Notes: a model not told the origin generated them from the letters alone. A stretch of DNA of 64,000 nucleotides from Verrucomicrobiota bacterium (GCA_016235585.1 JACRJY010000164.1:1-64000), one strand, 5' to 3'. Positions 1 through 64,000 are shown, counted from the first letter of the stretch. Made by a program: numbers and translations.

Positions 1-835
1 CGCCGAGTTCCGTGAGCTGATGCGCGAGTTCGCTGGCCTGCTCGCGTGTGCGCGTGACGACGACGCGCTGGCCGAAGAGCGGCCGCTTCTCAAACCAGTT
101 CAACTTCGCGCGCAACTTCACGACGCCGCCGATGATGGTGACGGCGGGCGCGGTGAACTTCGCCCTTTCCACCACGTCTGCGATGGTGGCGAGCGTGCCC
201 TCGATGCTCTGCTGCCGGCCCGTAGTGCCCCAGCGCACGAGCGCGACGGGTGTCTCCCCCGCCATGCCGTGCGCGATGAGCTGCTCCGCGATACGCCGGA
301 TGCGCTCGACGCCCATGAGCACAACCTTAGTGCCGGTGGATTTCGCGAGTTGCGCCCAATCAATACTGCTCTCGTCCTTGGTCGGGTCTTCGTGCCCGGT
401 GAGCACGGTGAAGCTGGAGCAGTGGTCACGGTGAGTGACGGGGATGCCCGCGTAGTTCGGCCCGGCGAAGAACGAGGACACGCCCGGCACGACCTCGAAC
501 GGCACCTTTGCCGCCGCAAGTTCCTCGGCCTCCTCGCCGCCGCGCCCGAAGATGTAGGGGTCGCCGCCCTTGAGCCGCACGACGGTCTGGCCGGCCTTGG
601 CTTTCGTAACAAGCAACTGATTCAGCTCCTCCTGCGGGATGGCGTGCACGGCGGCGCGCTTGCCGCCGTAGATGAACTCGGCGGACTTGGGCGCGAGGCG
701 CAGCAGGTCGGGATTAACGAGCGCGTCATAGACCACCACGTCCGCGCGTGCGAGCAACTCGGCCCCGCGCCGCGTGAACAAGCCCGCGTCACCCGGCCCT
801 GCGCCGACCAAATAGACTATGCCCTTCTGCTTCAT
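1..835 (-). CDS. Uroporphyrinogen-III C-methyltransferase / uroporphyrinogen-III synthase fusion, 3' end cut by window
   Basis: The first 278 codons are present, starting at an ATG at 835; the rest lies beyond position 1. Residues 1-245 are a complete SUMT (CobA/SirA-type) module. It has the SAM-site loop 'VGAGPGDAGLFT' (10-21), 'VVRLKGGDPYIFGRGGEE' (85-102) and 'VVPGVSSFFAGPNYAGIPVT' (115-134). This enzyme methylates uroporphyrinogen III twice with SAM to give precorrin-2, the branch point to siroheme and cobalamin. After 'LNWFEKRPLFGQ' the chain continues as 'RVVVTRTREQASELAHQL', which is how uroporphyrinogen-III synthase (HemD) begins, so this is a CobA-HemD fusion; such fusions are known in several bacterial phyla. 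It would act in the cytoplasm on hydroxymethylbilane and uroporphyrinogen III. It is divergent from the SDR gene at 980, with 144 nt between them. The methyltransferase half is secure; the HemD half is inferred from its first ~25 residues only. Confidence 0.9.
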   Translation of the reverse strand, partial: MKQKGIVYLVGAGPGDAGLFTRRGAELLARADVVVYDALVNPDLLRLAPKSAEFIYGGKRAAVHAIPQEELNQLLVTKAKAGQTVVRLKGGDPYIFGRGGEEAEELAAAKVPFEVVPGVSSFFAGPNYAGIPVTHRDHCSSFTVLTGHEDPTKDESSIDWAQLAKSTGTKVVLMGVERIRRIAEQLIAHGMAGETPVALVRWGTTGRQQSIEGTLATIADVVERAKFTAPAVTIIGGVVKLRAKLNWFEKRPLFGQRVVVTRTREQASELAHQLTELG

Positions 836-844
836 GTGCGCGGG

Positions 845-872
845 ACTGTAAAAGCGGCGCGAAAAAGCTCAA
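845..872 (-). promoter_or_regulatory. Possible sigma-70-like promoter for the cobA-hemD fusion
   Basis: On the minus strand, TTGAGC (867-872) and TACAGT (845-850) are separated by 16 nt, each matching 4 of 6 consensus bases. The start codon lies only about 10 nt downstream of the -10 box, so the leader would be very short. This is a weak match found by eye. Confidence 0.2.
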
Positions 873-979
873 AGGGCAAAAGCAAGGCCCGGCGTGACGG
901 GGCGCCACACCATCGGCGAGCAGGGTGACCCGACATTTTTCTTCACCGTCCACGCTGAATCCAGCATCGTGCACAGCCT

Positions 980-1786
980 ATGAGCTTGTTCGATTTGCAG
1001 GGTGATGTGGCAGTGGTCATCGGCTCGACCGGCGTGCTCGGCGGCGCGCTGGCGGAGGGACTCGCGGAAGCCGGCGCGAAGGTCGCCGTGCTGGGCCGCA
1101 ACGCCGAGCGGGGAGAGGCACGCGTGAAGGCCATCCAAGCCAAGGGCGGCACCGCAGCATTCTTCAGCTGCGACGCCATCTCCCGCTGCTCACTCACCGA
1201 GGCGCACGAGCAGATCGAGGCCCGGCTCGGCACACCAACGGTTCTCGTCAACGCCGCCGGCGGCAACGCCCCGCAAGTCACAGTCACCGCGGAGCGCCCG
1301 TTCGAACAGATCGCCCTTGCCGACTGGCAGGCAAACTTCGACCTCAACCTCGCCGGCGGCGTGCTGCTGCCCTGCCAGGAGTTCGGGCCCGCGATGTGCA
1401 AGCGCGGGCGCGGAAGCATCATCAACATCGCCAGTGTTTCCGCGCACCTGCCGCTCTCGCGCGTTGTGACCTACTCGGCGGCCAAGGCGGCGGTGTTGAG
1501 CCTCTCGCAGTTCCTCGCGCGCGAGTGGGCCACCAAGGGAGTGCGCGTGAACACGCTCACCCCCGGCTTTTTCCCCGCCGAGCAGAACCGCAAGCTGCTC
1601 TTCAACGAGGACGGCTCGCCCACCGCGCGCACCAAGTCCATCTGGGGCCACACACCGATGAATCGCTTCGGCGACTCGCACGAGCTGATTGGCGCGTGCC
1701 TCTTCCTCGCCAGCCACAAGGCCAGCAGCTTCGTGACGGGCACGGACATCCGGGTGGATGGAGGGTTCCTGAGCCAGACGATTTAA
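980..1786 (+). CDS. SDR-family NAD(P)-dependent oxidoreductase (possible sugar-acid dehydrogenase)
   Basis: A 268-aa classical short-chain dehydrogenase of normal family length. The nucleotide-binding glycine motif is 'GSTGVLGG' (15-22), a variant of TGxxxGxG. The structural 'NAAGG' is at 91-95, the catalytic serine region is 'NIASVSA' (149-155), and Tyr165/Lys169 form YxxxK in 'TYSAAKA'. The C-terminal 'VTGTDIRVDGGF' is the usual SDR ending. It should be a soluble cytoplasmic alcohol/ketone oxidoreductase. The overall look, including 'NAAGGN' and the 'TPGFFPAEQNRKLL' loop, resembles SDRs described as D-mannonate (fructuronate) oxidoreductases, but the substrate is not provable here. It is followed after 8 nt by a LarA-type racemase gene in the same direction, which suggests one operon acting on a hydroxy acid or sugar acid. 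No strong Shine-Dalgarno sequence precedes the ATG; the start is chosen because the Rossmann fold begins immediately after it. Confidence 0.9.
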   Translation: MSLFDLQGDVAVVIGSTGVLGGALAEGLAEAGAKVAVLGRNAERGEARVKAIQAKGGTAAFFSCDAISRCSLTEAHEQIEARLGTPTVLVNAAGGNAPQVTVTAERPFEQIALADWQANFDLNLAGGVLLPCQEFGPAMCKRGRGSIINIASVSAHLPLSRVVTYSAAKAAVLSLSQFLAREWATKGVRVNTLTPGFFPAEQNRKLLFNEDGSPTARTKSIWGHTPMNRFGDSHELIGACLFLASHKASSFVTGTDIRVDGGFLSQTI

Positions 1787-1794
1787 GGCGAATC

Positions 1795-3099
1795 ATGAAC
1801 TTGCTCGCTTCAACCGCGCAAACCGGATCCACGGTTTCCCCGGTCCAAGTCGCCGAACTCGTCGCGCAAGCGTGTCCGGCGGCGGATTATCGCGGCAAAA
1901 AGGTGCTGCTCATCGTGCCCGATGCCACACGCACCGCGCCGGTGGGGCTGATGTTCCACACGCTTTTCCAGCAAATCGGTGCGGTCACGGCGAACTTCGA
2001 CATCCTCATCGCGCTGGGCACGCACCAACCCATGAGCGAGGCGGCGATTTGCGACCGGCTGGAAATCTCCGCCGCCGAGCGCGCTGCCACCTACGGCTCG
2101 GTGCGCTTCTTCAACCACGAGTGGGACAACCCCGCCGCACTGCGCAACGTCGGCACGCTCACGAAGGCCGACACGCGCGAGCTGTCCGATGGATTGTTCG
2201 AGCTGGATGTGCCAGTCGAAATCAACAGGCGCGTCTTCGACTACGACCAGGTCGTCATCATCGGACCGGTGTTCCCGCACGAGGTAGTCGGGTTCAGCGG
2301 CGGCAACAAGTATCTGTTCCCCGGCGTGGCGGGGCCGGAGATTTTGAACTTCTTCCACTGGCTCGGCGGCTGCGTGACCAACCCAATGACCATCGGCAAC
2401 AAGTGGACGCCCGTCCGCCGCGTGGTGGACCGCGTGGGCGCGATGGTGAAGGTCAGCAAGCTCTGCATGGCAATGGTGGTGCGCCCGGACAAGTCCCTCG
2501 CCGGCCTGTTCATCGGCACGCCAGAGGCTGCGTGGGATGCGGCCGCGGACGTGTCGCGAGCCGAGCACATCGTCTTCCGCGACCAGCCGTATCACACGGT
2601 CCTCTCCTGTGCGCCGAAGATGTATGAGGACGTTTGGACCGCAGGGAAGGCGATGTATAAACTGGAACCCGTCGTGGCAGACGGCGGCGAACTCATCATC
2701 CACGCGCCGCACGTCACCGAAGTGAGCGTGACGCACAACAAGACCATGCACGCCATCGGCTACCACTGCCGCGACTACTTCCTCAAGCAGTGGGACCAGT
2801 TCAAGGATTACCCGTGGGGCGTGCTCGCGCACAGCACCCACGTGCGCGGCATTGGCACGTTCGAGAACGGCGTGGAGAAGTGCCGCATCAAGGTCACGCT
2901 CGCCACCGGCATTCCGCGCGAGGTGTGCGAGCGCATCAACATGGGCTATCGCGACCCGGCGAGCATTGATGTTGAAACCTACGCGAACCGCGAGGCGGAA
3001 GGCGTGCTGCTGGTGCGCAAGGCGGGGGAAATGTTGTTCAAGCTGTCGAATCCACCGGCGTGGCAGAAGGGTGTGGAGGAGGCGGAGAAATCAACCTAA
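1795..3099 (+). CDS. LarA-family (DUF2088) nickel-pincer racemase/epimerase homologue
   Basis: 434 aa, with ATG at 1795 preceded by AAGGCG. The open frame extends further upstream but only as the shadow of the SDR gene. Lactate racemase LarA uses a nickel-pincer nucleotide held by a lysine, with histidines for catalysis and metal binding. In Lactobacillus plantarum LarA these are His108, His174, Lys184 and His200. Here 'PHEVVGFSGGNKYLFPG' gives His162 and Lys172, and 'NFFHWLGG' gives His188. The spacings 162-172-188 are identical to 174-184-200. His77 in 'ALGTHQPMSEAA' probably matches His108. The N-terminal 'VPDATRTAP' (42-50) is the family's DxTR signature. It is therefore likely a cytoplasmic racemase or epimerase of a 2-hydroxy acid or related compound. 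The LarB, LarC and LarE enzymes that build the cofactor are not in this window. It is probably cotranscribed with the SDR; the true substrate is unknown. Confidence 0.85.
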   Translation: MNLLASTAQTGSTVSPVQVAELVAQACPAADYRGKKVLLIVPDATRTAPVGLMFHTLFQQIGAVTANFDILIALGTHQPMSEAAICDRLEISAAERAATYGSVRFFNHEWDNPAALRNVGTLTKADTRELSDGLFELDVPVEINRRVFDYDQVVIIGPVFPHEVVGFSGGNKYLFPGVAGPEILNFFHWLGGCVTNPMTIGNKWTPVRRVVDRVGAMVKVSKLCMAMVVRPDKSLAGLFIGTPEAAWDAAADVSRAEHIVFRDQPYHTVLSCAPKMYEDVWTAGKAMYKLEPVVADGGELIIHAPHVTEVSVTHNKTMHAIGYHCRDYFLKQWDQFKDYPWGVLAHSTHVRGIGTFENGVEKCRIKVTLATGIPREVCERINMGYRDPASIDVETYANREAEGVLLVRKAGEMLFKLSNPPAWQKGVEEAEKST

Positions 3100-3313
3100 A
3101 CCGACTTCCTCTACTGGAGCGGAGGACGGATTTGGAGGGTTGATTTTGCAGGGGTTTTCACTGGGTCAAGGGCAAAGGTCGCCACTACATCGGTGCGCTC
3201 AGTTTGCTTTGGAGAGGCTGATGCGTGGGGGCGGTTGCGGGGGAAGGGTAAGTTTCAACCCGATTTCCGAAGTAGAGCGATAGTTCTGGAGGGATCGTGT
3301 CGTTGGCCTCAGA

Positions 3314-3568
3314 TCAAACGTATCCAACCGGCAAATCCATCGGCCACTCACCGATGGATTTGCCGGTTGGATACGGGACACCAGCCGAAGGCTCGACCGG
3401 CACGACGTGTTCGGCCTGCCAGCGCACCAACGTGGAAAGACCCAAGCCGTGTTGACGAGCAAAGGACGCACGGGACAGACCGCTCCGCTCATAACGCCGC
3501 GCCCACTGTCGGCGCTCCGCCACCGACGTTCGATGCCGATGCCAAGGTAGAACAAATTGTGACTTCAC
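3314..3568 (-). pseudogene. IS66-type TnpA (transposase accessory) N-terminal remnant
   Basis: A small open frame of 84 codons from a GTG at 3568. Residues ~9-52 read 'HRTSVAERRQWARRYERSG' and then 'LSRASFARQHGLGLSTLVRW', the helix-turn-helix pattern of the IS66 accessory protein TnpA and related small transposase-associated proteins. From about residue 64 the frame runs straight through both arms of a perfect palindrome, giving a mirrored, meaningless peptide tail before the stop. No TnpB, TnpC transposase or terminal inverted repeats are nearby. I read it as the broken end of an insertion sequence, with the palindrome joined to it. A free-standing small DNA-binding protein is possible but less likely. 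Confidence 0.55.
3319..3375. repeat. Perfect 25-bp palindrome with 7-nt loop
   Basis: Arms 3319-3343 and 3351-3375 are exact reverse complements, separated by CCACTCA. There is no T-run on either side, so it is a poor rho-independent terminator despite its convergent position. Its length and perfection suggest a mobile palindromic (REP/MITE-like) element, or the terminus of the degraded insertion sequence next to it. Confidence 0.8.
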
Positions 3569-3690
3569 CCCGACAGTTCATCACACAAATTGACTTGTGC
3601 ACATGCGTGGTTCGGCTGACGGATACGCATCAAGCCCCCCTCAGAGAGCCGGCGGCCGTGCAGTGATTATCAGAGGCGAGAGAGCCTGGG

Positions 3691-6600
3691 CTACGGCAAC
3701 AAAACGGCTCGGTAGTAGCGGCGGGGGCTTCCGGGCGAGGTGATGTCGGTAAAGCTGAGGACACCGTGACCGCTGTTGATCGTGGTCAACTGCACCCAGC
3801 TTCCGGTGAGAAGCGTCGTCGAATAATCGATCCGGTATGCACGCCCCGGCTCCGCGCTCAAGGCTGCGGAGAATTGGCCGGCGGACACGCTCGACACGCT
3901 GGTCGCGGCGATGGTCTGTGTGATCGGGTCGCCGTTAAGCCGGGCAATGCGCCCGCGCAACGCGCTGTTGACGGTGGTGAAGTCACCCGAGAGCACAACC
4001 TTGAGATCGGAGAGCAGCAGCACCGTGTAGATGAGATTGTCCGCGCCCGAACCAGTTGCAAAAGTCGTGTCCAGCGTGCCGTCCGCAAGGAAACGCGCGA
4101 TACGGCCCGCCGGGGTTCCTGCCGCGCTGAACGATCCATTGACCGCAGCGGCCAGTGCATTTGTGCCGACAGATGCGTAGCTGAAACTGTTGGCGGAGGG
4201 AACTGCCGTGACGATGAAGGTCCCGTCGAAGCCCGCCGCATTGAAGGCAGGGTTGACGGTGTTCGTGTTGATGCCCGAGATGATCACACGAGAACCTGGC
4301 ACAAAGCTGTGCCCGCCCGTGGTGGTGAGCGTGGCGACATTGGCTGTGCGCTCACGGAAGGACACTGTGGCAAGCGAGGGCGGGGTGCCTGTGTCACCGT
4401 TGATGGAGGTGAACGCCCCACCGGCAAGAATCCGGCCATCTGCCTGCGCGACCACACTGAGCACGGTGTCATTCATCACCGGGAAGAACGTGGCGTCAAC
4501 CGAGCCATCGTGGTTGAGACGGGCCATGCGCGAGCGGGGCACGCCGTTGATGGTCCCGAACAGGCCGCCGATGACAATCTTGCCGTCAGTCTGGATGCTG
4601 ATGGAGGCGACGGTGCTGTTTGCGCCGGTGCCGGTGTTGAACGTCGAGTCGATCGTGCCGCCCGCGGTGAGTCGAACGATGCGGTTGACGGTCGTGCCGC
4701 TAAAGGTGGTGAAGGATCCGCCCACCAGCACCTTGCCGGCATTGGTGCCGGTTGTGTAGAGCGCGATGGCGTTGACGAAGCCGTTCGCGCCATTCGTGCC
4801 GGTGTTGAAAGTGGTGTCTAGCGAACCGCTGGAGTTCAAGCGAGCGATGCGGGTGCTGTTGGAAACGGAGCCGTTATAGCTCGTGAAGCCGCCGCCGATG
4901 AGCACCTTGCCGTCCGCCTGCAACGCCATTGCGTTCACAGAGCCATTCGCGCCGCTACCCACGGAGAAACTCGTGTCGAGCGAGCCATCCGCAAACAGGC
5001 GGGCCACGCGACTGCGGAGCGAACCGCCCACGGAGGTGAAATCGCCTCCAATCACGAACCGCCCGTCTGGCTGCAGAACCAGCGCGTTGATGTTGGTGTC
5101 TGCACTCAAACCGGTGTTAAAGGTAGTGTCCAGCGAGCCATCAAGGTTCAGCCGCGCGAGCTTGTTACGGCTGAGCCCGTTGAAGGTGGTGAACTGGCCC
5201 GCGGCGACCAACTGGCCGTTGGTCTGCTGCACGACGGCGAACACTGTCTTGTCAAATCCGACGACTGGATCGAAAGCGAAGTCCACGCCGCCCGCGCCGT
5301 CATTGTCCACAATGCTCAAGGTGGCATTGCTAAGGCCGAAGCTCGCGCCGCCTGTGGCGTTCGTCAGCCGCAGCGCGATGGTCTCGGTGGACTCCGTGCG
5401 CTGGTCATTGAAGATCGGAACGAGGAATGTCTTGGAACCGCTCTCGCCGTCAGCCCAACTGAGGGTCCCGCTGGCATCACCGTAGTCCAGCCCGCTGGTG
5501 GCGGTGCCGCCGGTGGAGGTGAGATACTGCACCGTGATAGGCCCGGCGCTTCCGCTGCTGCGCGTGACGGACACCACACCGTTGGAGCTGCTCTCGCCAA
5601 CCAGGAAGTTCGTGGCGGTGAAGCCGACGGAGCCGACGTTGTCCACGATGGTCAACACGGCGTTGCTGATGGTGAGGAAAGCGCCGCCGGTCGGATTCGA
5701 CAAGCGGAGGTTCACCGTTTCCGGCGACTCCGAGACGCTGTCGTTGACGATGGGCACCGTGAAAGTCCGGCTGGTCACACCGGGGGCAAAGACGAACACC
5801 GCGTTGGTGGCAATGTAATCCGTTCCGGCCAGCGCGCTGCCGTTGGTCGTGGCGAAAGCAGCGCTCACTGAGACATTCGTCACCCCTGCGCGGAGGACCG
5901 TGATGGTGGCTGTCCCAGCGCTCTCGGCCACAGTGTAGGCGTTGGTGCTGAACCCGATGCCGATGTCGTCATCCACGATGTTGGCGGTCGCCGTGTTGGT
6001 CAGACCAAGCTGGGTCGCCCCAGCCGGCAGCGGGTTGCTCAGGAACAGGCCGAACTGCTCGTCACCCTCGGGCAGCAAGTCGGCGACGATGGGAACTGTG
6101 AAACTAAGATTCGACTGGCCCGCTCCGAAGAACAGCGTTGCAGCAGAGACAGTGTAGTCCGCCGTGGCCGCCGCGGCGGACACTATCGCCAGCGGCACGG
6201 TGGAGTAGGCCACCGAGACCAGCCCGGTGTTCTGCCCGAAGCGCAGCACGGCGACGCTCAAGGATCCCGCCGCCTCGTTGACCGTGTAGCCCGATGCGCT
6301 GAAGCTGAAGGTGTTGTCGTTGTCCACGATGGTGAGTGTGGCGAAGCCATTCGTGCCAACGCCGGCGATGTTGGTCGGCGTGGCGCTTGCAAGTGACAGG
6401 TTCAGGAAGCGGTTCAACTGAACGGACTGGTTGTCGCTGATGGCGACCGTGAAGTTCGTGTTGGTGACGCCCGGCAGGAAGATGAGGGTGTTGGTAACGC
6501 CCACGTAGTCCACGCCGTTTGTCGCCGTGCCATCGCTGGTCGCATAGTTGACGGTGCCGGCAAGGTTCGTCACGCCATAGCGGATGACGGAGACGGTGGC

Positions 6601-9600
6601 GCTGGCGGCGTTCTCCAGCACGCTGAAGTTGGTCACTGCGAAGCTGAACTGCATGTCTTCGTCGGTGATCGTCACGGTGGTGTTGGTCAGCGCGCCAAGG
6701 AGCGCGCCCCCGGTGGGATTGCTCAGCACGAGGCTGAAAGACTCCTGCTGCTCAACCACCTGGTCGTTGACGATCTGCACGAGGAGGTTGCTGCTGGTCT
6801 GGCCCGGCACAAAGTTCAGCACCTGCGTCACGGGGACAAAGTCCAGCCCACCGGTGGCCGTGCCGGACACGCTTGCGATGTCCACGGACACCGCGCCGAC
6901 AATGCCTCCGATGCGACTCACGGTGACAGTGACGCTGCCGACAGCCTCGGCAACCGTGTAACTGTTGGTGTCGAACTGAAACGTGCCGAAGGCGTCATCA
7001 TCCACGATGGTCAGCAGGGCGTTGGTGAGGCCAAGTGTCGCGCCCCCGGAGGCGTTGAACAACGTCAGGGCCACGGTCTCACCGCCCTCGACGACCGTGT
7101 CATTTAGCAGGGGAACTTGGAATGTCTTGAACGACTCGCCGTCCGCCAGCGTGAGATTGCCGTTCGTGCTGCGGTAATCCACCCCGGCGGTGGCATTTCC
7201 CACGCCATCCACAGTGGCGAAGTTGAGGGTCACCGCGCCGGAACTGCCGTTCGTGCGCGACACCGTGATGACCGCGAATCCAGCATTCTCAAAGGCGCTG
7301 AAATTTGTGGCCGAGAAACCCAGAACGCCCACGCCGAAATCGTTGTCCACGATGCTCAACGTCGCATTGGAGACAACGCCCAAAGAACCAATGCCGATGG
7401 GACCGGCGTTGGTGAGGAACAAGGCCACGGTCTCACTGCCCTCGACGAGAGCGTCATCCACGATGGGCACGCTGAAGGTCCGAACCACCACTCCCGGCGA
7501 GAAGGTGAGCGTGCCGGACACATTGGTGTAATCGGCTAGAGCTGTGGCCGTGAGGGCGGTGGTGAAGAAGTCCACCGTCACCAGTTCGTTCGTGCCGCCG
7601 GAACGAGCCACCGTCACCAGCGCATTCGTGCCACTCTCTGCAAGGCTGAATGTGGTCGAGGCGAAGGCGATGGATGAATCATTCTCCGCTATCCGCAACA
7701 CAGCTGTTGGGGGGATGTCCAGGGAAGCCCGGCCTGTAGCGTTCGACAACGTGAGGAACACGGTGCGATCAGGGCGCACCGCTGTGTCATCAATCACTGG
7801 CACCAGGAAGGTCCGCAACGTCTCGCCCTGGCCGAAGAAAAGCGTGCCGCCCACAGCCACGAAATCCACGCCGTTGCTCGCCGTCCCACCGGCGATGACC
7901 GAGTAGTCCACGGAGACGGTGTTGCTCGTGCCACCGGTGCGTAGCACCGTGATCGTCGCGTTCGTCCCGGCCTCGCTCACAGTGAACAGCGGCGCACTAA
8001 ATACCAGCAGCCCGGACCCTGCGTTCTGGCCACCATGCAGCCGTGTGAAGCGGTTCTGAGCCACTCCATTGAAATTCGTGAACGCGCCACCGACGAGAAT
8101 CCGCCCGTCGCCCTGCACTGCCACAGCGGCCACAAGGTTATCCGCAGCAGTTCCGAAGTTGACGGTCGGATCCACCACGCCGTTGCCATCCAAGCGCACG
8201 ATGCGGCTGCGGCTGTAGCCGGAGAAGTTCACAAACGCGCCGCCCACCAGCACTTTGCCGTCAGCCTGGAGTGTCACGGACGAGACGAAGTCGTCAGGCC
8301 CGGAGCCAGGATTGAAGGTCGGATCCAACGATCCGTTAGCATTAAGGCGCATCAAGTTCGTCCTCGCCACCCCATTGGTGGTCGTGAACGCGCCGCCAAC
8401 AAGAATCTGGCCGTTGACCTGCACCGCGAGAGTGAAGACGGTGCCGTTCGTGATCGCTGCGCCCGGGGCGAAGGTCGGGTCCACGGTGCCGTCCCCGTTC
8501 AGCCGCGCGATGCGGTGGCTAGTCACTCCAGCCACGGAGCTGAAGTCACCGGCGATCAGGATTTTTCCGTCCGTCAACGCCGCCACTACCCGCACCTGCG
8601 CGTCGGGGCCAGTGCCCACATCAAACGTCGAGTCCAGCGTGCCGTCGAAATTGAGCCGGGCGACAAAGTTCCGGCTGACGCCATTGACTGCGGTGAACGT
8701 GCCGCCCAGGACGACACGTCCGTTGTTCTGTATGGCCACACCGTTGACAGCGTTGTTCGCGCCCGCGCCGGGGTCGAAGGTCGTGTCCGGCGAGCCGTCC
8801 ACGTTCAGCCGCACGATATTGGTGCGCGCAACGTTGCCGACCAGCGTGAAGAGGCCTCCGAGGACCACCTTGTTTGCATTCACGCCGTTCGTATAGACCC
8901 CGAGTGCGCGCACGGTTCCTAGTCCGTTCGTCCCGAAGGAGATGACGCCCGCGTCGAAACCGTTGTCGAGCGTTCCATCAACGTTGATGCGGGCCGCGCC
9001 CTGCCGAGGAGTGCCGTTGAATTGCGTGAAGTCACCGATGAGCAGCGCCTGGCTGTTGGTCGCGAGCAGGATGGAGGTGACCGTGCCGTTGGCGCCAGCC
9101 CCGATGATGAAGCCGGTGTCCACCGTGCCGGCGTTGTTCTCATTGTCCACGATGCGGACAGCGGCCTCGCTCAGCCCCAGCAGCGCGCCACCTGTCGTGC
9201 CGAAAAGGCGGACGCTGAAGGTGCGGTTGCCATCCTGCAGGGAGTTGTCAATCAGCGGCACGGAGATCGTCAGGTTCGTGACGCCGTCCGGGAAGGAGAG
9301 CACGCCGGTCGTATTCGTGTAATGCTGGCCGGCCACCACCACGCCGCTGCCCGGATACGCCACAGCGGAATCATTGGCGTTCGTAAAGGTCGCGTATTGC
9401 ACCGTGACCGGGCCGGTGAAGCCATTCGTGCGGACCACGGTCAGGAGTGCGTTGCTGGCGCTTTCCAGGGCGTTGAAAATCACGGAGGTGAAGCTCAGCG
9501 CGCCCGGTGCGGAGTCATCGTCCCGTATCGTCAACGTGGCCGTGCTGGGAATGTTCAGACTTGCGCCATTCGTCGGGTTCGACAGCGCAAGCCCCACAGT

Positions 9601-12600
9601 GCGGTCCCCGTCCACTATTGAGTTGTTGAAAAGCGGGATGGTGATGAGCCGCTCACTGGAATCGCCGCCGGCCCAGGTGAACGACCCGCTCACGGAAGCG
9701 TAATGCAGGCCCGCGACCGCCGTGCCTGCGCCGGTCGAGGCGAAGCTCACACCAATCGTTCCAGTGTTGCCGCCAATGCGCTGGACCCGGATCACCGCCG
9801 CACCGTCATTTTCGCGGTTCGTGTAAGTGGCGCTGCTGAAAACCAGGTTCCCGAAGATCAGAATGTCGTTGTTGATGATGTTCAGCACCGAGGAGTTCTG
9901 GAATCCAATGGTGGCCCCGCCCGTCGGGTTCAGCAGGTCGAGGAAGACGGACTCATTCGTCTCCTGCACCGAGTCGGGCAGAATTGGCACCGTGAAGGTC
10001 TTCGTTATCTCACCGTCTGCGAACGACAACGTTCCGATGCTCGGGCTGTAATCCTGATTCGCCCGGGCAGTCCCGTCTCCCGTGCGATAGTCCACCGAAA
10101 CCACGCCCGTGCTGCCGTTGGTGCGCGTGACGGTGATCTGGGCAAGGACGATGTCAGCGCTCTCGTTGGTCACGTAGGTGCTTTGAGTGAAATTGAACAC
10201 GCCCGGAGCAACGTCGTTGTCCACGATTGTCAGTATCGCCGACATCTGGCCCGGAACGGCGTTGCCTGTGAGGTTGGTGAGCACCAGCTCGATCGTCTCA
10301 TTGCCCTCCAGCAGGAGGTCGTCAATTATCGCCAAGCTGAACGTCCTGTTCGTCTCGCCAGGCCCAAACACGAGGGTGCCGCTCACCGGCACGAAGTCCA
10401 CATTGGGAGTGGCCGAACCATTGAGCGTGCTGGCGAACTGGACCGCCGCCGAACCAGTGGCGCCGCCGGTGCGGGTGACTGTGATGCTCGCGCTGCCACT
10501 GCCCACCACCTCGCTGACGTTGTAGGTGGCCGCGCTGAAGCCCAGCCGCCCGTCGTCATTCACGATGGTCAGCAGAGAGTTGGATTGGCCGCCCGAAGCC
10601 GCACCGGTGAAGCTGGTCAGCGTCAGGTTCACGAACCGGTCGGCGTTCACGGCCGCGTCATCCACGATGGAGATATTCGTCGATACAAATGTCTCACCCT
10701 GCGGAAAGTTGAGCGTGGCAAACACGTTCGTGTAGTGGACACCGTTCGTCGTGGCGCTGCCATCCGACGTGGTGAAGAACACCGAGGCCGCGCCCGTGGT
10801 CCCGCCGACCCGCCGGACCGTGATGACGCCCGCACCGCCGTTCTCCGCCACGGAGTAGTTCGCGGACGTGAACTCCAAGCTGCCCGGGCCAGCGATCACT
10901 CCGCCATGCAAGCGCACGAGATAGTTGCGCGGGGCGCTGTTGAACGTGGTGAAGCCGCCCGCGAGCACAATCCTGTCGTCGGCCTGCACGGAGATGGCGG
11001 CCACGAAGTTGTTCGCGCCAGCACCCACGTTGATGGTCGGGTCAGTCGTGCCGTCCGGATTCAGCCGCGTGAACCGGTTGCGACTCACTCCGTTGAAGCG
11101 GGTGAAGTCCCCGCCCAGCAGCATCTTCCCGTCGCCCTGCACCGTCATGTAGAACACCGCGTTGTCCGCGCCCGCTCCGCTGGTGTTGAAGCTCGTGTCC
11201 AGCAGGCCGGAGGCGTGGAGCCGGCCCACGCGTCCCACCGCCGTGCCGGCATAGTTCGTGAACGAGCCGGCCATCAGTATCTTTCCGTCCGTCTGCACGA
11301 GGAGCGCGCGGACAGTGCTGTTGGCACCGGTGCCCGCAAGGAAGCTGGCATCCACCGAGCCGTTCGCGTTCAGCCGCGCGATGTTGGTGAGAGCGATGCC
11401 GTTGACGCTCGTGAAATCACCGCCGATGAGCACCTTGCCGTCCGGCTGCACCGCCACCGCGAACACCGTGCCGTTCGCGCCCGTGCCGGGGTCGAACGTG
11501 TTGTCCAAAGTGCCGTTGGCATTCAGCCGCGCGATGAAATTGCGCCCGATGCCGTTGAACGTGCTGAACGCTCCGCCGATGACAACCTTGTCGTCAGTCT
11601 GCAAGGCCACCGCAAAAATCGCGTTGTCCGCGCCAGCGCCGGGATCAAAGGTGAGGTCCACTGAGCCACTCTGATTCAAGCGCGCGATGCGCGAACGGTT
11701 GGTGCCGCTCACCTGGGTGAAGAAGCCCGACACCAGAATGCGGCCCGTGTTCAGCCCCTGGCCATAGACCAACAGGGAACGGATGGAGCCATTGGCCCCG
11801 CCGGGGTTGAACACCGGATCCAGCGCGCCGTTGGCATCCAGTCGCGCAAGGCGGTTACGAGACACACCATTGACCGCCGTAAAATCACCGCCGACCAGCA
11901 GATTCCCATCAAGCTGCAAGGCCAGCGCATAGATGGCGCTGTCCGCGCCCGATGCCGTGTAGGTCGTGTCCGCAGAACCCGCCGTGACGTTCACCGACTC
12001 GTCATCAATTATCGAGAGGACCGCTGTGCTCGGGAAACCCAGCGTAGCGTTGCTCGGACTCGACAGCGCCAGGTTGATGGTGCGGGTTCCGTCAGCGAGT
12101 GCGTTGTCAAGGACCGTCACGCTGAAGTTGGTGCTCGTCTGGCCAGACACGAGCGTGAGCGTGCCGCCAGTGGTGACATAATTTGAACCCGCCAGAGCCG
12201 AGCCACCCGTTACCGTGTCAAAGCGGGCCGTGACCGTCCCGGCCACGCCGCCCAAACGCACGACCGTGACAATTGCGTTGGAGCCATTCTCGTTCACTGT
12301 GTAGATCGGGCGGCTGAAAGCCAGGCTGCCAAAGGCATCCTCATCCACGATCGTCAGCACGGCATTGGTCACTGTGCCGAGCGCACCAGCCACCGTCGGG
12401 TTGAACAGTGCCAGGCTTACCGTGCGGTTGCCGTCCACCACCACGTTGTCCACCAAGGCCACGGTGAACGTCTTCGTGGTTGTCTCCGCTGACGCCCAGA
12501 CAAGCGTGTTTGTCGCCGTTGCGAAATGCGCCGGTGCTGTCGCCGTCCCATTCGTCACCGCCACCTGCACGGTCAGCGCGCCCTGGCTGCCGCCGGAGCG

Positions 12601-15600
12601 CAACACGGAAATGAGCGCCGTCCCGGCATTCTCCGCGACGCTGTAACCGGCCTGCGAGAAGTTCAACCGGCCCGCCGCAAAGTCATTGTCAATGATCAGA
12701 ATGGCGGCGTTGGTCAGGCCCAGCGTGGAACCGCCGCGCGGGTTGAGCAACTGCACCGTGATCGTCTCATCCAGCTCAACAGCCGTGTCATCCACGATGG
12801 CCACGGTGAAGGTGTTCGTGAGCTGCCCTGAAGCGAAATTGATGGACCCGCTCGCCGCCGCAAAGTCCAGCCCCACTGATGCCGTGCTGCCGGAGCTTGC
12901 CGTCGTGTAATCACACGAGATAGGACCCGCGCTGCCATTGGTGCGGATGACCGTCACGACCGCCGCGCCGACATTTTCGTCCACTCGGAAGCTCGCTTGC
13001 GGGAAAGTGAGGATGCCGGGGTTGAAGTCATTGTCCACAACCGTCAGGGTCGCGCGTGAAATACCCAGAGCCACGCCTGTAGCGATGCGCTCACCTGCGA
13101 GGAACAACAGGCCCTGCGGCTTCGACAAGACCAAATCCACCAGTTCGTCACCCTCGATGGTGAAGTCCTCCGTGACCGCCACAAAAATATCCGTGCCCCC
13201 CCGCAACACATTGTTCGGACCGGTGGCACCATCAGCAGGTCGAGGCCCGGCCACTCCCCAAGTCGGCGAGCGCCGGGCTGCCACGTAGTCCTGACCCGCC
13301 GTGCCCGCTCCGGGACCGAACGGTGGATCCACTGTTCCAAAATTCACCAAAGCTGGGCCGATGGGCGGCTCGTTTGTATAGGCGGCGGTGAGCTGCGTGC
13401 CGTTGGTGCGTGAAACGGTGATGAACAAGCTCCCAGCATTCTCATCGAGTGTGTAGTTCGGTTGGCTGAAATCAATGTTACCGGCCCCGCGCGTGTCACC
13501 ACCTTTTACCCGTGTGAAATTGCTGCGTCTGCGGATGTCCGCACGAGGAAACTGGTCGGGCGGGGCGAGCTTGTCGGAACGATCGAAGCCCGCCATCAGC
13601 CTCCGCGCGGTTCCATTGGTGCTGGAGAATCCAACAGCCACCGAATTCGCAGCATCCCTGTTGCCGCCACCACCCTGCTGGAAGGAACCGCCAATGATGA
13701 ACTCCTCTGTGATGTTCGTTATGGCGAAATTGGTCCCAAGGCCCAGTGAGACAGTGGCCGTGTTGGTCGCCGGTTGGATTGCAATGGTGGCGACAAAATT
13801 TCGCGGCAAGGTGTTGGACAGGTTAATCAAGCCAGCGAACTGGTTGAAAGCGGAGTCCATAAACTTCGTGTCCAATGTCCCGTTGCTGAGAAGGCGGGCC
13901 AACCCGAGACGGCGGGTGCTGTTGAAGTCCGTGAACTGGCCACCGAGAACCGCCTGTCCGTTCGCCGCCATGGCCATGGCAAACACAGTGTCATTGAATC
14001 CGCTGCCCGGGCTGAATGTCGTGTCCAACGAACCATCCGGGTTCAACCGCGCAACCTTGTTCCGACGGCGCAGATCGAAGTTGTTGAACTCACCAGCCAG
14101 AATGACCTTCTCGACACCCGATGCCGCAGTCGTAACGCTCGCGCTGTAGTCCCAGAGCGTGCCGAGAATGCCGTTGCCCTCGTTGACAACGATGCGAAGC
14201 ACAGTGTTGGTGCCAGGGCCGAACGGGACAGTGATGCTCGTGTAGCCATTCGTCAGGCCGGAATCAAAAATACGGTTCCCGGCCAGTTGATTCGTTCCGT
14301 AATAGACCCGGATGGTGTCCGCAACGTCGTAGAATTGATACTGCAGCGTGATAGTTCCCGACGTGGCCCCGCCGGTGTTCACGTCGAAGATATCCTCCGC
14401 CGGGCCTCCCGATGCCGTGCGGTCCACCACGATGGACCCAGCGCCGAGCTGTTCCACACCGAGCGCATAGACGGTGCCGTCCGCCCCCGCGCTGGGGTTG
14501 AAAGTCAGATCCAATGCGCCTGTCGCAGTCAGCCGGGCGATGCGGTTACGCGGCACTCCGTTGAAAGTGGTGAAATCTCCACCCACCACCACCTTGCCAT
14601 CTTTCTGCACACGAATGGCGTAGATGGGGCCGTTGGCACCCGAGCCGGGATTGAAGGCTGTGTCCAGGCCACCATCCACATTGAGTCGCGCGATGCGGTT
14701 CCGGTTCGTGCCGTTGAAGCTGGTGAAGTCGCCCACAATGAGCACACGCCCGTTGAAAACACCGCTCGTGTAGTTATGCAGGGCACGGACGGGCGCGTTG
14801 GCCCCGGTGCCGGGGTTGAAAGTGGCGTCCAAGACGCCATTGGTGTCCACCCGCGCGATGAAGTTCCGCGCAACCCCGTTGTAGGAGGAGAACCCACCGC
14901 CAAAGACAATCTTCCCGTTGTTCGTGTTCGCCACGAAGTTGGTCCCGGTAGGCACGCCATTGGTGTCGAAGAGGGTCACCGAATTGGTCAGCGCCGGATA
15001 GACGCCGATCGCCGCCACGAAGTCGTTCGCTCCAACTCCAGGATTGAACGAGGTGTCCAGCGAACCATCCAGATTCATGCGTGCGATACGGCTGCGTGAG
15101 AACGTGTTGATCGCAGTGAAATCGCCGCCGACAATGGCTTTCCCATCCTCCTGCACAGCAGCGGCAAAGACGGTGTTGTTCGCGCCGGGCACCGAGTTTT
15201 GGGGCGGCACAGTGCGGTCATCGAAATCTGGATTGTAATTCCGGTCGAAGATGCCCGGCGCATCATCGTTGTCCAGAATGGTCACTGTGGCTTCTTCAAG
15301 AATGGCACCGTTGACGACGACTCGCATTACGAAGTCCTCGTTGAATTCCGCGATCAGGTCGTCATAAATCGGCACGAACACCACAACATGGCCGCTGTTT
15401 GGAATGGTCACCGTCTGCGTTCGTCCATCAAAATCTCCGGTTACTCCCACAGCACCCCCGGGCGTGCCAGCGGAAGCCCAATCCGACCCAGCTTGGTGCG
15501 CCAAAGTATTGTCGCCATTAAATGCAAAGGAAAATGACTGGCTGGACCAAACATTTGTGCCGTCGTTGGGATCGCTGAAAACGATGTTCGGCGACGACGG

Positions 15601-18600
15601 AGGGCCGAAGAGTGAGAAACGCGCGACGCCAATATCCTCGCGCACGCGATACACCTCTCGAGACCAGTGATAGGTGGTAGGCGTCAAAGCCCGTTTGATA
15701 AGCACCTGAGATGTTGACAACGCTCCAAGCGAGGCACCACCGGTTGCATTTGAGAGCACCACATCGAACGAGTTGAAGCTAAAAACATTGCCTGTGACAT
15801 TCGTGATCACGCCAAAGTTCGTAAAGACGATGGGCACAATGAAGCTCTTGGCCATCTCGTGCTCCTTGAAGGTCAATGTGCCGCTGGTGGCCACATAGTC
15901 GAATCCCGCCAGAGCGTTGCCGTTCAGGAAGAAAAGGTTTGTGATGCCAAAGAGGTTGGTGCGATCCCTTGTGGTGAAATCGACGCTGACAACACCATCC
16001 GCTCCACCGCTGCGGGTCACCGTGACAAGTGCCCCGGGGATGTTGTGATGACGATTGCTGTAGATCAACCCCGTTGGCGGAATGGACGTGAAGAGACCAA
16101 TTACGGGGGAGATCACTGTGTTGTCCTCGAAGTAATGCGTGTTCGTGGTCTCAGTGTTTTTCACGAGATAATTGGTGGCCGTAAAGCTGAACGTGCCAGC
16201 GTTGTAATCGTCGTCCAAGACGATCAACGTCGCACTTGCCAACCCAATGGAAGCCCCGCCTGTCGGCGTGCTCAGAGTGAGATTCACCACCTCGTTGGTC
16301 TCAAAGAGGGGATCATCCAAAACGGGGATGTTAAACGTCACGTTCGTCACCGCGTCGGGGAAGACCAGTGTTCCGCTGGTGGTCGTGTAATCAGAACCCT
16401 GCTTGGCCGTCCCGTCCGAAGTGCTGAAGTTCACCGTGACCGTTCCCTGGCTGCCGTTGGTGCGGATCACCGTGATGGCTGCGGAGCCGGCATTCTCCAC
16501 CACAGAGTAGGTCGCGGAGCTGAAGCCGATGATGCCGTTGCTGATCTCATCATCACGAATGAGCAGCGTCGCGTTCGTGAGGCCCAGCACCGCTCCGTTC
16601 CCGGGATTCGACAGGGTCAGCAACACTGATTCGTCACCTTCCGACAGCGCGTCGTTGATCACGGCCACGCTGAAAGTCTTGCTCGTCTGGCCATCGGAGA
16701 AGTTGAGGAAGCCGTTCGTGAGAACATAGTCCAAGCCCGCGAGGGCTGAGCCGTTGGCCGAGCCAAACTGGACGGACACCGGGCCGGTGCTGCCGTTGGT
16801 GCGGACCACGGTCACCACCGCATTGCCCACGTTTTCGAGGACCACAAACTGGTTCGTGGAGAATCCCAGCGCGCCCGGCGAGAAATCATCATCCACAATG
16901 GTCAGCACCGCAGTCGAGCGCCCAAGCGAGGCCGCGCCCACTGGATTCAGCAATGTCAGCACCACCGTTTCATTGCCTTCCACCGCACTGTCGGGCAGGA
17001 CCGGCACGTCGAAGCTCTTCGGGGCCACATCGCCAGCCGCCCACGCCAACTGGTTGCTGACGCTGGTGAAATCCACGCCGGCCACCGCCGAGCCTCCCGT
17101 TGTGTTGTAGGAGACGGAAACCGCCCCAGCCCCGCCACCGTTGCGCACGACTGTGATGGTCGCGTTCGAGGAGCTTTCGTTGACCGAGAAAGTCGAGGCG
17201 GAGAACTCAATCAAACTGTCGTTGTCCACGATGGTGATCGTGGCGGGGTTGACCGCGCCCACCGAAGCCTGCGGTGAGGGATTAAGCAGAGTAAGGATCA
17301 CGGTCTTGTTCGCGTTGGCCACAAAGTTGTCCAGAAGGCCGACAAGGATGTTCGTGGTGGCCTGACCGTTGGCAAAAGTCAGCGTGGTGGTCTGCCCGAC
17401 GTAGTCCACTCCATTCGTGGCAGTGCCATCACTGGTGGCGAACTGCACAGTAGCAGTGCCAGTCAGTCCGACGCGGCGAACCACGGAGACGGTTGTGTTG
17501 GCCGCGTTCTCATCCGCCAAAAAGTTCGACTGGGTGAACTCGAAACTGCCACCGCTCGATCCGTTGGCTCCAGCGTTGATGCGGGCCACCCCGTTGCGGG
17601 TCTGTCCGTCCACCGCAGTGAACGCGCCGCCGATGACAAATTTCGCGTCCCACGGCTGAATGGCGAGCGCCGAGACAAAGTTGTTGGCCCCGGTGCCGAA
17701 GTTGATGGTGGTGTCCACCGAGCCGTCAGGATTGAGACGGCTGATGCGATTGGCTGGAAGTCCGTTGAAAGTGGTGAAGCCGCCGACCAGCACCAACTTG
17801 CCGTCAGGCTGCACTGTCACAGCATTCACGTAGTCATCAAACCCAGTGCCCGTGTCGAACGCCACGTCCAGTGCACCGGCGGTGACGCCCACGCCAACAA
17901 GCCGGACGATGCGGTTTCGCGCGACGCCGTTGAAGTTGGTGAACCCGCCACCCACGATGACGCGGCCGGCAGAATCCACCGCAAGCGCGCTCACAAACGC
18001 GCCCGCTCCTGTCCCCGGATTGAAAGCCGTGTCGAGTGTGCCGTCCGCATTGAGCCGCGCGATGCGGGTGCGGGCGACTCCGTTGAACGTCGTGAAGTCG
18101 CCGCCCACCAGCACCTGCCCGTTGGTCTGCAACGCGAGGGCCCGCACCGCGCCATCCGCCCCGACGCTGGTGTTGAAGGAGGAGTCCACAGTTCCATCCG
18201 TATTGAGCCGGGCGACGAAGTTGCGTGCCGTGCCGTTGATCGTGGTGAAGAGGCCGCCCACCAGCACGCGGCCATCAGGCTGCTGTGCCATGACGAGCAC
18301 GGTGTTGTTCGCGCCGATGGATGTGTCGAAGCCACCATCCAGCGAGCCATTGACGTTGAGCCGTGCCAGCCGACCGCGGTTGGTGCCATTGAAGTTGGTA
18401 AAGAAGCCGCCGACGATCACGCGCCCGTCCGGCTGGACCAAAACGGCGTTGATGGTGTCACTCGCTCCTGTCCCGATGTTGAAGCCAAGGTCCAACGAAC
18501 CATCGAGATTGAGCCGGGCCAGTCGGCTGACGTTCGCACCGTTGAGGACTGTGAAGTTGCCGCCCACCACCGACTTGCCCAGCAAGTTTGGCAGCGACAG

Positions 18601-21600
18601 ATTCGTGTTCAAGCCGACTCCCAGAACGATGCTGCTGCCGGTGCCCAGGCCAAAGGTCGTGTCCATGGAACCGTTCTCATTGAGCTGCGCCACTCGATCC
18701 CGGGCAACCCCGCTGATGGCTGTGAAATTACCACCCACCACCACGCGCTCCACCGATGTGCTCACCGGGGTGATGGTGCCGGAATAACTCCAGAAGAAAC
18801 CGTTAAACAGACCGAAACCCTCGTTGACGGTGATGGTGACCACCGAAGATGTCCCGGGGCCATATGGAACTCTGAACGTGTTCGTGCCCAACACGTTCGT
18901 GTCCAACAGGCGAACGCCTTCGTAGTAGATGCGAAGGTTATCCGAAGAGAAACTCGACAGTGAGTCAAACGAGATGTTCACGACTCCCGAGGTAGCGCCG
19001 ATGTCAACCAAGTTGGTGTGGCTGAAGACAAACTGGTTCGTGAGCGAGATCGCCACCGGCAACGGCACCGGCGGCACAAAGACAGCCACCGCTTCCACGG
19101 TGTTATTCGCGCCCGTGCCCGGGTCAAACGTCACATCCAGCGTGCCGTCCGCGTTTAGCCGTGCGAACCGGCTCCGAGCCACGCCGTTGACGGTCGTGAA
19201 CGCCCCGGCCAGCATCACCCGCCCGCTGCCGCGCAGGCCCACGCTCAAGACCGGCCCATCCGCACCCAGGCCGCTGTTGAAGTTCACGTCCAGCGTGCCA
19301 TCCGCGTTCAGCCGGGTGATGCCGTTCTTCGTCAGCCCCGCAAAGGTGGTAAAAGCGCCGCCCACGATAATTGACCCGTTGGTCTGCACCGCCACGGAAT
19401 AGATCGTGTTGTCCGCGCCAGCCGGCCCCACGCTGAATGTCGGGTCCAAAGTCCCGGACGCGCTCAGCCGCGCGATGCGAGGGGCCGACACGCCGTTGAA
19501 GGTGGTAAAGTCGCCCGCGATGACGATGCGGCCGTCAGCCATCTCCTTGATGGACCGCACAGCACCGTTGGCTCCGGTGCCGATGGAGAAGGTTCCGTCC
19601 ACCGATCCGTCGGCCGCCAGCCGAACGAGCCGACCCGATGCAGTGCCGTTGAAAGTGGTGAACGTGCCGCCTACGAGCACACCGCCGCTGCCTGACGAGG
19701 CCAGGGCAAACACATCGCTGTTCGCACCGCTGCCGGGGTTGAACGCGGCGTCCAGCGAGCCGTTAGCCGACAGCCTGGCCACGCGGCTTCGGTTCGTGCC
19801 GTTCACACTCGAGAACTGCCCGCCGATCACCACCGAGCCGTCGGGCTGCACCGCCACGGCAAAGACGTTTGTGTCCGCTCCCAACCCGGGGTTGAAGTTC
19901 TGATCCAGGGTCCCGTCCGCGTTGAGCCGCGCCACCCGGTTGACCAGGCCGCCGTTGACAGTCGTGAAATTGCCACCCAACAACACCTGTCCGTTGGTGT
20001 GGAACACGACCGCATACACCGGCCCGTTGGCCCCGAGGTTCGCGCCGAATGTGACATCCAGCGACCCCGCCGTCGGGCTGTTCGTGTCGTTGTCATTGAT
20101 GGTCACGAATGCGGTGGTCGGGCTGACCAGCACGGTGCCCAGCGGCCCTCCGAGATTGAACAAGCTGAGCTGGACGGATTTCGATGCGTTGACGAACAAG
20201 TTGTCCGTGATCGGCACATCGAAAGTGAGGTTGGTCACGCCCGGGGTGAAAAAGAGAGTGCCGTTCGTGCTGGTGTAGTCCAGACCGGCCACGGCCGTCG
20301 CGTTGGCGGTGCCGAAATCAACCTGCACAGGGGTGGTGGTGACGCCGACGCGAACCACGCTGATGGCCGCCCGTCCGATGTTTTCCTGCACAATGTAATT
20401 GGTGCCACTGAACGACACCGCTGTATCGTCGTCCACAATGGTAAGCACCGCGTTGGAAATGGAAAGCGTTGCAGAACCCAGCGGCGTAGCCACGGGCGCG
20501 CTCAAGTCCAGCAGGACGGCCTCATTACCCTCTACGAGACTGTCGGGCAGGACAGTGACAGAAAAACTCAAGCTGTTTGTTCCCGGACCAAAGGTGAGGG
20601 TGCCACTCGTGGCAAGGTAATCCACCTCAGCAGTGGCGTTGCTGATGCTGGTGGCGTAGTTGACGCTCACCGTGTCCACCGCAAGTCCGGTGCGCTGAAC
20701 GAAAATGGGGATGGAGGCGGCACTCTCCGAGACACTGTAAGTTGCCGCGCTGAAGCTGATGAGGCTGTCATTGTCGATGATCGTCAGCGTGGCGTTGGTG
20801 AGTCCTAATGCCGCACCGCCACCCACGTTGGATATCAGCAACTCCACAGTGCGGTTCGCGTTGACAACGAAATCGTCCACCAACGGAACGGTGAAGGTGC
20901 GCGTCGAAACGTCACCGTCCGGCCATGTGAAGCGGCCTGTCACATTTGTGAAATGCGTGCCAGCCACAGCCGTGCCCGCAGAGGTGGTGGCGTAATCCAC
21001 CGTCACTGTGCCGACTGTGCCGTTGGTCCGGGACACGATGATCGCCGCCGCCCCGTTCGTTTCAGAAGCGGAGAATGCAGCGGAGACGAAGGCGATGGTG
21101 CCGGGGCCAAACTCGTTGTCCACGATGGTCAGAGTGCCCACACTGCTGCCGATGACTGCTGGGGCGGGGGCGTTTGTCAGCCGCAGCGTGACGGTCTTGT
21201 TGCCACCGACTGTGAAGTTGTCCACCACTGAGACGGAGAATGTCGCAGATGTCTGCCCGTTGGTGAACGTGAGCCGTCCGCTCGATGAAGCATAATCAGC
21301 GGGGGCCAGCGCAGTTCCATCCTCGGTGAGGTAGTCCACCGTCACCGTGCCGTTGGTGCCGCCAGCCCGAATCACGGTGACGATGACGTTGGTGCCGTTC
21401 TCATTCACGCTGTAGGTGAGAGGGCTGAAGCCCAAGACGGAGTCGTTGTCCAAAATCGTGAGCACGGCCGCAGCACCAGCACCAAGGGTCGCCCCATTGG
21501 TCGGATTCGACAGGGCGAGGCTCACGGTGCGGTTGCCGTCCACAAGCAGGTTGTCGCTAACCGGGACATTGAACGTCAGATGCGTCACACCGGGCGCGAA

Positions 21601-24600
21601 GACAAGCGTGCCGCTGGTGGTGGTATAATCAGAACCTGCCGTGCCCGTGCCGTTGGCGGTGCTGTAAGCCACCCCGACGCTGTTGCTGGTTCCACCGGAG
21701 CGCACCACCGTGATGAGAGCATTCGTGCGGTCCTCGCCCACAGTAAAAGCCGCGCTGGCAAAGTCGAAAGCGCCGAACCTGCTATTGCCCCCCCCCACGA
21801 GCCGGGCAACTCGGTTGCGCGGAACCCCATTGACGGTCGTGAAACCGCCGCCAATTACGATGTTTCCATCCAACTGCGTCACCACTGTTGATACAACCCC
21901 GTCCGCCCCGGTCCCAACGTTGAAAGTCACGTCCATCGTGCCGTTGGTGTTCAGCCGGGCTATGCGGTTGCGCGGCAGGCCACCCACATTTGCAAAGCCA
22001 CCGCCCATGACAACCTTGCCGTCGGACTGGACAGAGACCGCACTGAGGAAGTCATCCGCACCGGCGCCGGGATCGAAGGTAAGATCCACCGAGCCGTCGG
22101 AGTTGAAGCGGGCGATGCGGTTGCGCGCAACACCGTTCAAGCTTGTGAAAAGGCCACCCACCACCGGCTTGTTGCCGGAGGCGACGCTCACGCACGTCAC
22201 GCCGGAGTTTGCACCGACACCGGGATCAAAAGTCTTGTCCACCGTGCCATCCGCGTTTAAGCGCGCGACATTTGTGCGAACCACGCCGTCCACCGAGTTG
22301 AAGCTGCCGACGATCAGGACGCGGCCCAACTGGTCGGTCGCGATTCCGCGCACAGGAGCGTCCGCGCCGGACCCGGGGTTGAACGTGGCATCCAGCGAAC
22401 CGTCCGAATTGAGGCGGGCGATGAAGTTTCGGTTGACTCCGTTGACCGCCGTGAAGAGGCCCCCGATGAGCACCTTTCCGTCATTCTGGATATGCACCGC
22501 AAAGATCGAGTTGTCCGCGCCAGGGCTTGTGTTGAAAGATAGGTCCACGGTCCCGTCCAAGTTCAGCCGCGCGATGTTGCCGCGCGGAGCGGCGCCAACC
22601 GTGTCAAACGAGCCACCCAACACCACCTTGCCGGCGTTGACATCGCTGAGATAGACGGCCACCGCGCGGACGGAAGCATTCGATCCTCCCTGCCGGAGCA
22701 GGTCTGGCACAAAGGCAGCGTCCAGCGCGGCACCCGAGTTCACACGGACAATGTTAGTGCGGCCCACCCCATTGTAGGTGCTGAAGTCGCCACCAATAAA
22801 CATCAGCCCGTTCGTGTGCTGCGCCACAGAATAGACCTGTCCGTCCAAACCGGCCCCGATGACGAACGTCGCATCCAACGATCCAGCCGAAGCCTCGTCA
22901 TCGAGGATGGTAACCTGAGCATTGGTGCGGCCCACAGAAGCCCCGCCCCCCGGCCCCGCCAGCCGGACCTCAAAGAGCCGGTTCCCGTCCTGGAGCAGGT
23001 TGCCAGTAATGGGAACGAGGAATGTCTGGGTCGTGACCCCGCTGGCAAAGCTAAGCGTCCCATTCGTCGCCGTGAAGTCTGTGCCAGCCATCGCGGTGAA
23101 GTTGCTTACGGCAAAGCCCACTGTCACCGTTCCGGTGAAGCCGTTGGTGCGGATGACTGTGATCACGGCGTTCGTCGCGTTCTCGAGCACCGTGTAGGAG
23201 TTCGTGGCGAAGGAAAGCACCCCGGGGCTGAACTCGTTGTCCACAATGGTGAGCACAGCATTGGAGATCGCCCCCAATCGTGCACCGCTGGTCGGGTTGG
23301 CGAGGGTGAGATTCACTGTCCGGTCACCTGCGGCCCCGGTGTCATGACGGATGGTGATGACGACATTCGTGGTTGCCTGGGTGTCCGCGAATGCCAGGGT
23401 CAAGTTCGCCGGCTGATAGTTGAATACAGGGACAGCCGTGCCGCCAGTCGCGGAGAAATCGACCGTCACGCTGTTGGACGTGCCGCCCACACGGTTCACC
23501 GTGATGGAGAACGCAGCGTTCGTCTCGACGACCGAGTAGGCTGGAAGGCTGAAGGTGAAGCTGCCGAACACAGGCGGATCGTCGTCCTGAATGATCAGCA
23601 CGGCCGTGCTCTGCGCTCCGATGCTCGCACCACCGGTCGCACTGGGCAGCGACAGGTTCACCGTGCGGGTCGCGTTCACGTCCGCATTGGTGTTGTTGAT
23701 GATGCCAATCGTGAACGTCTTGCTCGTCTCGCCATCACCGAAAGTCACCGTCCCGGTCGTGTTCGTGTAGTCGAAAGTGGCTGGCAAACCGACGCCCAAA
23801 TATCCCCGTGCTGTGCCGTCAGTCGTGTTGAATTGCGCCGTGACGAGACCGGTGACGCCGTTGGTGCGGGTCACGGAGATGACCGCGTTGGTCTGATTCT
23901 CCTGCACGGAATAGGTCGCGCTGGTGAAGACGATGACGCCGGGGCTGAAATCGTTGTCCACAATGTTCAGGACGGCCGTGGAACGCCCGATCGTGGCCAC
24001 GCCGATCGGTGCCGCGCTGAGAAGCTGCAGCCCAACGGTCTCCGTGCCTTCCACCAGAAGGTCGTCCAAAAGGGGCACCACGAAGGTCGTGGATGTTTGA
24101 CCATTGGTGAAAACCAACTGGCCGATTGACGCTGTGTAATCCACCCCGGCGAGAGCCCCACCGGGAAGCGGCAACCCCGCAACATCTGTCTGGTTGCTGG
24201 TCGCGTAGTTGACGAATGCCGAGCCAACTGTCGAACCCGTCCGCGTCACGGTGATGACAGCATTGCCGCCCACTGCGTTTTCATTCGCGTTGAAAGTCGC
24301 GAAAGCAAACCCGAGGACAGTGTCGTTGTCCTGGAGAGTCACGGTGGCGTTCGTGATGGCACCGGGCAGGGCCAGGTCCAAGTTGGTGGTCGTCGCGGTG
24401 TAATTGGTGGGGTTGATCAGGAGGTTCGTGAACACCCTGTTCACATTTGTCATCGCATCATCGAAAATGGAGATCGTGTAAGCCTGCACCGCCTCGCCTT
24501 CCTGGAAGACCAGCGTCCCCCTGTTCGTCGCGTAATGCGTGCCATTCGTGGCAGTCCCATCCAGGGTCTGGAAGTCCATGCTCACCGCGTTCGAGAGGCC

Positions 24601-27600
24601 GCCCACGCGGCGAACGAAAACCACCAGGCTCGTGGCGTTCTCCACCGCATCGAAGTTGCCGGCGAGGAACTGCAGACTGCCAAAGCCTGCGTTCGTGCCG
24701 CCGACCAACTGGGCCACATAATTGCGGGACAGGCCGTCCACCATGGTGAAGCCGCCGCCGATGGTAATGACGCCATTGGTCACCGGCTGAAGCGCGACCG
24801 CCGCCACGAAGTTGTTGGGACCGGTGCCAAAGTTGATGGTGGGGTCAAGCCGCCCGGTGGGGGTGATGCGGGCGATGCGCGTGCGATTCAGCCCATTGAT
24901 TCTGGTGAAGTCGCCGGCGACCACGATGTTTGTCGCGGCGTCAATGGCCACGGCAAGGACGGCGTTGTCCGCGCCAGTTGTCAGGAAACTCCCGTCCACC
25001 ACGCCGTTGGCCAGCAGACGTGCGATGCGGTTCAAGTTTGTCGTGCCCCCAACGCTGGTGAAATCACCAACGATTACCACGCCACCGCCCGGCTCCAGCG
25101 CCACTCCGCGCACCCGGCCATTGGCACCAGCAAGCGAGTTGTTTGGATCCAGGAATGTCGTGTCCAACGTGCCGTTGCTGTTCAAGCGGGCCACGCGGTT
25201 CTGTGTGAGCGAATCATAAAAGGTGAAGTCTCCGCCGATGTAGATGCGCCCGAGGCTGTCCACGGCCAGGGTTCTGATCGTGCCGCTAGCGCCTTGGCCG
25301 GGGTCAAACGTCGTGTCCACGGTGCCGTCGGAGTTCAACCGTGCGATTCGGGTCCTCGTAGCCCCGCTGACCGTGGTGAAATCACCCGCGATGAGAATCT
25401 TGTCGTCGGACTGAACCGCCACGGCATAAATCGGGTTGTCCGCGCCCGCACCCGGGTTGAAGGAGCTGTCGAGGGAGCCATCCGCATTGAGACGGGCCAC
25501 GCGGTTGCGGTTGGTGCCGTCCACCTGCGTGAATGAACCGGCGATGACGATCCGCCCGGTGAGGGTCGTTGGGACTTGGTTGGTGTGCAACGCAATGGCA
25601 GAGACGGTGTTGTTGGGGCCAGTCCCGAGCCGGTTGAAGACGCTCGTGTTGACCGAGCCGTCCAGATTCAGCATCGCCACCCGGTTGCGCGGCAGGCCGT
25701 CAATCGCGGTGAAGTCGCCGCCGATGAGCCAGCGTCCGTTGATCCCTTGCGCAGGCAGGGCGTTGGTGATGAACGTCACGGCCAGCACCTTGTCATTGGG
25801 ACCGTTGGTGGTGCCAAAGGCGGTGTTGACGGAGCCGGCAGGCGTGCCCGCAATTGGTTCGTTGTCGAGGATCACCAGCGTCGCGCTCCGCCCCGCCACG
25901 GAGATCGTCGCGCCACCGGTCGCATTGGTCAGCGTCAGGATCACCGTGCGGTTGGTCGGGCTGTTGGGATTCACGTCGTCCACAATTGGCACCGTGAACG
26001 TCCGGTTGGTCTGGCCGGAGGCGAACGTCAACGTGCCGGTCACCGGTGTGAATTCGTTCGTCGAGGCCGTCCCGGCAGTCGCGCTGTAGCGAACCGTTGC
26101 GGTGCCCACCGCGCCGTTCGTGCGCAGCACCGTGATGGTCGCGCTGCCGACGTTCTCGCTCACTGGATAGGAGAAAGTGCTGAATGTGAATTCCCCGTAG
26201 GCGAAATCATCGTCCACAATGGACACCGTGGCTACGCTGCGGCCCAGGGCCAATCCGACAGGCACCGGCGCGCCGCCCAGGAAAGCAAGCGGTCCATTGA
26301 ACGCGCTAAGAGCGGGCAAGCTGATCTGCACACCCAGCGCCTGGTTTCCTTCCACAAGAGTGTCCTGGAGGATGGGCAGATAAACGTCCGCGAAGCCCAG
26401 CCATGCGCGGCCTTGGTTGTCCTGTGGATCGTTGTTCACACCCGTCACAGCGTCGAGAATGCGCCGCGTGTCACCAGTTGCATTGACGGAACGGGTGCTG
26501 ATCCAGAATGGCGTGGCATTCGTGTGGACGAAGTCAAAACCACTCGTTGTGGCATTTGTCGAGCCAACCGCCGTTCCGTCCACGGTGATGAAATCGACCG
26601 ATGCCTGGCCCAGCGAACCGTTGGTGCGGATGAGTTGCACGAAATAGTTGCCGCTATATTCGTCTGCGCTGTAGCTAGACTGTGTGAACTCGATATTGCC
26701 CGGCCCCGGAGTCGCTCCGCCGACCAGACGAGCCACGTTCAATCGCGGGCTGACATAATCGCGCATATTGAACGAGCCGATGTTGGCAATGGTGCTGTGC
26801 GCCGTGAAATTCGTCTCACGTCCATAGCCGCCGCCAACACGGCTGAAGCTGCCACCGATCATCACGTTGCCACCCGTCTCCAGTCCGAGGGCAAAGCACG
26901 CGCTGTTCGGGCTGGTGCTCAGAGGCTGAGTGAGGCCGGCAAAGTGGTTGTATGTCGTGTCCAAGAAACTCGTGTCCAGGACGCCGTGCGCCAGCAACCG
27001 TGCCACGCCCACACGCCGCGTGCCATTGAAGGACGTGAACAGGCCGCCGATCAGAATCGCCCCGTCCAACTGCTGCGTAACGGCATAAACCGAGTTATCC
27101 GTGCCGGTGCCCGGATCGAAGGCCGTGTCCACCGAGCCGTTCGCGTTCAGGCGTGCGACACCTCCGCGCACGTAGATGTCAACCCGGGAAAATGCGCCGC
27201 CGATGAGTATCTGCTCGCTCGAAGTGAGTGCGACGGCAAAGACAGCGTCGTTTGCCCCCGTGCCAAGCCCATTGAAGGAGGGGTCCACAGTGCCGTCCGT
27301 GTTGAGTCGCGTCAGACCGTTGCGAATCTGTCCTCCAACCGTCGTGAACGCGCCTGCGATCAGAATCTTGTTCGGGTGCAGGATACTCGTGCTGGGATAG
27401 ACGGCCACAGCATACACACGGTCATTCGGACCGCTGCCCAGCGCGTTGAACGTGGGATCCGGCGACCCCGTGCTGGTGAGCCGCACGACGCGGTTGAACG
27501 GAGCGGAGTTGAAGGTGGAGAAGTTGCCGGCAACCACCATGCGCCCGTCGGACTGGAGCGCGAGGGCCTGCACCGCACTGGCCAGCACATCCCCGGGGTT

Positions 27601-29997
27601 GACGCCCGCGCCGGGATTGAAGGTGCCGTCCAGCGAGCCATCCGCGTTCAGCCGGGCAACGCCATTGCGGCTGACGCCCGTGTAGGAACTGAAGCCACCG
27701 CCGATCAAAATCCGTCCGTCCGGCTGGATCGCGAGGGCGTTGATGAAATTGTCCGCGCCGGAACCGGGATTGAAGGATATGTCAATTTGACCGTCGTTGA
27801 GCAAGCGCGCGACGCGGTTGCGGGACGCAGTGTTGACCGCCGTGAAGTCGCCCGCGAGGACCGTGCGCTGGTCCGGCTGGACGGCCAAGGCGAAGACCAC
27901 GTTGTTCGCACCCGGGGTCGGGTTGTTCGGCGGGCTGGTGAGGCGGAAGTTGTGCTGGTTGTGGACGTTGTCCGCGGCGCCTGCTGGCTGCTCACCTCCG
28001 TAGATGTCATCGGCCACGATGGACAAAATGGCCGTGCTGGAGGAACCAACGCGGTAGCCTGCTGTGGCACCCAATTGCAACGGAGTGGGTGATTCCTGGC
28101 CGGTGACACCGACCTGCAACAGTGTGACCAATATGTCTTCGTTCAACTCAACTTCATTATCATCAAGGATGGGAACATTGATGAAGGCGGCACTTGTGTT
28201 GGCCGGGATGGTGTGCAGAAAGGACTGGCTATCCGCCGTAAAATCCGCTGGCCGCGCCACCAGTGCAGGGGGAGCAGTCACCGCCGCCGAGCTGGGCATG
28301 GCATAGTCGGAGCCAGCCGTGAGCGCGAAGTAGTTGTTCCTACCCGCCGACAGACCAGTTGAGCCGCCCACGGGCGCACCGGTTGGCAATTCCGCCAATG
28401 TCGCGCTCAAGCCATACTTCACTGTCGCAGCGGCGGTCTGGTCGCCACCCAGACGGCCAACCAAGATGCCAGCCGTGCCGACTCGCTCGGACACGCGGAT
28501 CAGGCTGCGGAGGATGAAGATATTGCCGTTGGTGAAGCCAGGAAACGTATTATCCAAATTCAGGATGCCCACCGTCTGCGGTGTAATCGAAAAGGTCGGC
28601 TGCAATGTCGTGGACTCGGTGATGCCGCTCACCGGCGTCGGGTCTGCCGTGACGTTGGTGATGAATATCGAGAAGAACGTGTCGTTGGTGTGCGCCACGG
28701 ATCCCAGCACAACGGATGAACCAATCTGGGGGGACGCCGGAATGATGGGCACCACAAAGTTGGTGCTCATCTGCCAGTCGTCAAAAAACAGCCGACCCGT
28801 CACGGGAATAGTGCCGCTGTTGGTGGAGCTGCCATACTCGATGCCCGCGCGGGCCGAGTTGTCCACCATCACGTAATCGACAAGCATCCGACCCCGGAAC
28901 CCGCCGACGCGCCGCACTGTCACAACCGCACCCGCCAGGTCGCGCGTAGAAACCCCGTTCCATTGGCTGAGGAGCGTTCCCACACCCGGAAAAGACTCCA
29001 CCTCAGTGACCGACACCAGATTGGTGGAGAATTCAAAGTGCCCGGCGTTGGTGCTGGTCTGGCTGAACAGGAACAACGAGAAGCTGCTGGCCGGAGCGCC
29101 CAAAACCGAGTCCACCGCGACCCGGTAGGTCGTGCCTGCCACTGCGTTGAAGAACACCGTGTTCGTGAACTGGGGCGTGCCCAGCACCGGCGGGATGCTG
29201 TTGTTGGCCACCAGGGCAAGGCTGGCCACGCTGTTGCCCGTGTAGATCGCCATGGCGTTGTTGCCGGAGAACGCGTTCAAGATGGCGAACGCCGCCTGCC
29301 CAGAGAGCGGGGCGGTCCATGAGAACCAAACGGAGGCTCCGCCCGTATCGCCAGAGTGGTTCGGTTCGCCGATCTCCTTCGTCGCTCCCACGTTCGAGTT
29401 CGTCACCACGCCGTCACTGCCCAGCAGCACGCGGGGAGTGGCAAAGGTGTCGTTCGTCAGAATGGACCACGCCATCGAGAACTGAAGCTGTGTCGCAAAA
29501 AAACCGTTGTTGAACCCGTCCACGGCGATCCGGTAGGTCGTCCCCGCCGTGACCGGGAAGTTGATGGAATTCGTGAAGCGCCCCGCAACGTTGTTGTTTG
29601 CCACAGGCGTCAGGGTCGAAATCACGCTGCCAGTATAGACTGCCAGCAAGTTGGTCACGTTGAACCCAACAGGCGTCACCGCGAGCGTCGCCGTGCCCGA
29701 AACGGTCGGCGTCCAACCAAACCAGATGGACGAACCACCGATGTCGCCTGCGTGGTTCGGTTCGCCCACTTCCTTACCGTAGCCGCCGTTGTTGAGGGGT
29801 TGTGCGAAAAAGAACACGAAGCCGTTGGTGAACTCGGACTCGGTCGCTGCGCGCCCAAAATTGCCTGACATGAATAGCGGCAGGGCAAAGGTGTCGCCAT
29901 CCACTTGAGCTTGTGCCCGAGGCGTGCACACCCCCAACAGCGTGATAAGGCAAAGGAGTCCCAGCAACCATCGGCGGCTCAGAGGCACAAGAGGCAT
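3691..29997 (-). CDS. Giant secreted Calx-beta / delta-60 beta-propeller protein, 8,768 aa
   Basis: The ATG at 29997 is chosen because it opens a signal peptide, 'MPLVPLSRRWLLGLLCLITL' followed by 'LGVCTPRAQAQ'; the frame stays open 76 codons further to a TTG but those residues look non-coding. Rough order by residue: signal peptide 1-30; two bacterial pre-peptidase-C-like domains 30-315 (each with 'EPNH.GD.GG.S.WF.W' and 'AGTTYR.AVD'); two odd Calx-beta domains to 667; then eight alternations of delta-60 blocks and Calx-beta runs; and a C-terminal module (8691-8768) ending 'PRRYYRAVLLP'. I count about 37 Calx-beta domains and 63 delta-60 motifs (9 x 7). Calx-beta domains commonly bind Ca2+, and delta-60 repeats (DUF5122) form beta-propellers, so a long rigid extracellular protein is expected, perhaps an adhesin or matrix component. 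No LPXTG or PEP-CTERM anchor is visible. No frameshift is seen. It lies 264 nt downstream of the second giant gene on the same strand. Confidence 0.9.
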   Translation of the reverse strand: MPLVPLSRRWLLGLLCLITLLGVCTPRAQAQVDGDTFALPLFMSGNFGRAATESEFTNGFVFFFAQPLNNGGYGKEVGEPNHAGDIGGSSIWFGWTPTVSGTATLAVTPVGFNVTNLLAVYTGSVISTLTPVANNNVAGRFTNSINFPVTAGTTYRIAVDGFNNGFFATQLQFSMAWSILTNDTFATPRVLLGSDGVVTNSNVGATKEIGEPNHSGDTGGASVWFSWTAPLSGQAAFAILNAFSGNNAMAIYTGNSVASLALVANNSIPPVLGTPQFTNTVFFNAVAGTTYRVAVDSVLGAPASSFSLFLFSQTSTNAGHFEFSTNLVSVTEVESFPGVGTLLSQWNGVSTRDLAGAVVTVRRVGGFRGRMLVDYVMVDNSARAGIEYGSSTNSGTIPVTGRLFFDDWQMSTNFVVPIIPASPQIGSSVVLGSVAHTNDTFFSIFITNVTADPTPVSGITESTTLQPTFSITPQTVGILNLDNTFPGFTNGNIFILRSLIRVSERVGTAGILVGRLGGDQTAAATVKYGLSATLAELPTGAPVGGSTGLSAGRNNYFALTAGSDYAMPSSAAVTAPPALVARPADFTADSQSFLHTIPANTSAAFINVPILDDNEVELNEDILVTLLQVGVTGQESPTPLQLGATAGYRVGSSSTAILSIVADDIYGGEQPAGAADNVHNQHNFRLTSPPNNPTPGANNVVFALAVQPDQRTVLAGDFTAVNTASRNRVARLLNDGQIDISFNPGSGADNFINALAIQPDGRILIGGGFSSYTGVSRNGVARLNADGSLDGTFNPGAGVNPGDVLASAVQALALQSDGRMVVAGNFSTFNSAPFNRVVRLTSTGSPDPTFNALGSGPNDRVYAVAVYPSTSILHPNKILIAGAFTTVGGQIRNGLTRLNTDGTVDPSFNGLGTGANDAVFAVALTSSEQILIGGAFSRVDIYVRGGVARLNANGSVDTAFDPGTGTDNSVYAVTQQLDGAILIGGLFTSFNGTRRVGVARLLAHGVLDTSFLDTTYNHFAGLTQPLSTSPNSACFALGLETGGNVMIGGSFSRVGGGYGRETNFTAHSTIANIGSFNMRDYVSPRLNVARLVGGATPGPGNIEFTQSSYSADEYSGNYFVQLIRTNGSLGQASVDFITVDGTAVGSTNATTSGFDFVHTNATPFWISTRSVNATGDTRRILDAVTGVNNDPQDNQGRAWLGFADVYLPILQDTLVEGNQALGVQISLPALSAFNGPLAFLGGAPVPVGLALGRSVATVSIVDDDFAYGEFTFSTFSYPVSENVGSATITVLRTNGAVGTATVRYSATAGTASTNEFTPVTGTLTFASGQTNRTFTVPIVDDVNPNSPTNRTVILTLTNATGGATISVAGRSATLVILDNEPIAGTPAGSVNTAFGTTNGPNDKVLAVTFITNALPAQGINGRWLIGGDFTAIDGLPRNRVAMLNLDGSVNTSVFNRLGTGPNNTVSAIALHTNQVPTTLTGRIVIAGSFTQVDGTNRNRVARLNADGSLDSSFNPGAGADNPIYAVAVQSDDKILIAGDFTTVSGATRTRIARLNSDGTVDTTFDPGQGASGTIRTLAVDSLGRIYIGGDFTFYDSLTQNRVARLNSNGTLDTTFLDPNNSLAGANGRVRGVALEPGGGVVIVGDFTSVGGTTNLNRIARLLANGVVDGSFLTTGADNAVLAVAIDAATNIVVAGDFTRINGLNRTRIARITPTGRLDPTINFGTGPNNFVAAVALQPVTNGVITIGGGFTMVDGLSRNYVAQLVGGTNAGFGSLQFLAGNFDAVENATSLVVFVRRVGGLSNAVSMDFQTLDGTATNGTHYATNRGTLVFQEGEAVQAYTISIFDDAMTNVNRVFTNLLINPTNYTATTTNLDLALPGAITNATVTLQDNDTVLGFAFATFNANENAVGGNAVITVTRTGSTVGSAFVNYATSNQTDVAGLPLPGGALAGVDYTASIGQLVFTNGQTSTTFVVPLLDDLLVEGTETVGLQLLSAAPIGVATIGRSTAVLNIVDNDFSPGVIVFTSATYSVQENQTNAVISVTRTNGVTGLVTAQFNTTDGTARGYLGVGLPATFDYTNTTGTVTFGDGETSKTFTIGIINNTNADVNATRTVNLSLPSATGGASIGAQSTAVLIIQDDDPPVFGSFTFSLPAYSVVETNAAFSITVNRVGGTSNSVTVDFSATGGTAVPVFNYQPANLTLAFADTQATTNVVITIRHDTGAAGDRTVNLTLANPTSGARLGAISNAVLTIVDNEFSPGVLSFATNSYTVLENATNAVITVIRTNGFTGTVTVGFAVSNFTAMAGTDFTATNGTLSFASGVTTQTFLVPITGNLLQDGNRLFEVRLAGPGGGASVGRTNAQVTILDDEASAGSLDATFVIGAGLDGQVYSVAQHTNGLMFIGGDFSTYNGVGRTNIVRVNSGAALDAAFVPDLLRQGGSNASVRAVAVYLSDVNAGKVVLGGSFDTVGAAPRGNIARLNLDGTVDLSFNTSPGADNSIFAVHIQNDGKVLIGGLFTAVNGVNRNFIARLNSDGSLDATFNPGSGADAPVRGIATDQLGRVLIVGSFNSVDGVVRTNVARLNADGTVDKTFDPGVGANSGVTCVSVASGNKPVVGGLFTSLNGVARNRIARFNSDGSVDLTFDPGAGADDFLSAVSVQSDGKVVMGGGFANVGGLPRNRIARLNTNGTMDVTFNVGTGADGVVSTVVTQLDGNIVIGGGFTTVNGVPRNRVARLVGGGNSRFGAFDFASAAFTVGEDRTNALITVVRSGGTSNSVGVAYSTANGTGTAGSDYTTTSGTLVFAPGVTHLTFNVPVSDNLLVDGNRTVSLALSNPTNGATLGAGAAAVLTILDNDSVLGFSPLTYSVNENGTNVIVTVIRAGGTNGTVTVDYLTEDGTALAPADYASSSGRLTFTNGQTSATFSVSVVDNFTVGGNKTVTLRLTNAPAPAVIGSSVGTLTIVDNEFGPGTIAFVSAAFSASETNGAAAIIVSRTNGTVGTVTVDYATTSAGTAVAGTHFTNVTGRFTWPDGDVSTRTFTVPLVDDFVVNANRTVELLISNVGGGAALGLTNATLTIIDNDSLISFSAATYSVSESAASIPIFVQRTGLAVDTVSVNYATSISNATAEVDYLATSGTLTFGPGTNSLSFSVTVLPDSLVEGNEAVLLDLSAPVATPLGSATLSISNAVLTIVDDDTAVSFSGTNYIVQENIGRAAISVVRVGVTTTPVQVDFGTANATAVAGLDYTSTNGTLFFTPGVTNLTFDVPITDNLFVNASKSVQLSLFNLGGPLGTVLVSPTTAFVTINDNDTNSPTAGSLDVTFGANLGANGPVYAVVFHTNGQVLLGGNFTTVNGGLVNRVARLNADGTLDQNFNPGLGADTNVFAVAVQPDGSVVIGGQFSSVNGTNRSRVARLSANGSLDAAFNPGSGANSDVFALASSGSGGVLVGGTFTTFNGTASGRLVRLAADGSVDGTFSIGTGANGAVRSIKEMADGRIVIAGDFTTFNGVSAPRIARLSASGTLDPTFSVGPAGADNTIYSVAVQTNGSIIVGGAFTTFAGLTKNGITRLNADGTLDVNFNSGLGADGPVLSVGLRGSGRVMLAGAFTTVNGVARSRFARLNADGTLDVTFDPGTGANNTVEAVAVFVPPVPLPVAISLTNQFVFSHTNLVDIGATSGVVNISFDSLSSFSSDNLRIYYEGVRLLDTNVLGTNTFRVPYGPGTSSVVTITVNEGFGLFNGFFWSYSGTITPVSTSVERVVVGGNFTAISGVARDRVAQLNENGSMDTTFGLGTGSSIVLGVGLNTNLSLPNLLGKSVVGGNFTVLNGANVSRLARLNLDGSLDLGFNIGTGASDTINAVLVQPDGRVIVGGFFTNFNGTNRGRLARLNVNGSLDGGFDTSIGANNTVLVMAQQPDGRVLVGGLFTTINGTARNFVARLNTDGTVDSSFNTSVGADGAVRALALQTNGQVLVGGDFTTFNGVARTRIARLNADGTLDTAFNPGTGAGAFVSALAVDSAGRVIVGGGFTNFNGVARNRIVRLVGVGVTAGALDVAFDTGTGFDDYVNAVTVQPDGKLVLVGGFTTFNGLPANRISRLNPDGSVDTTINFGTGANNFVSALAIQPWDAKFVIGGAFTAVDGQTRNGVARINAGANGSSGGSFEFTQSNFLADENAANTTVSVVRRVGLTGTATVQFATSDGTATNGVDYVGQTTTLTFANGQATTNILVGLLDNFVANANKTVILTLLNPSPQASVGAVNPATITIVDNDSLIEFSASTFSVNESSSNATITVVRNGGGAGAVSVSYNTTGGSAVAGVDFTSVSNQLAWAAGDVAPKSFDVPVLPDSAVEGNETVVLTLLNPVGAASLGRSTAVLTIVDDDFSPGALGFSTNQFVVLENVGNAVVTVVRTNGSTGPVSVQFGSANGSALAGLDYVLTNGFLNFSDGQTSKTFSVAVINDALSEGDESVLLTLSNPGNGAVLGLTNATLLIRDDEISNGIIGFSSATYSVVENAGSAAITVIRTNGSQGTVTVNFSTSDGTAKQGSDYTTTSGTLVFPDAVTNVTFNIPVLDDPLFETNEVVNLTLSTPTGGASIGLASATLIVLDDDYNAGTFSFTATNYLVKNTETTNTHYFEDNTVISPVIGLFTSIPPTGLIYSNRHHNIPGALVTVTRSGGADGVVSVDFTTRDRTNLFGITNLFFLNGNALAGFDYVATSGTLTFKEHEMAKSFIVPIVFTNFGVITNVTGNVFSFNSFDVVLSNATGGASLGALSTSQVLIKRALTPTTYHWSREVYRVREDIGVARFSLFGPPSSPNIVFSDPNDGTNVWSSQSFSFAFNGDNTLAHQAGSDWASAGTPGGAVGVTGDFDGRTQTVTIPNSGHVVVFVPIYDDLIAEFNEDFVMRVVVNGAILEEATVTILDNDDAPGIFDRNYNPDFDDRTVPPQNSVPGANNTVFAAAVQEDGKAIVGGDFTAINTFSRSRIARMNLDGSLDTSFNPGVGANDFVAAIGVYPALTNSVTLFDTNGVPTGTNFVANTNNGKIVFGGGFSSYNGVARNFIARVDTNGVLDATFNPGTGANAPVRALHNYTSGVFNGRVLIVGDFTSFNGTNRNRIARLNVDGGLDTAFNPGSGANGPIYAIRVQKDGKVVVGGDFTTFNGVPRNRIARLTATGALDLTFNPSAGADGTVYALGVEQLGAGSIVVDRTASGGPAEDIFDVNTGGATSGTITLQYQFYDVADTIRVYYGTNQLAGNRIFDSGLTNGYTSITVPFGPGTNTVLRIVVNEGNGILGTLWDYSASVTTAASGVEKVILAGEFNNFDLRRRNKVARLNPDGSLDTTFSPGSGFNDTVFAMAMAANGQAVLGGQFTDFNSTRRLGLARLLSNGTLDTKFMDSAFNQFAGLINLSNTLPRNFVATIAIQPATNTATVSLGLGTNFAITNITEEFIIGGSFQQGGGGNRDAANSVAVGFSSTNGTARRLMAGFDRSDKLAPPDQFPRADIRRRSNFTRVKGGDTRGAGNIDFSQPNYTLDENAGSLFITVSRTNGTQLTAAYTNEPPIGPALVNFGTVDPPFGPGAGTAGQDYVAARRSPTWGVAGPRPADGATGPNNVLRGGTDIFVAVTEDFTIEGDELVDLVLSKPQGLLFLAGERIATGVALGISRATLTVVDNDFNPGILTFPQASFRVDENVGAAVVTVIRTNGSAGPISCDYTTASSGSTASVGLDFAAASGSINFASGQLTNTFTVAIVDDTAVELDETITVQLLNPRGGSTLGLTNAAILIIDNDFAAGRLNFSQAGYSVAENAGTALISVLRSGGSQGALTVQVAVTNGTATAPAHFATATNTLVWASAETTTKTFTVALVDNVVVDGNRTVSLALFNPTVAGALGTVTNAVLTIVDEDAFGSLAFSRPIYTVNENGSNAIVTVVRLGGVAGTVTARFDTVTGGSALAGSNYVTTGGTLTLVSGQTSTNFSVTVLDNALADGTRTINLALSSPSNATLGFPSTAVLSIIDDESVNVTAGSADTTYTASGADSAIYALALQLDGNLLVGGDFTAVNGVSRNRLARLDANGALDPVFNPGGANGSIRSLLVYGQGLNTGRILVSGFFTQVSGTNRSRIARLNQSGSVDLTFDPGAGADNAIFAVALQTDDKVVIGGAFSTFNGIGRNFIARLNANGTLDNTFDPGTGANGTVFAVAVQPDGKVLIGGDFTSVNGIALTNIARLNANGSVDASFLAGTGANSTVRALLVQTDGKILMAGSFTNYAGTAVGRVGRLHASGLLDTSFNTSGAGADNAVFYMTVQGDGKMLLGGDFTRFNGVSRNRFTRLNPDGTTDPTINVGAGANNFVAAISVQADDRIVLAGGFTTFNSAPRNYLVRLHGGVIAGPGSLEFTSANYSVAENGGAGVITVRRVGGTTGAASVFFTTSDGSATTNGVHYTNVFATLNFPQGETFVSTNISIVDDAAVNADRFVNLTLTSFTGAASGGQSNSLLTIVNDDGRLGFSAATYNVSEVVGSGSASITVTRTGGATGSAAVQFASTLNGSATPNVDFVPVSGTLVFGPGETNRTFSLAIIDDLLLEGNETIELVLTNLTGNAVPGQMSAILTIVDNDVAPGVFNFTQSTYVTNESADIVLAQITVTRTNGSTGVVSVDYRTGDGTARANQDYSPSIGTLSFADGEITKTFTVPILPDSVQETNESVFLDLLNPTGGATIGFQNSSVLNIINNDILIFGNLVFSSATYTNRENDGAAVIRVQRIGGNTGTIGVSFASTGAGTAVAGLHYASVSGSFTWAGGDSSERLITIPLFNNSIVDGDRTVGLALSNPTNGASLNIPSTATLTIRDDDSAPGALSFTSVIFNALESASNALLTVVRTNGFTGPVTVQYATFTNANDSAVAYPGSGVVVAGQHYTNTTGVLSFPDGVTNLTISVPLIDNSLQDGNRTFSVRLFGTTGGALLGLSEAAVRIVDNENNAGTVDTGFIIGAGANGTVTSILLATNSQALLIGDFTQFNGTPRQGAARINVDGTLDNGFDAGVISFGTNGLGTVRALGVYTNGVNANKVVLGGLFTLVGNVARTNIVRLNVDGSPDTTFDPGAGANNAVNGVAIQNNGRVVLGGTFTAVNGVSRNFVARLNFDGTLDSTFDVGTGPDAQVRVVAALTDGKILIAGDFSSVAGVTSHRIARLNGDGTVDPTFAPGAAITNGTVFTLAVQVNGQILVGGAFTTTNGVARTNLMRLNANGSLDPTFNPGSGPDDFVSSVTLQADGKVLVGGAFVNFSGYSRSRIVRLDGNGVVDPTVNFGTAADNLVAAVAVQGDGRILVGGAFTNFNGVAQNRFTRLHGGQNAGSGLLVFSAPLFTVSEAGTNATITVLRTGGTSNTVSVDYSVIAGGTASNGVDFVAVGGTLFFGQGETLRTFLVPVIDDTAVRPDRTVFLTLSNATGRASLDIPPTAVLRIAENDSSIAFASTTFSLAESGTNALVTVARSGGTNELVTVDFFTTALTATALADYTNVSGTLTFSPGVVVRTFSVPIVDDALVEGSETVALFLTNAGPIGIGSLGVVSNATLSIVDNDFGVGVLGFSATNFSAFENAGFAVITVSRTNGSSGAVTLNFATVDGVGNATAGVDYRSTNGNLTLADGESFKTFQVPLLNDTVVEGGETVALTLFNASGGATLGLTNALLTIVDDDAFGTFQFDTNSYTVAEAVGSVTVTVSRIGGIVGAVSVDIASVSGTATGGLDFVPVTQVLNFVPGQTSSNLLVQIVNDQVVEQQESFSLVLSNPTGGALLGALTNTTVTITDEDMQFSFAVTNFSVLENAASATVSVIRYGVTNLAGTVNYATSDGTATNGVDYVGVTNTLIFLPGVTNTNFTVAISDNQSVQLNRFLNLSLASATPTNIAGVGTNGFATLTIVDNDNTFSFSASGYTVNEAAGSLSVAVLRFGQNTGLVSVAYSTVPLAIVSAAAATADYTVSAATLFFGAGQSNLSFTVPIVADLLPEGDEQFGLFLSNPLPAGATQLGLTNTATANIVDDDIGIGFSTNAYTVAESAGTATITVLRAGVTNVSVSAAFATTNGSALAGTDYIATNAVFVFAPGVTSRTFTVPIVNDSVSESPETVNLRLSNPTGGAFLTISNAVLTIVDNVGSVGFTATNFLVGESSSNGVVSVTRSSGSAGPITVQYLTSTGGTATSGLDYGDASGTLSWADGESGSKTFLVPIFNDQRTESTETIALRLTNATGGASFGLSNATLSIVDNDGAGGVDFAFDPVVGFDKTVFAVVQQTNGQLVAAGQFTTFNGLSRNKLARLNLDGSLDTTFNTGLSADTNINALVLQPDGRFVIGGDFTSVGGSLRSRVARLFADGSLDTSFSVGSGANGSVNAMALQADGKVLIGGGFTSYNGSVSNSTRIARLNSSGSLDTTFNTGTNGANGFVNAIALYTTGTNAGKVLVGGSFTTFSGTTVNRIVRLTAGGTIDSTFNTGTGANSTVASISIQTDGKIVIGGLFGTINGVPRSRMARLNHDGSVDATFFPVMNDTVLSVVAQADGRILAGGAFTSINGDTGTPPSLATVSFRERTANVATLTTTGGHSFVPGSRVIISGINTNTVNPAFNAAGFDGTFIVTAVPSANSFSYASVGTNALAAAVNGSFSAAGTPAGRIARFLADGTLDTTFATGSGADNLIYTVLLLSDLKVVLSGDFTTVNSALRGRIARLNGDPITQTIAATSVSSVSAGQFSAALSAEPGRAYRIDYSTTLLTGSWVQLTTINSGHGVLSFTDITSPGSPRRYYRAVLLP
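3925..5290 (-). repeat. Delta-60 propeller block 8 (7 motifs)
   Basis: Seven motifs, 'RNKLARLNLDG' to 'RGRIARLNGD'. The sixth carries one inserted 'TTxxHxFxxG' module (about 4100-4405) between 'GGAFTSINGDTG' and 'AGRIARFLADG'. The C-terminal tail module follows directly. Confidence 0.85.
5290..8015 (-). repeat. Calx-beta run 8 (8 domains)
   Basis: Eight tandem domains from 'GLLVFSAPLFTVSEAGTN' to 'GSVGFTATNFLVGESSSN', the longest Calx-beta run in this protein. Confidence 0.85.
8015..9140 (-). repeat. Delta-60 propeller block 7 (7 motifs)
   Basis: Seven motifs, 'RQGAARINVDG' to 'QNRFTRLHGG'. Entry is 'DNENNAGTVDTGF'. Confidence 0.85.
9140..10895 (-). repeat. Calx-beta run 7 (5 domains)
   Basis: Five domains from 'GSLEFTSANYSVAENGG' to 'GALSFTSVIFNALESASN'. 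Confidence 0.85.
10895..11985 (-). repeat. Delta-60 propeller block 6 (7 motifs)
   Basis: Seven motifs, 'RNRLARLDANG' to 'RNYLVRLHGG', at about 52-55 residues each, with no inserted modules. It is the plainest example of the unit. Confidence 0.85.
11985..13490 (-). repeat. Calx-beta run 6 (4 domains)
   Basis: Four domains from 'GNIDFSQPNYTLDENAG' to 'GSLAFSRPIYTVNENGSN', ending 'STAVLSIIDDES'. That last strand is useful as the intact counterpart of the split domain in the other giant. Confidence 0.85.
13490..15260 (-). repeat. Delta-60 propeller block 5 (7 motifs, 'type II')
   Basis: Seven motifs, 'RSRIARMNLDG' to 'RRRSNFTRVKGG'. Entry is 'FDRNYNPDFDDRTVPPQNS', and the seventh blade has a long extension, both shared with block A of the second giant. 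A jelly-roll-like module is inserted at 14115-14455. Confidence 0.85.
14115..14455 (-). repeat. Jelly-roll-like module inserted in a blade of block 5
   Basis: Lies between 'GTVYALGVEQLGAGS' and 'SGVEKVILAGEFNN', the same loop as the insertion in block 4. Core: 'ADTIRVYYGTNQLAGNRIFD', 'ITVPFGPGTNTVLRIVVNEG', 'LWDYSAS'. Confidence 0.7.
15260..17560 (-). repeat. Calx-beta run 5 (about 6 domains, last two atypical)
   Basis: Four regular domains, then one with a ~35-residue insertion ('NTHYFEDNTVISPVIG'), then a divergent domain beginning 'TYHWSREVYRVREDIG'. That last domain precedes a type II propeller, as the odd N-terminal Calx-beta domains do in both giants. Confidence 0.75.
17560..20085 (-). 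repeat. Delta-60 double propeller block 4 (14 motifs)
   Basis: Fourteen motifs, 'VNRVARLNADG' to 'RNGVARINAGANG', exactly twice the number in neighbouring blocks. The seventh carries an inserted ~110-aa module (18750-19085). Confidence 0.85.
18750..19085 (-). repeat. Jelly-roll-like module inserted in a blade of block 4
   Basis: Lies between 'NNTVEAVAVFVPP' and 'SVERVVVGGNFTAISG', so it replaces the loop between the first and second strands of the seventh blade. Its core reads 'DNLRIYYEGVRLLDTNV', 'FRVPYGPGTSSVVTITVNEG' and 'FFWSYSG'. A homologue is inserted at the same place in block 5. Confidence 0.7.
20085..21795 (-). repeat. Calx-beta run 4 (5 domains)
   Basis: Five tandem domains from 'GAFDFASAAFTVGEDRTN' to 'VSFSGTNYIVQENIG'. 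The last ends 'TAFVTINDNDTNSP'. Confidence 0.85.
21795..22895 (-). repeat. Delta-60 propeller block 3 (7 motifs)
   Basis: Seven motifs, 'RTNIVRVNSGAAL' to 'RNRVARLVGG'. Entry is 'DDEASAGSLDATF', exit 'GGGNSRFGAFDF'. Confidence 0.85.
22895..24695 (-). repeat. Calx-beta run 3 (5 domains)
   Basis: Five tandem domains with starts such as 'SLQFLAGNFDAVENATS', 'GVIVFTSATYSVQENQ' and 'GVLSFATNSYTVLENA'. Each closes with a 'LTI.DN' type strand. Confidence 0.85.
24695..25860 (-). repeat. Delta-60 propeller block 2 (7 motifs)
   Basis: Seven motifs, 'RNRVAMLNLDG' to 'RNYVAQLVGG', at ~55-residue spacing. Entry 'AGSVNTAF' and exit 'LVGGTNAGFGSLQF' follow the same junction rule as most other blocks. Confidence 0.85.
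25860..26710 (-). repeat. Calx-beta run 2 (2 domains)
   Basis: Two domains, beginning 'GNIEFTQSSYSADEYSG' and 'GEFTFSTFSYPVSENVG'. The first has a long insertion with 'VYLPILQDTLVEGNQALG'. The run ends 'ATLVILDNEPIAG'. Confidence 0.8.
26710..27995 (-). repeat. Delta-60 propeller block 1 (7 motifs, 'type II')
   Basis: Seven blade motifs from 'RNRVARLLNDG' to 'RLNVARLVGG'. The seventh blade has a ~50-residue extension between 'IGGSFSRVGGG' and its ARL strand. That extension, and the 'PGANNVVFALAVQ' entry sequence, mark a subtype shared with block 5 and with block A of the other giant. Confidence 0.85.
27995..29050 (-). repeat. Two divergent Calx-beta domains (N-terminal)
   Basis: Each has the Calx-beta outline (a VTRxxG strand, then DY...G.L.F, then a 'VPI..D..VE.NE' strand) but with long insertions. 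The second ends 'AILSIVADDIYGGEQPAG' and leads into propeller block 1. Confidence 0.6.
29050..29900 (-). repeat. Two tandem pre-peptidase-C-like domains (8,768-aa protein)
   Basis: Two ~140-aa copies just after the signal peptide. Both begin with 'DTFA', carry an 'E.GEPNH.GD.GG.S.WF' stretch and 'LAVYTG' or 'MAIYTG', and close with 'AGTTYR.AVD'. This is the PPC beta-sandwich pattern common on secreted bacterial proteins. Confidence 0.75.
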
Positions 29998-30225
29998 AAG
30001 TGAACGAGGGGACTTACAATATTCCTGGGAGAAGGCCCGATGCCCGGCTCCGTCCAGCGATTGCGTCAGTAAGTTTCGGGAATTCACGGTGCAAATATTC
30101 GGCAAACCGTAGTCTGACAGCCACTTTCTAATCAAGAACCAATCCAGCCTCAGCCATACAGATAATTCCTTAATTCCGGTGCCGTAACCCGCTCCTCCAC
30201 GCCGAGTTGGATGGCCCGGCAGCAA

Positions 30226-30250
30226 CGGAGGCCGAGCGAACGGGCCTCCG
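30226..30250 (-). terminator. Hairpin just after the 6,639-aa gene
   Basis: An 8-bp perfect stem (30226-30233 with 30243-30250) and 9-nt loop starts 12 nt past the stop of the upstream giant gene. There is no good T-run, so termination is only possible. The rest of 29998-30261 is more AT-rich than its surroundings and could hold a promoter for the 8,768-aa gene, but no clear boxes stand out. Confidence 0.35.
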
Positions 30251-30261
30251 GGGTGAAGCGC

Positions 30262-31720
30262 TCACCGCTCGATGGCGCGGTAGAAGCGCCTGAGGAAACC
30301 ACCGACATCGGCGTTCGTGACCGACAGCGTGTTGCCGGCGGCGAGGTTCGTGACCAGCGGCGTCCACACGGTGTTCGTTGTGGGTGTGAGGAAGTTCGTC
30401 GTCCCCTCGAAGACGTAGGTCCGCCCGGTCACGGCATTCGTCAGCGTGAGGCTGACGTTGCCGCCACCCAGCGACTGACCCGTAAGACCCAACACTCCGG
30501 ATGTGATGGCGACCACCGAAGATGCCGTGTTGTCCGCAGGCGCCAACTCCACCTCGGTGGCTGAGAGAACGACCGCCGTGTTCGTGAACAAGCCAGTCAC
30601 GCTGGAAGAGAGCCTCACCGTCACCGTGTGGACCGCACCCGTGCCCATGGGACCCAAATTGCCAACCACCTGTCCCGCAGTCACGGTGAGGTTGCTCCCG
30701 CTGGAAGTGTAGGACACGAAAGTGAGGCCAGCAGGGAGGGAATTGCTGAAAATCACACCAGAGGCACTGTTCGGCCCCTTGTTGGTGATCGTGGTCGTGA
30801 ACGTCACCTGCCCCGGCGTGATCACTGTGGCCGCCGAGTTGGTCATCGTCGCCACCAGATTGATGAGCGGGCTGACGGTGCTCAACTGGAGCGTCCAGCC
30901 CGTCATGATACTGCCGAAGTTCTGGTCCGTGTCGTCGTTGATATACAGGGTCCAGACGCCATTCGGGGCGGAACCGTTGAAGGCGGACAAAGTCGTCGCA
31001 TAAGGGCCGGCAGGCGCGGGAGCGGGGAAGCTATCCACAGGCGCGTAGTCGGTCGGGCGGAAAGTGCCGTCGAGAATCGTGGTCAACTCCGGCAAGGTCG
31101 AAGAAGCGGTGTCATCAAAGGTGAGGTTCAAGTTGCTGACGCTGTTGCCGCTGCCCGCATCGGACATGAGCACAACTTTCTGGCCCTCCGGGCCAACCAA
31201 CAGCATGTCCACGTCTGCCGGCCAGGTGTGGCTGAAGCCGTGGAGGCGCACAGTCACCTTGTTCACCAATCCGGTCACATTCGATACAGTGATACTGTTC
31301 GTATACGGGGAGGCCGGGCCGAAGCTGGGGACCGTGATGGTGCCGGGAATGTTGATAAGCGTCCGGTTGCTAAAGGAGCTTGGCACACCGAGGTCAATTG
31401 GGAACGTCACCGCTCCTGCGGGGCCATTGCTGTCAGACAGCTGCAACGTGGCTAGGACGGTCTGCACCTGAGCTGCCGTAAAGGTGAAGGGCATGGTCCG
31501 CGTCGCGCCATTCGTCAGGTTCGCATAAACCTGAGACGCACTCGGGCTCAGCACTCCACCGGAAACGAGCAACGTGGCCGTGATGTCCGGGCTGGTCACG
31601 TTGCCGATGTTCTGCACGGACAGATTCACAGTCACCGTCTCGAGCGGATCCACCGCGTTGTTCGTCGGCTGGTAACCCTCCGTGACCAGCGAATGGCCCG
31701 CAGCGATGAGCGTGCGGAAG
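30262..31720 (-). repeat. C-terminal non-repeat region: CARDB-like, P-domain-like, DUF11-like, tail module
   Basis: Four beta-sandwich modules close the 6,639-aa protein: CARDB-like (~31400-31720), P-domain-like (~30870-31400, with 'DVDMLLVGPEGQKVVLMSD'), DUF11-like (~30500-30870), and a tail 'GRTYVFEGTTNFLTPTTNTV' ending 'RRFYRAIER'. The tail resembles that of the other giant, while the first three are absent from it. Confidence 0.65.
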
Positions 31721-34700
31721 TCATCGTCGGTGATCAGCACCGTAAGGGTGGTAATCGACCCAAGGGTGGCCTCACCGATCACACTGTTGAGCAGCACCCG
31801 GAACGCCTCCGTGCCCTCCGCATTGGAATCATTTGTGAGCGTGATGGTGAACGATTTTTGACTTTCGCCGGCAGCGAAGACCAGGTTCGTGGTCGCAGCT
31901 CCATAGTCCACGTCCGCTGTCGCTGTCGAAGCCAACCCGTCCGCTGTCGAAAGATTGGCGGTCACAGAAACATTGGTCGCACCCGTGCGCTGGACCGTGA
32001 TGGTGGCATTCTGCGCGCTCTCTGAGATGTTCAAGGTCGCAGCCGGGAATTGAAGGACACTGTCGTCATCCACAATTGTGACATTCATGACAGTCCGCGT
32101 CCCCAGCACCGCCTCGCCGCCGGGTGCCCCCAGCAGGATGGAAAATGCCTTCACCGGCTCGATTATCAGATCGTTCGTTATGCCCACGGTGACGGATTGC
32201 AGGCTGTTGCCGATACCAAAAGTGACGGTGGCGTTGGTCCCGTGGAAGTCCGTTCCGTTGGTGGCCGAGCCATTGACGAATGTGAACGGAAGCGTCACAG
32301 CAGAGTCAAGCGCACCTAATCGAGTGAACTGCACCGTCAGTGAACCACTGCTCTCCAAGACACTCACACTGGCCAGTGCAAACTCGAGCGTGCTCTCGTC
32401 GTCCACGATGGTGATGGTCGCCGAGTTCGTCGCGCCGAGGGTGGACTCACCCGTCGGCGTCCCCAGCGTCACGGTGAAGGTCTCGCTGGACTCAACCAGA
32501 GTGTCGTTGAGAATCGAAACGAGGAAGTTGGTCGAGACCACGTTTGTCTGGAAGGTCAGCGTGCCATTGGTCGCCACGAAGTCGCTGCCGGCAAACGCCG
32601 TCACGCTGGCGCTGGTAAACGGCACCGTCACCACTCCGTTGGATGCACCGGTGCGGACGACAGTGAGTGCGACGCTGCCAAGCCGCTCCACGACGCTGTA
32701 GGTGCCGATGGCGAACTGCACGACGTTGTCGTCATTCAAGATGGTGACCGTGTTGCTGGTGAATGCCCCCAGGCTCGCCTCCCCAATGGGTGTGCTGAGC
32801 ACCACAGTGAACGTCTCGTCTGGCTCGACCACCGTGTCGTTGAGCAACTGCACCGTGATCACGCCGCTTGTCACGTTCGATCCAAAGACGAGCACTCCGT
32901 TGGTTGGCAGGTAGTCGGTGGTGTTGGTGGCCGTGCCGTTGGTCGTGGTGGTGAACGCCACCGACGCCACGCTGTTCGACACACCGATGCGAGTCACAGT
33001 CAGCGAAACACTTCCCAAACTCTCCGAGACACTCACTGCGTTTGTGGCGAACTGCAGCACGCTGTCGTCATCAAGGATTGTGACGGTGGCAAGCGCACCG
33101 GCCCCTGAGAGGCTCGCGCCGCCGGGACCAGTCAGTTGCACATCGAACGAACGGGCCGCATTCATGGCCGTGTCGTTCGTGAGCAACACCACGATGTTCT
33201 GACTGTTCACACCCGGGTTGAAAGTCAGCGTGCCGTTGGTGGCCGTGTAGTTCGCGGTGCCGCCAAGCACGGTGTTGTAATTGACCGTGACGGTGGCGTT
33301 ACCAGCGCCGACGCGTTGCACTGCGATCACAGCAGCGGGCGCGCTCTCGAAGAGGGAGACGGCGGTGGTCGCGAACTGTAGCAGGTCATCGTCATCTTGG
33401 ATGGTCAGCAGGGCGCTCCCACCGGCTATCACCGCGCCGCCGCTGGCACTGCTCAATAGAAGGTTGATGGTTTCGTTACCCTCAACCGCGATGTCGGCCA
33501 GGATTGTGACGGTGAAAGTCTTCGGCGCACTGTCACCCGAGGCCCAGATCAGGGAACCGGAGGTGGCGACGTAGTCCGCACCAGCCGTCGCCGTGCCGTT
33601 GGAGGTGGCGTAACTCACCGAAACTAGGTTTTGGGTGCCGTTAGTGCGGACAACGGTAATGGCCTGGCTGGCAGCACTCTCGGAGACCGAGTAAGTGGCC
33701 GCGCTAAACGCGAGCCGGCCCGGACTGAGTTCATTGTCAACGATGGTTAGCGTGGCAGCCGCCAGCGGCCCGAGCACTGCGCCAACCCCCACGCCGGCGG
33801 GGCTGGAAAGCGCTAGTGACACTGTTTCATTTCCCTCCACCGCAGCATCGTCGAGAATGGGGACAGTAAACGTCTGGCTCATCACGCCGTCGGTGAAAAA
33901 CAATGTGCCGCTGGCCGTGGTGTAATCCACACCGGCCGTGGCCGTGCCGCCCGCCACTGTGGCGAAGTCCACCAGCACCGTCCCGCTTGAACTGCCCGTG
34001 CGAAGCACGGTCACCGTGGCGCTTGCGGCGAGTTCGCTCACGACAAAATCCGCCACGGCAAAGCCGAGTTCAGAGTCACGGTCCAGGATGCTGATGGTGG
34101 CCACCGTGGCGCCGAGCAGCGCCGGGGCCGTATTCGTTGGCCCGGTGGTGATGGGCGTCAACTGAAGGTTGATGGTGCGCGGAGCGTTGGTGGCCGTCGG
34201 AATGTCATCCAGAATGTTGACGGTAAAAGTGCGCAACGTTTCGCCTTCATTGAAGGTGAGTGTGCCGCTGGTGTTGACATAGTGCGTTCCGCTCACCGCG
34301 CTTCCTGGCGTGAGCGCATACGCCACCGCCACCGCGTTCGAGGTGCCGGCGCTGCGAACCACCGTGACCGTCACGCTCCCCGCATTCTCAGCGACATCAT
34401 AGTTGACCGCGCTGAACCCGATGGTGCCCGATCCAAGGTTCACGCCTGAGTTGATGCGGGTCAGATAGTTCGCTGTCACGCCGTTGAATGAGGTGAAGCC
34501 GCCGCCCAGTGCCACCTTGCCGTCACTCTGCACTTGCACCGCCGCCACGAAACTGTTCGCACCTGTGCCCAAGTTGGAAGTGGGGTCCAGCGTGCCAGAA
34601 CCGGTCAGCACTATGACACCGTTGCGGCTGATGCTGCTAAACGCGGTGAAACCGCCCACGGCTAGCACGCGACCGTCCGCCAGCAGGCCCAGTGCGCTCA

Positions 34701-37700
34701 CGAAGTTGTTCAACGAGGGACCTGGATTAAACGAGAGGTCCAACGAACCGTCGCTGTTGAGCCGCGCCATGTAGGCGCGTGAGCTGACGTCATACTGCGT
34801 GAAGAGACCGCCGATCAGTATCTTGCCGTCCGGCTGGACCAGGATGGCACTGACAGGCCCGTTGAGATTGGTCCCTGTGTTAAACGTCCCGTCCAGAGCA
34901 CCGTTCGACGCTAGGCGAACCAGCCGTCGGCGGGTCGCACCATTAAACGTTGTGAAATCACCGCCCACGAGGACACTACCGGAGCCGTCCACCACCACCG
35001 CACGGACGATGTCATTGGCGCCAAAGCCCGGATCGAAGGTGGAATCCAGCGTGCCATTGGTGTTCAATCGGGCAATGAAATTCCGACTTCCCCCGGCGAT
35101 GGTGGTGAACGATCCACCCACCAGCAATCGCCCGTTGTTCTGTAGTGCCAAGGCGTTGACGATGCTGCCAGCACCACCCGGCGGGGCGAAGGTCAAGTCC
35201 AGCGTGCCATCGGTGTTCACGCGCGCAATGTTCTGCCGGGCTATCCCGCCAATGCTGGTCATCTGCCCACCAATGACCATCTTGCCATCCGGTTGGACGA
35301 CCAGCGCGAGCAGGGAAGCTCCGGAGGCACCGTTGGCGATGGGAGGAACCATCAGCGAGACGTCGAGTGCGCCGCTGGGAAGGAGCCGCGCCAGATTCGT
35401 CTGCGGCAGGTTGTTGTAGCGATTGAAGTCGCCCGCGATGATCAACTGGCCCGACGCGTTCGTGCCGATCGCATTAACAGCCGCATCCGGTCCGGTGCCA
35501 GTGTTGAAGCCGCTGTCCACAGATCCTGCAATCGGATCGTTGTCCACAATTGTAAGCGTGGTGCTGCTCGGTGCCTGAACGGTCGCGCCACCAGTCGGGG
35601 TCGAGAGGGTCAGGTTGACGGTTTTGTTCCCGCCCACAATGGTGTTGTCGCTGATGGGCACCAACACCGTGGCGCTGGTCTGGCCGTTGGCGAACACGAT
35701 ATTCGTGCTCACGGCCGTGTAATCCGAGCCCAAGCCGCTGATTGCCGTGCCATCGCTGGTGGCAAATGTGACGCCCACTGGGGTCGTCGTCTGCGTGAAG
35801 CCATTGGTGCGCAGAATGGTGATGAATGCGTTGGTGGCATTCTCGAGCACGGTAAAGGTGGGTTGAGAGAAGAGGAATTCGCCCGGCGCGACCTCGTCAT
35901 CAAGGATAGAGAAGGTGACGGTGTTTGTCGCGCCGATGCTCGCGCCGCCCGTGACGTTGGTCAGTATCAATGTCACCGTCCTCGGGTCGTTGATGATAGC
36001 GTTGTCGGTGTTCGTAATCGCGAAGGTCTTGATACCTGATTCGGCGTGAGCCCAGCTCAGGACGTTTGTGGTAGCCGCGCTATAGTGGGTTCCATTTGTG
36101 CCAGAGCCGTTGACCAGGACCACGGACACGGTGGCCGCGTTGGTATTGCCACCATCACGCGAGACCCCAACGAGGGTGACGAATGTGCTGCCGATCGTCG
36201 CGGCGGTGTTCGTCTCGTAGGACGAGTAGGCGGTGTTGGTGAAGTTGAAGTTTCCGAACACAACGTCGTTGTTCACAATCGTGAGCGTCGCCGCTCCCTG
36301 GTTGACGACCGCGCCGCCAGTCGGGGTAGTTATCTGGAGACTCACGGTCGTGTTGCTGGTGGAACCAACATTCACCAGGATGGGGACTTGAAACGTCCGG
36401 CTGGACTGGCCGTCCGCGAACGCCAAAGTGCCGCTAACCGCCGTGAAATCCACACCGGGCACCGCCGTGCCCAAGCCAGTGGTGGCGTAATTCACCGTGA
36501 TCACACCCGTGAAGCCGTTGGACCGCAACGCCGTGATGGTCGCGAACCCGCCTGCCTCGCTGACAGAATATGTGTTCGTGGAAAAGTTCAGCTCTCCCGG
36601 CGCAAAATCGTTGTCCACTACGGCCAGGATGGCAGTCGTAATCCCGGCTGCGCCGGTGATGTTTGTTAGGGTAAGCGTGACCGTCTCGTTACCCTCCACG
36701 ATGATGTCATCCAAGATGGGGATGTTCACAGTCTTCAGCGACTCGCCCGAGGCAAAGGTCAGCACCGTGCTTACCGCCGTGTAGTCCGTGCCTGAGGTCG
36801 CTGAATTAGTCGGCCCGGCGGAGGTGAAAAAATCCGCGGAGGCGGAGCCGACTGTGCTGCCGGTCCGGGTCACAGTTATGCCCACGAAACCACCGACAAC
36901 ATTCTCGTTCACACTATAGGTGGGAGAGGAGAAGCCGATCTGCGTGTCATCGTTGACGATAGTAAGCGTGGCATTGGTCTGGTTGCCCACGCCAGTGGTC
37001 GGATGGCTGAAGTTGATGAGGCCCAAGAGAACCGTGAGGTCCGGGATGTTGACGCTGAGGTCGTTCGTGACCGAAATGCTTACCGTGCGGATGTTCTCTC
37101 CCTGCGGGAAGGTGAGGTTGGTGGCGGAGAATGCGTAATGAGTGCCGTTGACCGCTGTCCCGCCGGTCACCACGAGCGTGTTGGTGGCCAACCCCGTCGT
37201 GCCGCCCGTGCGTAACACGCTGATGGGCACGCTGGCACCTGCCTCGGACACAATGTAGTTCGCCGCCGTGAACTCGATGCGTCCCGACCCGGCAAGCGAT
37301 CCGCCGTTGAGCCGGGCCACGTAGTTGGCGGTCGTGCCGTTGAACGTGGTGAAGCCGCCGCTCAGGATCAGTTGCTCCACATTGCTCGCATTGCGCTGAA
37401 TGAGCACGGCGGAAACGAAGCTATTCGCGCCAATGCCAAAGTTGATGGTCGGGTCAACCGAACCGTCCGAATTGAGCCGGTGCACGCGGTTGCGCGTCAC
37501 CCCGCTGAACTGGCCGAAATCGCCACCGACCACGAGCTTTCCGTCGTCTTGAAGGGTGATCGCATAGACAGCGTTGTCCGCACCGCCGGAGGTGTTGAAC
37601 GAGCTGTCCAAGGTGCCATCGCTGTTCAGTCGGGCGATGAACCGAGCGGTCACTGCATTGTAGTTGGTGAACAGTCCGCCAATCAAAATCCGGCTATCGC

Positions 37701-40700
37701 TTTGCAAGGTAATGACCCGCACGGATGCGTTGGCCCCCACGCCCGACGGATTGAATGCGGTGTCCACCGAGCCATCGGTGTTGAGCCGGATCAGGTTGCC
37801 CTTGTTCGTGCCGTTGAAGCTCGTGAAGTCGCCGCCGACCAGCACCTTGCCATCCGTCTGGATTGCCACCGCCTGCACCGCGCTGCTGGCCCCTGTGCCG
37901 ATGTCGAACGTCGTGTCCACCGAGCCATCGCTGTTGAGCCGCGCCACGAAGTTGCGCGCGATCCCGTTGAACGTCGCGAACGTGCCGCCGATGATCATCC
38001 GCCCGTTGAATGTGCCGTTGGTGTAGAGCGCGATGCTGTTGAGCGGGTTGTCCGCGCCCGCGCCGGGGTTGAACGAGGAGTCAATCGCGCCGTCCGTGTT
38101 CAGCCGCACGATGTAGTTGCGGTTCGTCCCGTTCACCGTGGTGAACGCCCCGCCCACCATCAGCCGGCCGTCCAACTGCAGCGCCAGCGCGCGGATGGTG
38201 CCGTTGAAGCCCGAGCCGCTCGCCAGGAAGCTCGTGTCCAGCGCGCCGCTGGCACTGAGCCGCGCCAGGCGGCCCCGGGCGACGCTGTTGAACTGCGTGA
38301 AGTCGCCACCGATGATGACGCTCCCGTTCGTCTGCAACGCCATCGCCTGCACAAAGTTGTTCGCCCCGCTGCCCGGCGAGAAGAGCGTGTCAATCGAGCC
38401 AGCGGGGATGTTCTGCGACTCGTCGTCCAGGATCGTCAACACCGCCGTCGAGCCACCCAGCCGCAGGACGCTGGTGCGGCCGCCACCGTTCGCCGTGGTG
38501 AAGTTGCCGACCACCACGAGGTTGCCGTCCGGTTGCAGCACCTGTCCGAAGGCCGAGCCACCTGCCAGCGTCACGGCGCTCACGGAGCTGTCCAGCGAGC
38601 CGTCCGGGTTCAGCCGGGCGAAGCCCGCCCGGCTCGTGCCGTTCACCGTGGCGAAATCACCCACCACTGTGATCTTGTTCAAGTTCCCACCGGCCGTGGG
38701 GTCCACCACCAGCGAGCGGACAATGCCGTTGCCGCCCGCCACGCCCGAGAATCCACTGAACGTCGAGGTGTCCAGCGAGCCGTCCGCGTTCAGGCGCGCG
38801 AGCCGGTTGATGGCCGTGCCGTTGACGTTGGTGAACGCACCGCCGATGAGGACCCGGCCGCTGGTCTCGACAGCCACGGAATTGACCGCGCCGCCCGCGA
38901 CGCCCGATCCGAAGCCGGTGAAGGTGGCTGTGTCCGTCACACCGACGGCGGAGAGGCGGGCCACGCCGTTGCGCGCCTGGCTGCCGGACGATGTGAACGC
39001 GCCGCCGATCATGATCGTCCCGAGTGCCTCCACAGCGATGCTGTTCACGGTGCCGCCGGTCACGTTGGGATCATTGAACCCGGCGGCCGGCGCGCCGCGC
39101 GTGCCGCCTGAGTTGTCGAGCAGGGCCACACGCGCGAACAGGCCACCGTTGATGGTCGTGAAATCACCGCCCACCAAGAACTTGCCCGCCGCATTGACCT
39201 GGATGGTGTTCACAGCGCCGTTGAAGCCGCCTGTGCTAAGATTGCCAGAGAAAGTGGCGTCCACCGCACCCGCCGTGGTGAGCATCGCGATATAGGCTGT
39301 GTTTGCCGCGCCCGCCACGTTGGTGAAAGTGCCGCCGATGACCACGTTCCCGCTGGCATCCACGAACACCGTGTTGACCGCGCCGCCTGCCACGCCCGTT
39401 CCGGGATTAAACGTCGTGTCCAGCGAGCCGTCCGTGTTCAACCGCGCGATGCCGTTGCGGGAGACTCCGCTGACCGCAGTGAAGGAGCCGGCGATGAGCA
39501 GCTTGCCATCGCTCTGCCGCGCCGTGGCGTTAATCGCGCCCGTGATCTCCGAGCCGCTGGCCAGCGTGCCATCCACCGTGCCAGCGCTGGTAAGCCGGGC
39601 GAAGCCGTTCAACGTCACGCCGTTGACTGCCGTGAAGCTGCCGCCCATGAACACACGCCCGTTGCCGTCCAGCACCATCGCCAAGACGATTGCGTCCGGG
39701 CCGGAGCCGGGGTTGAACGTGCTGTCCACCGCGCCCGAGCTGGTGAGGCGTGCGGCCCGCGTCGTATTCACCGAGCCGTTGACCGCCGTGAAGTCGCCGG
39801 CGATCAAGTAGCGGCCGCTGCCGTCGCGAGCCAGCAAGCGCACCGTCGCGCCAGCACCGGAGCCAAGCGACGTGGAGAAGGATGTATCCAGCGCCGCCGT
39901 GCTCGAGTTGAGCCGCGCCAGTCGCACGCTTGTGGAGCCGTTATAAGTGGTGAAATCCCCGGCCACCACAAGGCTGGCCGACTCAATCACAATGCCATAC
40001 ACCCCGCCGTTGGGGCCGGTGCTGATGCCACCGGAGAAGGATGTGTCCAGTAAGCCGACGGTGGTGAGTTTGACCAGTCGCGGGGTGCCGGGTTGGCTGT
40101 TCATGCCGGTGAAATCGCCGCCCACATAAAGGGTCGTCCCGCTGATTGCAATCGCGCGAACAGTATTGTCGAAACCGCCAGTGAGGGTGTTGCCGATGTT
40201 GGCGTTGAAGGTCGCCGTGTTCAGCGCGTAGGTGCCGCTATCCAGCCGCGCGAGCCGTCGGACGTTCGCCGTGCCGTTGAAGGAGGTGAAATCACCACCG
40301 AGAAAGACATTTCCACTCGCATCAATCGCCAGCACTTGCACAGCCGCGTTCGGGCCATCATTCACGGCCAGGGAAAACGCGGCGTTGACCCCGCCGTCGG
40401 CGGCGTTCAGCAGCGCTAGGTTGGTGCTGCCCGTCCCGTTCACGTTCGTGAAACTTCCGCCGATCAGCACGTTGCCGAGGCCGTCAATCGCCACGGCGTT
40501 GATTGTCCCGCCAGTAGTCAAGCTCAGGCCGATGCCCGTGCTGAAGCTGTTGTCCACGGAGCCATCGGGATTAAGTCGGGCGACGTTCGTCCGTGCCGTG
40601 CCGTGGACACTGGTGAAGTCGCCGGCGATGATGTATTTGCCGGCGTGCGTGCCGCTGGTGTAGGCGGCCACCGCCCGGACAATACCATTGGCTCCAAGCC

Positions 40701-43700
40701 GGGCCGGCAGGAAGGTGCCGTCCAAGGTCCCGAAGGCGAGCGCCGCATTGCCCACGCCCGAAAGTGCGAGGTTCACGGTCTTGTTCGCGTTGGCCAGCCC
40801 ATTGTCAATGACCGGCACGGTGAAGTTGGTGCTGGTCACGCCTGGATCCAACTGGCTCGATCCGGTGGTATGTGTGTAATGTGTCCCCGCCAGCGCGCTT
40901 CCGGGCGAGGTCGCGAAGCTGAATGGCACCGTGCCACCGCGCCCGCCTGTGCGCACCACTGTGATCACAGCGGAGCCGCCGTTCTCCGCCACCGCGTATG
41001 CAGACTGGCTGAAACTCACCGTCCCGTAGGCGTCATCCTCCAGTATCGTCACCATCGCGCTGGTGATGTTGCCCGCCGCCGCCCCGGTGATGCCTGAGAG
41101 CGCCACATTGAAGGTGCGCGTGCCAACGGGGTTCACTAGCAAGTCGTCCACAATCGTCGTCGTCAGCGTGCGGCTCGTGGCGTCGTTGTTCGCCCAGGAC
41201 AACGCGGTGCTGAAAGCGACGTAGTGCGTGGGGCTGATCGCCGTGCCGTCCGTCGTCGCCAGCGTCGCGGCAGCGGAGCCAACTGAACCGCCGGTGCGGT
41301 TGACCACGATCTGCACCGTGACGGCGCTCTCATTCACCGTGTAAGCGGCGGCGCTCAAGGTGATGCGGCCCGCCGCAAGATCGTCGTCCACGATGGTGAG
41401 CGTGGCCGCGCCGCCGGATAGGGTCGCGCCACCGGTGGGGTTGGACAGAAAGAGGTTCACCGTCTCGTCGGACTCGACGACTGCATCATTGCTGATCGTG
41501 ACAGTGAATGATTTGTTCGTCTCACCCGCCGCAAAACTCAACGTGCCGCTGGCCAGTTGGAAATCGGCACCCGCCGTGGCGATGCCCGCACCGGTCGTGG
41601 TATTCGTCGCCACAAAGTCCACGGTCACCGCGCCCGCGCTGCCATTGGTGCGGAACACATTGATGGTGGCGGTGCCCACGCTCTCCAAGGCGGTGAAGTT
41701 CGTTGTGCTAAAAGTGAACTGCCCGCGCAGAAAGTCATCATCCACGATGGTCAGCACGGCGGTGCGCTGGAATCCCAGCGCGGGGTTGTTCGCCACCATC
41801 AGTTGGCCACCAAGTTCAAAGCTGCCGCTGCCCGACTGTGGACCGGTGCCTACCCCCGTCGCGAAGAAGCTGTCCACCGCTCCGGAGTTCTCATCCAACC
41901 GCAGGACGCGGCTGGTGTTCTCGGTGCCATTGAACGAACCGAAGAGGCCGACGACGATGAGCCGACCGTTGCCGTCCCTCACGATGGTGCGCACCGTATT
42001 GTCAGCGCCGCCGCCTGCCAAGTTGAACGTCGTGTCCAGCGCGCCGCTGGACAGCAGCTTGGCGATGCGGCCCACGCTTACATTGTTGACCGCCGTGAAG
42101 TCGCCGCCAATGAACACGTTGTTGAATGGGTCCAAGGCGATGGTGCGCACGGAGCCGTTCGGGCCGATGCCCGTGTTGAACGTGGTGTCCAGCACACCCG
42201 AGGTGTTGAGGCGCGCGAGGCGCGTGGTGTTCGGCTGCGAATTCAGATCCGTGAAATCGCCGCCCACCAAGAGGCTGGAGCCGCTGGCGGCGAGCGCCCG
42301 CACCGTGGAGTTGAAGCCGCCGCCGATGGTCGTGTTGAAACGGGTGTTGAACACCAGCGTGTCCGCGTCCAGCCGCGCCAACCGGCGGGCCACCGTGCCG
42401 TTGTAGGTCGTGAAATCGCCGCCCAGATAGATGTTGCCGTTGGTGTCCAAGGCCAACGCATTGACCGCCGTCCCGCCCGGGGCCGGGCCGGTGGAGATCG
42501 TGCCACTAAACGTGACATCCACCACGCCGGCGGCGACCGTCAGGCGGGTGATACGGACGGTGTTGCCTTGAGCCATGAACGAGGTGAAGCCACCACCGAT
42601 GATCACGTTGCCAGACCGGTCAATGGCCACCGCGTTCACGGTCCCGCCAGCCGCCCCACCCGTGTAGGCTGAGGAAGGGCTGTTGTTGAAGGTCGTGTCC
42701 ACCGCGCCCGCCGCAGTGAGGCGCGCAACATTGGTGATGTTGACCCCGTTGATCTGGGTGAAGTCGCCCACCACCACGTATTTGTTCCCATGCACAGGAA
42801 CGAACGTGCCGTCGGAACTGCCAGCCGAAAAGCGCGCCACCCGCCCCAAGGTCACAGTGCCCGCCGCAAAACCCACGGTCTGGAAATCGCCGCCTATCAC
42901 CGCCCGACCGCTGGCATCAATCGCCAACGCCCTCACCGGTGCTGCCGGACCGGTGCCACCATGAACGCTCGTGGCGGTGCCCGTCGTGCTGACCTGCGCC
43001 GCCCGAACGGTGTTGAGGACGCCGTTGACCGAGGTGAAATCACCGCCATACACATGCGCCGCACCAGTCCATGCCACGGCTCGCACGGTGTCGTTCGGGC
43101 CGGTGCCCAAGTTGGAGGCGAAGATCGTGTTCAAGGCCGCCGTGCTGGCGGAGAGCCGCGCCAGCCGAACGCTGCCTGCGCCGTTGTAGAAGGTGAAACT
43201 TCCGCCGATGACCAGATTGGCTGCGCTCTCCACAGAGATGGCGAAGACGGTGCCGTCCGGACCGGAGGTTATGCCCGAGGCGAAGGTTGTGTCCAAGACG
43301 CCGCCAGTCGACAGCTTTGCGATGCGCACCGTGCCCGGCTGGCTGTTCATGCTGGTGAAGTCGCCGCCCGCATACAGCGTGGTGGAGTTGATCGCCAGCG
43401 CCCGGACCGTATTGTTGAACCCGCCGGTGCCGGAGTTCCCGATGTTAACATTGAAGGCATTGTCCAGCGCGTAGGTGTTCGCATTGAGCTTCGCCACCCG
43501 GCGCACATTCGGCGTGCCGTTGAACGAAGTGAAATCGCCGCCGAGGTAGATATTACCCGCCGCGTCCACTGCCATGGAGTGGACCGGCAGGTTCGGGCCA
43601 CCGGCGCTCATGGCGGTGGCGAACGTCGCATCCACCGAGCCATCAACCGCATTGAGCAGGACCAGTCGGGCCGTGTTCGGCTGCCCGTTGAACGAGGTGA

Positions 43701-46700
43701 AGTTACCACCCACCAGCACCCGCCCTCCCGGCAGGACGAGCGCGGCGTTGACAGTGCCACCCAGAGGGCCGCTGCCCACTGTGAACGAGGTGTCCAGCGT
43801 GCCATCGGCGTTGAGCCGCGCGACGTTCGTCACGCTGACGCCATGCACCGTGGTGAAATCACCAGCAATCAGCAACTTCGCTCCAAGTCCAGATGGCGCG
43901 TAGGTCGTGTCCCGCAGGCCCGCGATGGGGCCGCTCACCAGCCGGGTGAACCGGTTGACCGCAGTGCCGTTGTAGCTGATGAAGTCTCCCGCGATAAAGG
44001 CCCGGTCGTTGGCGTCCATCACCACGGCGCGCACCACGTTGTTGGCACCGCTGTTGACCCCGACGCCGCTGTAGAATGTGGTGTCCAGCGAACCATTGGC
44101 CTTCAGCCGGGCCACCCGGTTCGGGCCTTGCGTGATGGTAATCGTTCCGCCCGCGGGCGTCGCCGCCGGAATGGACTCGTAGGCCGCGAAGGAACCTAGC
44201 GGCGTGGCGGTGAGGAGCACATCGGGACCTGCGTTGTTGTATTCGAACCGCGTCGTAGTCGGAACCGCCGTCACCGTGACCGGCGTCTGCACGGAGCCAA
44301 ACGTGGCGTCGCTGATGCTGATATAGACCGTGCTGCCCACTGACAACCCGTGCGGTGTCGAGGTGGTCTGCGTCGCCACGTTGGAGCTTCGCTCCTTGAA
44401 GGTGATCACCGCCGCGGCAGCACTCCGGGCCGTGCCGCCCACCACCTGGGCGGAGCCAACGCTCGCGGCGGAGTTGTAGCTGATCGTGTTGGCGGTGACC
44501 GCCGTGATCAAGTAGGTGCCGTCTAGCAGGAAATCCACCCCGGACACCACGATGGTGTTGCCGGCCAGCAAGGTGTGGCCGCCGTCCGTCGTTAACGTTG
44601 CGGTCACGCCGTCCGCAAACTTGTTGGTCACCGAGAAGCCCGCCGCGCGCGCGTAAGTAAGCGTGGTGAAACTCGGCGCGGTTTCCACGGTGAACAGGCC
44701 ACCGTTGAACACCGCCACGCCGCCCGCCGGGTCCACGTTGTTCACTAGGAATGAACTACCGGGCACCAGATTGTGCGGAGCCGAGGTGGTGATCGTCGCG
44801 TTCGTGATCGTGGCCAATTGCTTCTGTGACACGTTGACGGCAGCCCCCGAGCCGGTGAAGTCGCCGCCCAGCAGGAACTGCCCGCTGCTGTCCCGCGCCA
44901 CCGAGCGCACGATGGTGTTCAAGCCCGCGCCGAGGTTTGCACCGAACGTCGGATCCACGGTGCCGCTGGCCGCCACGCGGGCCACGCGCACGCTCGCCGC
45001 TCCGTCGGCCGTGGTGAAATCGCCCGCGATGATGATGTCCGTGCCGTCCAGCACGAGCGAGTTGATGGTGGCAGTGGCACCTGCCACGCCGTTGAAGACC
45101 CGGCTGAACTCCGCATCGAATGTGCCCAGGCTGCTGACCCGCGCCAGTTGATTCGCCCCCGCCGTGAGCGAGGCCGTGCCCGTGGCGGCGACCGTCGCGA
45201 TCAAACGGTTGACCGTGCCCGCGGTCGCCACGGCAGGGTTCACAGTCGGTGGCGTCCCGGCGGCGGTATAGACCAACGAACTGCCACCGGTGCCGACCCC
45301 GAGCACGTAAGTGCCGTCGAAGTTCGCGTCGCCAATACTCACCACCACGGTCTGCCCGACGAGGAAGGTGTGCGCCACCGACGTGGTCAAGGTCGCCGTG
45401 TTCCCGACCATCTGCTTCATCGTGATGGTGGATGAGAATGTGCGCGGGTAAGTGAAGGTCGTGGCGTCGAGCACCGAGATGATCGCCGTGGTGTTGAAGT
45501 CAGTGTCAACGCCCGCAATCGTCACCTGGTGTGTGCTTGAGAAGCCGTGGGGAACCGTAGTCACGATGGTCGCGATATTATTCGCCAGCCCTTTGGTCGC
45601 CACGCCTGCGGAGAAGCTCGTGCCCGTGTAGGAGCCGCCCAGCACAATCTGGCCGGAGCCGTTGATGGTGAGGGCGTTCACCGTGGCGCTCAGGCCCGTG
45701 CCGAGGTTTGCGGCAAACACCGCATCCATCGCGCCGGACGGCTTGAGCCGGGCGAACCGGTTGGCACCACCGCCGAAAGAGACCGTGGCGCTCACGCCGG
45801 CGGCGGTCGTGGGCACCGCATTCAGCGCCGCCACGTTGTTCGGCGCGCTGGTCGCGGTGGGGCCGCCCGTTTGCAGCGTGCCGGTGCCGGTTACGGCAGT
45901 CGAACCGACGACCGTTGTCGCCGGGTCGGTGACCCGGAAGGTGGTTGGATTGACCACAGTCACAGTGAGCGTCTGGCCGTTGATCGCCGCATCAACGGTC
46001 GTGAAGCTCACCGTGTCGCCCGTGCGCAGCTTGTGTTCGGCGGCGGTCGTCAGCGTGAAGTTCACCGCGTCGCTCACCTTGTTGATGATCGAGACCGAGT
46101 AGGTCTTCGCGTAGGTGAAGGAGTTCGCGTTCACCACCGTGATTGTCGCGCCGGTCGTGTCGAAGGCCGGGTCGCCGAGGTTCACATCCACCGTGCTGCC
46201 AATCGGGAAGCCGTGGTTGGCGGCGGTGAGCGTGACGAGGTTGCCACCGCTGAACGCCTTGGTTGTGACCGCCGCAGGGGAGAACATACGCTTGGCGGTG
46301 CCCGTCGCGGCGACGGTCGGCACTAGCCGGAAAATTGTGCCCGCCTGCGCGATCGCACTGCGCGTCTCCAGTGTGCCGGTGCCACCGACCACCGGCGTCG
46401 AAGCCACGACCGTCGTGAGCGGGTCCGCGACCCGGAACGTGTCGGCGTCCACGATCAGAGTGACAGTGCGGGTCGGAGGGCTGTTAATCGCGCCGTCCAC
46501 GCCGAGGATGGTGACCGTATCCCCTAGCTTGAGACCGTGGCTGCCCGTGGTGTCGAGGGTGAAGCTCGTTCCGTCGCTAGCCTTGTTGATGATGCTGACG
46601 GTGTGGGTGCGCGGGTAGCTCACCGACGTGGGCGTGGTCCCGCTCACCGTAAAGTTGCCGTCGAGGGACGGGTCGCCCGTGGCCACCGTGATGCCGTCGC

Positions 46701-49700
46701 CGAGAGTGAAGCTGTGCGTTCCGTCGGTCAGGAGGGTGGTGGTGTTCGGCCCGGTGGTGAAAGACTGGGAGGTGACGGGCGACTGGAGTGTGCGCGTGTA
46801 GGTGAACGAAGTCGTGGTCGGCACGGTCACGACCCGATACGTTCCGTTGAACACCGTGTCCACGCCCGAGATTTGCACCACGTCATTGATCGCGAACCCA
46901 TGCGGGGCCGCCGTCACCAAGGTGGCCGCGTTATTCGTCAACCCCTTCGTGCCACCAGCGAGCGTGGCCTGCACGGCGCGGGTGTAGGTGATTGTATTCG
47001 CAGTGGTGGCCGTCGCCGTGAACGGGCCGTCAAATAGGCCCGCAGCGAAACCGGAGTTGGCGACCGTGACGCTGCTGCCGGTCACGAAGCCATGCGGGGC
47101 GGCCGTGGTCAGCGTCGCCGCGTTGATGGTGTCCAGCCTGACGCTGCTGACACTGGAAGCGAAGCCCAGCCCGGCAAAGTCGCCGCCGAGGATGACGCCG
47201 CCCGCGCCGTCCACCGCCACGGCCCGCACCGCCGCATTCGCGCCCGCGCTCAACTCGGCCGCGAAGGCTGCGTCCACCGCACCGTTGGCCGCCGCGAGCC
47301 GTGCGACCCGGACAGTGTTTGGAGCACCATTGAAGCTGGTGAAGTCGCCACCGATAATGACGTTTCCGGAGGAATCCAACGCCACGGCATTGACCGTGCC
47401 GCCCACCGCGCCGGTGCCGGAATTGAAGCTGACATCCAGCGTGCCGTCGGTGTGGAGCCGGGCGACGTTCATGACCGTGGTTCCGTTGACCTGCCCGAAG
47501 CTGCCCACGATGACGGTCTTCCCCAAGTGGATGCCGCTGGCATAAGTCACGGCAGCGTTGATGGTGTTGTTCGCACCAAAGCCGGTTGCGGGGAACACGC
47601 CGACCGACCGCACTGTGTTGTTGGCCAGCGGGAGGTTCGGATAGGCGGCCATCGCGCGGACCGTGTTGTTGGCCCCGTAGCCGAGGTTGAAGCCGTTGGT
47701 GTTGAAGTAGCCACCAGCGTTGATCTGCGCGAGGCGGACGGAGCTGGACGCGCGGCTGTAGGAACCGAACTCGCCGCCGACAAGAATGTTTCCGCTGGCG
47801 TCCACCAGCGTGCTGTTGACATCCACCGAGACCGTGCGCGGGCCAAGTCCGTAGGTGGAAAGGGTTAGGTTGATGGTCTCGTTCGGCTCGACCACCGTGT
47901 CGGGCGTGATGTTGACGAGGACGGTGGAGCGAAACGGTGCGGTTGGTAGGATGCCGGACTCGCTTGTCCGAAGCTCGCGGACGTTCACAAACGGCCCCAA
48001 ATAGTTCACCGTGTTGGTCACCCCGGTATAGTCAGAGCCGGCGGTTGCGGAACCGGCGGTGGTCCGCACCAGCACGCTTGCGGGCGCGAGGTCTGCGCCG
48101 AGTCCGGCCGCGTTCGCGCGCTGCACGCGGATGGAGGCGGTGCCGCCGCTCTCGCTGACGGAGTAGGTGGGCAGCTCAAACTCAATGTTGCCAGGGCCGG
48201 CCGTCACCCCGCCCAGGACGCGCGCGAGGTTTTGGCGCGGCTTTGCCTGGGTCCAGCGCATACCGTTGGCGACACCGGCATTGGGGCTGTTGTCATTGGC
48301 TGAGAGCGGGATGAACGGGTTGGGGAACGGGACGCTTGTCGTGGTGCCGTTGTTGGGCGAGGGGGCGGCGTTCCGAGGGAACGCAGTGCGAGAGAAAGGC
48401 GCGCCGAAGCCGGTGAAGCTGCCGCCGACCACGACATTGTTATCCGCCTGCACCGCAAGGCTGCTGAGAAAACTCGTCGAGTTGGTCGGGCCGGCGTTCC
48501 AGTTCAGAAGCGTGTCCATGAAGGTGGTGTCCAGCACGCCATTGGTGAAGAGGCGCAGCAGGTTCTTGCGCGCCGAACCGTCGTAGGTGGTGAAGGATCC
48601 CACGACATAGAACTGGCTGTTGGTGGCGAAGGCAATCGCGGTGACAGTGTTGTTCGCGCCGCTGCCGGGATCGAACGTCGTGTCCAGCGCCCCCGTGGTG
48701 CCCACGCGCGCGAGGCGCACGCGACTGATCTGGTTGTAGGTCGTGAAGTCGCCACCGAAGACAGCTTTGTCATCGGCCTGCATGAGCAGCGCGCGCACTG
48801 AGTTGTCCGCGCCCGTGCCGGGATCGAACGTGGGGTCAATCAGGCCGTTCACCAGCGCGCGGGCCAGGCGGTTGCGGGCGGTGCCATCGTAGCTGGTGAA
48901 ATCTCCGCCGAAGAGCACACGCCCTGCGCTGTCCACACCCACGGCATAGACGGTGTTGTTCGGCCCGATGCCGGAGGCGAAGGTGACATCCAAGGTGCCG
49001 TTGGTGTTCAGGCGGGCGAGGTTCGTAATGCCCGTGCCGTTAAATACCGTGAACGAGCCGCCCACGATCACCTTGCCGTCCGGCTGGAAGGCCACTGCGC
49101 GCACGGGACCGTTGAAACCCGCCCCGGGATCAAAGGTCACATCCAGCGAGCCATCGGAATTCAGGCGGGCGATGCGGTTGCGGCTCACGCCGTTGTAGGC
49201 GGAAAAGCCACCACCGATGATGATTTTGTTCAAATTCGCGCCCGCGTTGGTCTGGACCACCACCGCGCCGATGAAGTTGTCCGCACCCTGGCCGATGTTG
49301 AACGTGCTGTCGAAGGAGCCGTCCGTGGCAACGCGCGCGAGGCGGTTGGCGGGCGAGGTGTTGTAATCCGTGAAATCTCCAACCACCACCGCGAGTCCCG
49401 AGGACTGAAGCGCGACGCCATTGACGGTGTTGTTCGCGCCTGGCAGCGAATTGACGGGGGGGACCGTGATAAAATTGGAGTCAAGGTTCCAGTTGCGGTC
49501 CAGCGCGCCGGCGGGCTGGTCATCGTCCACGATGGTCACGCTGCACACACCGGACATGATGTAGTTAAGTGCCGGGCCAGTCGGATGGCTTGCGCCGATG
49601 AAAACAGTCGGCAAAGAGCCGGAATTTCGCGTAATTGCGCCCGAACTGGCGAGTGTGGCGCGGCTGACCGCGATGAAAATGTCCTTGTTGAACTCCGACA

Positions 49701-50181
49701 CGGAGTCGCTGAGAACGGTGATGTCAATGAACTTGCCAATGTTCCGAATATTGTTTGTTCCCTGCTCCGTAGCCGTGGCAGTCGTGGAAAAAGTGATCGA
49801 ACCCGAGGCCGGCGTGTAGTCCACGTTCGGCACCGCATAGTCGCTGCCGACTCTGAGGTCCGCCACGGACGGGGCGGTTCCGGAACTCAGGTCCGGGCTG
49901 ATGCTGGTGTTGCGGGTGTTGTCGAGCGTGTTCCAGTCCACGGTGACGCTGTCATCCACGGGCCAGCCATTGATGATAATCTCAAACCGGATGGTCGTCG
50001 TCCCGGTCGGTTCCTCGATATGGTCACTCTGAGTCCCGGTGAATAAAGCGCGCCGGATCACGACGTTCTGCTGCGCCTGCAACTCCGCGCCCACAAGACT
50101 CAATAACAGGGCAACGACGAGCCTCGCCCCCCACCGACTGAGGACGACAGAAAACCTCTGAACTGAGGCAAGGGTATTCAT
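30262..50181 (-). CDS. Giant secreted Calx-beta / delta-60 beta-propeller protein, 6,639 aa
   Basis: The ATG at 50181 starts a signal peptide ending 'LVVALLLSLVGAELQAQ'; an upstream in-frame start 16 codons earlier adds residues with no signal-like character. Order by rough residue: one divergent Calx-beta to 219; propeller block A 219-660; a Calx-beta domain that is interrupted by block B (774-2797); three more Calx-beta, the last interrupted by block C (3145-3910); block D 3917-4297; five Calx-beta; block E 4882-5249; eight Calx-beta to ~6150; a CARDB-like domain; a proprotein-convertase P-like domain ('VTVRLHGFSHTWPADVDMLL', then 'NGVWTLYINDDTDQNFGSIM'); a DUF11-like domain ('NKGPNSASGVIFSNSLPAGL'); and a tail module ending 'LRRFYRAIER'. 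I count 56 delta-60 motifs (8 x 7). Expected location is extracellular or at the cell surface; ligand and partner are unknown. It is transcribed upstream of the 8,768-aa gene and shares its architecture, so the two are probably paralogues. Confidence 0.9.
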   Translation of the reverse strand: MNTLASVQRFSVVLSRWGARLVVALLLSLVGAELQAQQNVVIRRALFTGTQSDHIEEPTGTTTIRFEIIINGWPVDDSVTVDWNTLDNTRNTSISPDLSSGTAPSVADLRVGSDYAVPNVDYTPASGSITFSTTATATEQGTNNIRNIGKFIDITVLSDSVSEFNKDIFIAVSRATLASSGAITRNSGSLPTVFIGASHPTGPALNYIMSGVCSVTIVDDDQPAGALDRNWNLDSNFITVPPVNSLPGANNTVNGVALQSSGLAVVVGDFTDYNTSPANRLARVATDGSFDSTFNIGQGADNFIGAVVVQTNAGANLNKIIIGGGFSAYNGVSRNRIARLNSDGSLDVTFDPGAGFNGPVRAVAFQPDGKVIVGGSFTVFNGTGITNLARLNTNGTLDVTFASGIGPNNTVYAVGVDSAGRVLFGGDFTSYDGTARNRLARALVNGLIDPTFDPGTGADNSVRALLMQADDKAVFGGDFTTYNQISRVRLARVGTTGALDTTFDPGSGANNTVTAIAFATNSQFYVVGSFTTYDGSARKNLLRLFTNGVLDTTFMDTLLNWNAGPTNSTSFLSSLAVQADNNVVVGGSFTGFGAPFSRTAFPRNAAPSPNNGTTTSVPFPNPFIPLSANDNSPNAGVANGMRWTQAKPRQNLARVLGGVTAGPGNIEFELPTYSVSESGGTASIRVQRANAAGLGADLAPASVLVRTTAGSATAGSDYTGVTNTVNYLGPFVNVRELRTSESGILPTAPFRSTVLVNITPDTVVEPNETINLTLSTYGLGPRTVSVDVNSTLVDASGNILVGGEFGSYSRASSSVRLAQINAGGYFNTNGFNLGYGANNTVRAMAAYPNLPLANNTVRSVGVFPATGFGANNTINAAVTYASGIHLGKTVIVGSFGQVNGTTVMNVARLHTDGTLDVSFNSGTGAVGGTVNAVALDSSGNVIIGGDFTSFNGAPNTVRVARLAAANGAVDAAFAAELSAGANAAVRAVAVDGAGGVILGGDFAGLGFASSVSSVRLDTINAATLTTAAPHGFVTGSSVTVANSGFAAGLFDGPFTATATTANTITYTRAVQATLAGGTKGLTNNAATLVTAAPHGFAINDVVQISGVDTVFNGTYRVVTVPTTTSFTYTRTLQSPVTSQSFTTGPNTTTLLTDGTHSFTLGDGITVATGDPSLDGNFTVSGTTPTSVSYPRTHTVSIINKASDGTSFTLDTTGSHGLKLGDTVTILGVDGAINSPPTRTVTLIVDADTFRVADPLTTVVASTPVVGGTGTLETRSAIAQAGTIFRLVPTVAATGTAKRMFSPAAVTTKAFSGGNLVTLTAANHGFPIGSTVDVNLGDPAFDTTGATITVVNANSFTYAKTYSVSIINKVSDAVNFTLTTAAEHKLRTGDTVSFTTVDAAINGQTLTVTVVNPTTFRVTDPATTVVGSTAVTGTGTLQTGGPTATSAPNNVAALNAVPTTAAGVSATVSFGGGANRFARLKPSGAMDAVFAANLGTGLSATVNALTINGSGQIVLGGSYTGTSFSAGVATKGLANNIATIVTTVPHGFSSTHQVTIAGVDTDFNTTAIISVLDATTFTYPRTFSSTITMKQMVGNTATLTTSVAHTFLVGQTVVVSIGDANFDGTYVLGVGTGGSSLVYTAAGTPPTVNPAVATAGTVNRLIATVAATGTASLTAGANQLARVSSLGTFDAEFSRVFNGVAGATATINSLVLDGTDIIIAGDFTTADGAASVRVARVAASGTVDPTFGANLGAGLNTIVRSVARDSSGQFLLGGDFTGSGAAVNVSQKQLATITNATITTSAPHNLVPGSSFLVNNVDPAGGVAVFNGGLFTVETAPSFTTLTYARAAGFSVTNKFADGVTATLTTDGGHTLLAGNTIVVSGVDFLLDGTYLITAVTANTISYNSAASVGSAQVVGGTARSAAAAVITFKERSSNVATQTTSTPHGLSVGSTVYISISDATFGSVQTPVTVTAVPTTTRFEYNNAGPDVLLTATPLGSFAAYESIPAATPAGGTITITQGPNRVARLKANGSLDTTFYSGVGVNSGANNVVRAVVMDANDRAFIAGDFISYNGTAVNRFTRLVSGPIAGLRDTTYAPSGLGAKLLIAGDFTTVHGVSVTNVARLNADGTLDTSFTVGSGPLGGTVNAALVLPGGRVLVGGNFTSFNGQPNTARLVLLNAVDGSVDATFATAMSAGGPNLPVHSMAVDAAGNIYLGGDFTSFNGTPNVRRVAKLNANTYALDNAFNVNIGNSGTGGFNNTVRALAINSTTLYAGGDFTSMNSQPGTVRIAKLSTGGVLDTTFASGITSGPDGTVFAISVESAANLVIGGSFTFYNGAGSVRLARLSASTAALNTIFASNLGTGPNDTVRAVAWTGAAHVYGGDFTSVNGVLNTVRAAQVSTTGTATSVHGGTGPAAPVRALAIDASGRAVIGGDFQTVGFAAGTVTLGRVARFSAGSSDGTFVPVHGNKYVVVGDFTQINGVNITNVARLTAAGAVDTTFNNSPSSAYTGGAAGGTVNAVAIDRSGNVIIGGGFTSFMAQGNTVRITRLTVAAGVVDVTFSGTISTGPAPGGTAVNALALDTNGNIYLGGDFTTYNGTVARRLARLDADTLVFNTRFNTTIGGGFNSTVRALAASGSSLLVGGDFTDLNSQPNTTRLARLNTSGVLDTTFNTGIGPNGSVRTIALDPFNNVFIGGDFTAVNNVSVGRIAKLLSSGALDTTFNLAGGGADNTVRTIVRDGNGRLIVVGLFGSFNGTENTSRVLRLDENSGAVDSFFATGVGTGPQSGSGSFELGGQLMVANNPALGFQRTAVLTIVDDDFLRGQFTFSTTNFTALESVGTATINVFRTNGSAGAVTVDFVATNTTTGAGIATAGADFQLASGTLSFAAGETNKSFTVTISNDAVVESDETVNLFLSNPTGGATLSGGAATLTIVDDDLAAGRITLSAAAYTVNESAVTVQIVVNRTGGSVGSAAATLATTDGTAISPTHYVAFSTALSWANNDATSRTLTTTIVDDLLVNPVGTRTFNVALSGITGAAAGNITSAMVTILEDDAYGTVSFSQSAYAVAENGGSAVITVVRTGGRGGTVPFSFATSPGSALAGTHYTHTTGSSQLDPGVTSTNFTVPVIDNGLANANKTVNLALSGVGNAALAFGTLDGTFLPARLGANGIVRAVAAYTSGTHAGKYIIAGDFTSVHGTARTNVARLNPDGSVDNSFSTGIGLSLTTGGTINAVAIDGLGNVLIGGSFTNVNGTGSTNLALLNAADGGVNAAFSLAVNDGPNAAVQVLAIDASGNVFLGGDFTSFNGTANVRRLARLDSGTYALNTATFNANIGNTLTGGFDNTVRAIAISGTTLYVGGDFTGMNSQPGTPRLVKLTTVGLLDTSFSGGISTGPNGGVYGIVIESASLVVAGDFTTYNGSTSVRLARLNSSTAALDTSFSTSLGSGAGATVRLLARDGSGRYLIAGDFTAVNGSVNTTRAARLTSSGAVDSTFNPGSGPDAIVLAMVLDGNGRVFMGGSFTAVNGVTLNGFARLTSAGTVDGTLASGSEITGAINATARQSDGKLLIAGSFTAVSGVSRNGIARLNTDGSLDTTFNPGTGVAGGAVNTVFVDASGNVVIGGTFTNVAGAANTAYIAMLTTAGAVDATFSGNLSTGGFNGAVNTIQVNAAGKFLVGGDFTTINGGLFARVALLDNSGGTRGAPAAGFNDPNVTGGTVNSIAVEALGTIMIGGAFTSSGSQARNGVARLSAVGVTDTATFTGFGSGVAGGAVNSVAVETSGRVLIGGAFTNVNGTAINRLARLNADGSLDTSTFSGFSGVAGGNGIVRSLVVDPTAGGNLNKITVVGDFATVNGTSRAGFARLNPDGSLDSSVSAVTLAGGSAFGQVLQPDGNLVVVGNFTTANGGGRTSVLRLGGSTAVLTILDDESQNIPAGSIDTLFSPGSGANNFVQAMALQTNGSVIIGGDFTQFNSVARGRLARLSASGALDTSFLASGSGFNGTIRALALQLDGRLMVGGAFTTVNGTNRNYIVRLNTDGAIDSSFNPGAGADNPLNSIALYTNGTFNGRMIIGGTFATFNGIARNFVARLNSDGSVDTTFDIGTGASSAVQAVAIQTDGKVLVGGDFTSFNGTNKGNLIRLNTDGSVDTAFNPSGVGANASVRVITLQSDSRILIGGLFTNYNAVTARFIARLNSDGTLDSSFNTSGGADNAVYAITLQDDGKLVVGGDFGQFSGVTRNRVHRLNSDGSVDPTINFGIGANSFVSAVLIQRNASNVEQLILSGGFTTFNGTTANYVARLNGGSLAGSGRIEFTAANYIVSEAGASVPISVLRTGGTTGLATNTLVVTGGTAVNGTHYAFSATNLTFPQGENIRTVSISVTNDLSVNIPDLTVLLGLINFSHPTTGVGNQTNATLTIVNDDTQIGFSSPTYSVNENVVGGFVGITVTRTGSTVGSASADFFTSAGPTNSATSGTDYTAVSTVLTFASGESLKTVNIPILDDIIVEGNETVTLTLTNITGAAGITTAILAVVDNDFAPGELNFSTNTYSVSEAGGFATITALRSNGFTGVITVNYATTGLGTAVPGVDFTAVSGTLAFADGQSSRTFQVPILVNVGSTSNTTVSLQITTPTGGAVVNQGAATLTIVNNDVVFGNFNFTNTAYSSYETNTAATIGSTFVTLVGVSRDGGNTNAATVSVVLVNGSGTNGTHYSAATTNVLSWAHAESGIKTFAITNTDNAIINDPRTVTLILTNVTGGASIGATNTVTFSILDDEVAPGEFLFSQPTFTVLENATNAFITILRTNGFTQTTTPVGVTFATSDGTAISGLGSDYTAVSTNIVFANGQTSATVLVPISDNTIVGGNKTVNLTLSTPTGGATVQAPSSTTLTIVDNDPIAGSVDSGFNTGTGPDAAVNAIGTNASGQLIIAGDFNRYNNLPQTNLARLLPSGALDVSLMVPPIANGASGASLLALVVQPDGKMVIGGQMTSIGGIARQNIARVNTDGTLDLTFAPPGGAGSIVNALALQNNGRLLVGGSFTTIAGGSRNFIARLNTNGTLDSTFDPGFGANDIVRAVVVDGSGSVLVGGDFTTFNGATRRRLVRLASNGALDGTFNTGTNLNGPVSAILVQPDGKILIGGLFTQYDVSSRAYMARLNSDGSLDLSFNPGPSLNNFVSALGLLADGRVLAVGGFTAFSSISRNGVIVLTGSGTLDPTSNLGTGANSFVAAVQVQSDGKVALGGGFTSFNGVTANYLTRINSGVNLGSGTIGFSAVNYDVAENAGSVTVTVVRSAGTSNAVAVAYALTPGSAVSGTHYVNTSGTLTFNEGETLRTFTVNILDDIPTATNAPRTINLQLTPITTGPTNTAPALLGATVATISILDRDSELGFAVADFVVSELAASATVTVLRTGSSSGTVLVDFATVAGGTATAGVDYTTASGTLFFTDGVMSQTFTVPILDDAAVEGNETVSLALSSPAGVGVGAVLGPLAAATLTIVDNELSPGRLAFSAATYSVSESAASQAITVVRTNGTQNLVSVSYATSNGTATAGADYVATSGSLIWASGDSAPKTFTVTILADIAVEGNETINLLLSSASGGAVIAGGSALLTIQDDDDLLQFATTAVSLFESAPAAVIAVQRVGAGNATVTVNYNTVLGGTANYTATNGTLTFNPGVNSQNIVVLLTNDTAMNAARSFDVQLTGPGGASLSGAGALATVTILDDDSVLQFATNAVSVSESLGSVSLTVTRIGVSNSVASVAFTTTTNGTATNTTDYLPTNGVLVFGSNVTSGVITVQLLNDTVVEPDETFTVVLSTPIGEASLGAFTSNTVTILNDDNVVQFAIGTYSVVERLGSVALTVVRTGASNGVVTVPFTSASVTAFAGSDFVATNGTLTFQTNVVSTNFLVSILNDTLVESSETFTVTLGTPTGESTLGATNSATITIVDDESTLEFALASVSVLESSGSLTVQFTRLGALDSAVTLPFTFVNGSATNGTDFHGTNATVTFGIGNSLQSVTVGITNDLIIEPVKAFSILLGAPGGEAVLGTRTVMNVTIVDDDSVLQFPAATLNISESAQNATITVQRTGATNVSVTANLSTADGLASTATADVDYGAATTNLVFAAGESQKSFTITLTNDSNAEGTEAFRVLLNSVIGEATLGSITTLTVLITDDDFRTLIAAGHSLVTEGYQPTNNAVDPLETVTVNLSVQNIGNVTSPDITATLLVSGGVLSPSASQVYANLTNGATRTMPFTFTAAQVQTVLATLQLSDSNGPAGAVTFPIDLGVPSSFSNRTLINIPGTITVPSFGPASPYTNSITVSNVTGLVNKVTVRLHGFSHTWPADVDMLLVGPEGQKVVLMSDAGSGNSVSNLNLTFDDTASSTLPELTTILDGTFRPTDYAPVDSFPAPAPAGPYATTLSAFNGSAPNGVWTLYINDDTDQNFGSIMTGWTLQLSTVSPLINLVATMTNSAATVITPGQVTFTTTITNKGPNSASGVIFSNSLPAGLTFVSYTSSGSNLTVTAGQVVGNLGPMGTGAVHTVTVRLSSSVTGLFTNTAVVLSATEVELAPADNTASSVVAITSGVLGLTGQSLGGGNVSLTLTNAVTGRTYVFEGTTNFLTPTTNTVWTPLVTNLAAGNTLSVTNADVGGFLRRFYRAIER
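31720..34435 (-). repeat. Calx-beta run (8 domains, 6,639-aa protein)
   Basis: Eight tandem domains from 'GTIGFSAVNYDVAENAG' to 'LQFPAATLNISESAQN'. The last five form a compact subfamily beginning with an 'LQFA'- or 'LEFA'-like strand. Confidence 0.85.
34435..35535 (-). repeat. Delta-60 propeller block E (7 motifs)
   Basis: Seven motifs, 'QTNLARLLPSG' to 'ANYLTRINSG', uninterrupted. Entry is 'NDPIAGSVDSGF'. Confidence 0.85.
35535..37290 (-). repeat. Calx-beta run (5 domains, 6,639-aa protein)
   Basis: Five domains from 'GRIEFTAANYIVSEAGAS' to 'GEFLFSQPTFTVLENATN'. Confidence 0.85.
37290..38425 (-). repeat. Delta-60 propeller block D (7 motifs)
   Basis: Seven motifs, 'RGRLARLSASG' to 'ANYVARLNGG'. 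It follows the strand 'STAVLTILDDES' that completes the Calx-beta domain split by block C. Confidence 0.85.
38450..40745 (-). repeat. Delta-60 double propeller block C (14 motifs), nested in a Calx-beta domain
   Basis: Fourteen motifs, 'RTNVARLNPDG' to 'RTSVLRLGG'. It begins right after 'VGNAALAFG' of an incomplete Calx-beta domain and ends right before that domain's missing last strand, 'STAVLTILDDES'. Confidence 0.85.
40745..41770 (-). repeat. Calx-beta run (3 domains, third split by block C)
   Basis: Three domains starting 'GQFTFSTTNFTALESVG', 'GRITLSAAAYTVNESA' and 'GTVSFSQSAYAVAENGG'. The third stops before its last beta strand, which is found at about 38420-38455. Confidence 0.8.
44130..44825 (-). 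repeat. Three 'TTxxHGF' modules inserted in a delta-60 blade
   Basis: Between 'GGDFTGSGAAVNVSQKQL' and 'QGPNRVARLKANG'. Modules begin 'ATITTSAPHNLVPGSSF', 'ATLTTDGGHTLLAGNTI' and 'ATQTTSTPHGLSVGSTV'. The last is the closest by eye to the single module in the 8,768-aa protein, sharing the 'FRER/FKER..NVAT.TT' lead-in. Confidence 0.75.
45160..45600 (-). repeat. Two 'TTxxHGF' modules inserted in a delta-60 blade
   Basis: Between 'GGSYTGTSFSAGVATKGL' and 'TAGANQLARVSSLG'. Modules begin 'ATIVTTVPHGFSSTHQV' and 'ATLTTSVAHTFLVGQTV'. Confidence 0.75.
45770..47130 (-). repeat. Six tandem 'TTxxHGF' modules inserted in one delta-60 blade
   Basis: About 450 residues between 'GGDFAGLGFASSVSSVRLDT' and 'GGGANRFARLKPSG'. 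Each ~50-65-aa module follows 'ATLTTAAPHGF..GD.V.I', then 'FNGTY.V', then 'T.TTFTYTR'. Related small beta modules are known from phage tail-type proteins and the FCCH-like fold. Confidence 0.75.
48200..49525 (-). repeat. Delta-60 propeller block A (7 motifs, 'type II')
   Basis: Seven motifs, 'ANRLARVATDG' to 'RQNLARVLGG'. Entry is 'LDRNWNLDSNFITVPPVNS'; the seventh blade has a ~65-residue extension. It closely parallels blocks 1 and 5 of the other giant. Confidence 0.85.
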
Positions 50182-50385
50182 AAGGAAAAAAGCACCGGGG
50201 CGTGAAGGCACCGGTAAAATATCAAGCAAACGAACATTTGTGTGACTGCTAGCGCTGTGCGGACATCAAATTGAGCGGCGGAGCGTAGGCGGATAAGTCG
50301 TTTCCCTTCAAGCCTATTCTCCCCTGCCTGACTACGGGTTTCCCCCTAAAGCCAACCGGTTGCGCGGCAGCACCGGCCCCGAACG

Positions 50386-51528
50386 CTAGTCCTGGTAGAT
50401 GGGCAAGTAGTGGTGCTGCACCGAGAGGCTCAGGAGCGCCAGTGCCGAACAATAAACCTTCCCCTGGCCAGCGTCCGCCCCCCCGGCCCCGTCCCATGAA
50501 CCATCGGGCAGTTGCCGGGCCAGGAGGATGCCCTCCACCCGCTCGCGCGCCTCGCGGGCGACGTCGCCGCCGCGCTTTTTCATCCCTTGGGCGTAGTAGT
50601 AGGTGCCGTAGAAGAACCACGAGGTCTCCCAGACGGGCGGCGACGCCCGGAGCCAGTCTGCCGCGCCCAGCACCTCCGGCTCGTCTTGGAGGCCGCAGAC
50701 CTGCATCGCCAGCAGACCCGCCGCCGCCATGGCGTAGGAGGGCGGCTGGCCGGGCACGTAGCCAAAGGCGCTCTTAAAATCCCGGATGCGGCCCAGAGCG
50801 TCGCGCGGCGAAACGTAGCTTCGGCGCAGGTAGCCCACGGCCGCGTCTATCGCCTCCTTCGGCACGACCAGCCCGGCGTTCTTCGCGGAGCGCAAGGCCA
50901 GCAGTTGCCAGACCGTCACGGACAGGTCCGAGTCTCCTGCGTCCGGCGAGTAGCGCCATCCGCCGATGAAGCGCGGGTCGTGCTTCTTCACGCGCTGCGC
51001 GGCGAGGATGAGGTTCACCCCGCGCTGCGCCCGCTCGCGCAATTGAGCGTCCTGCGCCTTGTCCGCGCCCATGCCCAGCAGCTCCGTCAATGCGAGCGTC
51101 ACGATGCCGTGCCCATACATCCGCGAACCGTCCTTCTGGCCGAAATATCCATTTGCCGTCTGCACGTCCGTTCGCAGCAGGAACGCCACCGCCTTGCGCA
51201 TCGCCTCGCCCTCCGTGGTCTTGTCCGCCGGCTGGTGGCCCACGCTCGCCAGCCCCATCAATGCGAGCGCCGTCATCGCCACGCCGTGGTTCTCGCGCTT
51301 GTCCTGCTCCTGGATCATCCCGTCGGGCGACTGCGCCCGCACGAGATAGGTTGCTCCCAACTTCACCACCGCATCCACGCGGTCGGGCCGGAGGGCGGGC
51401 GGAGCCTCGGCGGCGGAGCAGAATGACCCACGACCAATCGCCAATAGCCAAAGCACGATGAATGACGCGGGGCAAAAAACGCGGGCCGCACCGCCAACTC
51501 CAAACTCCAAACTCCAAACTCCAAACAT
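50386..51528 (-). CDS. Secreted squalene-cyclase/prenyltransferase-like alpha/alpha-toroid protein
   Basis: 380 aa, ATG at 51528 preceded by GAGGAAG, only 2 nt after the TGA of the DUF4175-like gene, so the pair is almost certainly cotranscribed. After a repeat-derived N terminus ('MFGVWSLEFGVGG') there is a membrane or signal segment, 'ASFIVLWLLAIGRGSFCSAA'. The rest is made of helical hairpin repeats of the terpenoid-cyclase/prenyltransferase toroid type: 'ATYLVRAQSPDGMI', 'GYFGQKDGSRMYGHGIVTLA', 'FIGGWRYSPDAGDSDLSVTV', 'SYAMAAAGLLAMQ' and 'LLARQLPDGSWDG'. The QW-like 'DGSWDG' and 'GGWRYSP' fit squalene-hopene-cyclase repeats. No DxDD cyclase motif is visible, so enzyme activity is doubtful; a scaffold or peptide-binding toroid is more likely. 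Similar proteins are common in planctomycete and verrucomicrobial genomes beside large membrane proteins like the next gene. Function is unknown. Confidence 0.8.
   Translation of the reverse strand: MFGVWSLEFGVGGAARVFCPASFIVLWLLAIGRGSFCSAAEAPPALRPDRVDAVVKLGATYLVRAQSPDGMIQEQDKRENHGVAMTALALMGLASVGHQPADKTTEGEAMRKAVAFLLRTDVQTANGYFGQKDGSRMYGHGIVTLALTELLGMGADKAQDAQLRERAQRGVNLILAAQRVKKHDPRFIGGWRYSPDAGDSDLSVTVWQLLALRSAKNAGLVVPKEAIDAAVGYLRRSYVSPRDALGRIRDFKSAFGYVPGQPPSYAMAAAGLLAMQVCGLQDEPEVLGAADWLRASPPVWETSWFFYGTYYYAQGMKKRGGDVAREARERVEGILLARQLPDGSWDGAGGADAGQGKVYCSALALLSLSVQHHYLPIYQD
51494..51527. repeat. Heptanucleotide tandem repeat at a start codon
   Basis: Three exact CCAAACT units (51500-51520) flanked by imperfect ones on both sides. 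On the coding strand the repeat starts within the ATG of the toroid gene and encodes its first ~11 residues. Gain or loss of one 7-nt unit would shift the frame. Confidence 0.8.
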
Positions 51529-51530
51529 CT

Positions 51531-54500
51531 TCACTTCCTCGCCCTCTCCGCCAGAGCCTTGAAATACGCGTCCACCATCACGCGGTAGTCGCCGGACACA
51601 CCATTTGCCTGCGCATCGCGGAGGTCCTGAGCCAGTTTCGGAGGCAGCTTCGCCCAGTCCGCGTCGCGCAACTCGCCCAGCTCCGGCAGCGCTGCGAACT
51701 CGCCTCCCCCGCCGGCGCGCGACGCCCCGCCCACGCGGCCCGCGCCCGCCGGCTGGCCCTCGCCAGCCTGACCGTTCCCCTGCCCTTCGCCCCGGCCCTG
51801 CCGCATCGCCTGCTGCCTCGACTGCCGCGCCGCCTCCAACGCGCGCGCCGCATCGGCCTGTGCTGTTGGACTTCCGGTGTTCATTCCGTCCATCGCGCGC
51901 GCCATCCATCGCGCGTCCGGCTGGAAGTTTCGGCCCGGAGCCATCGTGCCCGGCTCCCCGCTCAACGGCACCGCACCGGAAGGAATTGCCCCGCTGCGCC
52001 GCTGCATCCCCTGCGTAGCCCCCTGTGCAGACTGCGCGCCTCCCGACCCTGACATCGTGCCATTCAACCGCTGCGCGGGTCCCGTCGCACCGGACACATT
52101 GTTGTTCGGCCCGCCGCCGCCGCGCCCCTGCGCCGGCGGCGCGGACGCAGCCTGGCCTTGGACAGCGGAACCCTTCTGCGCATTTCCAGAACTGCCCGCC
52201 GGCCCGGCCTGTCCCGGCGGTGGGCTGCCCGAACCGTTGCTGGATGAATCCGCACTCGGTCCACCGCCCGGCCCCGAGCCGCCCTTGCCTTGCGGTGAAC
52301 CCTGCGAAGATGAGCCACTCTGACCCGCCTGCTGGCCTTGCTTCCCGCTGCCGGACTGGCCGCCCGGCTGGCCTGAATTCGGCTGACTGCCTTGCTGGCC
52401 ACCGCTCGGCTGCGCGCCTGCCGACTGACCGGCCTTTTGTAGTCCACCATTTTGCTGGCTGGAGTTTTGTTGACCCGCGTCCTGCTGGCTCGAAGCCGGC
52501 TGGGCTTGCGCGGACTCGCTGCCGCTCTGCGCGTTCATCCGCCCCGCGTTGGACTGGTTCGCAGACTGTTGATTCCCCGACTGGCTCCCCTGCGACTGCT
52601 CCAAGCCTGCCCGCTGCTGCTCCAACTGATTGCCCATCTGCGCCGCACTCTGCCCCGCCTGCGCCGCGCCCTGCTGCCCATCCTGCGCCGCGCGACGCGC
52701 GCGGTCCGCCTGGTCCGCGCCCGTCTGCGCCTGCCGCGCGGACTGCTGGAGTGACTGCGCGTTCTGCTGGTTGCCCATCGCCTGCTCGTTCCGGCTCGCG
52801 CGCTGCAAATTCTCCGCAGCCCCGCGCAACTGACCCGCCACCTCGTCCTGCTGCTGCGCCGCGCGCGCCATCGCCTGCTCCGGTGTGGTCTTCCCCACGT
52901 TCGCAAACCCCTCCGCGAGCGCCCGAGCCCGCTGCAATTGCTGGCGCACGGTCGCCGTCACCTGTCCGCTTGCGACGATGGCCTTCGACCACTCGGCCGC
53001 CGCCGCCGCCTCGCGCCGGGCCTCGGCCAGCTTCTTCTGCGCGTCGGAAAATTTCTTCTCCCCGTCGGCCACCTTGCGCTCCGCGTTCGCCAGCTCATTG
53101 GTCGCGCGCTGCAAGCCCGGCAGCATCTCCGCCACGCGCTGCGCGACCGTCGCCGGCGGCAGGTTCGTCTGCGTCGGTGCCCCGTCCGCCGACTCGACAA
53201 TCGCCTTCGTGCCGCGCTCAAACTCGTCCTTCACAGCCACGCGCAACTTCTCCGCATCGGCTTGCACCGGCGGAATTTCATCCTTCGCCGTCTTGCGCAT
53301 CGCCTCGACGAGCTGCCGCAACTGCTCCCACAGCTCGCCCGCCTCCAGCGCCGGATTCGCCACGCGCTCCAACTGCCGGGCCAGCGTGCGCTCCGCCTCC
53401 GCCGCTGCCTGCAAGCGCTGCCGCGCCTCTCCCACCGCCTCGCGCGACATCCGCGCAAGCTCCTCGCGCATCGCAGGGTTGCGCTGCAATTCCGCCGCCA
53501 GCTCGCGCTGCATCTCCTCCGGCGGCAGGCTCGCCAGCCGCTGCAACCGCTCCATCCGGCCGTAGCGCTCGTCCAGCTTCGCGCGCGTGCCCAGGGCATC
53601 CTCCTGCTTGCGCAACGCGGCGCGCGACGCGTCCGCCGCGCCCGCTTCCAAATTGCGATAATGCTCGGCCAGCGCTTTCAAATTCTCCGCCAGCGTCTGG
53701 TCCTGCCGCGCCGCCTCGGCCAGCAACTTGCCACGCGTTCCGGCGGCGCGCGTGGCCATCGCGCCCCGCAAGGCCTCCCCCGCCTTCACCGGCGGCTCGC
53801 GCAACATCTCCACCGCCGTGTCCGCGTCGCGAGCCCGCTCGCGCCCCGCAGGCTCTGACAAATCCTGCGCGCCCCCATCGCGGCGAATCGCGCTCGCCGC
53901 ATCGCCTACTCGCAGGTTCAAAGCCATCTGCCTCGCATGCAAGTTTGTCGTCACGCTGCCCGTGGCCGTGCTCGCCACACGTTTCAACTCCGCCTCCAGC
54001 TCCGCCGCCGCGAGCGACAAGCCCAGCATCCGCTCGCTCAAGCTCGGAGTGGTCCGCGCCAAAACCTGACGCGCCTCTGCCTGCGCCTTCGCCGCCTCGC
54101 TTTGCGCGCGCTGCAGCTCTCCCGCGACGCGGTCCAGCTGCTCCGCCATCGGCGTCGCCACGCGCTGCCCGCCATTGCGCCGCTCCGCCATCTCTCGGCT
54201 CACCTGCTGCCCCGCGCTCCCGCGCATCGCCTCGGACATCGCGCCCGCCGTCTTTTCGCCCAGGCCCGCGCCTCGCGCCTCGCGCTGTGCGGCGGCCGTC
54301 TGCTTCTCCATCCAGCTCCAGTCGCGCGGACGGCTCGTGCTGCTGTCCGGCGCGTTCGCCTCGAAGCGCTCCTGCCGCGCAAGCGCCTTGGCCGCGCCCT
54401 CCAGCTCGCTCAACTGCCGGCCCGATTCCAGCCCGCGCAACGCCTTCTCCATCCGCGCGAGCCGCTCCAGGTTCGCGGCGCCCTGCCAGTCGGCCTCCGC

Positions 54501-57161
54501 CGCCGCGCGCATTGCTTCGAGCGCGTCGCGCGACTGGCCAAGCTGCGCGGCGAACTGCGGGTCGCCGTCGCGCCGCGCCTCCTCCGTCCTGGCTCGGTCC
54601 TCAAGCTGCTCCATCGCCGCGCGCCACTGCGCCCCGGCGCGCTGGCGGTCGGCGTCCGCCTTCACTTTCAACTTCGGGTCTTCCTCGCCGCTCCTCTTCG
54701 CGTCCGCCAACCTCTTCTCGCTCGCCGCCGACTGCCCCAATTCCTTCCTCAGCCGCGCGACCTTCTCCGCGCTGCTCTCCGCCAGCCTGGCGAGCTCAGT
54801 CCGCGCCTTGTCCGCGCGCATTCCAAGTTCACGGGCCGCCACGCGCGCGTCGCTCGCCGCCTGCTCCGTCGTGCTCTTCATCTGCCGCGATGGCCACGCC
54901 AGCTCCGGCCCGGCCTGATGGATCAACGCAGCTTCGACCCCGCTCCGCGCCGCCTTCAAGTTCTCCTGCGTCTTGCCTAGCCTGTCGGAAACCTGCTTCG
55001 GCGCGCGCTGCCTCAGCTCGGCCATCTGCTGCTCCGCCTTCGCCACTTCGCGTGATGCGCTGGTCTGCCGCCGGGCAACGCGCTGCCACGCGTTCGTGTC
55101 CGAGCCCGCGTTCTCCGCCGTCTGCTGCACGCGCTGCTGGCCCTTCGCGAGCAGATCGAGCCGCTCCGTCAACGCATCCGCTTGGTCTGCGGCAACAAGC
55201 TCATTGTGACTGGCGGCCATCTGCGCCGTGTAGTCCGCAAGCCGCTGCGACGACTTCATCGCCTCGCCGATGTTGCTGCGCTCCGGCGGCTCGCGCAGCT
55301 CGCGCGCCAGCGACTCACGGTCCGCCTGCGCGCGCGGGAGCAGCTCGCGCCGCGCCGCGCTCAACGCGCTGGCCATCGACGCCAGCTCCGCAGACTCACG
55401 GCCCGCGTCGGCTTCTTGCATCGCACCGGCAAGCTGCCTGTCCGCGCGCTCCAACTGCCGCTCCACATCCGCCAACGCCACCGCCGCGCCCGCGACGGTC
55501 AGCTTCCGCTGCACATCGTCGCCCGCCAGAATCTTCGCGGCGGACTCAGCTGTGTAGGCCTTGCGCAACTCGCCCGCCGCCTTGCCCGCGGCTTCGAGCG
55601 CCTCCTGCACCTGCTGCCGCGCCGCGAGCGCCTTCGCGCGCGTCGAGTCCGACTGCTCCGCGCCGATGACAAGCTGCGCGATGGCGGACTCGACACGCGT
55701 GCCTTTGAGGTCCACGGCGACGAGCTTCGTCACGAGGCGGTCGCCTGTGGACAAGCCAAGCAGCAGCAAGTCCCAACGATGCGTGACGGGAGTGTTCGTC
55801 TTGTTCGCCAGCGCCAGCGGCACTTCGAGCCACGGGCCGGCGTTGATTTGAAACTGCTGCGCGGCCGCGGCCAGCCCGATGTCGTCGCCAGCGGTGCCGC
55901 GAACGAGAATGACTTCATCCGATGAGACCGCGCTGTCATTGCGCGGCGACTCCAGCGTGACGCGCGGCGCAAGGTCCGGCTCGGCGCGGATTTCAAACGT
56001 GGGGCTGAACTTGTTTGCCAAACCCGTCTCCGCCGCGGCGAGCCGCACCTGATACGTCGCCGCGCCGCGCACCGGGATGCGCGCGTGAACAATGCCGGGC
56101 TCCGGTGCGGTGAGCGCGACGAGATTGGTCTGGCCGTCCGCGACGATGGCGAGCTCGCCCGCGCGCACGGACTGGTTCACGCGCATCCGCAGGTCGGCCA
56201 CGCTGCCTTCGAGAGCGGACAAGTTGCCGTGCTCCTCCTCAACCGAACGCGCGGCCAACTGCGCATAGGCCGGTGCTTCGTAGGTCTTCACGAACGCCAC
56301 AACCGCCGGGCGCGCGCGTGTGGCAATCGTCACCATCTTCGTCAGCGCGTCTCCCGCGCGCACGCGGAAGGCAAAGGCCCCCTGCCCCACCGGCACCATC
56401 GCGGTGAATTGCCCGCCGTTGCCCGATGACATTTGCACGCGCTCTGCCTTGCCATCGGCGACCACCTCGAGTTCAGCCCGCCCCGTGTCCGCGCCCGCGA
56501 GTTCCACGACAACGGGCTGATGATCACCTTGCGCCAGCCAGCGCGTGTCGGCGGCAGGTTCCAGGACGCGAATCTTTGTGCGTGCCACGCGCTCGATGGC
56601 GGCCATCGGCAAGAACGCACGCGCAAGCTGGCGGGGGAATTCCAGCGACGGCACCGCGAACATTACGGCGACGACGGAGAGGGAACCGAGGGCGCCTCGC
56701 ACCCACACCGCGACATGGGCGCGCGGCAGCACGACCTCCATCCGCAAGTCCCGCACCCGGCGCGCGACGCCATCCTGCACCAAGTCACGGAAAGCAAACG
56801 AGTCGTTCTTGCCGTCAGCGCTTTTCTCCGCAAGTTCAACCGCCGCGACGAGGTGGCTGCGCAGCCCCGGCCACGCCTTCTCCATCAGCACGGCAAACTC
56901 CCGCGTGGAAGGCGGCTCCGCGAGCAACCGCCCCGCGACGAGCCAGAAAGCGAGTGCCGTCGCAACGTAGCCACCGAGACTCAGCAGCCAGCGTGTCCCC
57001 TCCGTCAGCACAAGAAACCGGTCGATCCATGCAACCGCCGTGAACGCGATGAGCAGCGTGACCGCCGCCGCACACACTCCTCGCGTCCAAACCATGCGCA
57101 TCCACCTTTGCGCGAAGGCGCGCAAGCGCTCGGCAATGAGCGGGTCGAGGGAGGGAGACAT
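51531..57161 (-). CDS. Large DUF4175-like membrane protein with coiled coil and Gln/Ser/Gly-rich region, 1,876 aa
   Basis: Starts at an ATG at 57161. Two transmembrane segments lie at ~28-46 and ~58-78 and a third at ~150-171 ('GSLSVVAVMFAVPSLEF'). Residues ~190-500 are beta-rich, with Ig-like stretches such as 'ADLRMRVNQSVRAGEL' and 'LAPRVTLESPRNDSAVSSDE'. Residues ~510-1500 are highly charged, Ala/Arg/Glu/Gln-rich and strongly predicted coiled coil. Residues ~1510-1755 are low-complexity Gln/Ser/Gly/Asn ('QSGSESAQAQPASSQQD'). The C terminus returns to an ordered 'DWAKLPPKLAQDLRDAQ..GVSGDYRVMVDAYFKALAE', the ending typical of these proteins in planctomycetes and verrucomicrobia. The N-terminal arrangement resembles DUF4175 proteins, which are usually shorter (~800-1,000 aa). 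I infer a cell-envelope protein with a long periplasmic coil; function is unknown. It is transcribed together with the toroid protein gene downstream and divergently from the DUF1549 gene. Confidence 0.75.
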   Translation of the reverse strand: MSPSLDPLIAERLRAFAQRWMRMVWTRGVCAAAVTLLIAFTAVAWIDRFLVLTEGTRWLLSLGGYVATALAFWLVAGRLLAEPPSTREFAVLMEKAWPGLRSHLVAAVELAEKSADGKNDSFAFRDLVQDGVARRVRDLRMEVVLPRAHVAVWVRGALGSLSVVAVMFAVPSLEFPRQLARAFLPMAAIERVARTKIRVLEPAADTRWLAQGDHQPVVVELAGADTGRAELEVVADGKAERVQMSSGNGGQFTAMVPVGQGAFAFRVRAGDALTKMVTIATRARPAVVAFVKTYEAPAYAQLAARSVEEEHGNLSALEGSVADLRMRVNQSVRAGELAIVADGQTNLVALTAPEPGIVHARIPVRGAATYQVRLAAAETGLANKFSPTFEIRAEPDLAPRVTLESPRNDSAVSSDEVILVRGTAGDDIGLAAAAQQFQINAGPWLEVPLALANKTNTPVTHRWDLLLLGLSTGDRLVTKLVAVDLKGTRVESAIAQLVIGAEQSDSTRAKALAARQQVQEALEAAGKAAGELRKAYTAESAAKILAGDDVQRKLTVAGAAVALADVERQLERADRQLAGAMQEADAGRESAELASMASALSAARRELLPRAQADRESLARELREPPERSNIGEAMKSSQRLADYTAQMAASHNELVAADQADALTERLDLLAKGQQRVQQTAENAGSDTNAWQRVARRQTSASREVAKAEQQMAELRQRAPKQVSDRLGKTQENLKAARSGVEAALIHQAGPELAWPSRQMKSTTEQAASDARVAARELGMRADKARTELARLAESSAEKVARLRKELGQSAASEKRLADAKRSGEEDPKLKVKADADRQRAGAQWRAAMEQLEDRARTEEARRDGDPQFAAQLGQSRDALEAMRAAAEADWQGAANLERLARMEKALRGLESGRQLSELEGAAKALARQERFEANAPDSSTSRPRDWSWMEKQTAAAQREARGAGLGEKTAGAMSEAMRGSAGQQVSREMAERRNGGQRVATPMAEQLDRVAGELQRAQSEAAKAQAEARQVLARTTPSLSERMLGLSLAAAELEAELKRVASTATGSVTTNLHARQMALNLRVGDAASAIRRDGGAQDLSEPAGRERARDADTAVEMLREPPVKAGEALRGAMATRAAGTRGKLLAEAARQDQTLAENLKALAEHYRNLEAGAADASRAALRKQEDALGTRAKLDERYGRMERLQRLASLPPEEMQRELAAELQRNPAMREELARMSREAVGEARQRLQAAAEAERTLARQLERVANPALEAGELWEQLRQLVEAMRKTAKDEIPPVQADAEKLRVAVKDEFERGTKAIVESADGAPTQTNLPPATVAQRVAEMLPGLQRATNELANAERKVADGEKKFSDAQKKLAEARREAAAAAEWSKAIVASGQVTATVRQQLQRARALAEGFANVGKTTPEQAMARAAQQQDEVAGQLRGAAENLQRASRNEQAMGNQQNAQSLQQSARQAQTGADQADRARRAAQDGQQGAAQAGQSAAQMGNQLEQQRAGLEQSQGSQSGNQQSANQSNAGRMNAQSGSESAQAQPASSQQDAGQQNSSQQNGGLQKAGQSAGAQPSGGQQGSQPNSGQPGGQSGSGKQGQQAGQSGSSSQGSPQGKGGSGPGGGPSADSSSNGSGSPPPGQAGPAGSSGNAQKGSAVQGQAASAPPAQGRGGGGPNNNVSGATGPAQRLNGTMSGSGGAQSAQGATQGMQRRSGAIPSGAVPLSGEPGTMAPGRNFQPDARWMARAMDGMNTGSPTAQADAARALEAARQSRQQAMRQGRGEGQGNGQAGEGQPAGAGRVGGASRAGGGGEFAALPELGELRDADWAKLPPKLAQDLRDAQANGVSGDYRVMVDAYFKALAERARK

Positions 57162-57265
57162 GGTGCGGCGAAGCTAGCACTCCGACGCCGGGAGGGAATA
57201 CGGAAATGGTGGTAGGATGCAGGGCGGCCCATTGGGCTGACCTTGGCAAACTCCCCATTTCATTC

Positions 57266-57287
57266 GCACCCGGCTGAAGCCGGGTGC
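57266..57287. repeat. Short GC-rich palindrome in a divergent intergenic region
   Basis: A 9-bp perfect stem with a TGAA loop, between the starts of the DUF4175-like gene and the DUF1549 gene. I infer a dispersed extragenic palindrome rather than a terminator, because both flanking genes point away from it. Confidence 0.6.
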
Positions 57288-57409
57288 CAATGAGAGTGGC
57301 CACCGCCCGACTTGCGGCTTCACCCGCCGCTTCGAAAGCAAATTTTGCCGAAAACAGAGTTCAGTTGAATAGCTCCTCCCTCATCCCGTCGGCCAATGGA
57401 GATTCAGCT

Positions 57410-59956
57410 ATGACAAAACACACCGCTCTCTGCTCGTTTGCACTCGCCGCAACGTTGGTTTTTGCCGCAGCCGCGCCGGCCTCGACCAAGACCGCCGCCA
57501 AGACGCCGGTGGACAAGGCGGTGAGCCTCGAACTGTTCACCCAGCCCACGGACAAAGCCGCCAAGCCTCTCGCGCTCAAGGGCGCGGACGCGCGGGTGCA
57601 GTTGCTCGTCCACGCGCGGCACGCGTCCGGCGCGGAGAGCGATTTCACGAGCAAGGTCACTTACTCCATCAAGCCGCTGAAGGTCCTGGACGTGGACAAG
57701 TCCGGCTACCTCACGCCGCTCGGCGACGGGACAGCAACCATCACGGCGAAATCTCCCGAGGGCCTGACCGCGACGGCGAGTGTGTCGGTCGAGAACTTCA
57801 AGGTTGTCCCTGCCATCAACTTCGCGAACTCCATCGTCCCCATCTTCACCAAGGCCGGGTGCAACAGCGGCGGCTGCCACGGAAAGAGCGGCGGGCAAAA
57901 CGGCTTCCGCCTTTCGCTCCTCGGCTTCGAGCCACAGGAGGACTACGAGTATCTCGTGAAGGAGGCGCGCGGTCGCCGCCTCTCCACCGCCGCGCCAGAC
58001 ACCAGCCTGCTGCTGCTCAAGGGCGCGGGCGTAGTCCCGCACGGCGGCGGCACGCGGCTGGACGTCGGCTCCTACGATTACAACCTGCTCAAGCGCTGGA
58101 TCGCGCAGGGCATGGCCTACGGCGACCCGAAGGACCCCGTCGTCACGCGCATCGAAGTGTTCCCGAAGGAGCGGACGATGCAGCCCCAGGCTGACCAGCA
58201 GCTCACAGTCATCGCGCGCTACTCGGACGGCCACATCGAGGACGTGACGCGCGGCGCGCTCTTCGAGGCGAACGACAAGGACATGGCCACCGCCGAGCCG
58301 ACCGGCCTCGTGAAGTTCGCGAGCCAGCCCGGCGATGTGGGCATCATGGTCCGCTACCAGTCGAAGGTCGCCGTGTTCCGCGCCACCGTGCCGCTGGGTG
58401 CGCCGGTGCAGCACCTGCCCATCGCGAAGAACTTCGTTGACGAATCCGTCTTCAAGAAGCTCAAGCGCATCGGCCTGCCGCCGAGCGAAATCGCCGACGA
58501 CGCCACCTTCATCCGCCGCCTGACGCTCGATCTCGCAGGCCGCCTGCCGAACGCCGACGAAACAGAGGCGTTCTTGAAAGACAAGTCCGCCGCCAAGCGC
58601 GACGTGCTGATTGACCGCCTGCTGGCCAGCGGCGACTACGCGGATTACTTCGCCAATTTCTGGGGCGCGCTGCTCCGCAACCAGCGCTCGTCCGTCAACG
58701 GCCGCACCGAGCCGTATATGCGCGGGACGTTTGCCTTCCACTCGTGGATTCGCGACAGCCTCGCGAGCAACAAGCCTTACGACCAGTTCGCCCGCGAGGT
58801 GCTCGCCGCTTCCGGAGACATCGGCCAGAACCCGCCGGTCGCGTGGTATCGCCAGGTGAAGACCGCGCAAAACCAGCTTGAGGACACCGCGCAGCTCTTC
58901 CTCGGCCTGCGCCTCCAGTGCGCCCAGTGCCACCACCACCCGTATGAGAAGTGGAGCCAGGCGGATTACTACAGCTTCGGCGCGTTCTTCAGCCAGGTCA
59001 GCCGCAAGCCCGGCTCGCAGCCCGGCGAGGAACTCGTCTTCGCCAAGCGCGGCGCGCCCACGATGGCTAACAAGAAGAACAACATCGCCCTCAAGCCGGC
59101 CGGCCTCGGCGAGACGCCCCTCGACATCCCCGCCGACGAGGACGCCCGCCACGCGCTGGCCGACTGGCTGGGCAAGAAGGACAACACCTTCTTCGCGCAC
59201 TCGCTCGTGAACCGCTACTGGAAACACTTCTTCAACCGCGGCCTCGTCGAGCCGGAAGACGACATGCGCGAAACCAACCCGCCTGTGAACCCCGAGTTGC
59301 TCGACGCGCTGGCGAAGTCCTTCATCGAGTCCGGCTTCGACCTCAAGAAGCTCGTCCGCACCATCGTCACAAGTTCGACCTACCATTTGAGCGCGATTCC
59401 CAACAGCCACAACGCCGGCGACAAGCAAAACTTCTCCCGCTACTACCCCAAGCGGCTCAGCGCCGAAGTCCTCTTCGACGCCATCAACACCGTCACCAAG
59501 TCCGAGGCGAGCTGGGCGAACCTCCCCGCCGGCACCCGCGCCGTGCAGCTCCCGGACAACAGCTACAACAGCAGCAGCTACTTCCTCCAGGTCTTCGGCC
59601 GCCCCGACTCCGCCAGCGCATGCGCCTGCGAACGATCGCAGGACGCCAGCCTTGCCCAGAGCCTGCACCTGCTGAACTCGAAGGACATCCAGGCCAAGCT
59701 CACCGCCGAGAAGGGCCGCGCCGCGCTGCTGGCCGCTGATGAGAAGCGCAACGACGAGGCGAAGGTCAACGAGCTCTATCTCTGGGCCTTCAGCCGCCAG
59801 GCCGAGTCCAGCGAAGTCACCACCGCAAAGGATCACGTCGAGAAGAAAGTGACAAAGGCCGCCGACGCCGCAGCCAAGACGAAGGCGAAGCGCGAAGCCT
59901 ACGAGGACATCGTCTGGGCGCTGGTCAGCAGCAAGGAATTCCTGTTCAACCACTGA
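57410..59956 (+). CDS. Secreted PSCyt1/DUF1549-DUF1553 protein with BIG2-like domain
   Basis: 848 aa. The ATG at 57410 has TGGAG 10 nt upstream and begins a signal peptide ('MTKHTALCSFALAATLVFAA'); the frame is open 42 codons further upstream but that part lacks a signal. Residues ~38-128 resemble a BIG2 Ig-like domain ('LTPLGDGTATITAKSPEGLT'). Residues 148-166 hold a haem-binding-like CX4CH (Cys151, Cys156, His157 in 'KAGCNSGGCHGKSGGQNGF'), the planctomycete cytochrome C pattern. DUF1549 (PSCyt2) spans ~340-555 and includes 'LQCAQCHHHPYEKWSQADYY' near 501-520. DUF1553 (PSD1) spans ~577-845 ('NRYWKHFFNRGLVEPEDDMR'). Such proteins are abundant in planctomycetes and verrucomicrobia and are nearly always paired with DUF1501 genes, as here (12 nt downstream). 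A role in periplasmic redox linked to polysaccharide use has been suggested for the family but is unproven. Confidence 0.9.
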   Translation: MTKHTALCSFALAATLVFAAAAPASTKTAAKTPVDKAVSLELFTQPTDKAAKPLALKGADARVQLLVHARHASGAESDFTSKVTYSIKPLKVLDVDKSGYLTPLGDGTATITAKSPEGLTATASVSVENFKVVPAINFANSIVPIFTKAGCNSGGCHGKSGGQNGFRLSLLGFEPQEDYEYLVKEARGRRLSTAAPDTSLLLLKGAGVVPHGGGTRLDVGSYDYNLLKRWIAQGMAYGDPKDPVVTRIEVFPKERTMQPQADQQLTVIARYSDGHIEDVTRGALFEANDKDMATAEPTGLVKFASQPGDVGIMVRYQSKVAVFRATVPLGAPVQHLPIAKNFVDESVFKKLKRIGLPPSEIADDATFIRRLTLDLAGRLPNADETEAFLKDKSAAKRDVLIDRLLASGDYADYFANFWGALLRNQRSSVNGRTEPYMRGTFAFHSWIRDSLASNKPYDQFAREVLAASGDIGQNPPVAWYRQVKTAQNQLEDTAQLFLGLRLQCAQCHHHPYEKWSQADYYSFGAFFSQVSRKPGSQPGEELVFAKRGAPTMANKKNNIALKPAGLGETPLDIPADEDARHALADWLGKKDNTFFAHSLVNRYWKHFFNRGLVEPEDDMRETNPPVNPELLDALAKSFIESGFDLKKLVRTIVTSSTYHLSAIPNSHNAGDKQNFSRYYPKRLSAEVLFDAINTVTKSEASWANLPAGTRAVQLPDNSYNSSSYFLQVFGRPDSASACACERSQDASLAQSLHLLNSKDIQAKLTAEKGRAALLAADEKRNDEAKVNELYLWAFSRQAESSEVTTAKDHVEKKVTKAADAAAKTKAKREAYEDIVWALVSSKEFLFNH

Positions 59957-59968
59957 GCAGCCGAGCCC

Positions 59969-61357
59969 ATGAACCTCCGCCCGGAACACATCGGCTGCCC
60001 CGAGTTCCGCCGCCTCCTGCGCTCTGACCGACGCGGCTTCCTGCGCGCGGGCCTCCTCGGCTTCGCCGGCCTCTCGCTCTCGAATCTCCTCCGAATGGAG
60101 GCGCAGGCCAAGGCCGCCGGCGGCAGCCCTTCCCGCGAAAAATCCGTCATCATCCTCTGGATGCGCGGCGGCCCCAGCCAGCACGAGACGTGGGATCCGA
60201 AGCCCGACGCTCCGCAGGATTATCGCGGCGCGTTCGGCGCGATGCGCACCAGTGTCCCCGGCGTCCAGATTTGCGACCTCCTGCCGCTGTCGGCCAAGAT
60301 TCAGCACAAGTATTCCGTCATCCGCAGCCTGCACCACACGGACGCGGGGCATTCCGCTGGCGACCAGATCATGTTCACTGGCCATCCTCCCGGCCAGAAC
60401 GTCGAGCAAAACGCCTACCCGAGCTGCGGCTCCATCGTCGCGAAGGAGCTTGGCCATCTCAATCCCAAGCTCCCGCCCTACGTCATCATCCCGCGCAACC
60501 TCCCCGGCAGCGGCCCCGCCTATCTCGGCTCCCGCTACGGTGCCTTCGAGACGCAGGCCGATCCCGCGAAGGCCGGCCCGTTCTCTCTCCCGAACTTCTC
60601 TCCCGTGGAAGGCCTCTCCTTCGACCGACTCGACGAGCGTCGCAAGCTCCTCGGCAGCTTCGACCAAATCCGCCGCGACGCGGACGCCTCGGGCACGATG
60701 GGCGCGATGGACAGCTTCCAGCAAAAGGCGTGGGACATCGTCGGCGGCCCTGACGCACGCAAAGCCTTCGACCTCGACGCCGAGCCGATGAAGATTCGCG
60801 AACGCTACGGCTTCATGCCCGAATACATCGCGCCCACGCCCGACCGCTGCGGCGTGCCCGCGTGGAGCCAGCGCATGTTGCTCGCCCGCCGCCTCGTGGA
60901 AGCCGGCGTGCGCCTCGTCACCGTGGACCTCCGTTGGTGGGACACGCATGTGAAGGGCTACGAAACCATGCGCGACGGCTTCCTCCCGCGCTGGGACCGC
61001 GCTTACAGCGCCCTGATCGAAGACCTCGACCAACGCGGCATGCTCGACAGCACGATGGTCATCGCCTGGGGCGAGTTCGGCCGCACGCCGCGCGTGAACG
61101 CCACCGGTGGCCGCGACCACTACCCGAACGTCTTCAGCGCCGCCGTCGCCGGTGGCGGCATCAAGGGCGGACGCGTCGTCGGCGCATCCGACAAGCAAGG
61201 TGCCTTCCCCGCCGAGAATCCCAAGACCGCGCAGGACGTGCTCGCCACGATGTATCGCCACCTCGGCATTGACCCGGCGAAATCCTACGACGACCACCAA
61301 GGCCGCCCCGTCCCCATCCTCCCCCACGGCACGCCGCTGGAAGAGTTGTTCGCCTGA
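59969..61357 (+). CDS. DUF1501 protein with Tat-type signal (alkaline-phosphatase/sulfatase-like fold)
   Basis: 462 aa, complete. The N terminus 'SDRRGFLRAGLLGFAGLSLS' is a twin-arginine signal (Arg21-Arg22), so export in folded form is expected. The body shows DUF1501 features: 'IILWMRGGPSQHETWDPKP' (61-79), 'RSLHHTDAGHSAGDQIMFTG', 'WSQRMLLARRLVEAGVRLVT', 'RWWDTHVKGYETM' and 'MVIAWGEFGRTPRVN..GGRDHYP'. The conserved Asp/His residues in these segments suggest a metal-dependent hydrolase of the alkaline phosphatase superfamily, but no member has a firmly established substrate. It is translationally close to the DUF1549/DUF1553 gene and is its standard partner. It ends 216 nt before the convergent tRNA nucleotidyltransferase gene, with a repeat cluster between. 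Confidence 0.9.
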   Translation: MNLRPEHIGCPEFRRLLRSDRRGFLRAGLLGFAGLSLSNLLRMEAQAKAAGGSPSREKSVIILWMRGGPSQHETWDPKPDAPQDYRGAFGAMRTSVPGVQICDLLPLSAKIQHKYSVIRSLHHTDAGHSAGDQIMFTGHPPGQNVEQNAYPSCGSIVAKELGHLNPKLPPYVIIPRNLPGSGPAYLGSRYGAFETQADPAKAGPFSLPNFSPVEGLSFDRLDERRKLLGSFDQIRRDADASGTMGAMDSFQQKAWDIVGGPDARKAFDLDAEPMKIRERYGFMPEYIAPTPDRCGVPAWSQRMLLARRLVEAGVRLVTVDLRWWDTHVKGYETMRDGFLPRWDRAYSALIEDLDQRGMLDSTMVIAWGEFGRTPRVNATGGRDHYPNVFSAAVAGGGIKGGRVVGASDKQGAFPAENPKTAQDVLATMYRHLGIDPAKSYDDHQGRPVPILPHGTPLEELFA

Positions 61358-61390
61358 CGCGCGACAAGCGCGTCCCCATCGTTCCCCGGC

Positions 61391-61569
61391 AGGGTGAGAC
61401 TCCATCGAACCCCATTGTTCCCGGGTAGGGTGAGACTCCGTCGAACCCCATTTGCCGACGCAGGAGGCGCGAGCGCAGCGAGCATCTTGGTTCTCGCATC
61501 CGCCCAAAGAATCTCGCCGCGCTCGCCTCGCTGCGCTCGAAATGGGGTTCGACGGAGTCTCACCCTACC
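61391..61569. repeat. Cluster of direct and inverted repeats between convergent genes
   Basis: A 26-nt unit occurs as two direct copies (61391-61416 and 61427-61452, one mismatch, 36-nt period) and once inverted. The perfect inverted repeat has 30-nt arms at 61424-61453 and 61540-61569 around an 86-nt loop. The loop contains a second 13-nt inverted pair (61470-61482 with 61527-61539). It lies between the ends of the DUF1501 and tRNA nucleotidyltransferase genes and could fold on either strand. It looks like a dispersed mobile repeat; it might also end transcription in both directions. Confidence 0.75.
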
Positions 61570-61572
61570 GTG

Positions 61573-62973
61573 TCACGACGCGGCGTCCCGCTCACGCGAG
61601 ACACGATTGTGCAACCACGCCTCCGCTCCTGCGACATCCCCAAACTGCCCTTCCAACTGCGCCTCGAACGCATCGTGCAGGATGGCTTTGAACTCCTTGC
61701 CCGGCGTCATCCCCGCCGCAATCAAATGCCGGCCCTGTAGAATCGGCTTCGGCGCGCTGTCCTGCACACGGAGTTCCTCCGCCTTCGCCAGCAGCGCCTT
61801 CACGCCTTCGGGCACGCACGGCGGATGCGGCGGACGCCCGCTGTGGTCCGCCGTCACGATGACGCACAGGCCGGCGATGGTCTCCGGTTCCAGCCGCTTC
61901 GCGAGACGGCGCACGCCCCGGTCCGTCACCGGCTGCATGTGCGCGAGGTGATTCGCCACCAATGGCGGCACGCGGTCGCGGATGGCGTGCGGCGTGTGGA
62001 TGCGTTCGAGAAATTTCAGCGCCGGCTCCACGCCGCCCTGCTCGTGGCCGGGTGAAACGATTCTCATCCGCCCGTCGCGCAACGCCTCGTGCGTCACCGC
62101 CGGCTTGCCGAAGTCGTGCGCCAGCACAGCGAGCATCCACACGATGCGCGACGCCTCATCCGCCGCCTGCCACTGCGGCAGCTTCACCAGCGCGTCGCAG
62201 CAGTGCCCCGTGTGCGTGAAGACATCTCCCTCCGGGTGCCACTCTGGCTCCTGCGGCGTGCCGCGCAGCGCCGCAATTTCCGGGAAGTGCTCGACCCATT
62301 CCGTGTCCGCGAGGAAGCGCAGCCCCACCGAGGGCACCGCGCTCTTCGCCGCCCACTTGAACCACTCCTCGCCCACGCGCTCCACCGCGAGTTCGCCGAA
62401 GCTCGCCTTGATGCTGCGGCACAGCGCGATGGTCTCGGGCGCGGCGCGCAGATTGAAGCGCGATGCGAACTGCATCCCGCGCAGCACGCGCAACGGGTCC
62501 TCCACAAACGCCCCGCTCGTGTGCCGCAGCACGCGGTCGCGCAGGTCTGCCCTTCCGCCGAAGTAATCCAACACCTCGCCGCTGCGCGGGTCCCACATCA
62601 GCGCGTTGATGGTGAAGTCCCGCCGGCTCACGGCCTCCTGCGGCGTGATGTCCGCGTCAAACTCGACCTCGAAGCCCTTGTGCCCCAGCGCCACCTTGCA
62701 GTCGCGGCGCGGGATGGAGAAGTCATACGCCAGTCCGCTGCCAGTCGTGAGCTTGGCCACGCCGAAGGACTGGCCAACGAAGTCCACCCTGCCCCACCGC
62801 GACAAAGCCTTGGTCAGCCGCTGGTAGCTCACGCCGAAAACTTCGAGGTCGAAATCCTTCACCGCGAGACCGAGCAACGCATCGCGCACGCATCCGCCGA
62901 CGAGGAACGCCCGCGCCAGCTCCGGCGTGGCGGCAAGGAGTTTCTGAAGTTCAGCAGGCTGCGTGACCAGCAT
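61573..62973 (-). CDS. cca: tRNA nucleotidyltransferase (CCA-adding/poly(A) polymerase family) with HD domain
   Basis: 466 aa from the ATG at 62973; a GTG lies one codon upstream. It belongs to the class II nucleotidyltransferases that add or repair the 3' CCA of tRNA using CTP and ATP. The catalytic head has 'FLVGGCVRDALLG' (23-35) and the metal-binding Asp40-x-Asp42 in 'KDFDLEVFG', followed by 'RRDFTINALMWD' (117-128) and 'EDPLRVLRGMQFASRF' (158-173). A C-terminal HD domain is present, with 'PEWHPEGDVFTHT' (243-255) and His286-Asp287 in 'VLAHDFGKP', as in the bacterial multifunctional CCA enzymes with phosphohydrolase activity. Length is normal for an HD-containing member. Poly(A) polymerase cannot be fully excluded, since the two share motifs. 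It is cytoplasmic and stands alone, with repeat-rich spacers on both sides. Confidence 0.9.
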   Translation of the reverse strand: MLVTQPAELQKLLAATPELARAFLVGGCVRDALLGLAVKDFDLEVFGVSYQRLTKALSRWGRVDFVGQSFGVAKLTTGSGLAYDFSIPRRDCKVALGHKGFEVEFDADITPQEAVSRRDFTINALMWDPRSGEVLDYFGGRADLRDRVLRHTSGAFVEDPLRVLRGMQFASRFNLRAAPETIALCRSIKASFGELAVERVGEEWFKWAAKSAVPSVGLRFLADTEWVEHFPEIAALRGTPQEPEWHPEGDVFTHTGHCCDALVKLPQWQAADEASRIVWMLAVLAHDFGKPAVTHEALRDGRMRIVSPGHEQGGVEPALKFLERIHTPHAIRDRVPPLVANHLAHMQPVTDRGVRRLAKRLEPETIAGLCVIVTADHSGRPPHPPCVPEGVKALLAKAEELRVQDSAPKPILQGRHLIAAGMTPGKEFKAILHDAFEAQLEGQFGDVAGAEAWLHNRVSRERDAAS

Positions 62974-63026
62974 CACGCGGAAGGTGACAGTCGGCGGCGC
63001 AGCTCACAAGGCTCGTCCGAGCCATT

Positions 63027-63102
63027 TGGAGCGCGGACGCCCACGTCCGCAGCCGGTGCCCGGGAAACGAAACGGACTGCGGACGTGGGCTCCCGCGCTC
63101 CA
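63027..63102. repeat. Imperfect 26-bp palindrome in the spacer downstream of the hydrolase gene
   Basis: Arms 63027-63052 and 63077-63102 match at 24 of 26 positions, around a 24-nt loop. It lies between the hydrolase stop and the cca start, both on the minus strand. There is no T-run. It may be a dispersed palindromic repeat, with possible terminator-like effect on the hydrolase transcript. Confidence 0.7.
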
Positions 63103-63117
63103 TTGCAACTGCATCGG

Positions 63118-64000
63118 CTACCGCTTCTTCGGCAGGTTCACCTTCGTCTTCTGCTCGGCGAGTTGCAGGAGCTGCCCGGGCGTGACGATGCGTGACCAGT
63201 TCAGGAAGTCCGGCGCGCCTTTGTCCGTGCGCGGTGGCTGCGAGAGCGTGAGCGAAACCAGCTTGGGCTCGAAGAGCGCGGCGAAGGTGGCCACCTCGGT
63301 CATCTCCGGGCTGGCATGGAAGTGGAGCGGCAGCTCGCCCATTCCTGGCAGCGCGCGCGCGGCCTCCGAGGCGCGATGCACATCCCAAACTTGCGAGCTG
63401 GCGACGGTCTCGCCCAGCAGCATGAAGCGCCGGCGCATCTGCGTCTGATAACGCTTGTCCCCGCCCAGCGCCGTCATGCCCACACCGCGCGGCGCGAAGG
63501 TGATGTAGGCCGCCTGGTTCTCGCGGATGTAGCGCATCCAGCCGCTGAAGTGCTTCTGCTGCTCCGGTGACACCGGCGACTTCGCGTCAATGCCAGCGCG
63601 GGCAAACTCCTCGCTGAACGCGCCCGCAAAGCCCGCCTTCGCCAGTTGCAACTGCTCACGCCAGTTCGTGTCGTCCACCGTCTCGATGTGCAGCGACCTC
63701 GGCGCGGCGCCCGCCGGCTGCGCGAGATAGAAGCGCAGCCGGATGCCGCTCTCGCTGTCGAACTCGTGGACCGTCAGCCGCACGCCCTCGGCCTCCGCGG
63801 CCGCGAGCTCGCGGACGTTGGCCGGAGCGCTCGCGGCGGGCCAGCCACCAAAGGTTTTCAACTGCAACTCGGCGAGCGCCTTCTTCGCGTCGAAGCCCGC
63901 GGAGTCCACGGCGAGCCGGGTGAAGTTCTCGTAACACTTGGTGGTGATTTCGTCGGAGGGGAGTTTGTCGAAGACCTTCAGTTGCTGGCCGGTGAAGAGC
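63118..64000 (-). CDS. Acetyl-xylan-esterase-like alpha/beta hydrolase, C-terminal part; 5' end cut by window
   Basis: 294 codons are present, open to the right edge; an internal start at 63909 is possible but residues before it continue the same protein ('LFTGQQLKVFDKLPSDEITT'). 'RYQTQMRRRFMLLGETVASS' followed by 'QVWDVHRASEAARAL' matches the region after the nucleophile in AXE1/prolyl-oligopeptidase-like hydrolases of planctomycetes and verrucomicrobia. The stretch 'MTEVATFAALFEPKLVSLTL' and the end 'PDFLNWSRIVTPGQLLQLAE' fit the tail of the same family. The usual GxSxG nucleophile is not clear; 'APRGVGMTALGGDKR' holds the region where the oxyanion loop is expected. The likely role is hydrolysis of an ester on a polysaccharide or a related substrate. 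Confidence is moderate because the N-terminal half is missing. Confidence 0.65.
   Translation of the reverse strand, partial: LFTGQQLKVFDKLPSDEITTKCYENFTRLAVDSAGFDAKKALAELQLKTFGGWPAASAPANVRELAAAEAEGVRLTVHEFDSESGIRLRFYLAQPAGAAPRSLHIETVDDTNWREQLQLAKAGFAGAFSEEFARAGIDAKSPVSPEQQKHFSGWMRYIRENQAAYITFAPRGVGMTALGGDKRYQTQMRRRFMLLGETVASSQVWDVHRASEAARALPGMGELPLHFHASPEMTEVATFAALFEPKLVSLTLSQPPRTDKGAPDFLNWSRIVTPGQLLQLAEQKTKVNLPKKR

Follow-up and report, generated by a model that had tools for sequence, protein, structure and literature searches.

The rule of seven in DUF5122/delta-60 repeat arrays: evidence for closed seven-bladed propellers in two very large Calx-beta proteins of a Verrucomicrobiota bacterium

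The closest described relative of the repeats discussed here is DUF5122 (PF17164), which Pfam already describes as a beta-propeller repeat. In one report, a contact-based model of DUF5122 agreed with a WD40-template model at a TM of 0.82 (PMC8078820). Our literature search found no other paper on the family, and no statement of a ring size or of array arithmetic. It likewise turned up nothing on the delta-60 repeat, on TIGR02608 or on giant Calx-beta proteins of Verrucomicrobia. The delta-60 repeat has a period of about 57-61 aa. Designed fragments taken from seven-bladed parents have formed closed rings of six to nine blades (PMC6805158), so it is non-trivial if natural arrays are exact.

The window considered here is a whole stretch of 64,000 nucleotides from a draft genome (JACRJY010000164.1:1-64000). 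Two genes on its minus strand together occupy 3691-50181, with P2 directly upstream of P1. P1 (3691-29997) encodes 8,768 aa, with a signal-like N-terminus and eight predicted propeller blocks (63 blades, nine rings) between Calx-beta arrays. P2 (30262-50181) encodes 6,639 aa, with a signal-like N-terminus, five predicted propeller blocks (56 blades, eight rings) and Calx-beta arrays; near its C-terminus there are Calx-beta, CARDB, P-domain and DUF11 modules. Both starts are inferred, the start codon being the Met that precedes the signal-like peptide. Both proteins are built of Calx-beta arrays and DUF5122/delta-60 repeat blocks in alternation. The linkers in one part of P1 match Calx-beta (PF03160) above the curated cut-off, at 1143.9 bits over 20 stretches. 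The confidently annotated neighbour genes are ordinary (a PolyA polymerase head, a lactate racemase N-terminal domain and PSCyt2/PSD1), and a scan for promoter-like consensus sequences found nothing. In other collections, the sequences closest to the window carry the labels Limisphaerales and further Verrucomicrobiota.

PF17164, whose curated cut-off is 27 bits, matches all 13 blocks at 207-471 bits, and no E-value is worse than 3.4e-62. The ten blocks scanned with TIGR02608 all score above its cut-off too (107-272 bits against 76.5). WD40 (PF00400) does not reach its curated cut-off, the best score being 25.3 bits against 27. Repeats in the window typically recur every 51 aa, which differs from the delta-60 period, and the TIGR02608 model misses many of the window's blades.

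The initial annotation had counted 119 repeats in blocks of seven or its multiples. This is borne out by a blade HMM derived from the window's own repeats, with the 'GGxF' core as anchor. The counts are 7, 7, 7, 14, 7, 7, 7 and 7 in P1 and 7, 21, 14, 7 and 7 in P2, which makes 17 times seven. All blocks lie on the minus strand. In P1 these HMM counts give seven blades each to blocks A (26671-27978), B (24676-25848), C (21751-22908) and G (8026-9138). Block D (17521-20088) has 14 blades, or two rings, without a linker. Its blade 7 is split by an inserted domain of about 105 aa (18781-19095), which separates the first strand of the blade from the second; this domain has no Pfam match and resembles the insert of block E. 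Block E (13486-15243) has seven blades, with blade 5 split by an insert of the block D type (14158-14469) and blade 7 degenerate. Block F (10891-12003) has seven, as does block H (3871-5313), where an insert splits blade 6. In P2 the HMM gives seven blades each to blocks A (48190-49512), D (37285-38412) and E (34435-35547), and 14 to block C (38440-40737). Block B (41785-47847) has 21 blades, and inserts split blades 4, 5 and 7. The one insert sampled there is E1_FCCH-like.

PF17164 is an independent model, and it gives 6, 7, 7, 14, 6, 7, 7 and 8 in P1 and 7, 15, 14, 7 and 7 in P2. This is an exact multiple of seven in 9 of the 13 blocks. P1 blocks A and E each fall to six because of a degenerate seventh blade, and block H rises to eight because one insert-split blade is scored twice. 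In P2 block B inserted domains split three blades and others are weak. The second halves of its split blades can be found, for example 'NRFARLKPSGAMDAVF' near residue 1488 and 'NRVARLKANGSLDTTF' near residue 2037. TIGR02608 finds only 5-7 blades per single ring, and we dropped it as a sole counter because of this undercount. It had been proposed that HMM counts other than multiples of seven would speak against the idea. Taken literally that rule would misfire with TIGR02608, since this model undercounts. The repeat count of the initial annotation stands; what had been counted was the repeat and not the strict motif (R-x-R-[IV]-A-R-L-x-x-[DN]-G). As a regular expression, even slightly relaxed, the motif has only 16 matches, and we replaced it with HMM anchors.

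For the sevens to be chance, the sizes of 13 blocks would have to agree modulo 7. Some blocks are partly copied from others, however, and a survey of relatives serves as the independent test. Loci were gathered by one search with a ring query, by searches with single-blade families and by a search with a P2 segment. Single-blade queries carry no bias toward seven. The strict DUF5122 set consists of contiguous, untruncated arrays outside the window, counted automatically. An early rule for merging blocks cut blades apart where domains are inserted, and insert-bearing blocks are excluded from the strict statistics. Multiples of seven make up 92 of 108 strict arrays. Dereplicating at 55% identity leaves 82, of which 69 are such multiples, where about one in seven would be expected. 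Every other modulus between 4 and 11 accounts for at most 7 of the 108 arrays. The 16 remaining arrays are mostly one blade short by the automatic count (6 or 20). About half of these were checked by eye and most gain a degenerate or split blade that brings them to 7, 14 or 21, a rescue that may itself be biased. Outside this strict set are arrays with a single gap some two periods long; one degenerate blade brings most of them to 14 or 28.

Delta-60 arrays in the narrow sense behave the same way, with 27 of 27 strict arrays having 7 or 14 blades. These stricter TIGR02608 members come from other phyla; the sample carries the labels Chlorobiaceae, Bacteroidota, Gammaproteobacteria and Chloroflexi, and two of its loci (L033 and L036) also occur in the first survey. 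Relatives that follow the rule carry labels from about ten phyla, but the labels come from metagenome bins and are doubtful in some cases. Two loci had looked like exceptions. One (L052, 4+4 by HMM), among the arrays checked by eye, was rejected as a family member, as it has a 6+6 NHL-like repeat with a period of about 41 and is six-bladed. The other, a '4-102-4' block in L137, had been a candidate for 8 or 9 blades; one match lies within an inserted domain, which leaves 7. The rule of seven is general in DUF5122/delta-60 relatives and holds for nearly all those counted. Copy number in this family had been called variable. That is right for the total per protein and wrong for the size of the ring.

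Next to the counts there is the structure. P1 block F was modelled with AlphaFold2 (m229b3820702e, on 10864-12018) from 91 aligned seven-blade stretches, taken from the window and its relatives, and the model has a mean pLDDT of 94.6 and a pTM of 0.92. It contains 21 strands of at least three residues, and their order is the one that seven three-stranded blades with short fourth strands should give. Foldseek superposes its full length on solved seven-bladed WD40 rings with a TM by target of 0.72-0.73 and an rmsd of 4-5 A over 361-377 columns. Examples are 5xjc_T (TM 0.73 by target, 4.0 A, 372 columns) and 3odt. The six-bladed NHL rings 1q7f and 5ex7 fit less well, with a TM of about 0.59. Used as a sequence profile, the 91 rings recover solved propellers, one of them PkwA (5yzv); a search with a single sequence found no relative. 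Our search found no experimental structure of the DUF5122 family. Ring closure is judged here by strand count, model confidence and superposition, and not by a measured distance between the N- and C-termini.

The sequence also has a pattern that would fit a velcro closure, which has been described for PkwA (PMC6805158). Most blocks have an orphan 'GSLDxTF' strand ahead of blade 1 and a last blade without one, and by DSSP the block F model has short N-terminal bridges. P2 block B has no orphan strand. We propose that a blade consists of strands a, b and c plus a short strand d, which would be the 'GSLDxTF' strand. The orphan strand d at the N-terminus would then take the place that is missing in the last blade. 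Such a register would allow seamless arrays of 14, 21 and 28 blades to fold as two, three and four successive rings. Blades and rings would be gained by duplication, and incomplete rings would be lost.

The 14-blade array of P2 block C was modelled together with its host Calx-beta domain from 32 sequences (m1c0dbd25d33d, on 38413-41037). This model is weaker (pLDDT 78.0, pTM 0.52) and the Calx-beta part did not fold. Its sole internal stretch with a pLDDT below 50 is residues 486-496, exactly at the junction of blades 7 and 8. Its best PDB matches are double seven-bladed proteins, namely BT4663, BT4673, PorZ, AIP1 and GH74 enzymes, and the title of the AIP1 entry (1nr0) gives two seven-bladed domains. 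The overall rmsd of the top matches is high, so they do not give the orientation of the rings relative to each other.

The arrays of P2 blocks B and C each sit within a Calx-beta domain. For block C, positions 2-94 of the 109-position Calx-beta model come before the array (40738-41016, minus strand) and the last strand comes after it, at about 38419-38457. For block B, positions 1-100 come before the array in two pieces and 91-109 after it. The N-terminal part of this host is at 47815-48186 on the minus strand and its last strand, past the array, at 41734-41790. Pfam by itself recognizes only positions 8-63 ahead of block B. The pieces after the arrays are short, and alone they give weak scores (0.8 and 3.4 bits). 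For an array to sit in a loop of a folded domain its two ends must be adjacent, which is the case in a closed ring. The initial annotation took each block to be one or more closed seven-bladed propellers, and this is supported by the block F model with its Foldseek matches, the break between blades 7 and 8 in the 14-blade model, the velcro pattern and the Calx-beta insertion.

Our explanation of the whole is that seven DUF5122/delta-60 repeats form one closed seven-bladed beta-propeller, and that arrays are multiples of seven since a ring closes only when it is complete. We consider this very probable. One can imagine open solenoids instead, or rings of another size such as a single 14-bladed ring, with seven being a coincidence of the ancestry of the blocks. 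The 14- and 21-blade arrays do have no linker between rings. However, AlphaFold2 and Foldseek favour seven-bladed rings, the arrays within a loop of another domain need adjacent ends, and the same number occurs in relatives labelled as many phyla. We find this alternative hardly credible.

A more serious question is whether the sevens are selected or simply inherited. If one ancestral seven-blade ring had been copied whole again and again, the blade number would persist without any selection. Whole-ring duplication did occur in the window. Its rings keep their register, rotation 0 being the best in 33 of 91 ring pairs where 13 are expected, and similarity within P2 block B peaks at lags of 7 and 14 blades (2.28 and 2.12, against about 1.6-1.9 elsewhere). 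However, neighbouring blades are 76-84% identical in four rings of relatives (L037, L109, L110 and L036), and L109 has the same insertion in six of its seven blades. Neighbours this similar imply that blades were copied or converted singly, yet each of these rings has exactly seven. L109 and L110 are related and belong to one genome, so there are about three independent cases of young rings. Six arrays of 21-28 blades (L042, L093, L100, L102, L105 and L106) have no lag-7 excess, and they too are multiples of seven once one missed blade is counted. Both routes operate, whole-ring copying and single-blade copying. Inheritance alone is an improbable account of the sevens, and the counts in young rings favour selection for ring closure over it. 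The suggestion that selection removes incomplete rings is an inference from counts, favoured by the recently amplified rings of exactly seven, and whole-ring duplication contributes in the window as well.

The 21-blade array of P2 block B adds a complication. Breaks at 1+7+7+6 had been seen there as the least certain part of the count, and they are real. Block B matches ring 1 of block C best at an offset of one blade, with a mean score of 2.64 against 1.8-2.0 at other offsets. By descent block B thus reads 7 | 1-7 | 1-7 | 1-6, and the total is still 21. This permutation could be physical. Blade 1 and blades 16-21 would make up one ring, with rings 2-8 and 9-15 inserted between them. The offset match points that way, and so does blade 1, which has the character of a position 7 and lacks a preceding orphan velcro strand. 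It must be said that any seven consecutive blades could close, and that the register by descent need not match the physical ring. The nested arrangement is a variant compatible with our best explanation, and we regard it as a possibility that we lean against. To claim jointly that seven is invariant across the DUF5122/delta-60 superfamily, enforced by selection even in fresh rings, and that block B is two rings nested inside a third, would be doubtful.

A propeller fold for DUF5122 had already been proposed. What is added here is the fixed ring size, the whole-ring arrays, the insertion into Calx-beta and the one-blade permutation. A widespread repeat family of uncharacterised function, with a seemingly arbitrary number of copies per protein, thereby receives a definite ring size, and the rule of seven converts repeat counts to ring counts. 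The young seven-blade rings make it testable how strictly blade number is held as propellers grow from single blades.

By structure comparison the modelled window rings have the same fold as WD40 seven-bladed and double propellers (PkwA, AIP1, BT4663, PorZ, GH74), which include proteins with two tandem seven-bladed rings, at a sequence identity of 9-16%. P1 and P2 differ in having nine and eight rings per chain, joined by Calx-beta arrays. Their signal-like N-termini, Calx-beta arrays and size, and their likeness to large Calx-beta adhesins, suggest that they may be secreted or surface proteins, a stalk or adhesin stiffened by Ca2+ through Calx-beta that displays many propeller faces for binding. 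Receptors of the LRP2/megalin type are likewise long extracellular chains in which arrays of small Ca2+-binding modules separate many propellers. Those receptors are eukaryotic, and they are built from six-bladed YWTD rings with LDL-A and EGF modules.

Two mutually similar domains of about 105 aa are inserted in the 8,768-aa protein, in blade 7 of block D (18781-19095) and blade 5 of block E (14158-14469), both on the minus strand and each between strands 1 and 2 of its blade. Neither has a Pfam match. A similar inserted domain is also found at L137, a related locus outside the window. Blades of block B in the 6,639-aa protein carry insertions of E1_FCCH-like 'HGF' domains (45766-47136, minus strand), and sequence resembling these is present in block H of the larger protein, near residues 8611-8695. 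At another related locus, L086 (G000:C86), blade 6 of a DUF5122 ring is split by about 300 aa (protein residues ~340-600). That insert has repeats like 'VAVGENSAIWASTNGQNW', judged by eye to be Asp-box/BNR-like, and is possibly a second propeller nested inside the first.

Both proteins of the window end in short, similar C-terminal modules (3691-3830 and 30262-30400, minus strand) with '(R)(R)(F/Y)YRA' close to the C-terminus. Relatives such as L115 likewise end in this module, which is perhaps a sorting signal.

Five related loci (L093, L100, L102, L105 and L106) encode proteins of 28 blades that are related to each other. They have in common one degenerate blade in the same place; in those inspected, it follows counted blade 15 and precedes counted blade 16. 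L148 (G169:C27), from a genome labelled Chlorobiaceae, has an open frame of 9,840 aa with at least 4 delta-60 rings.
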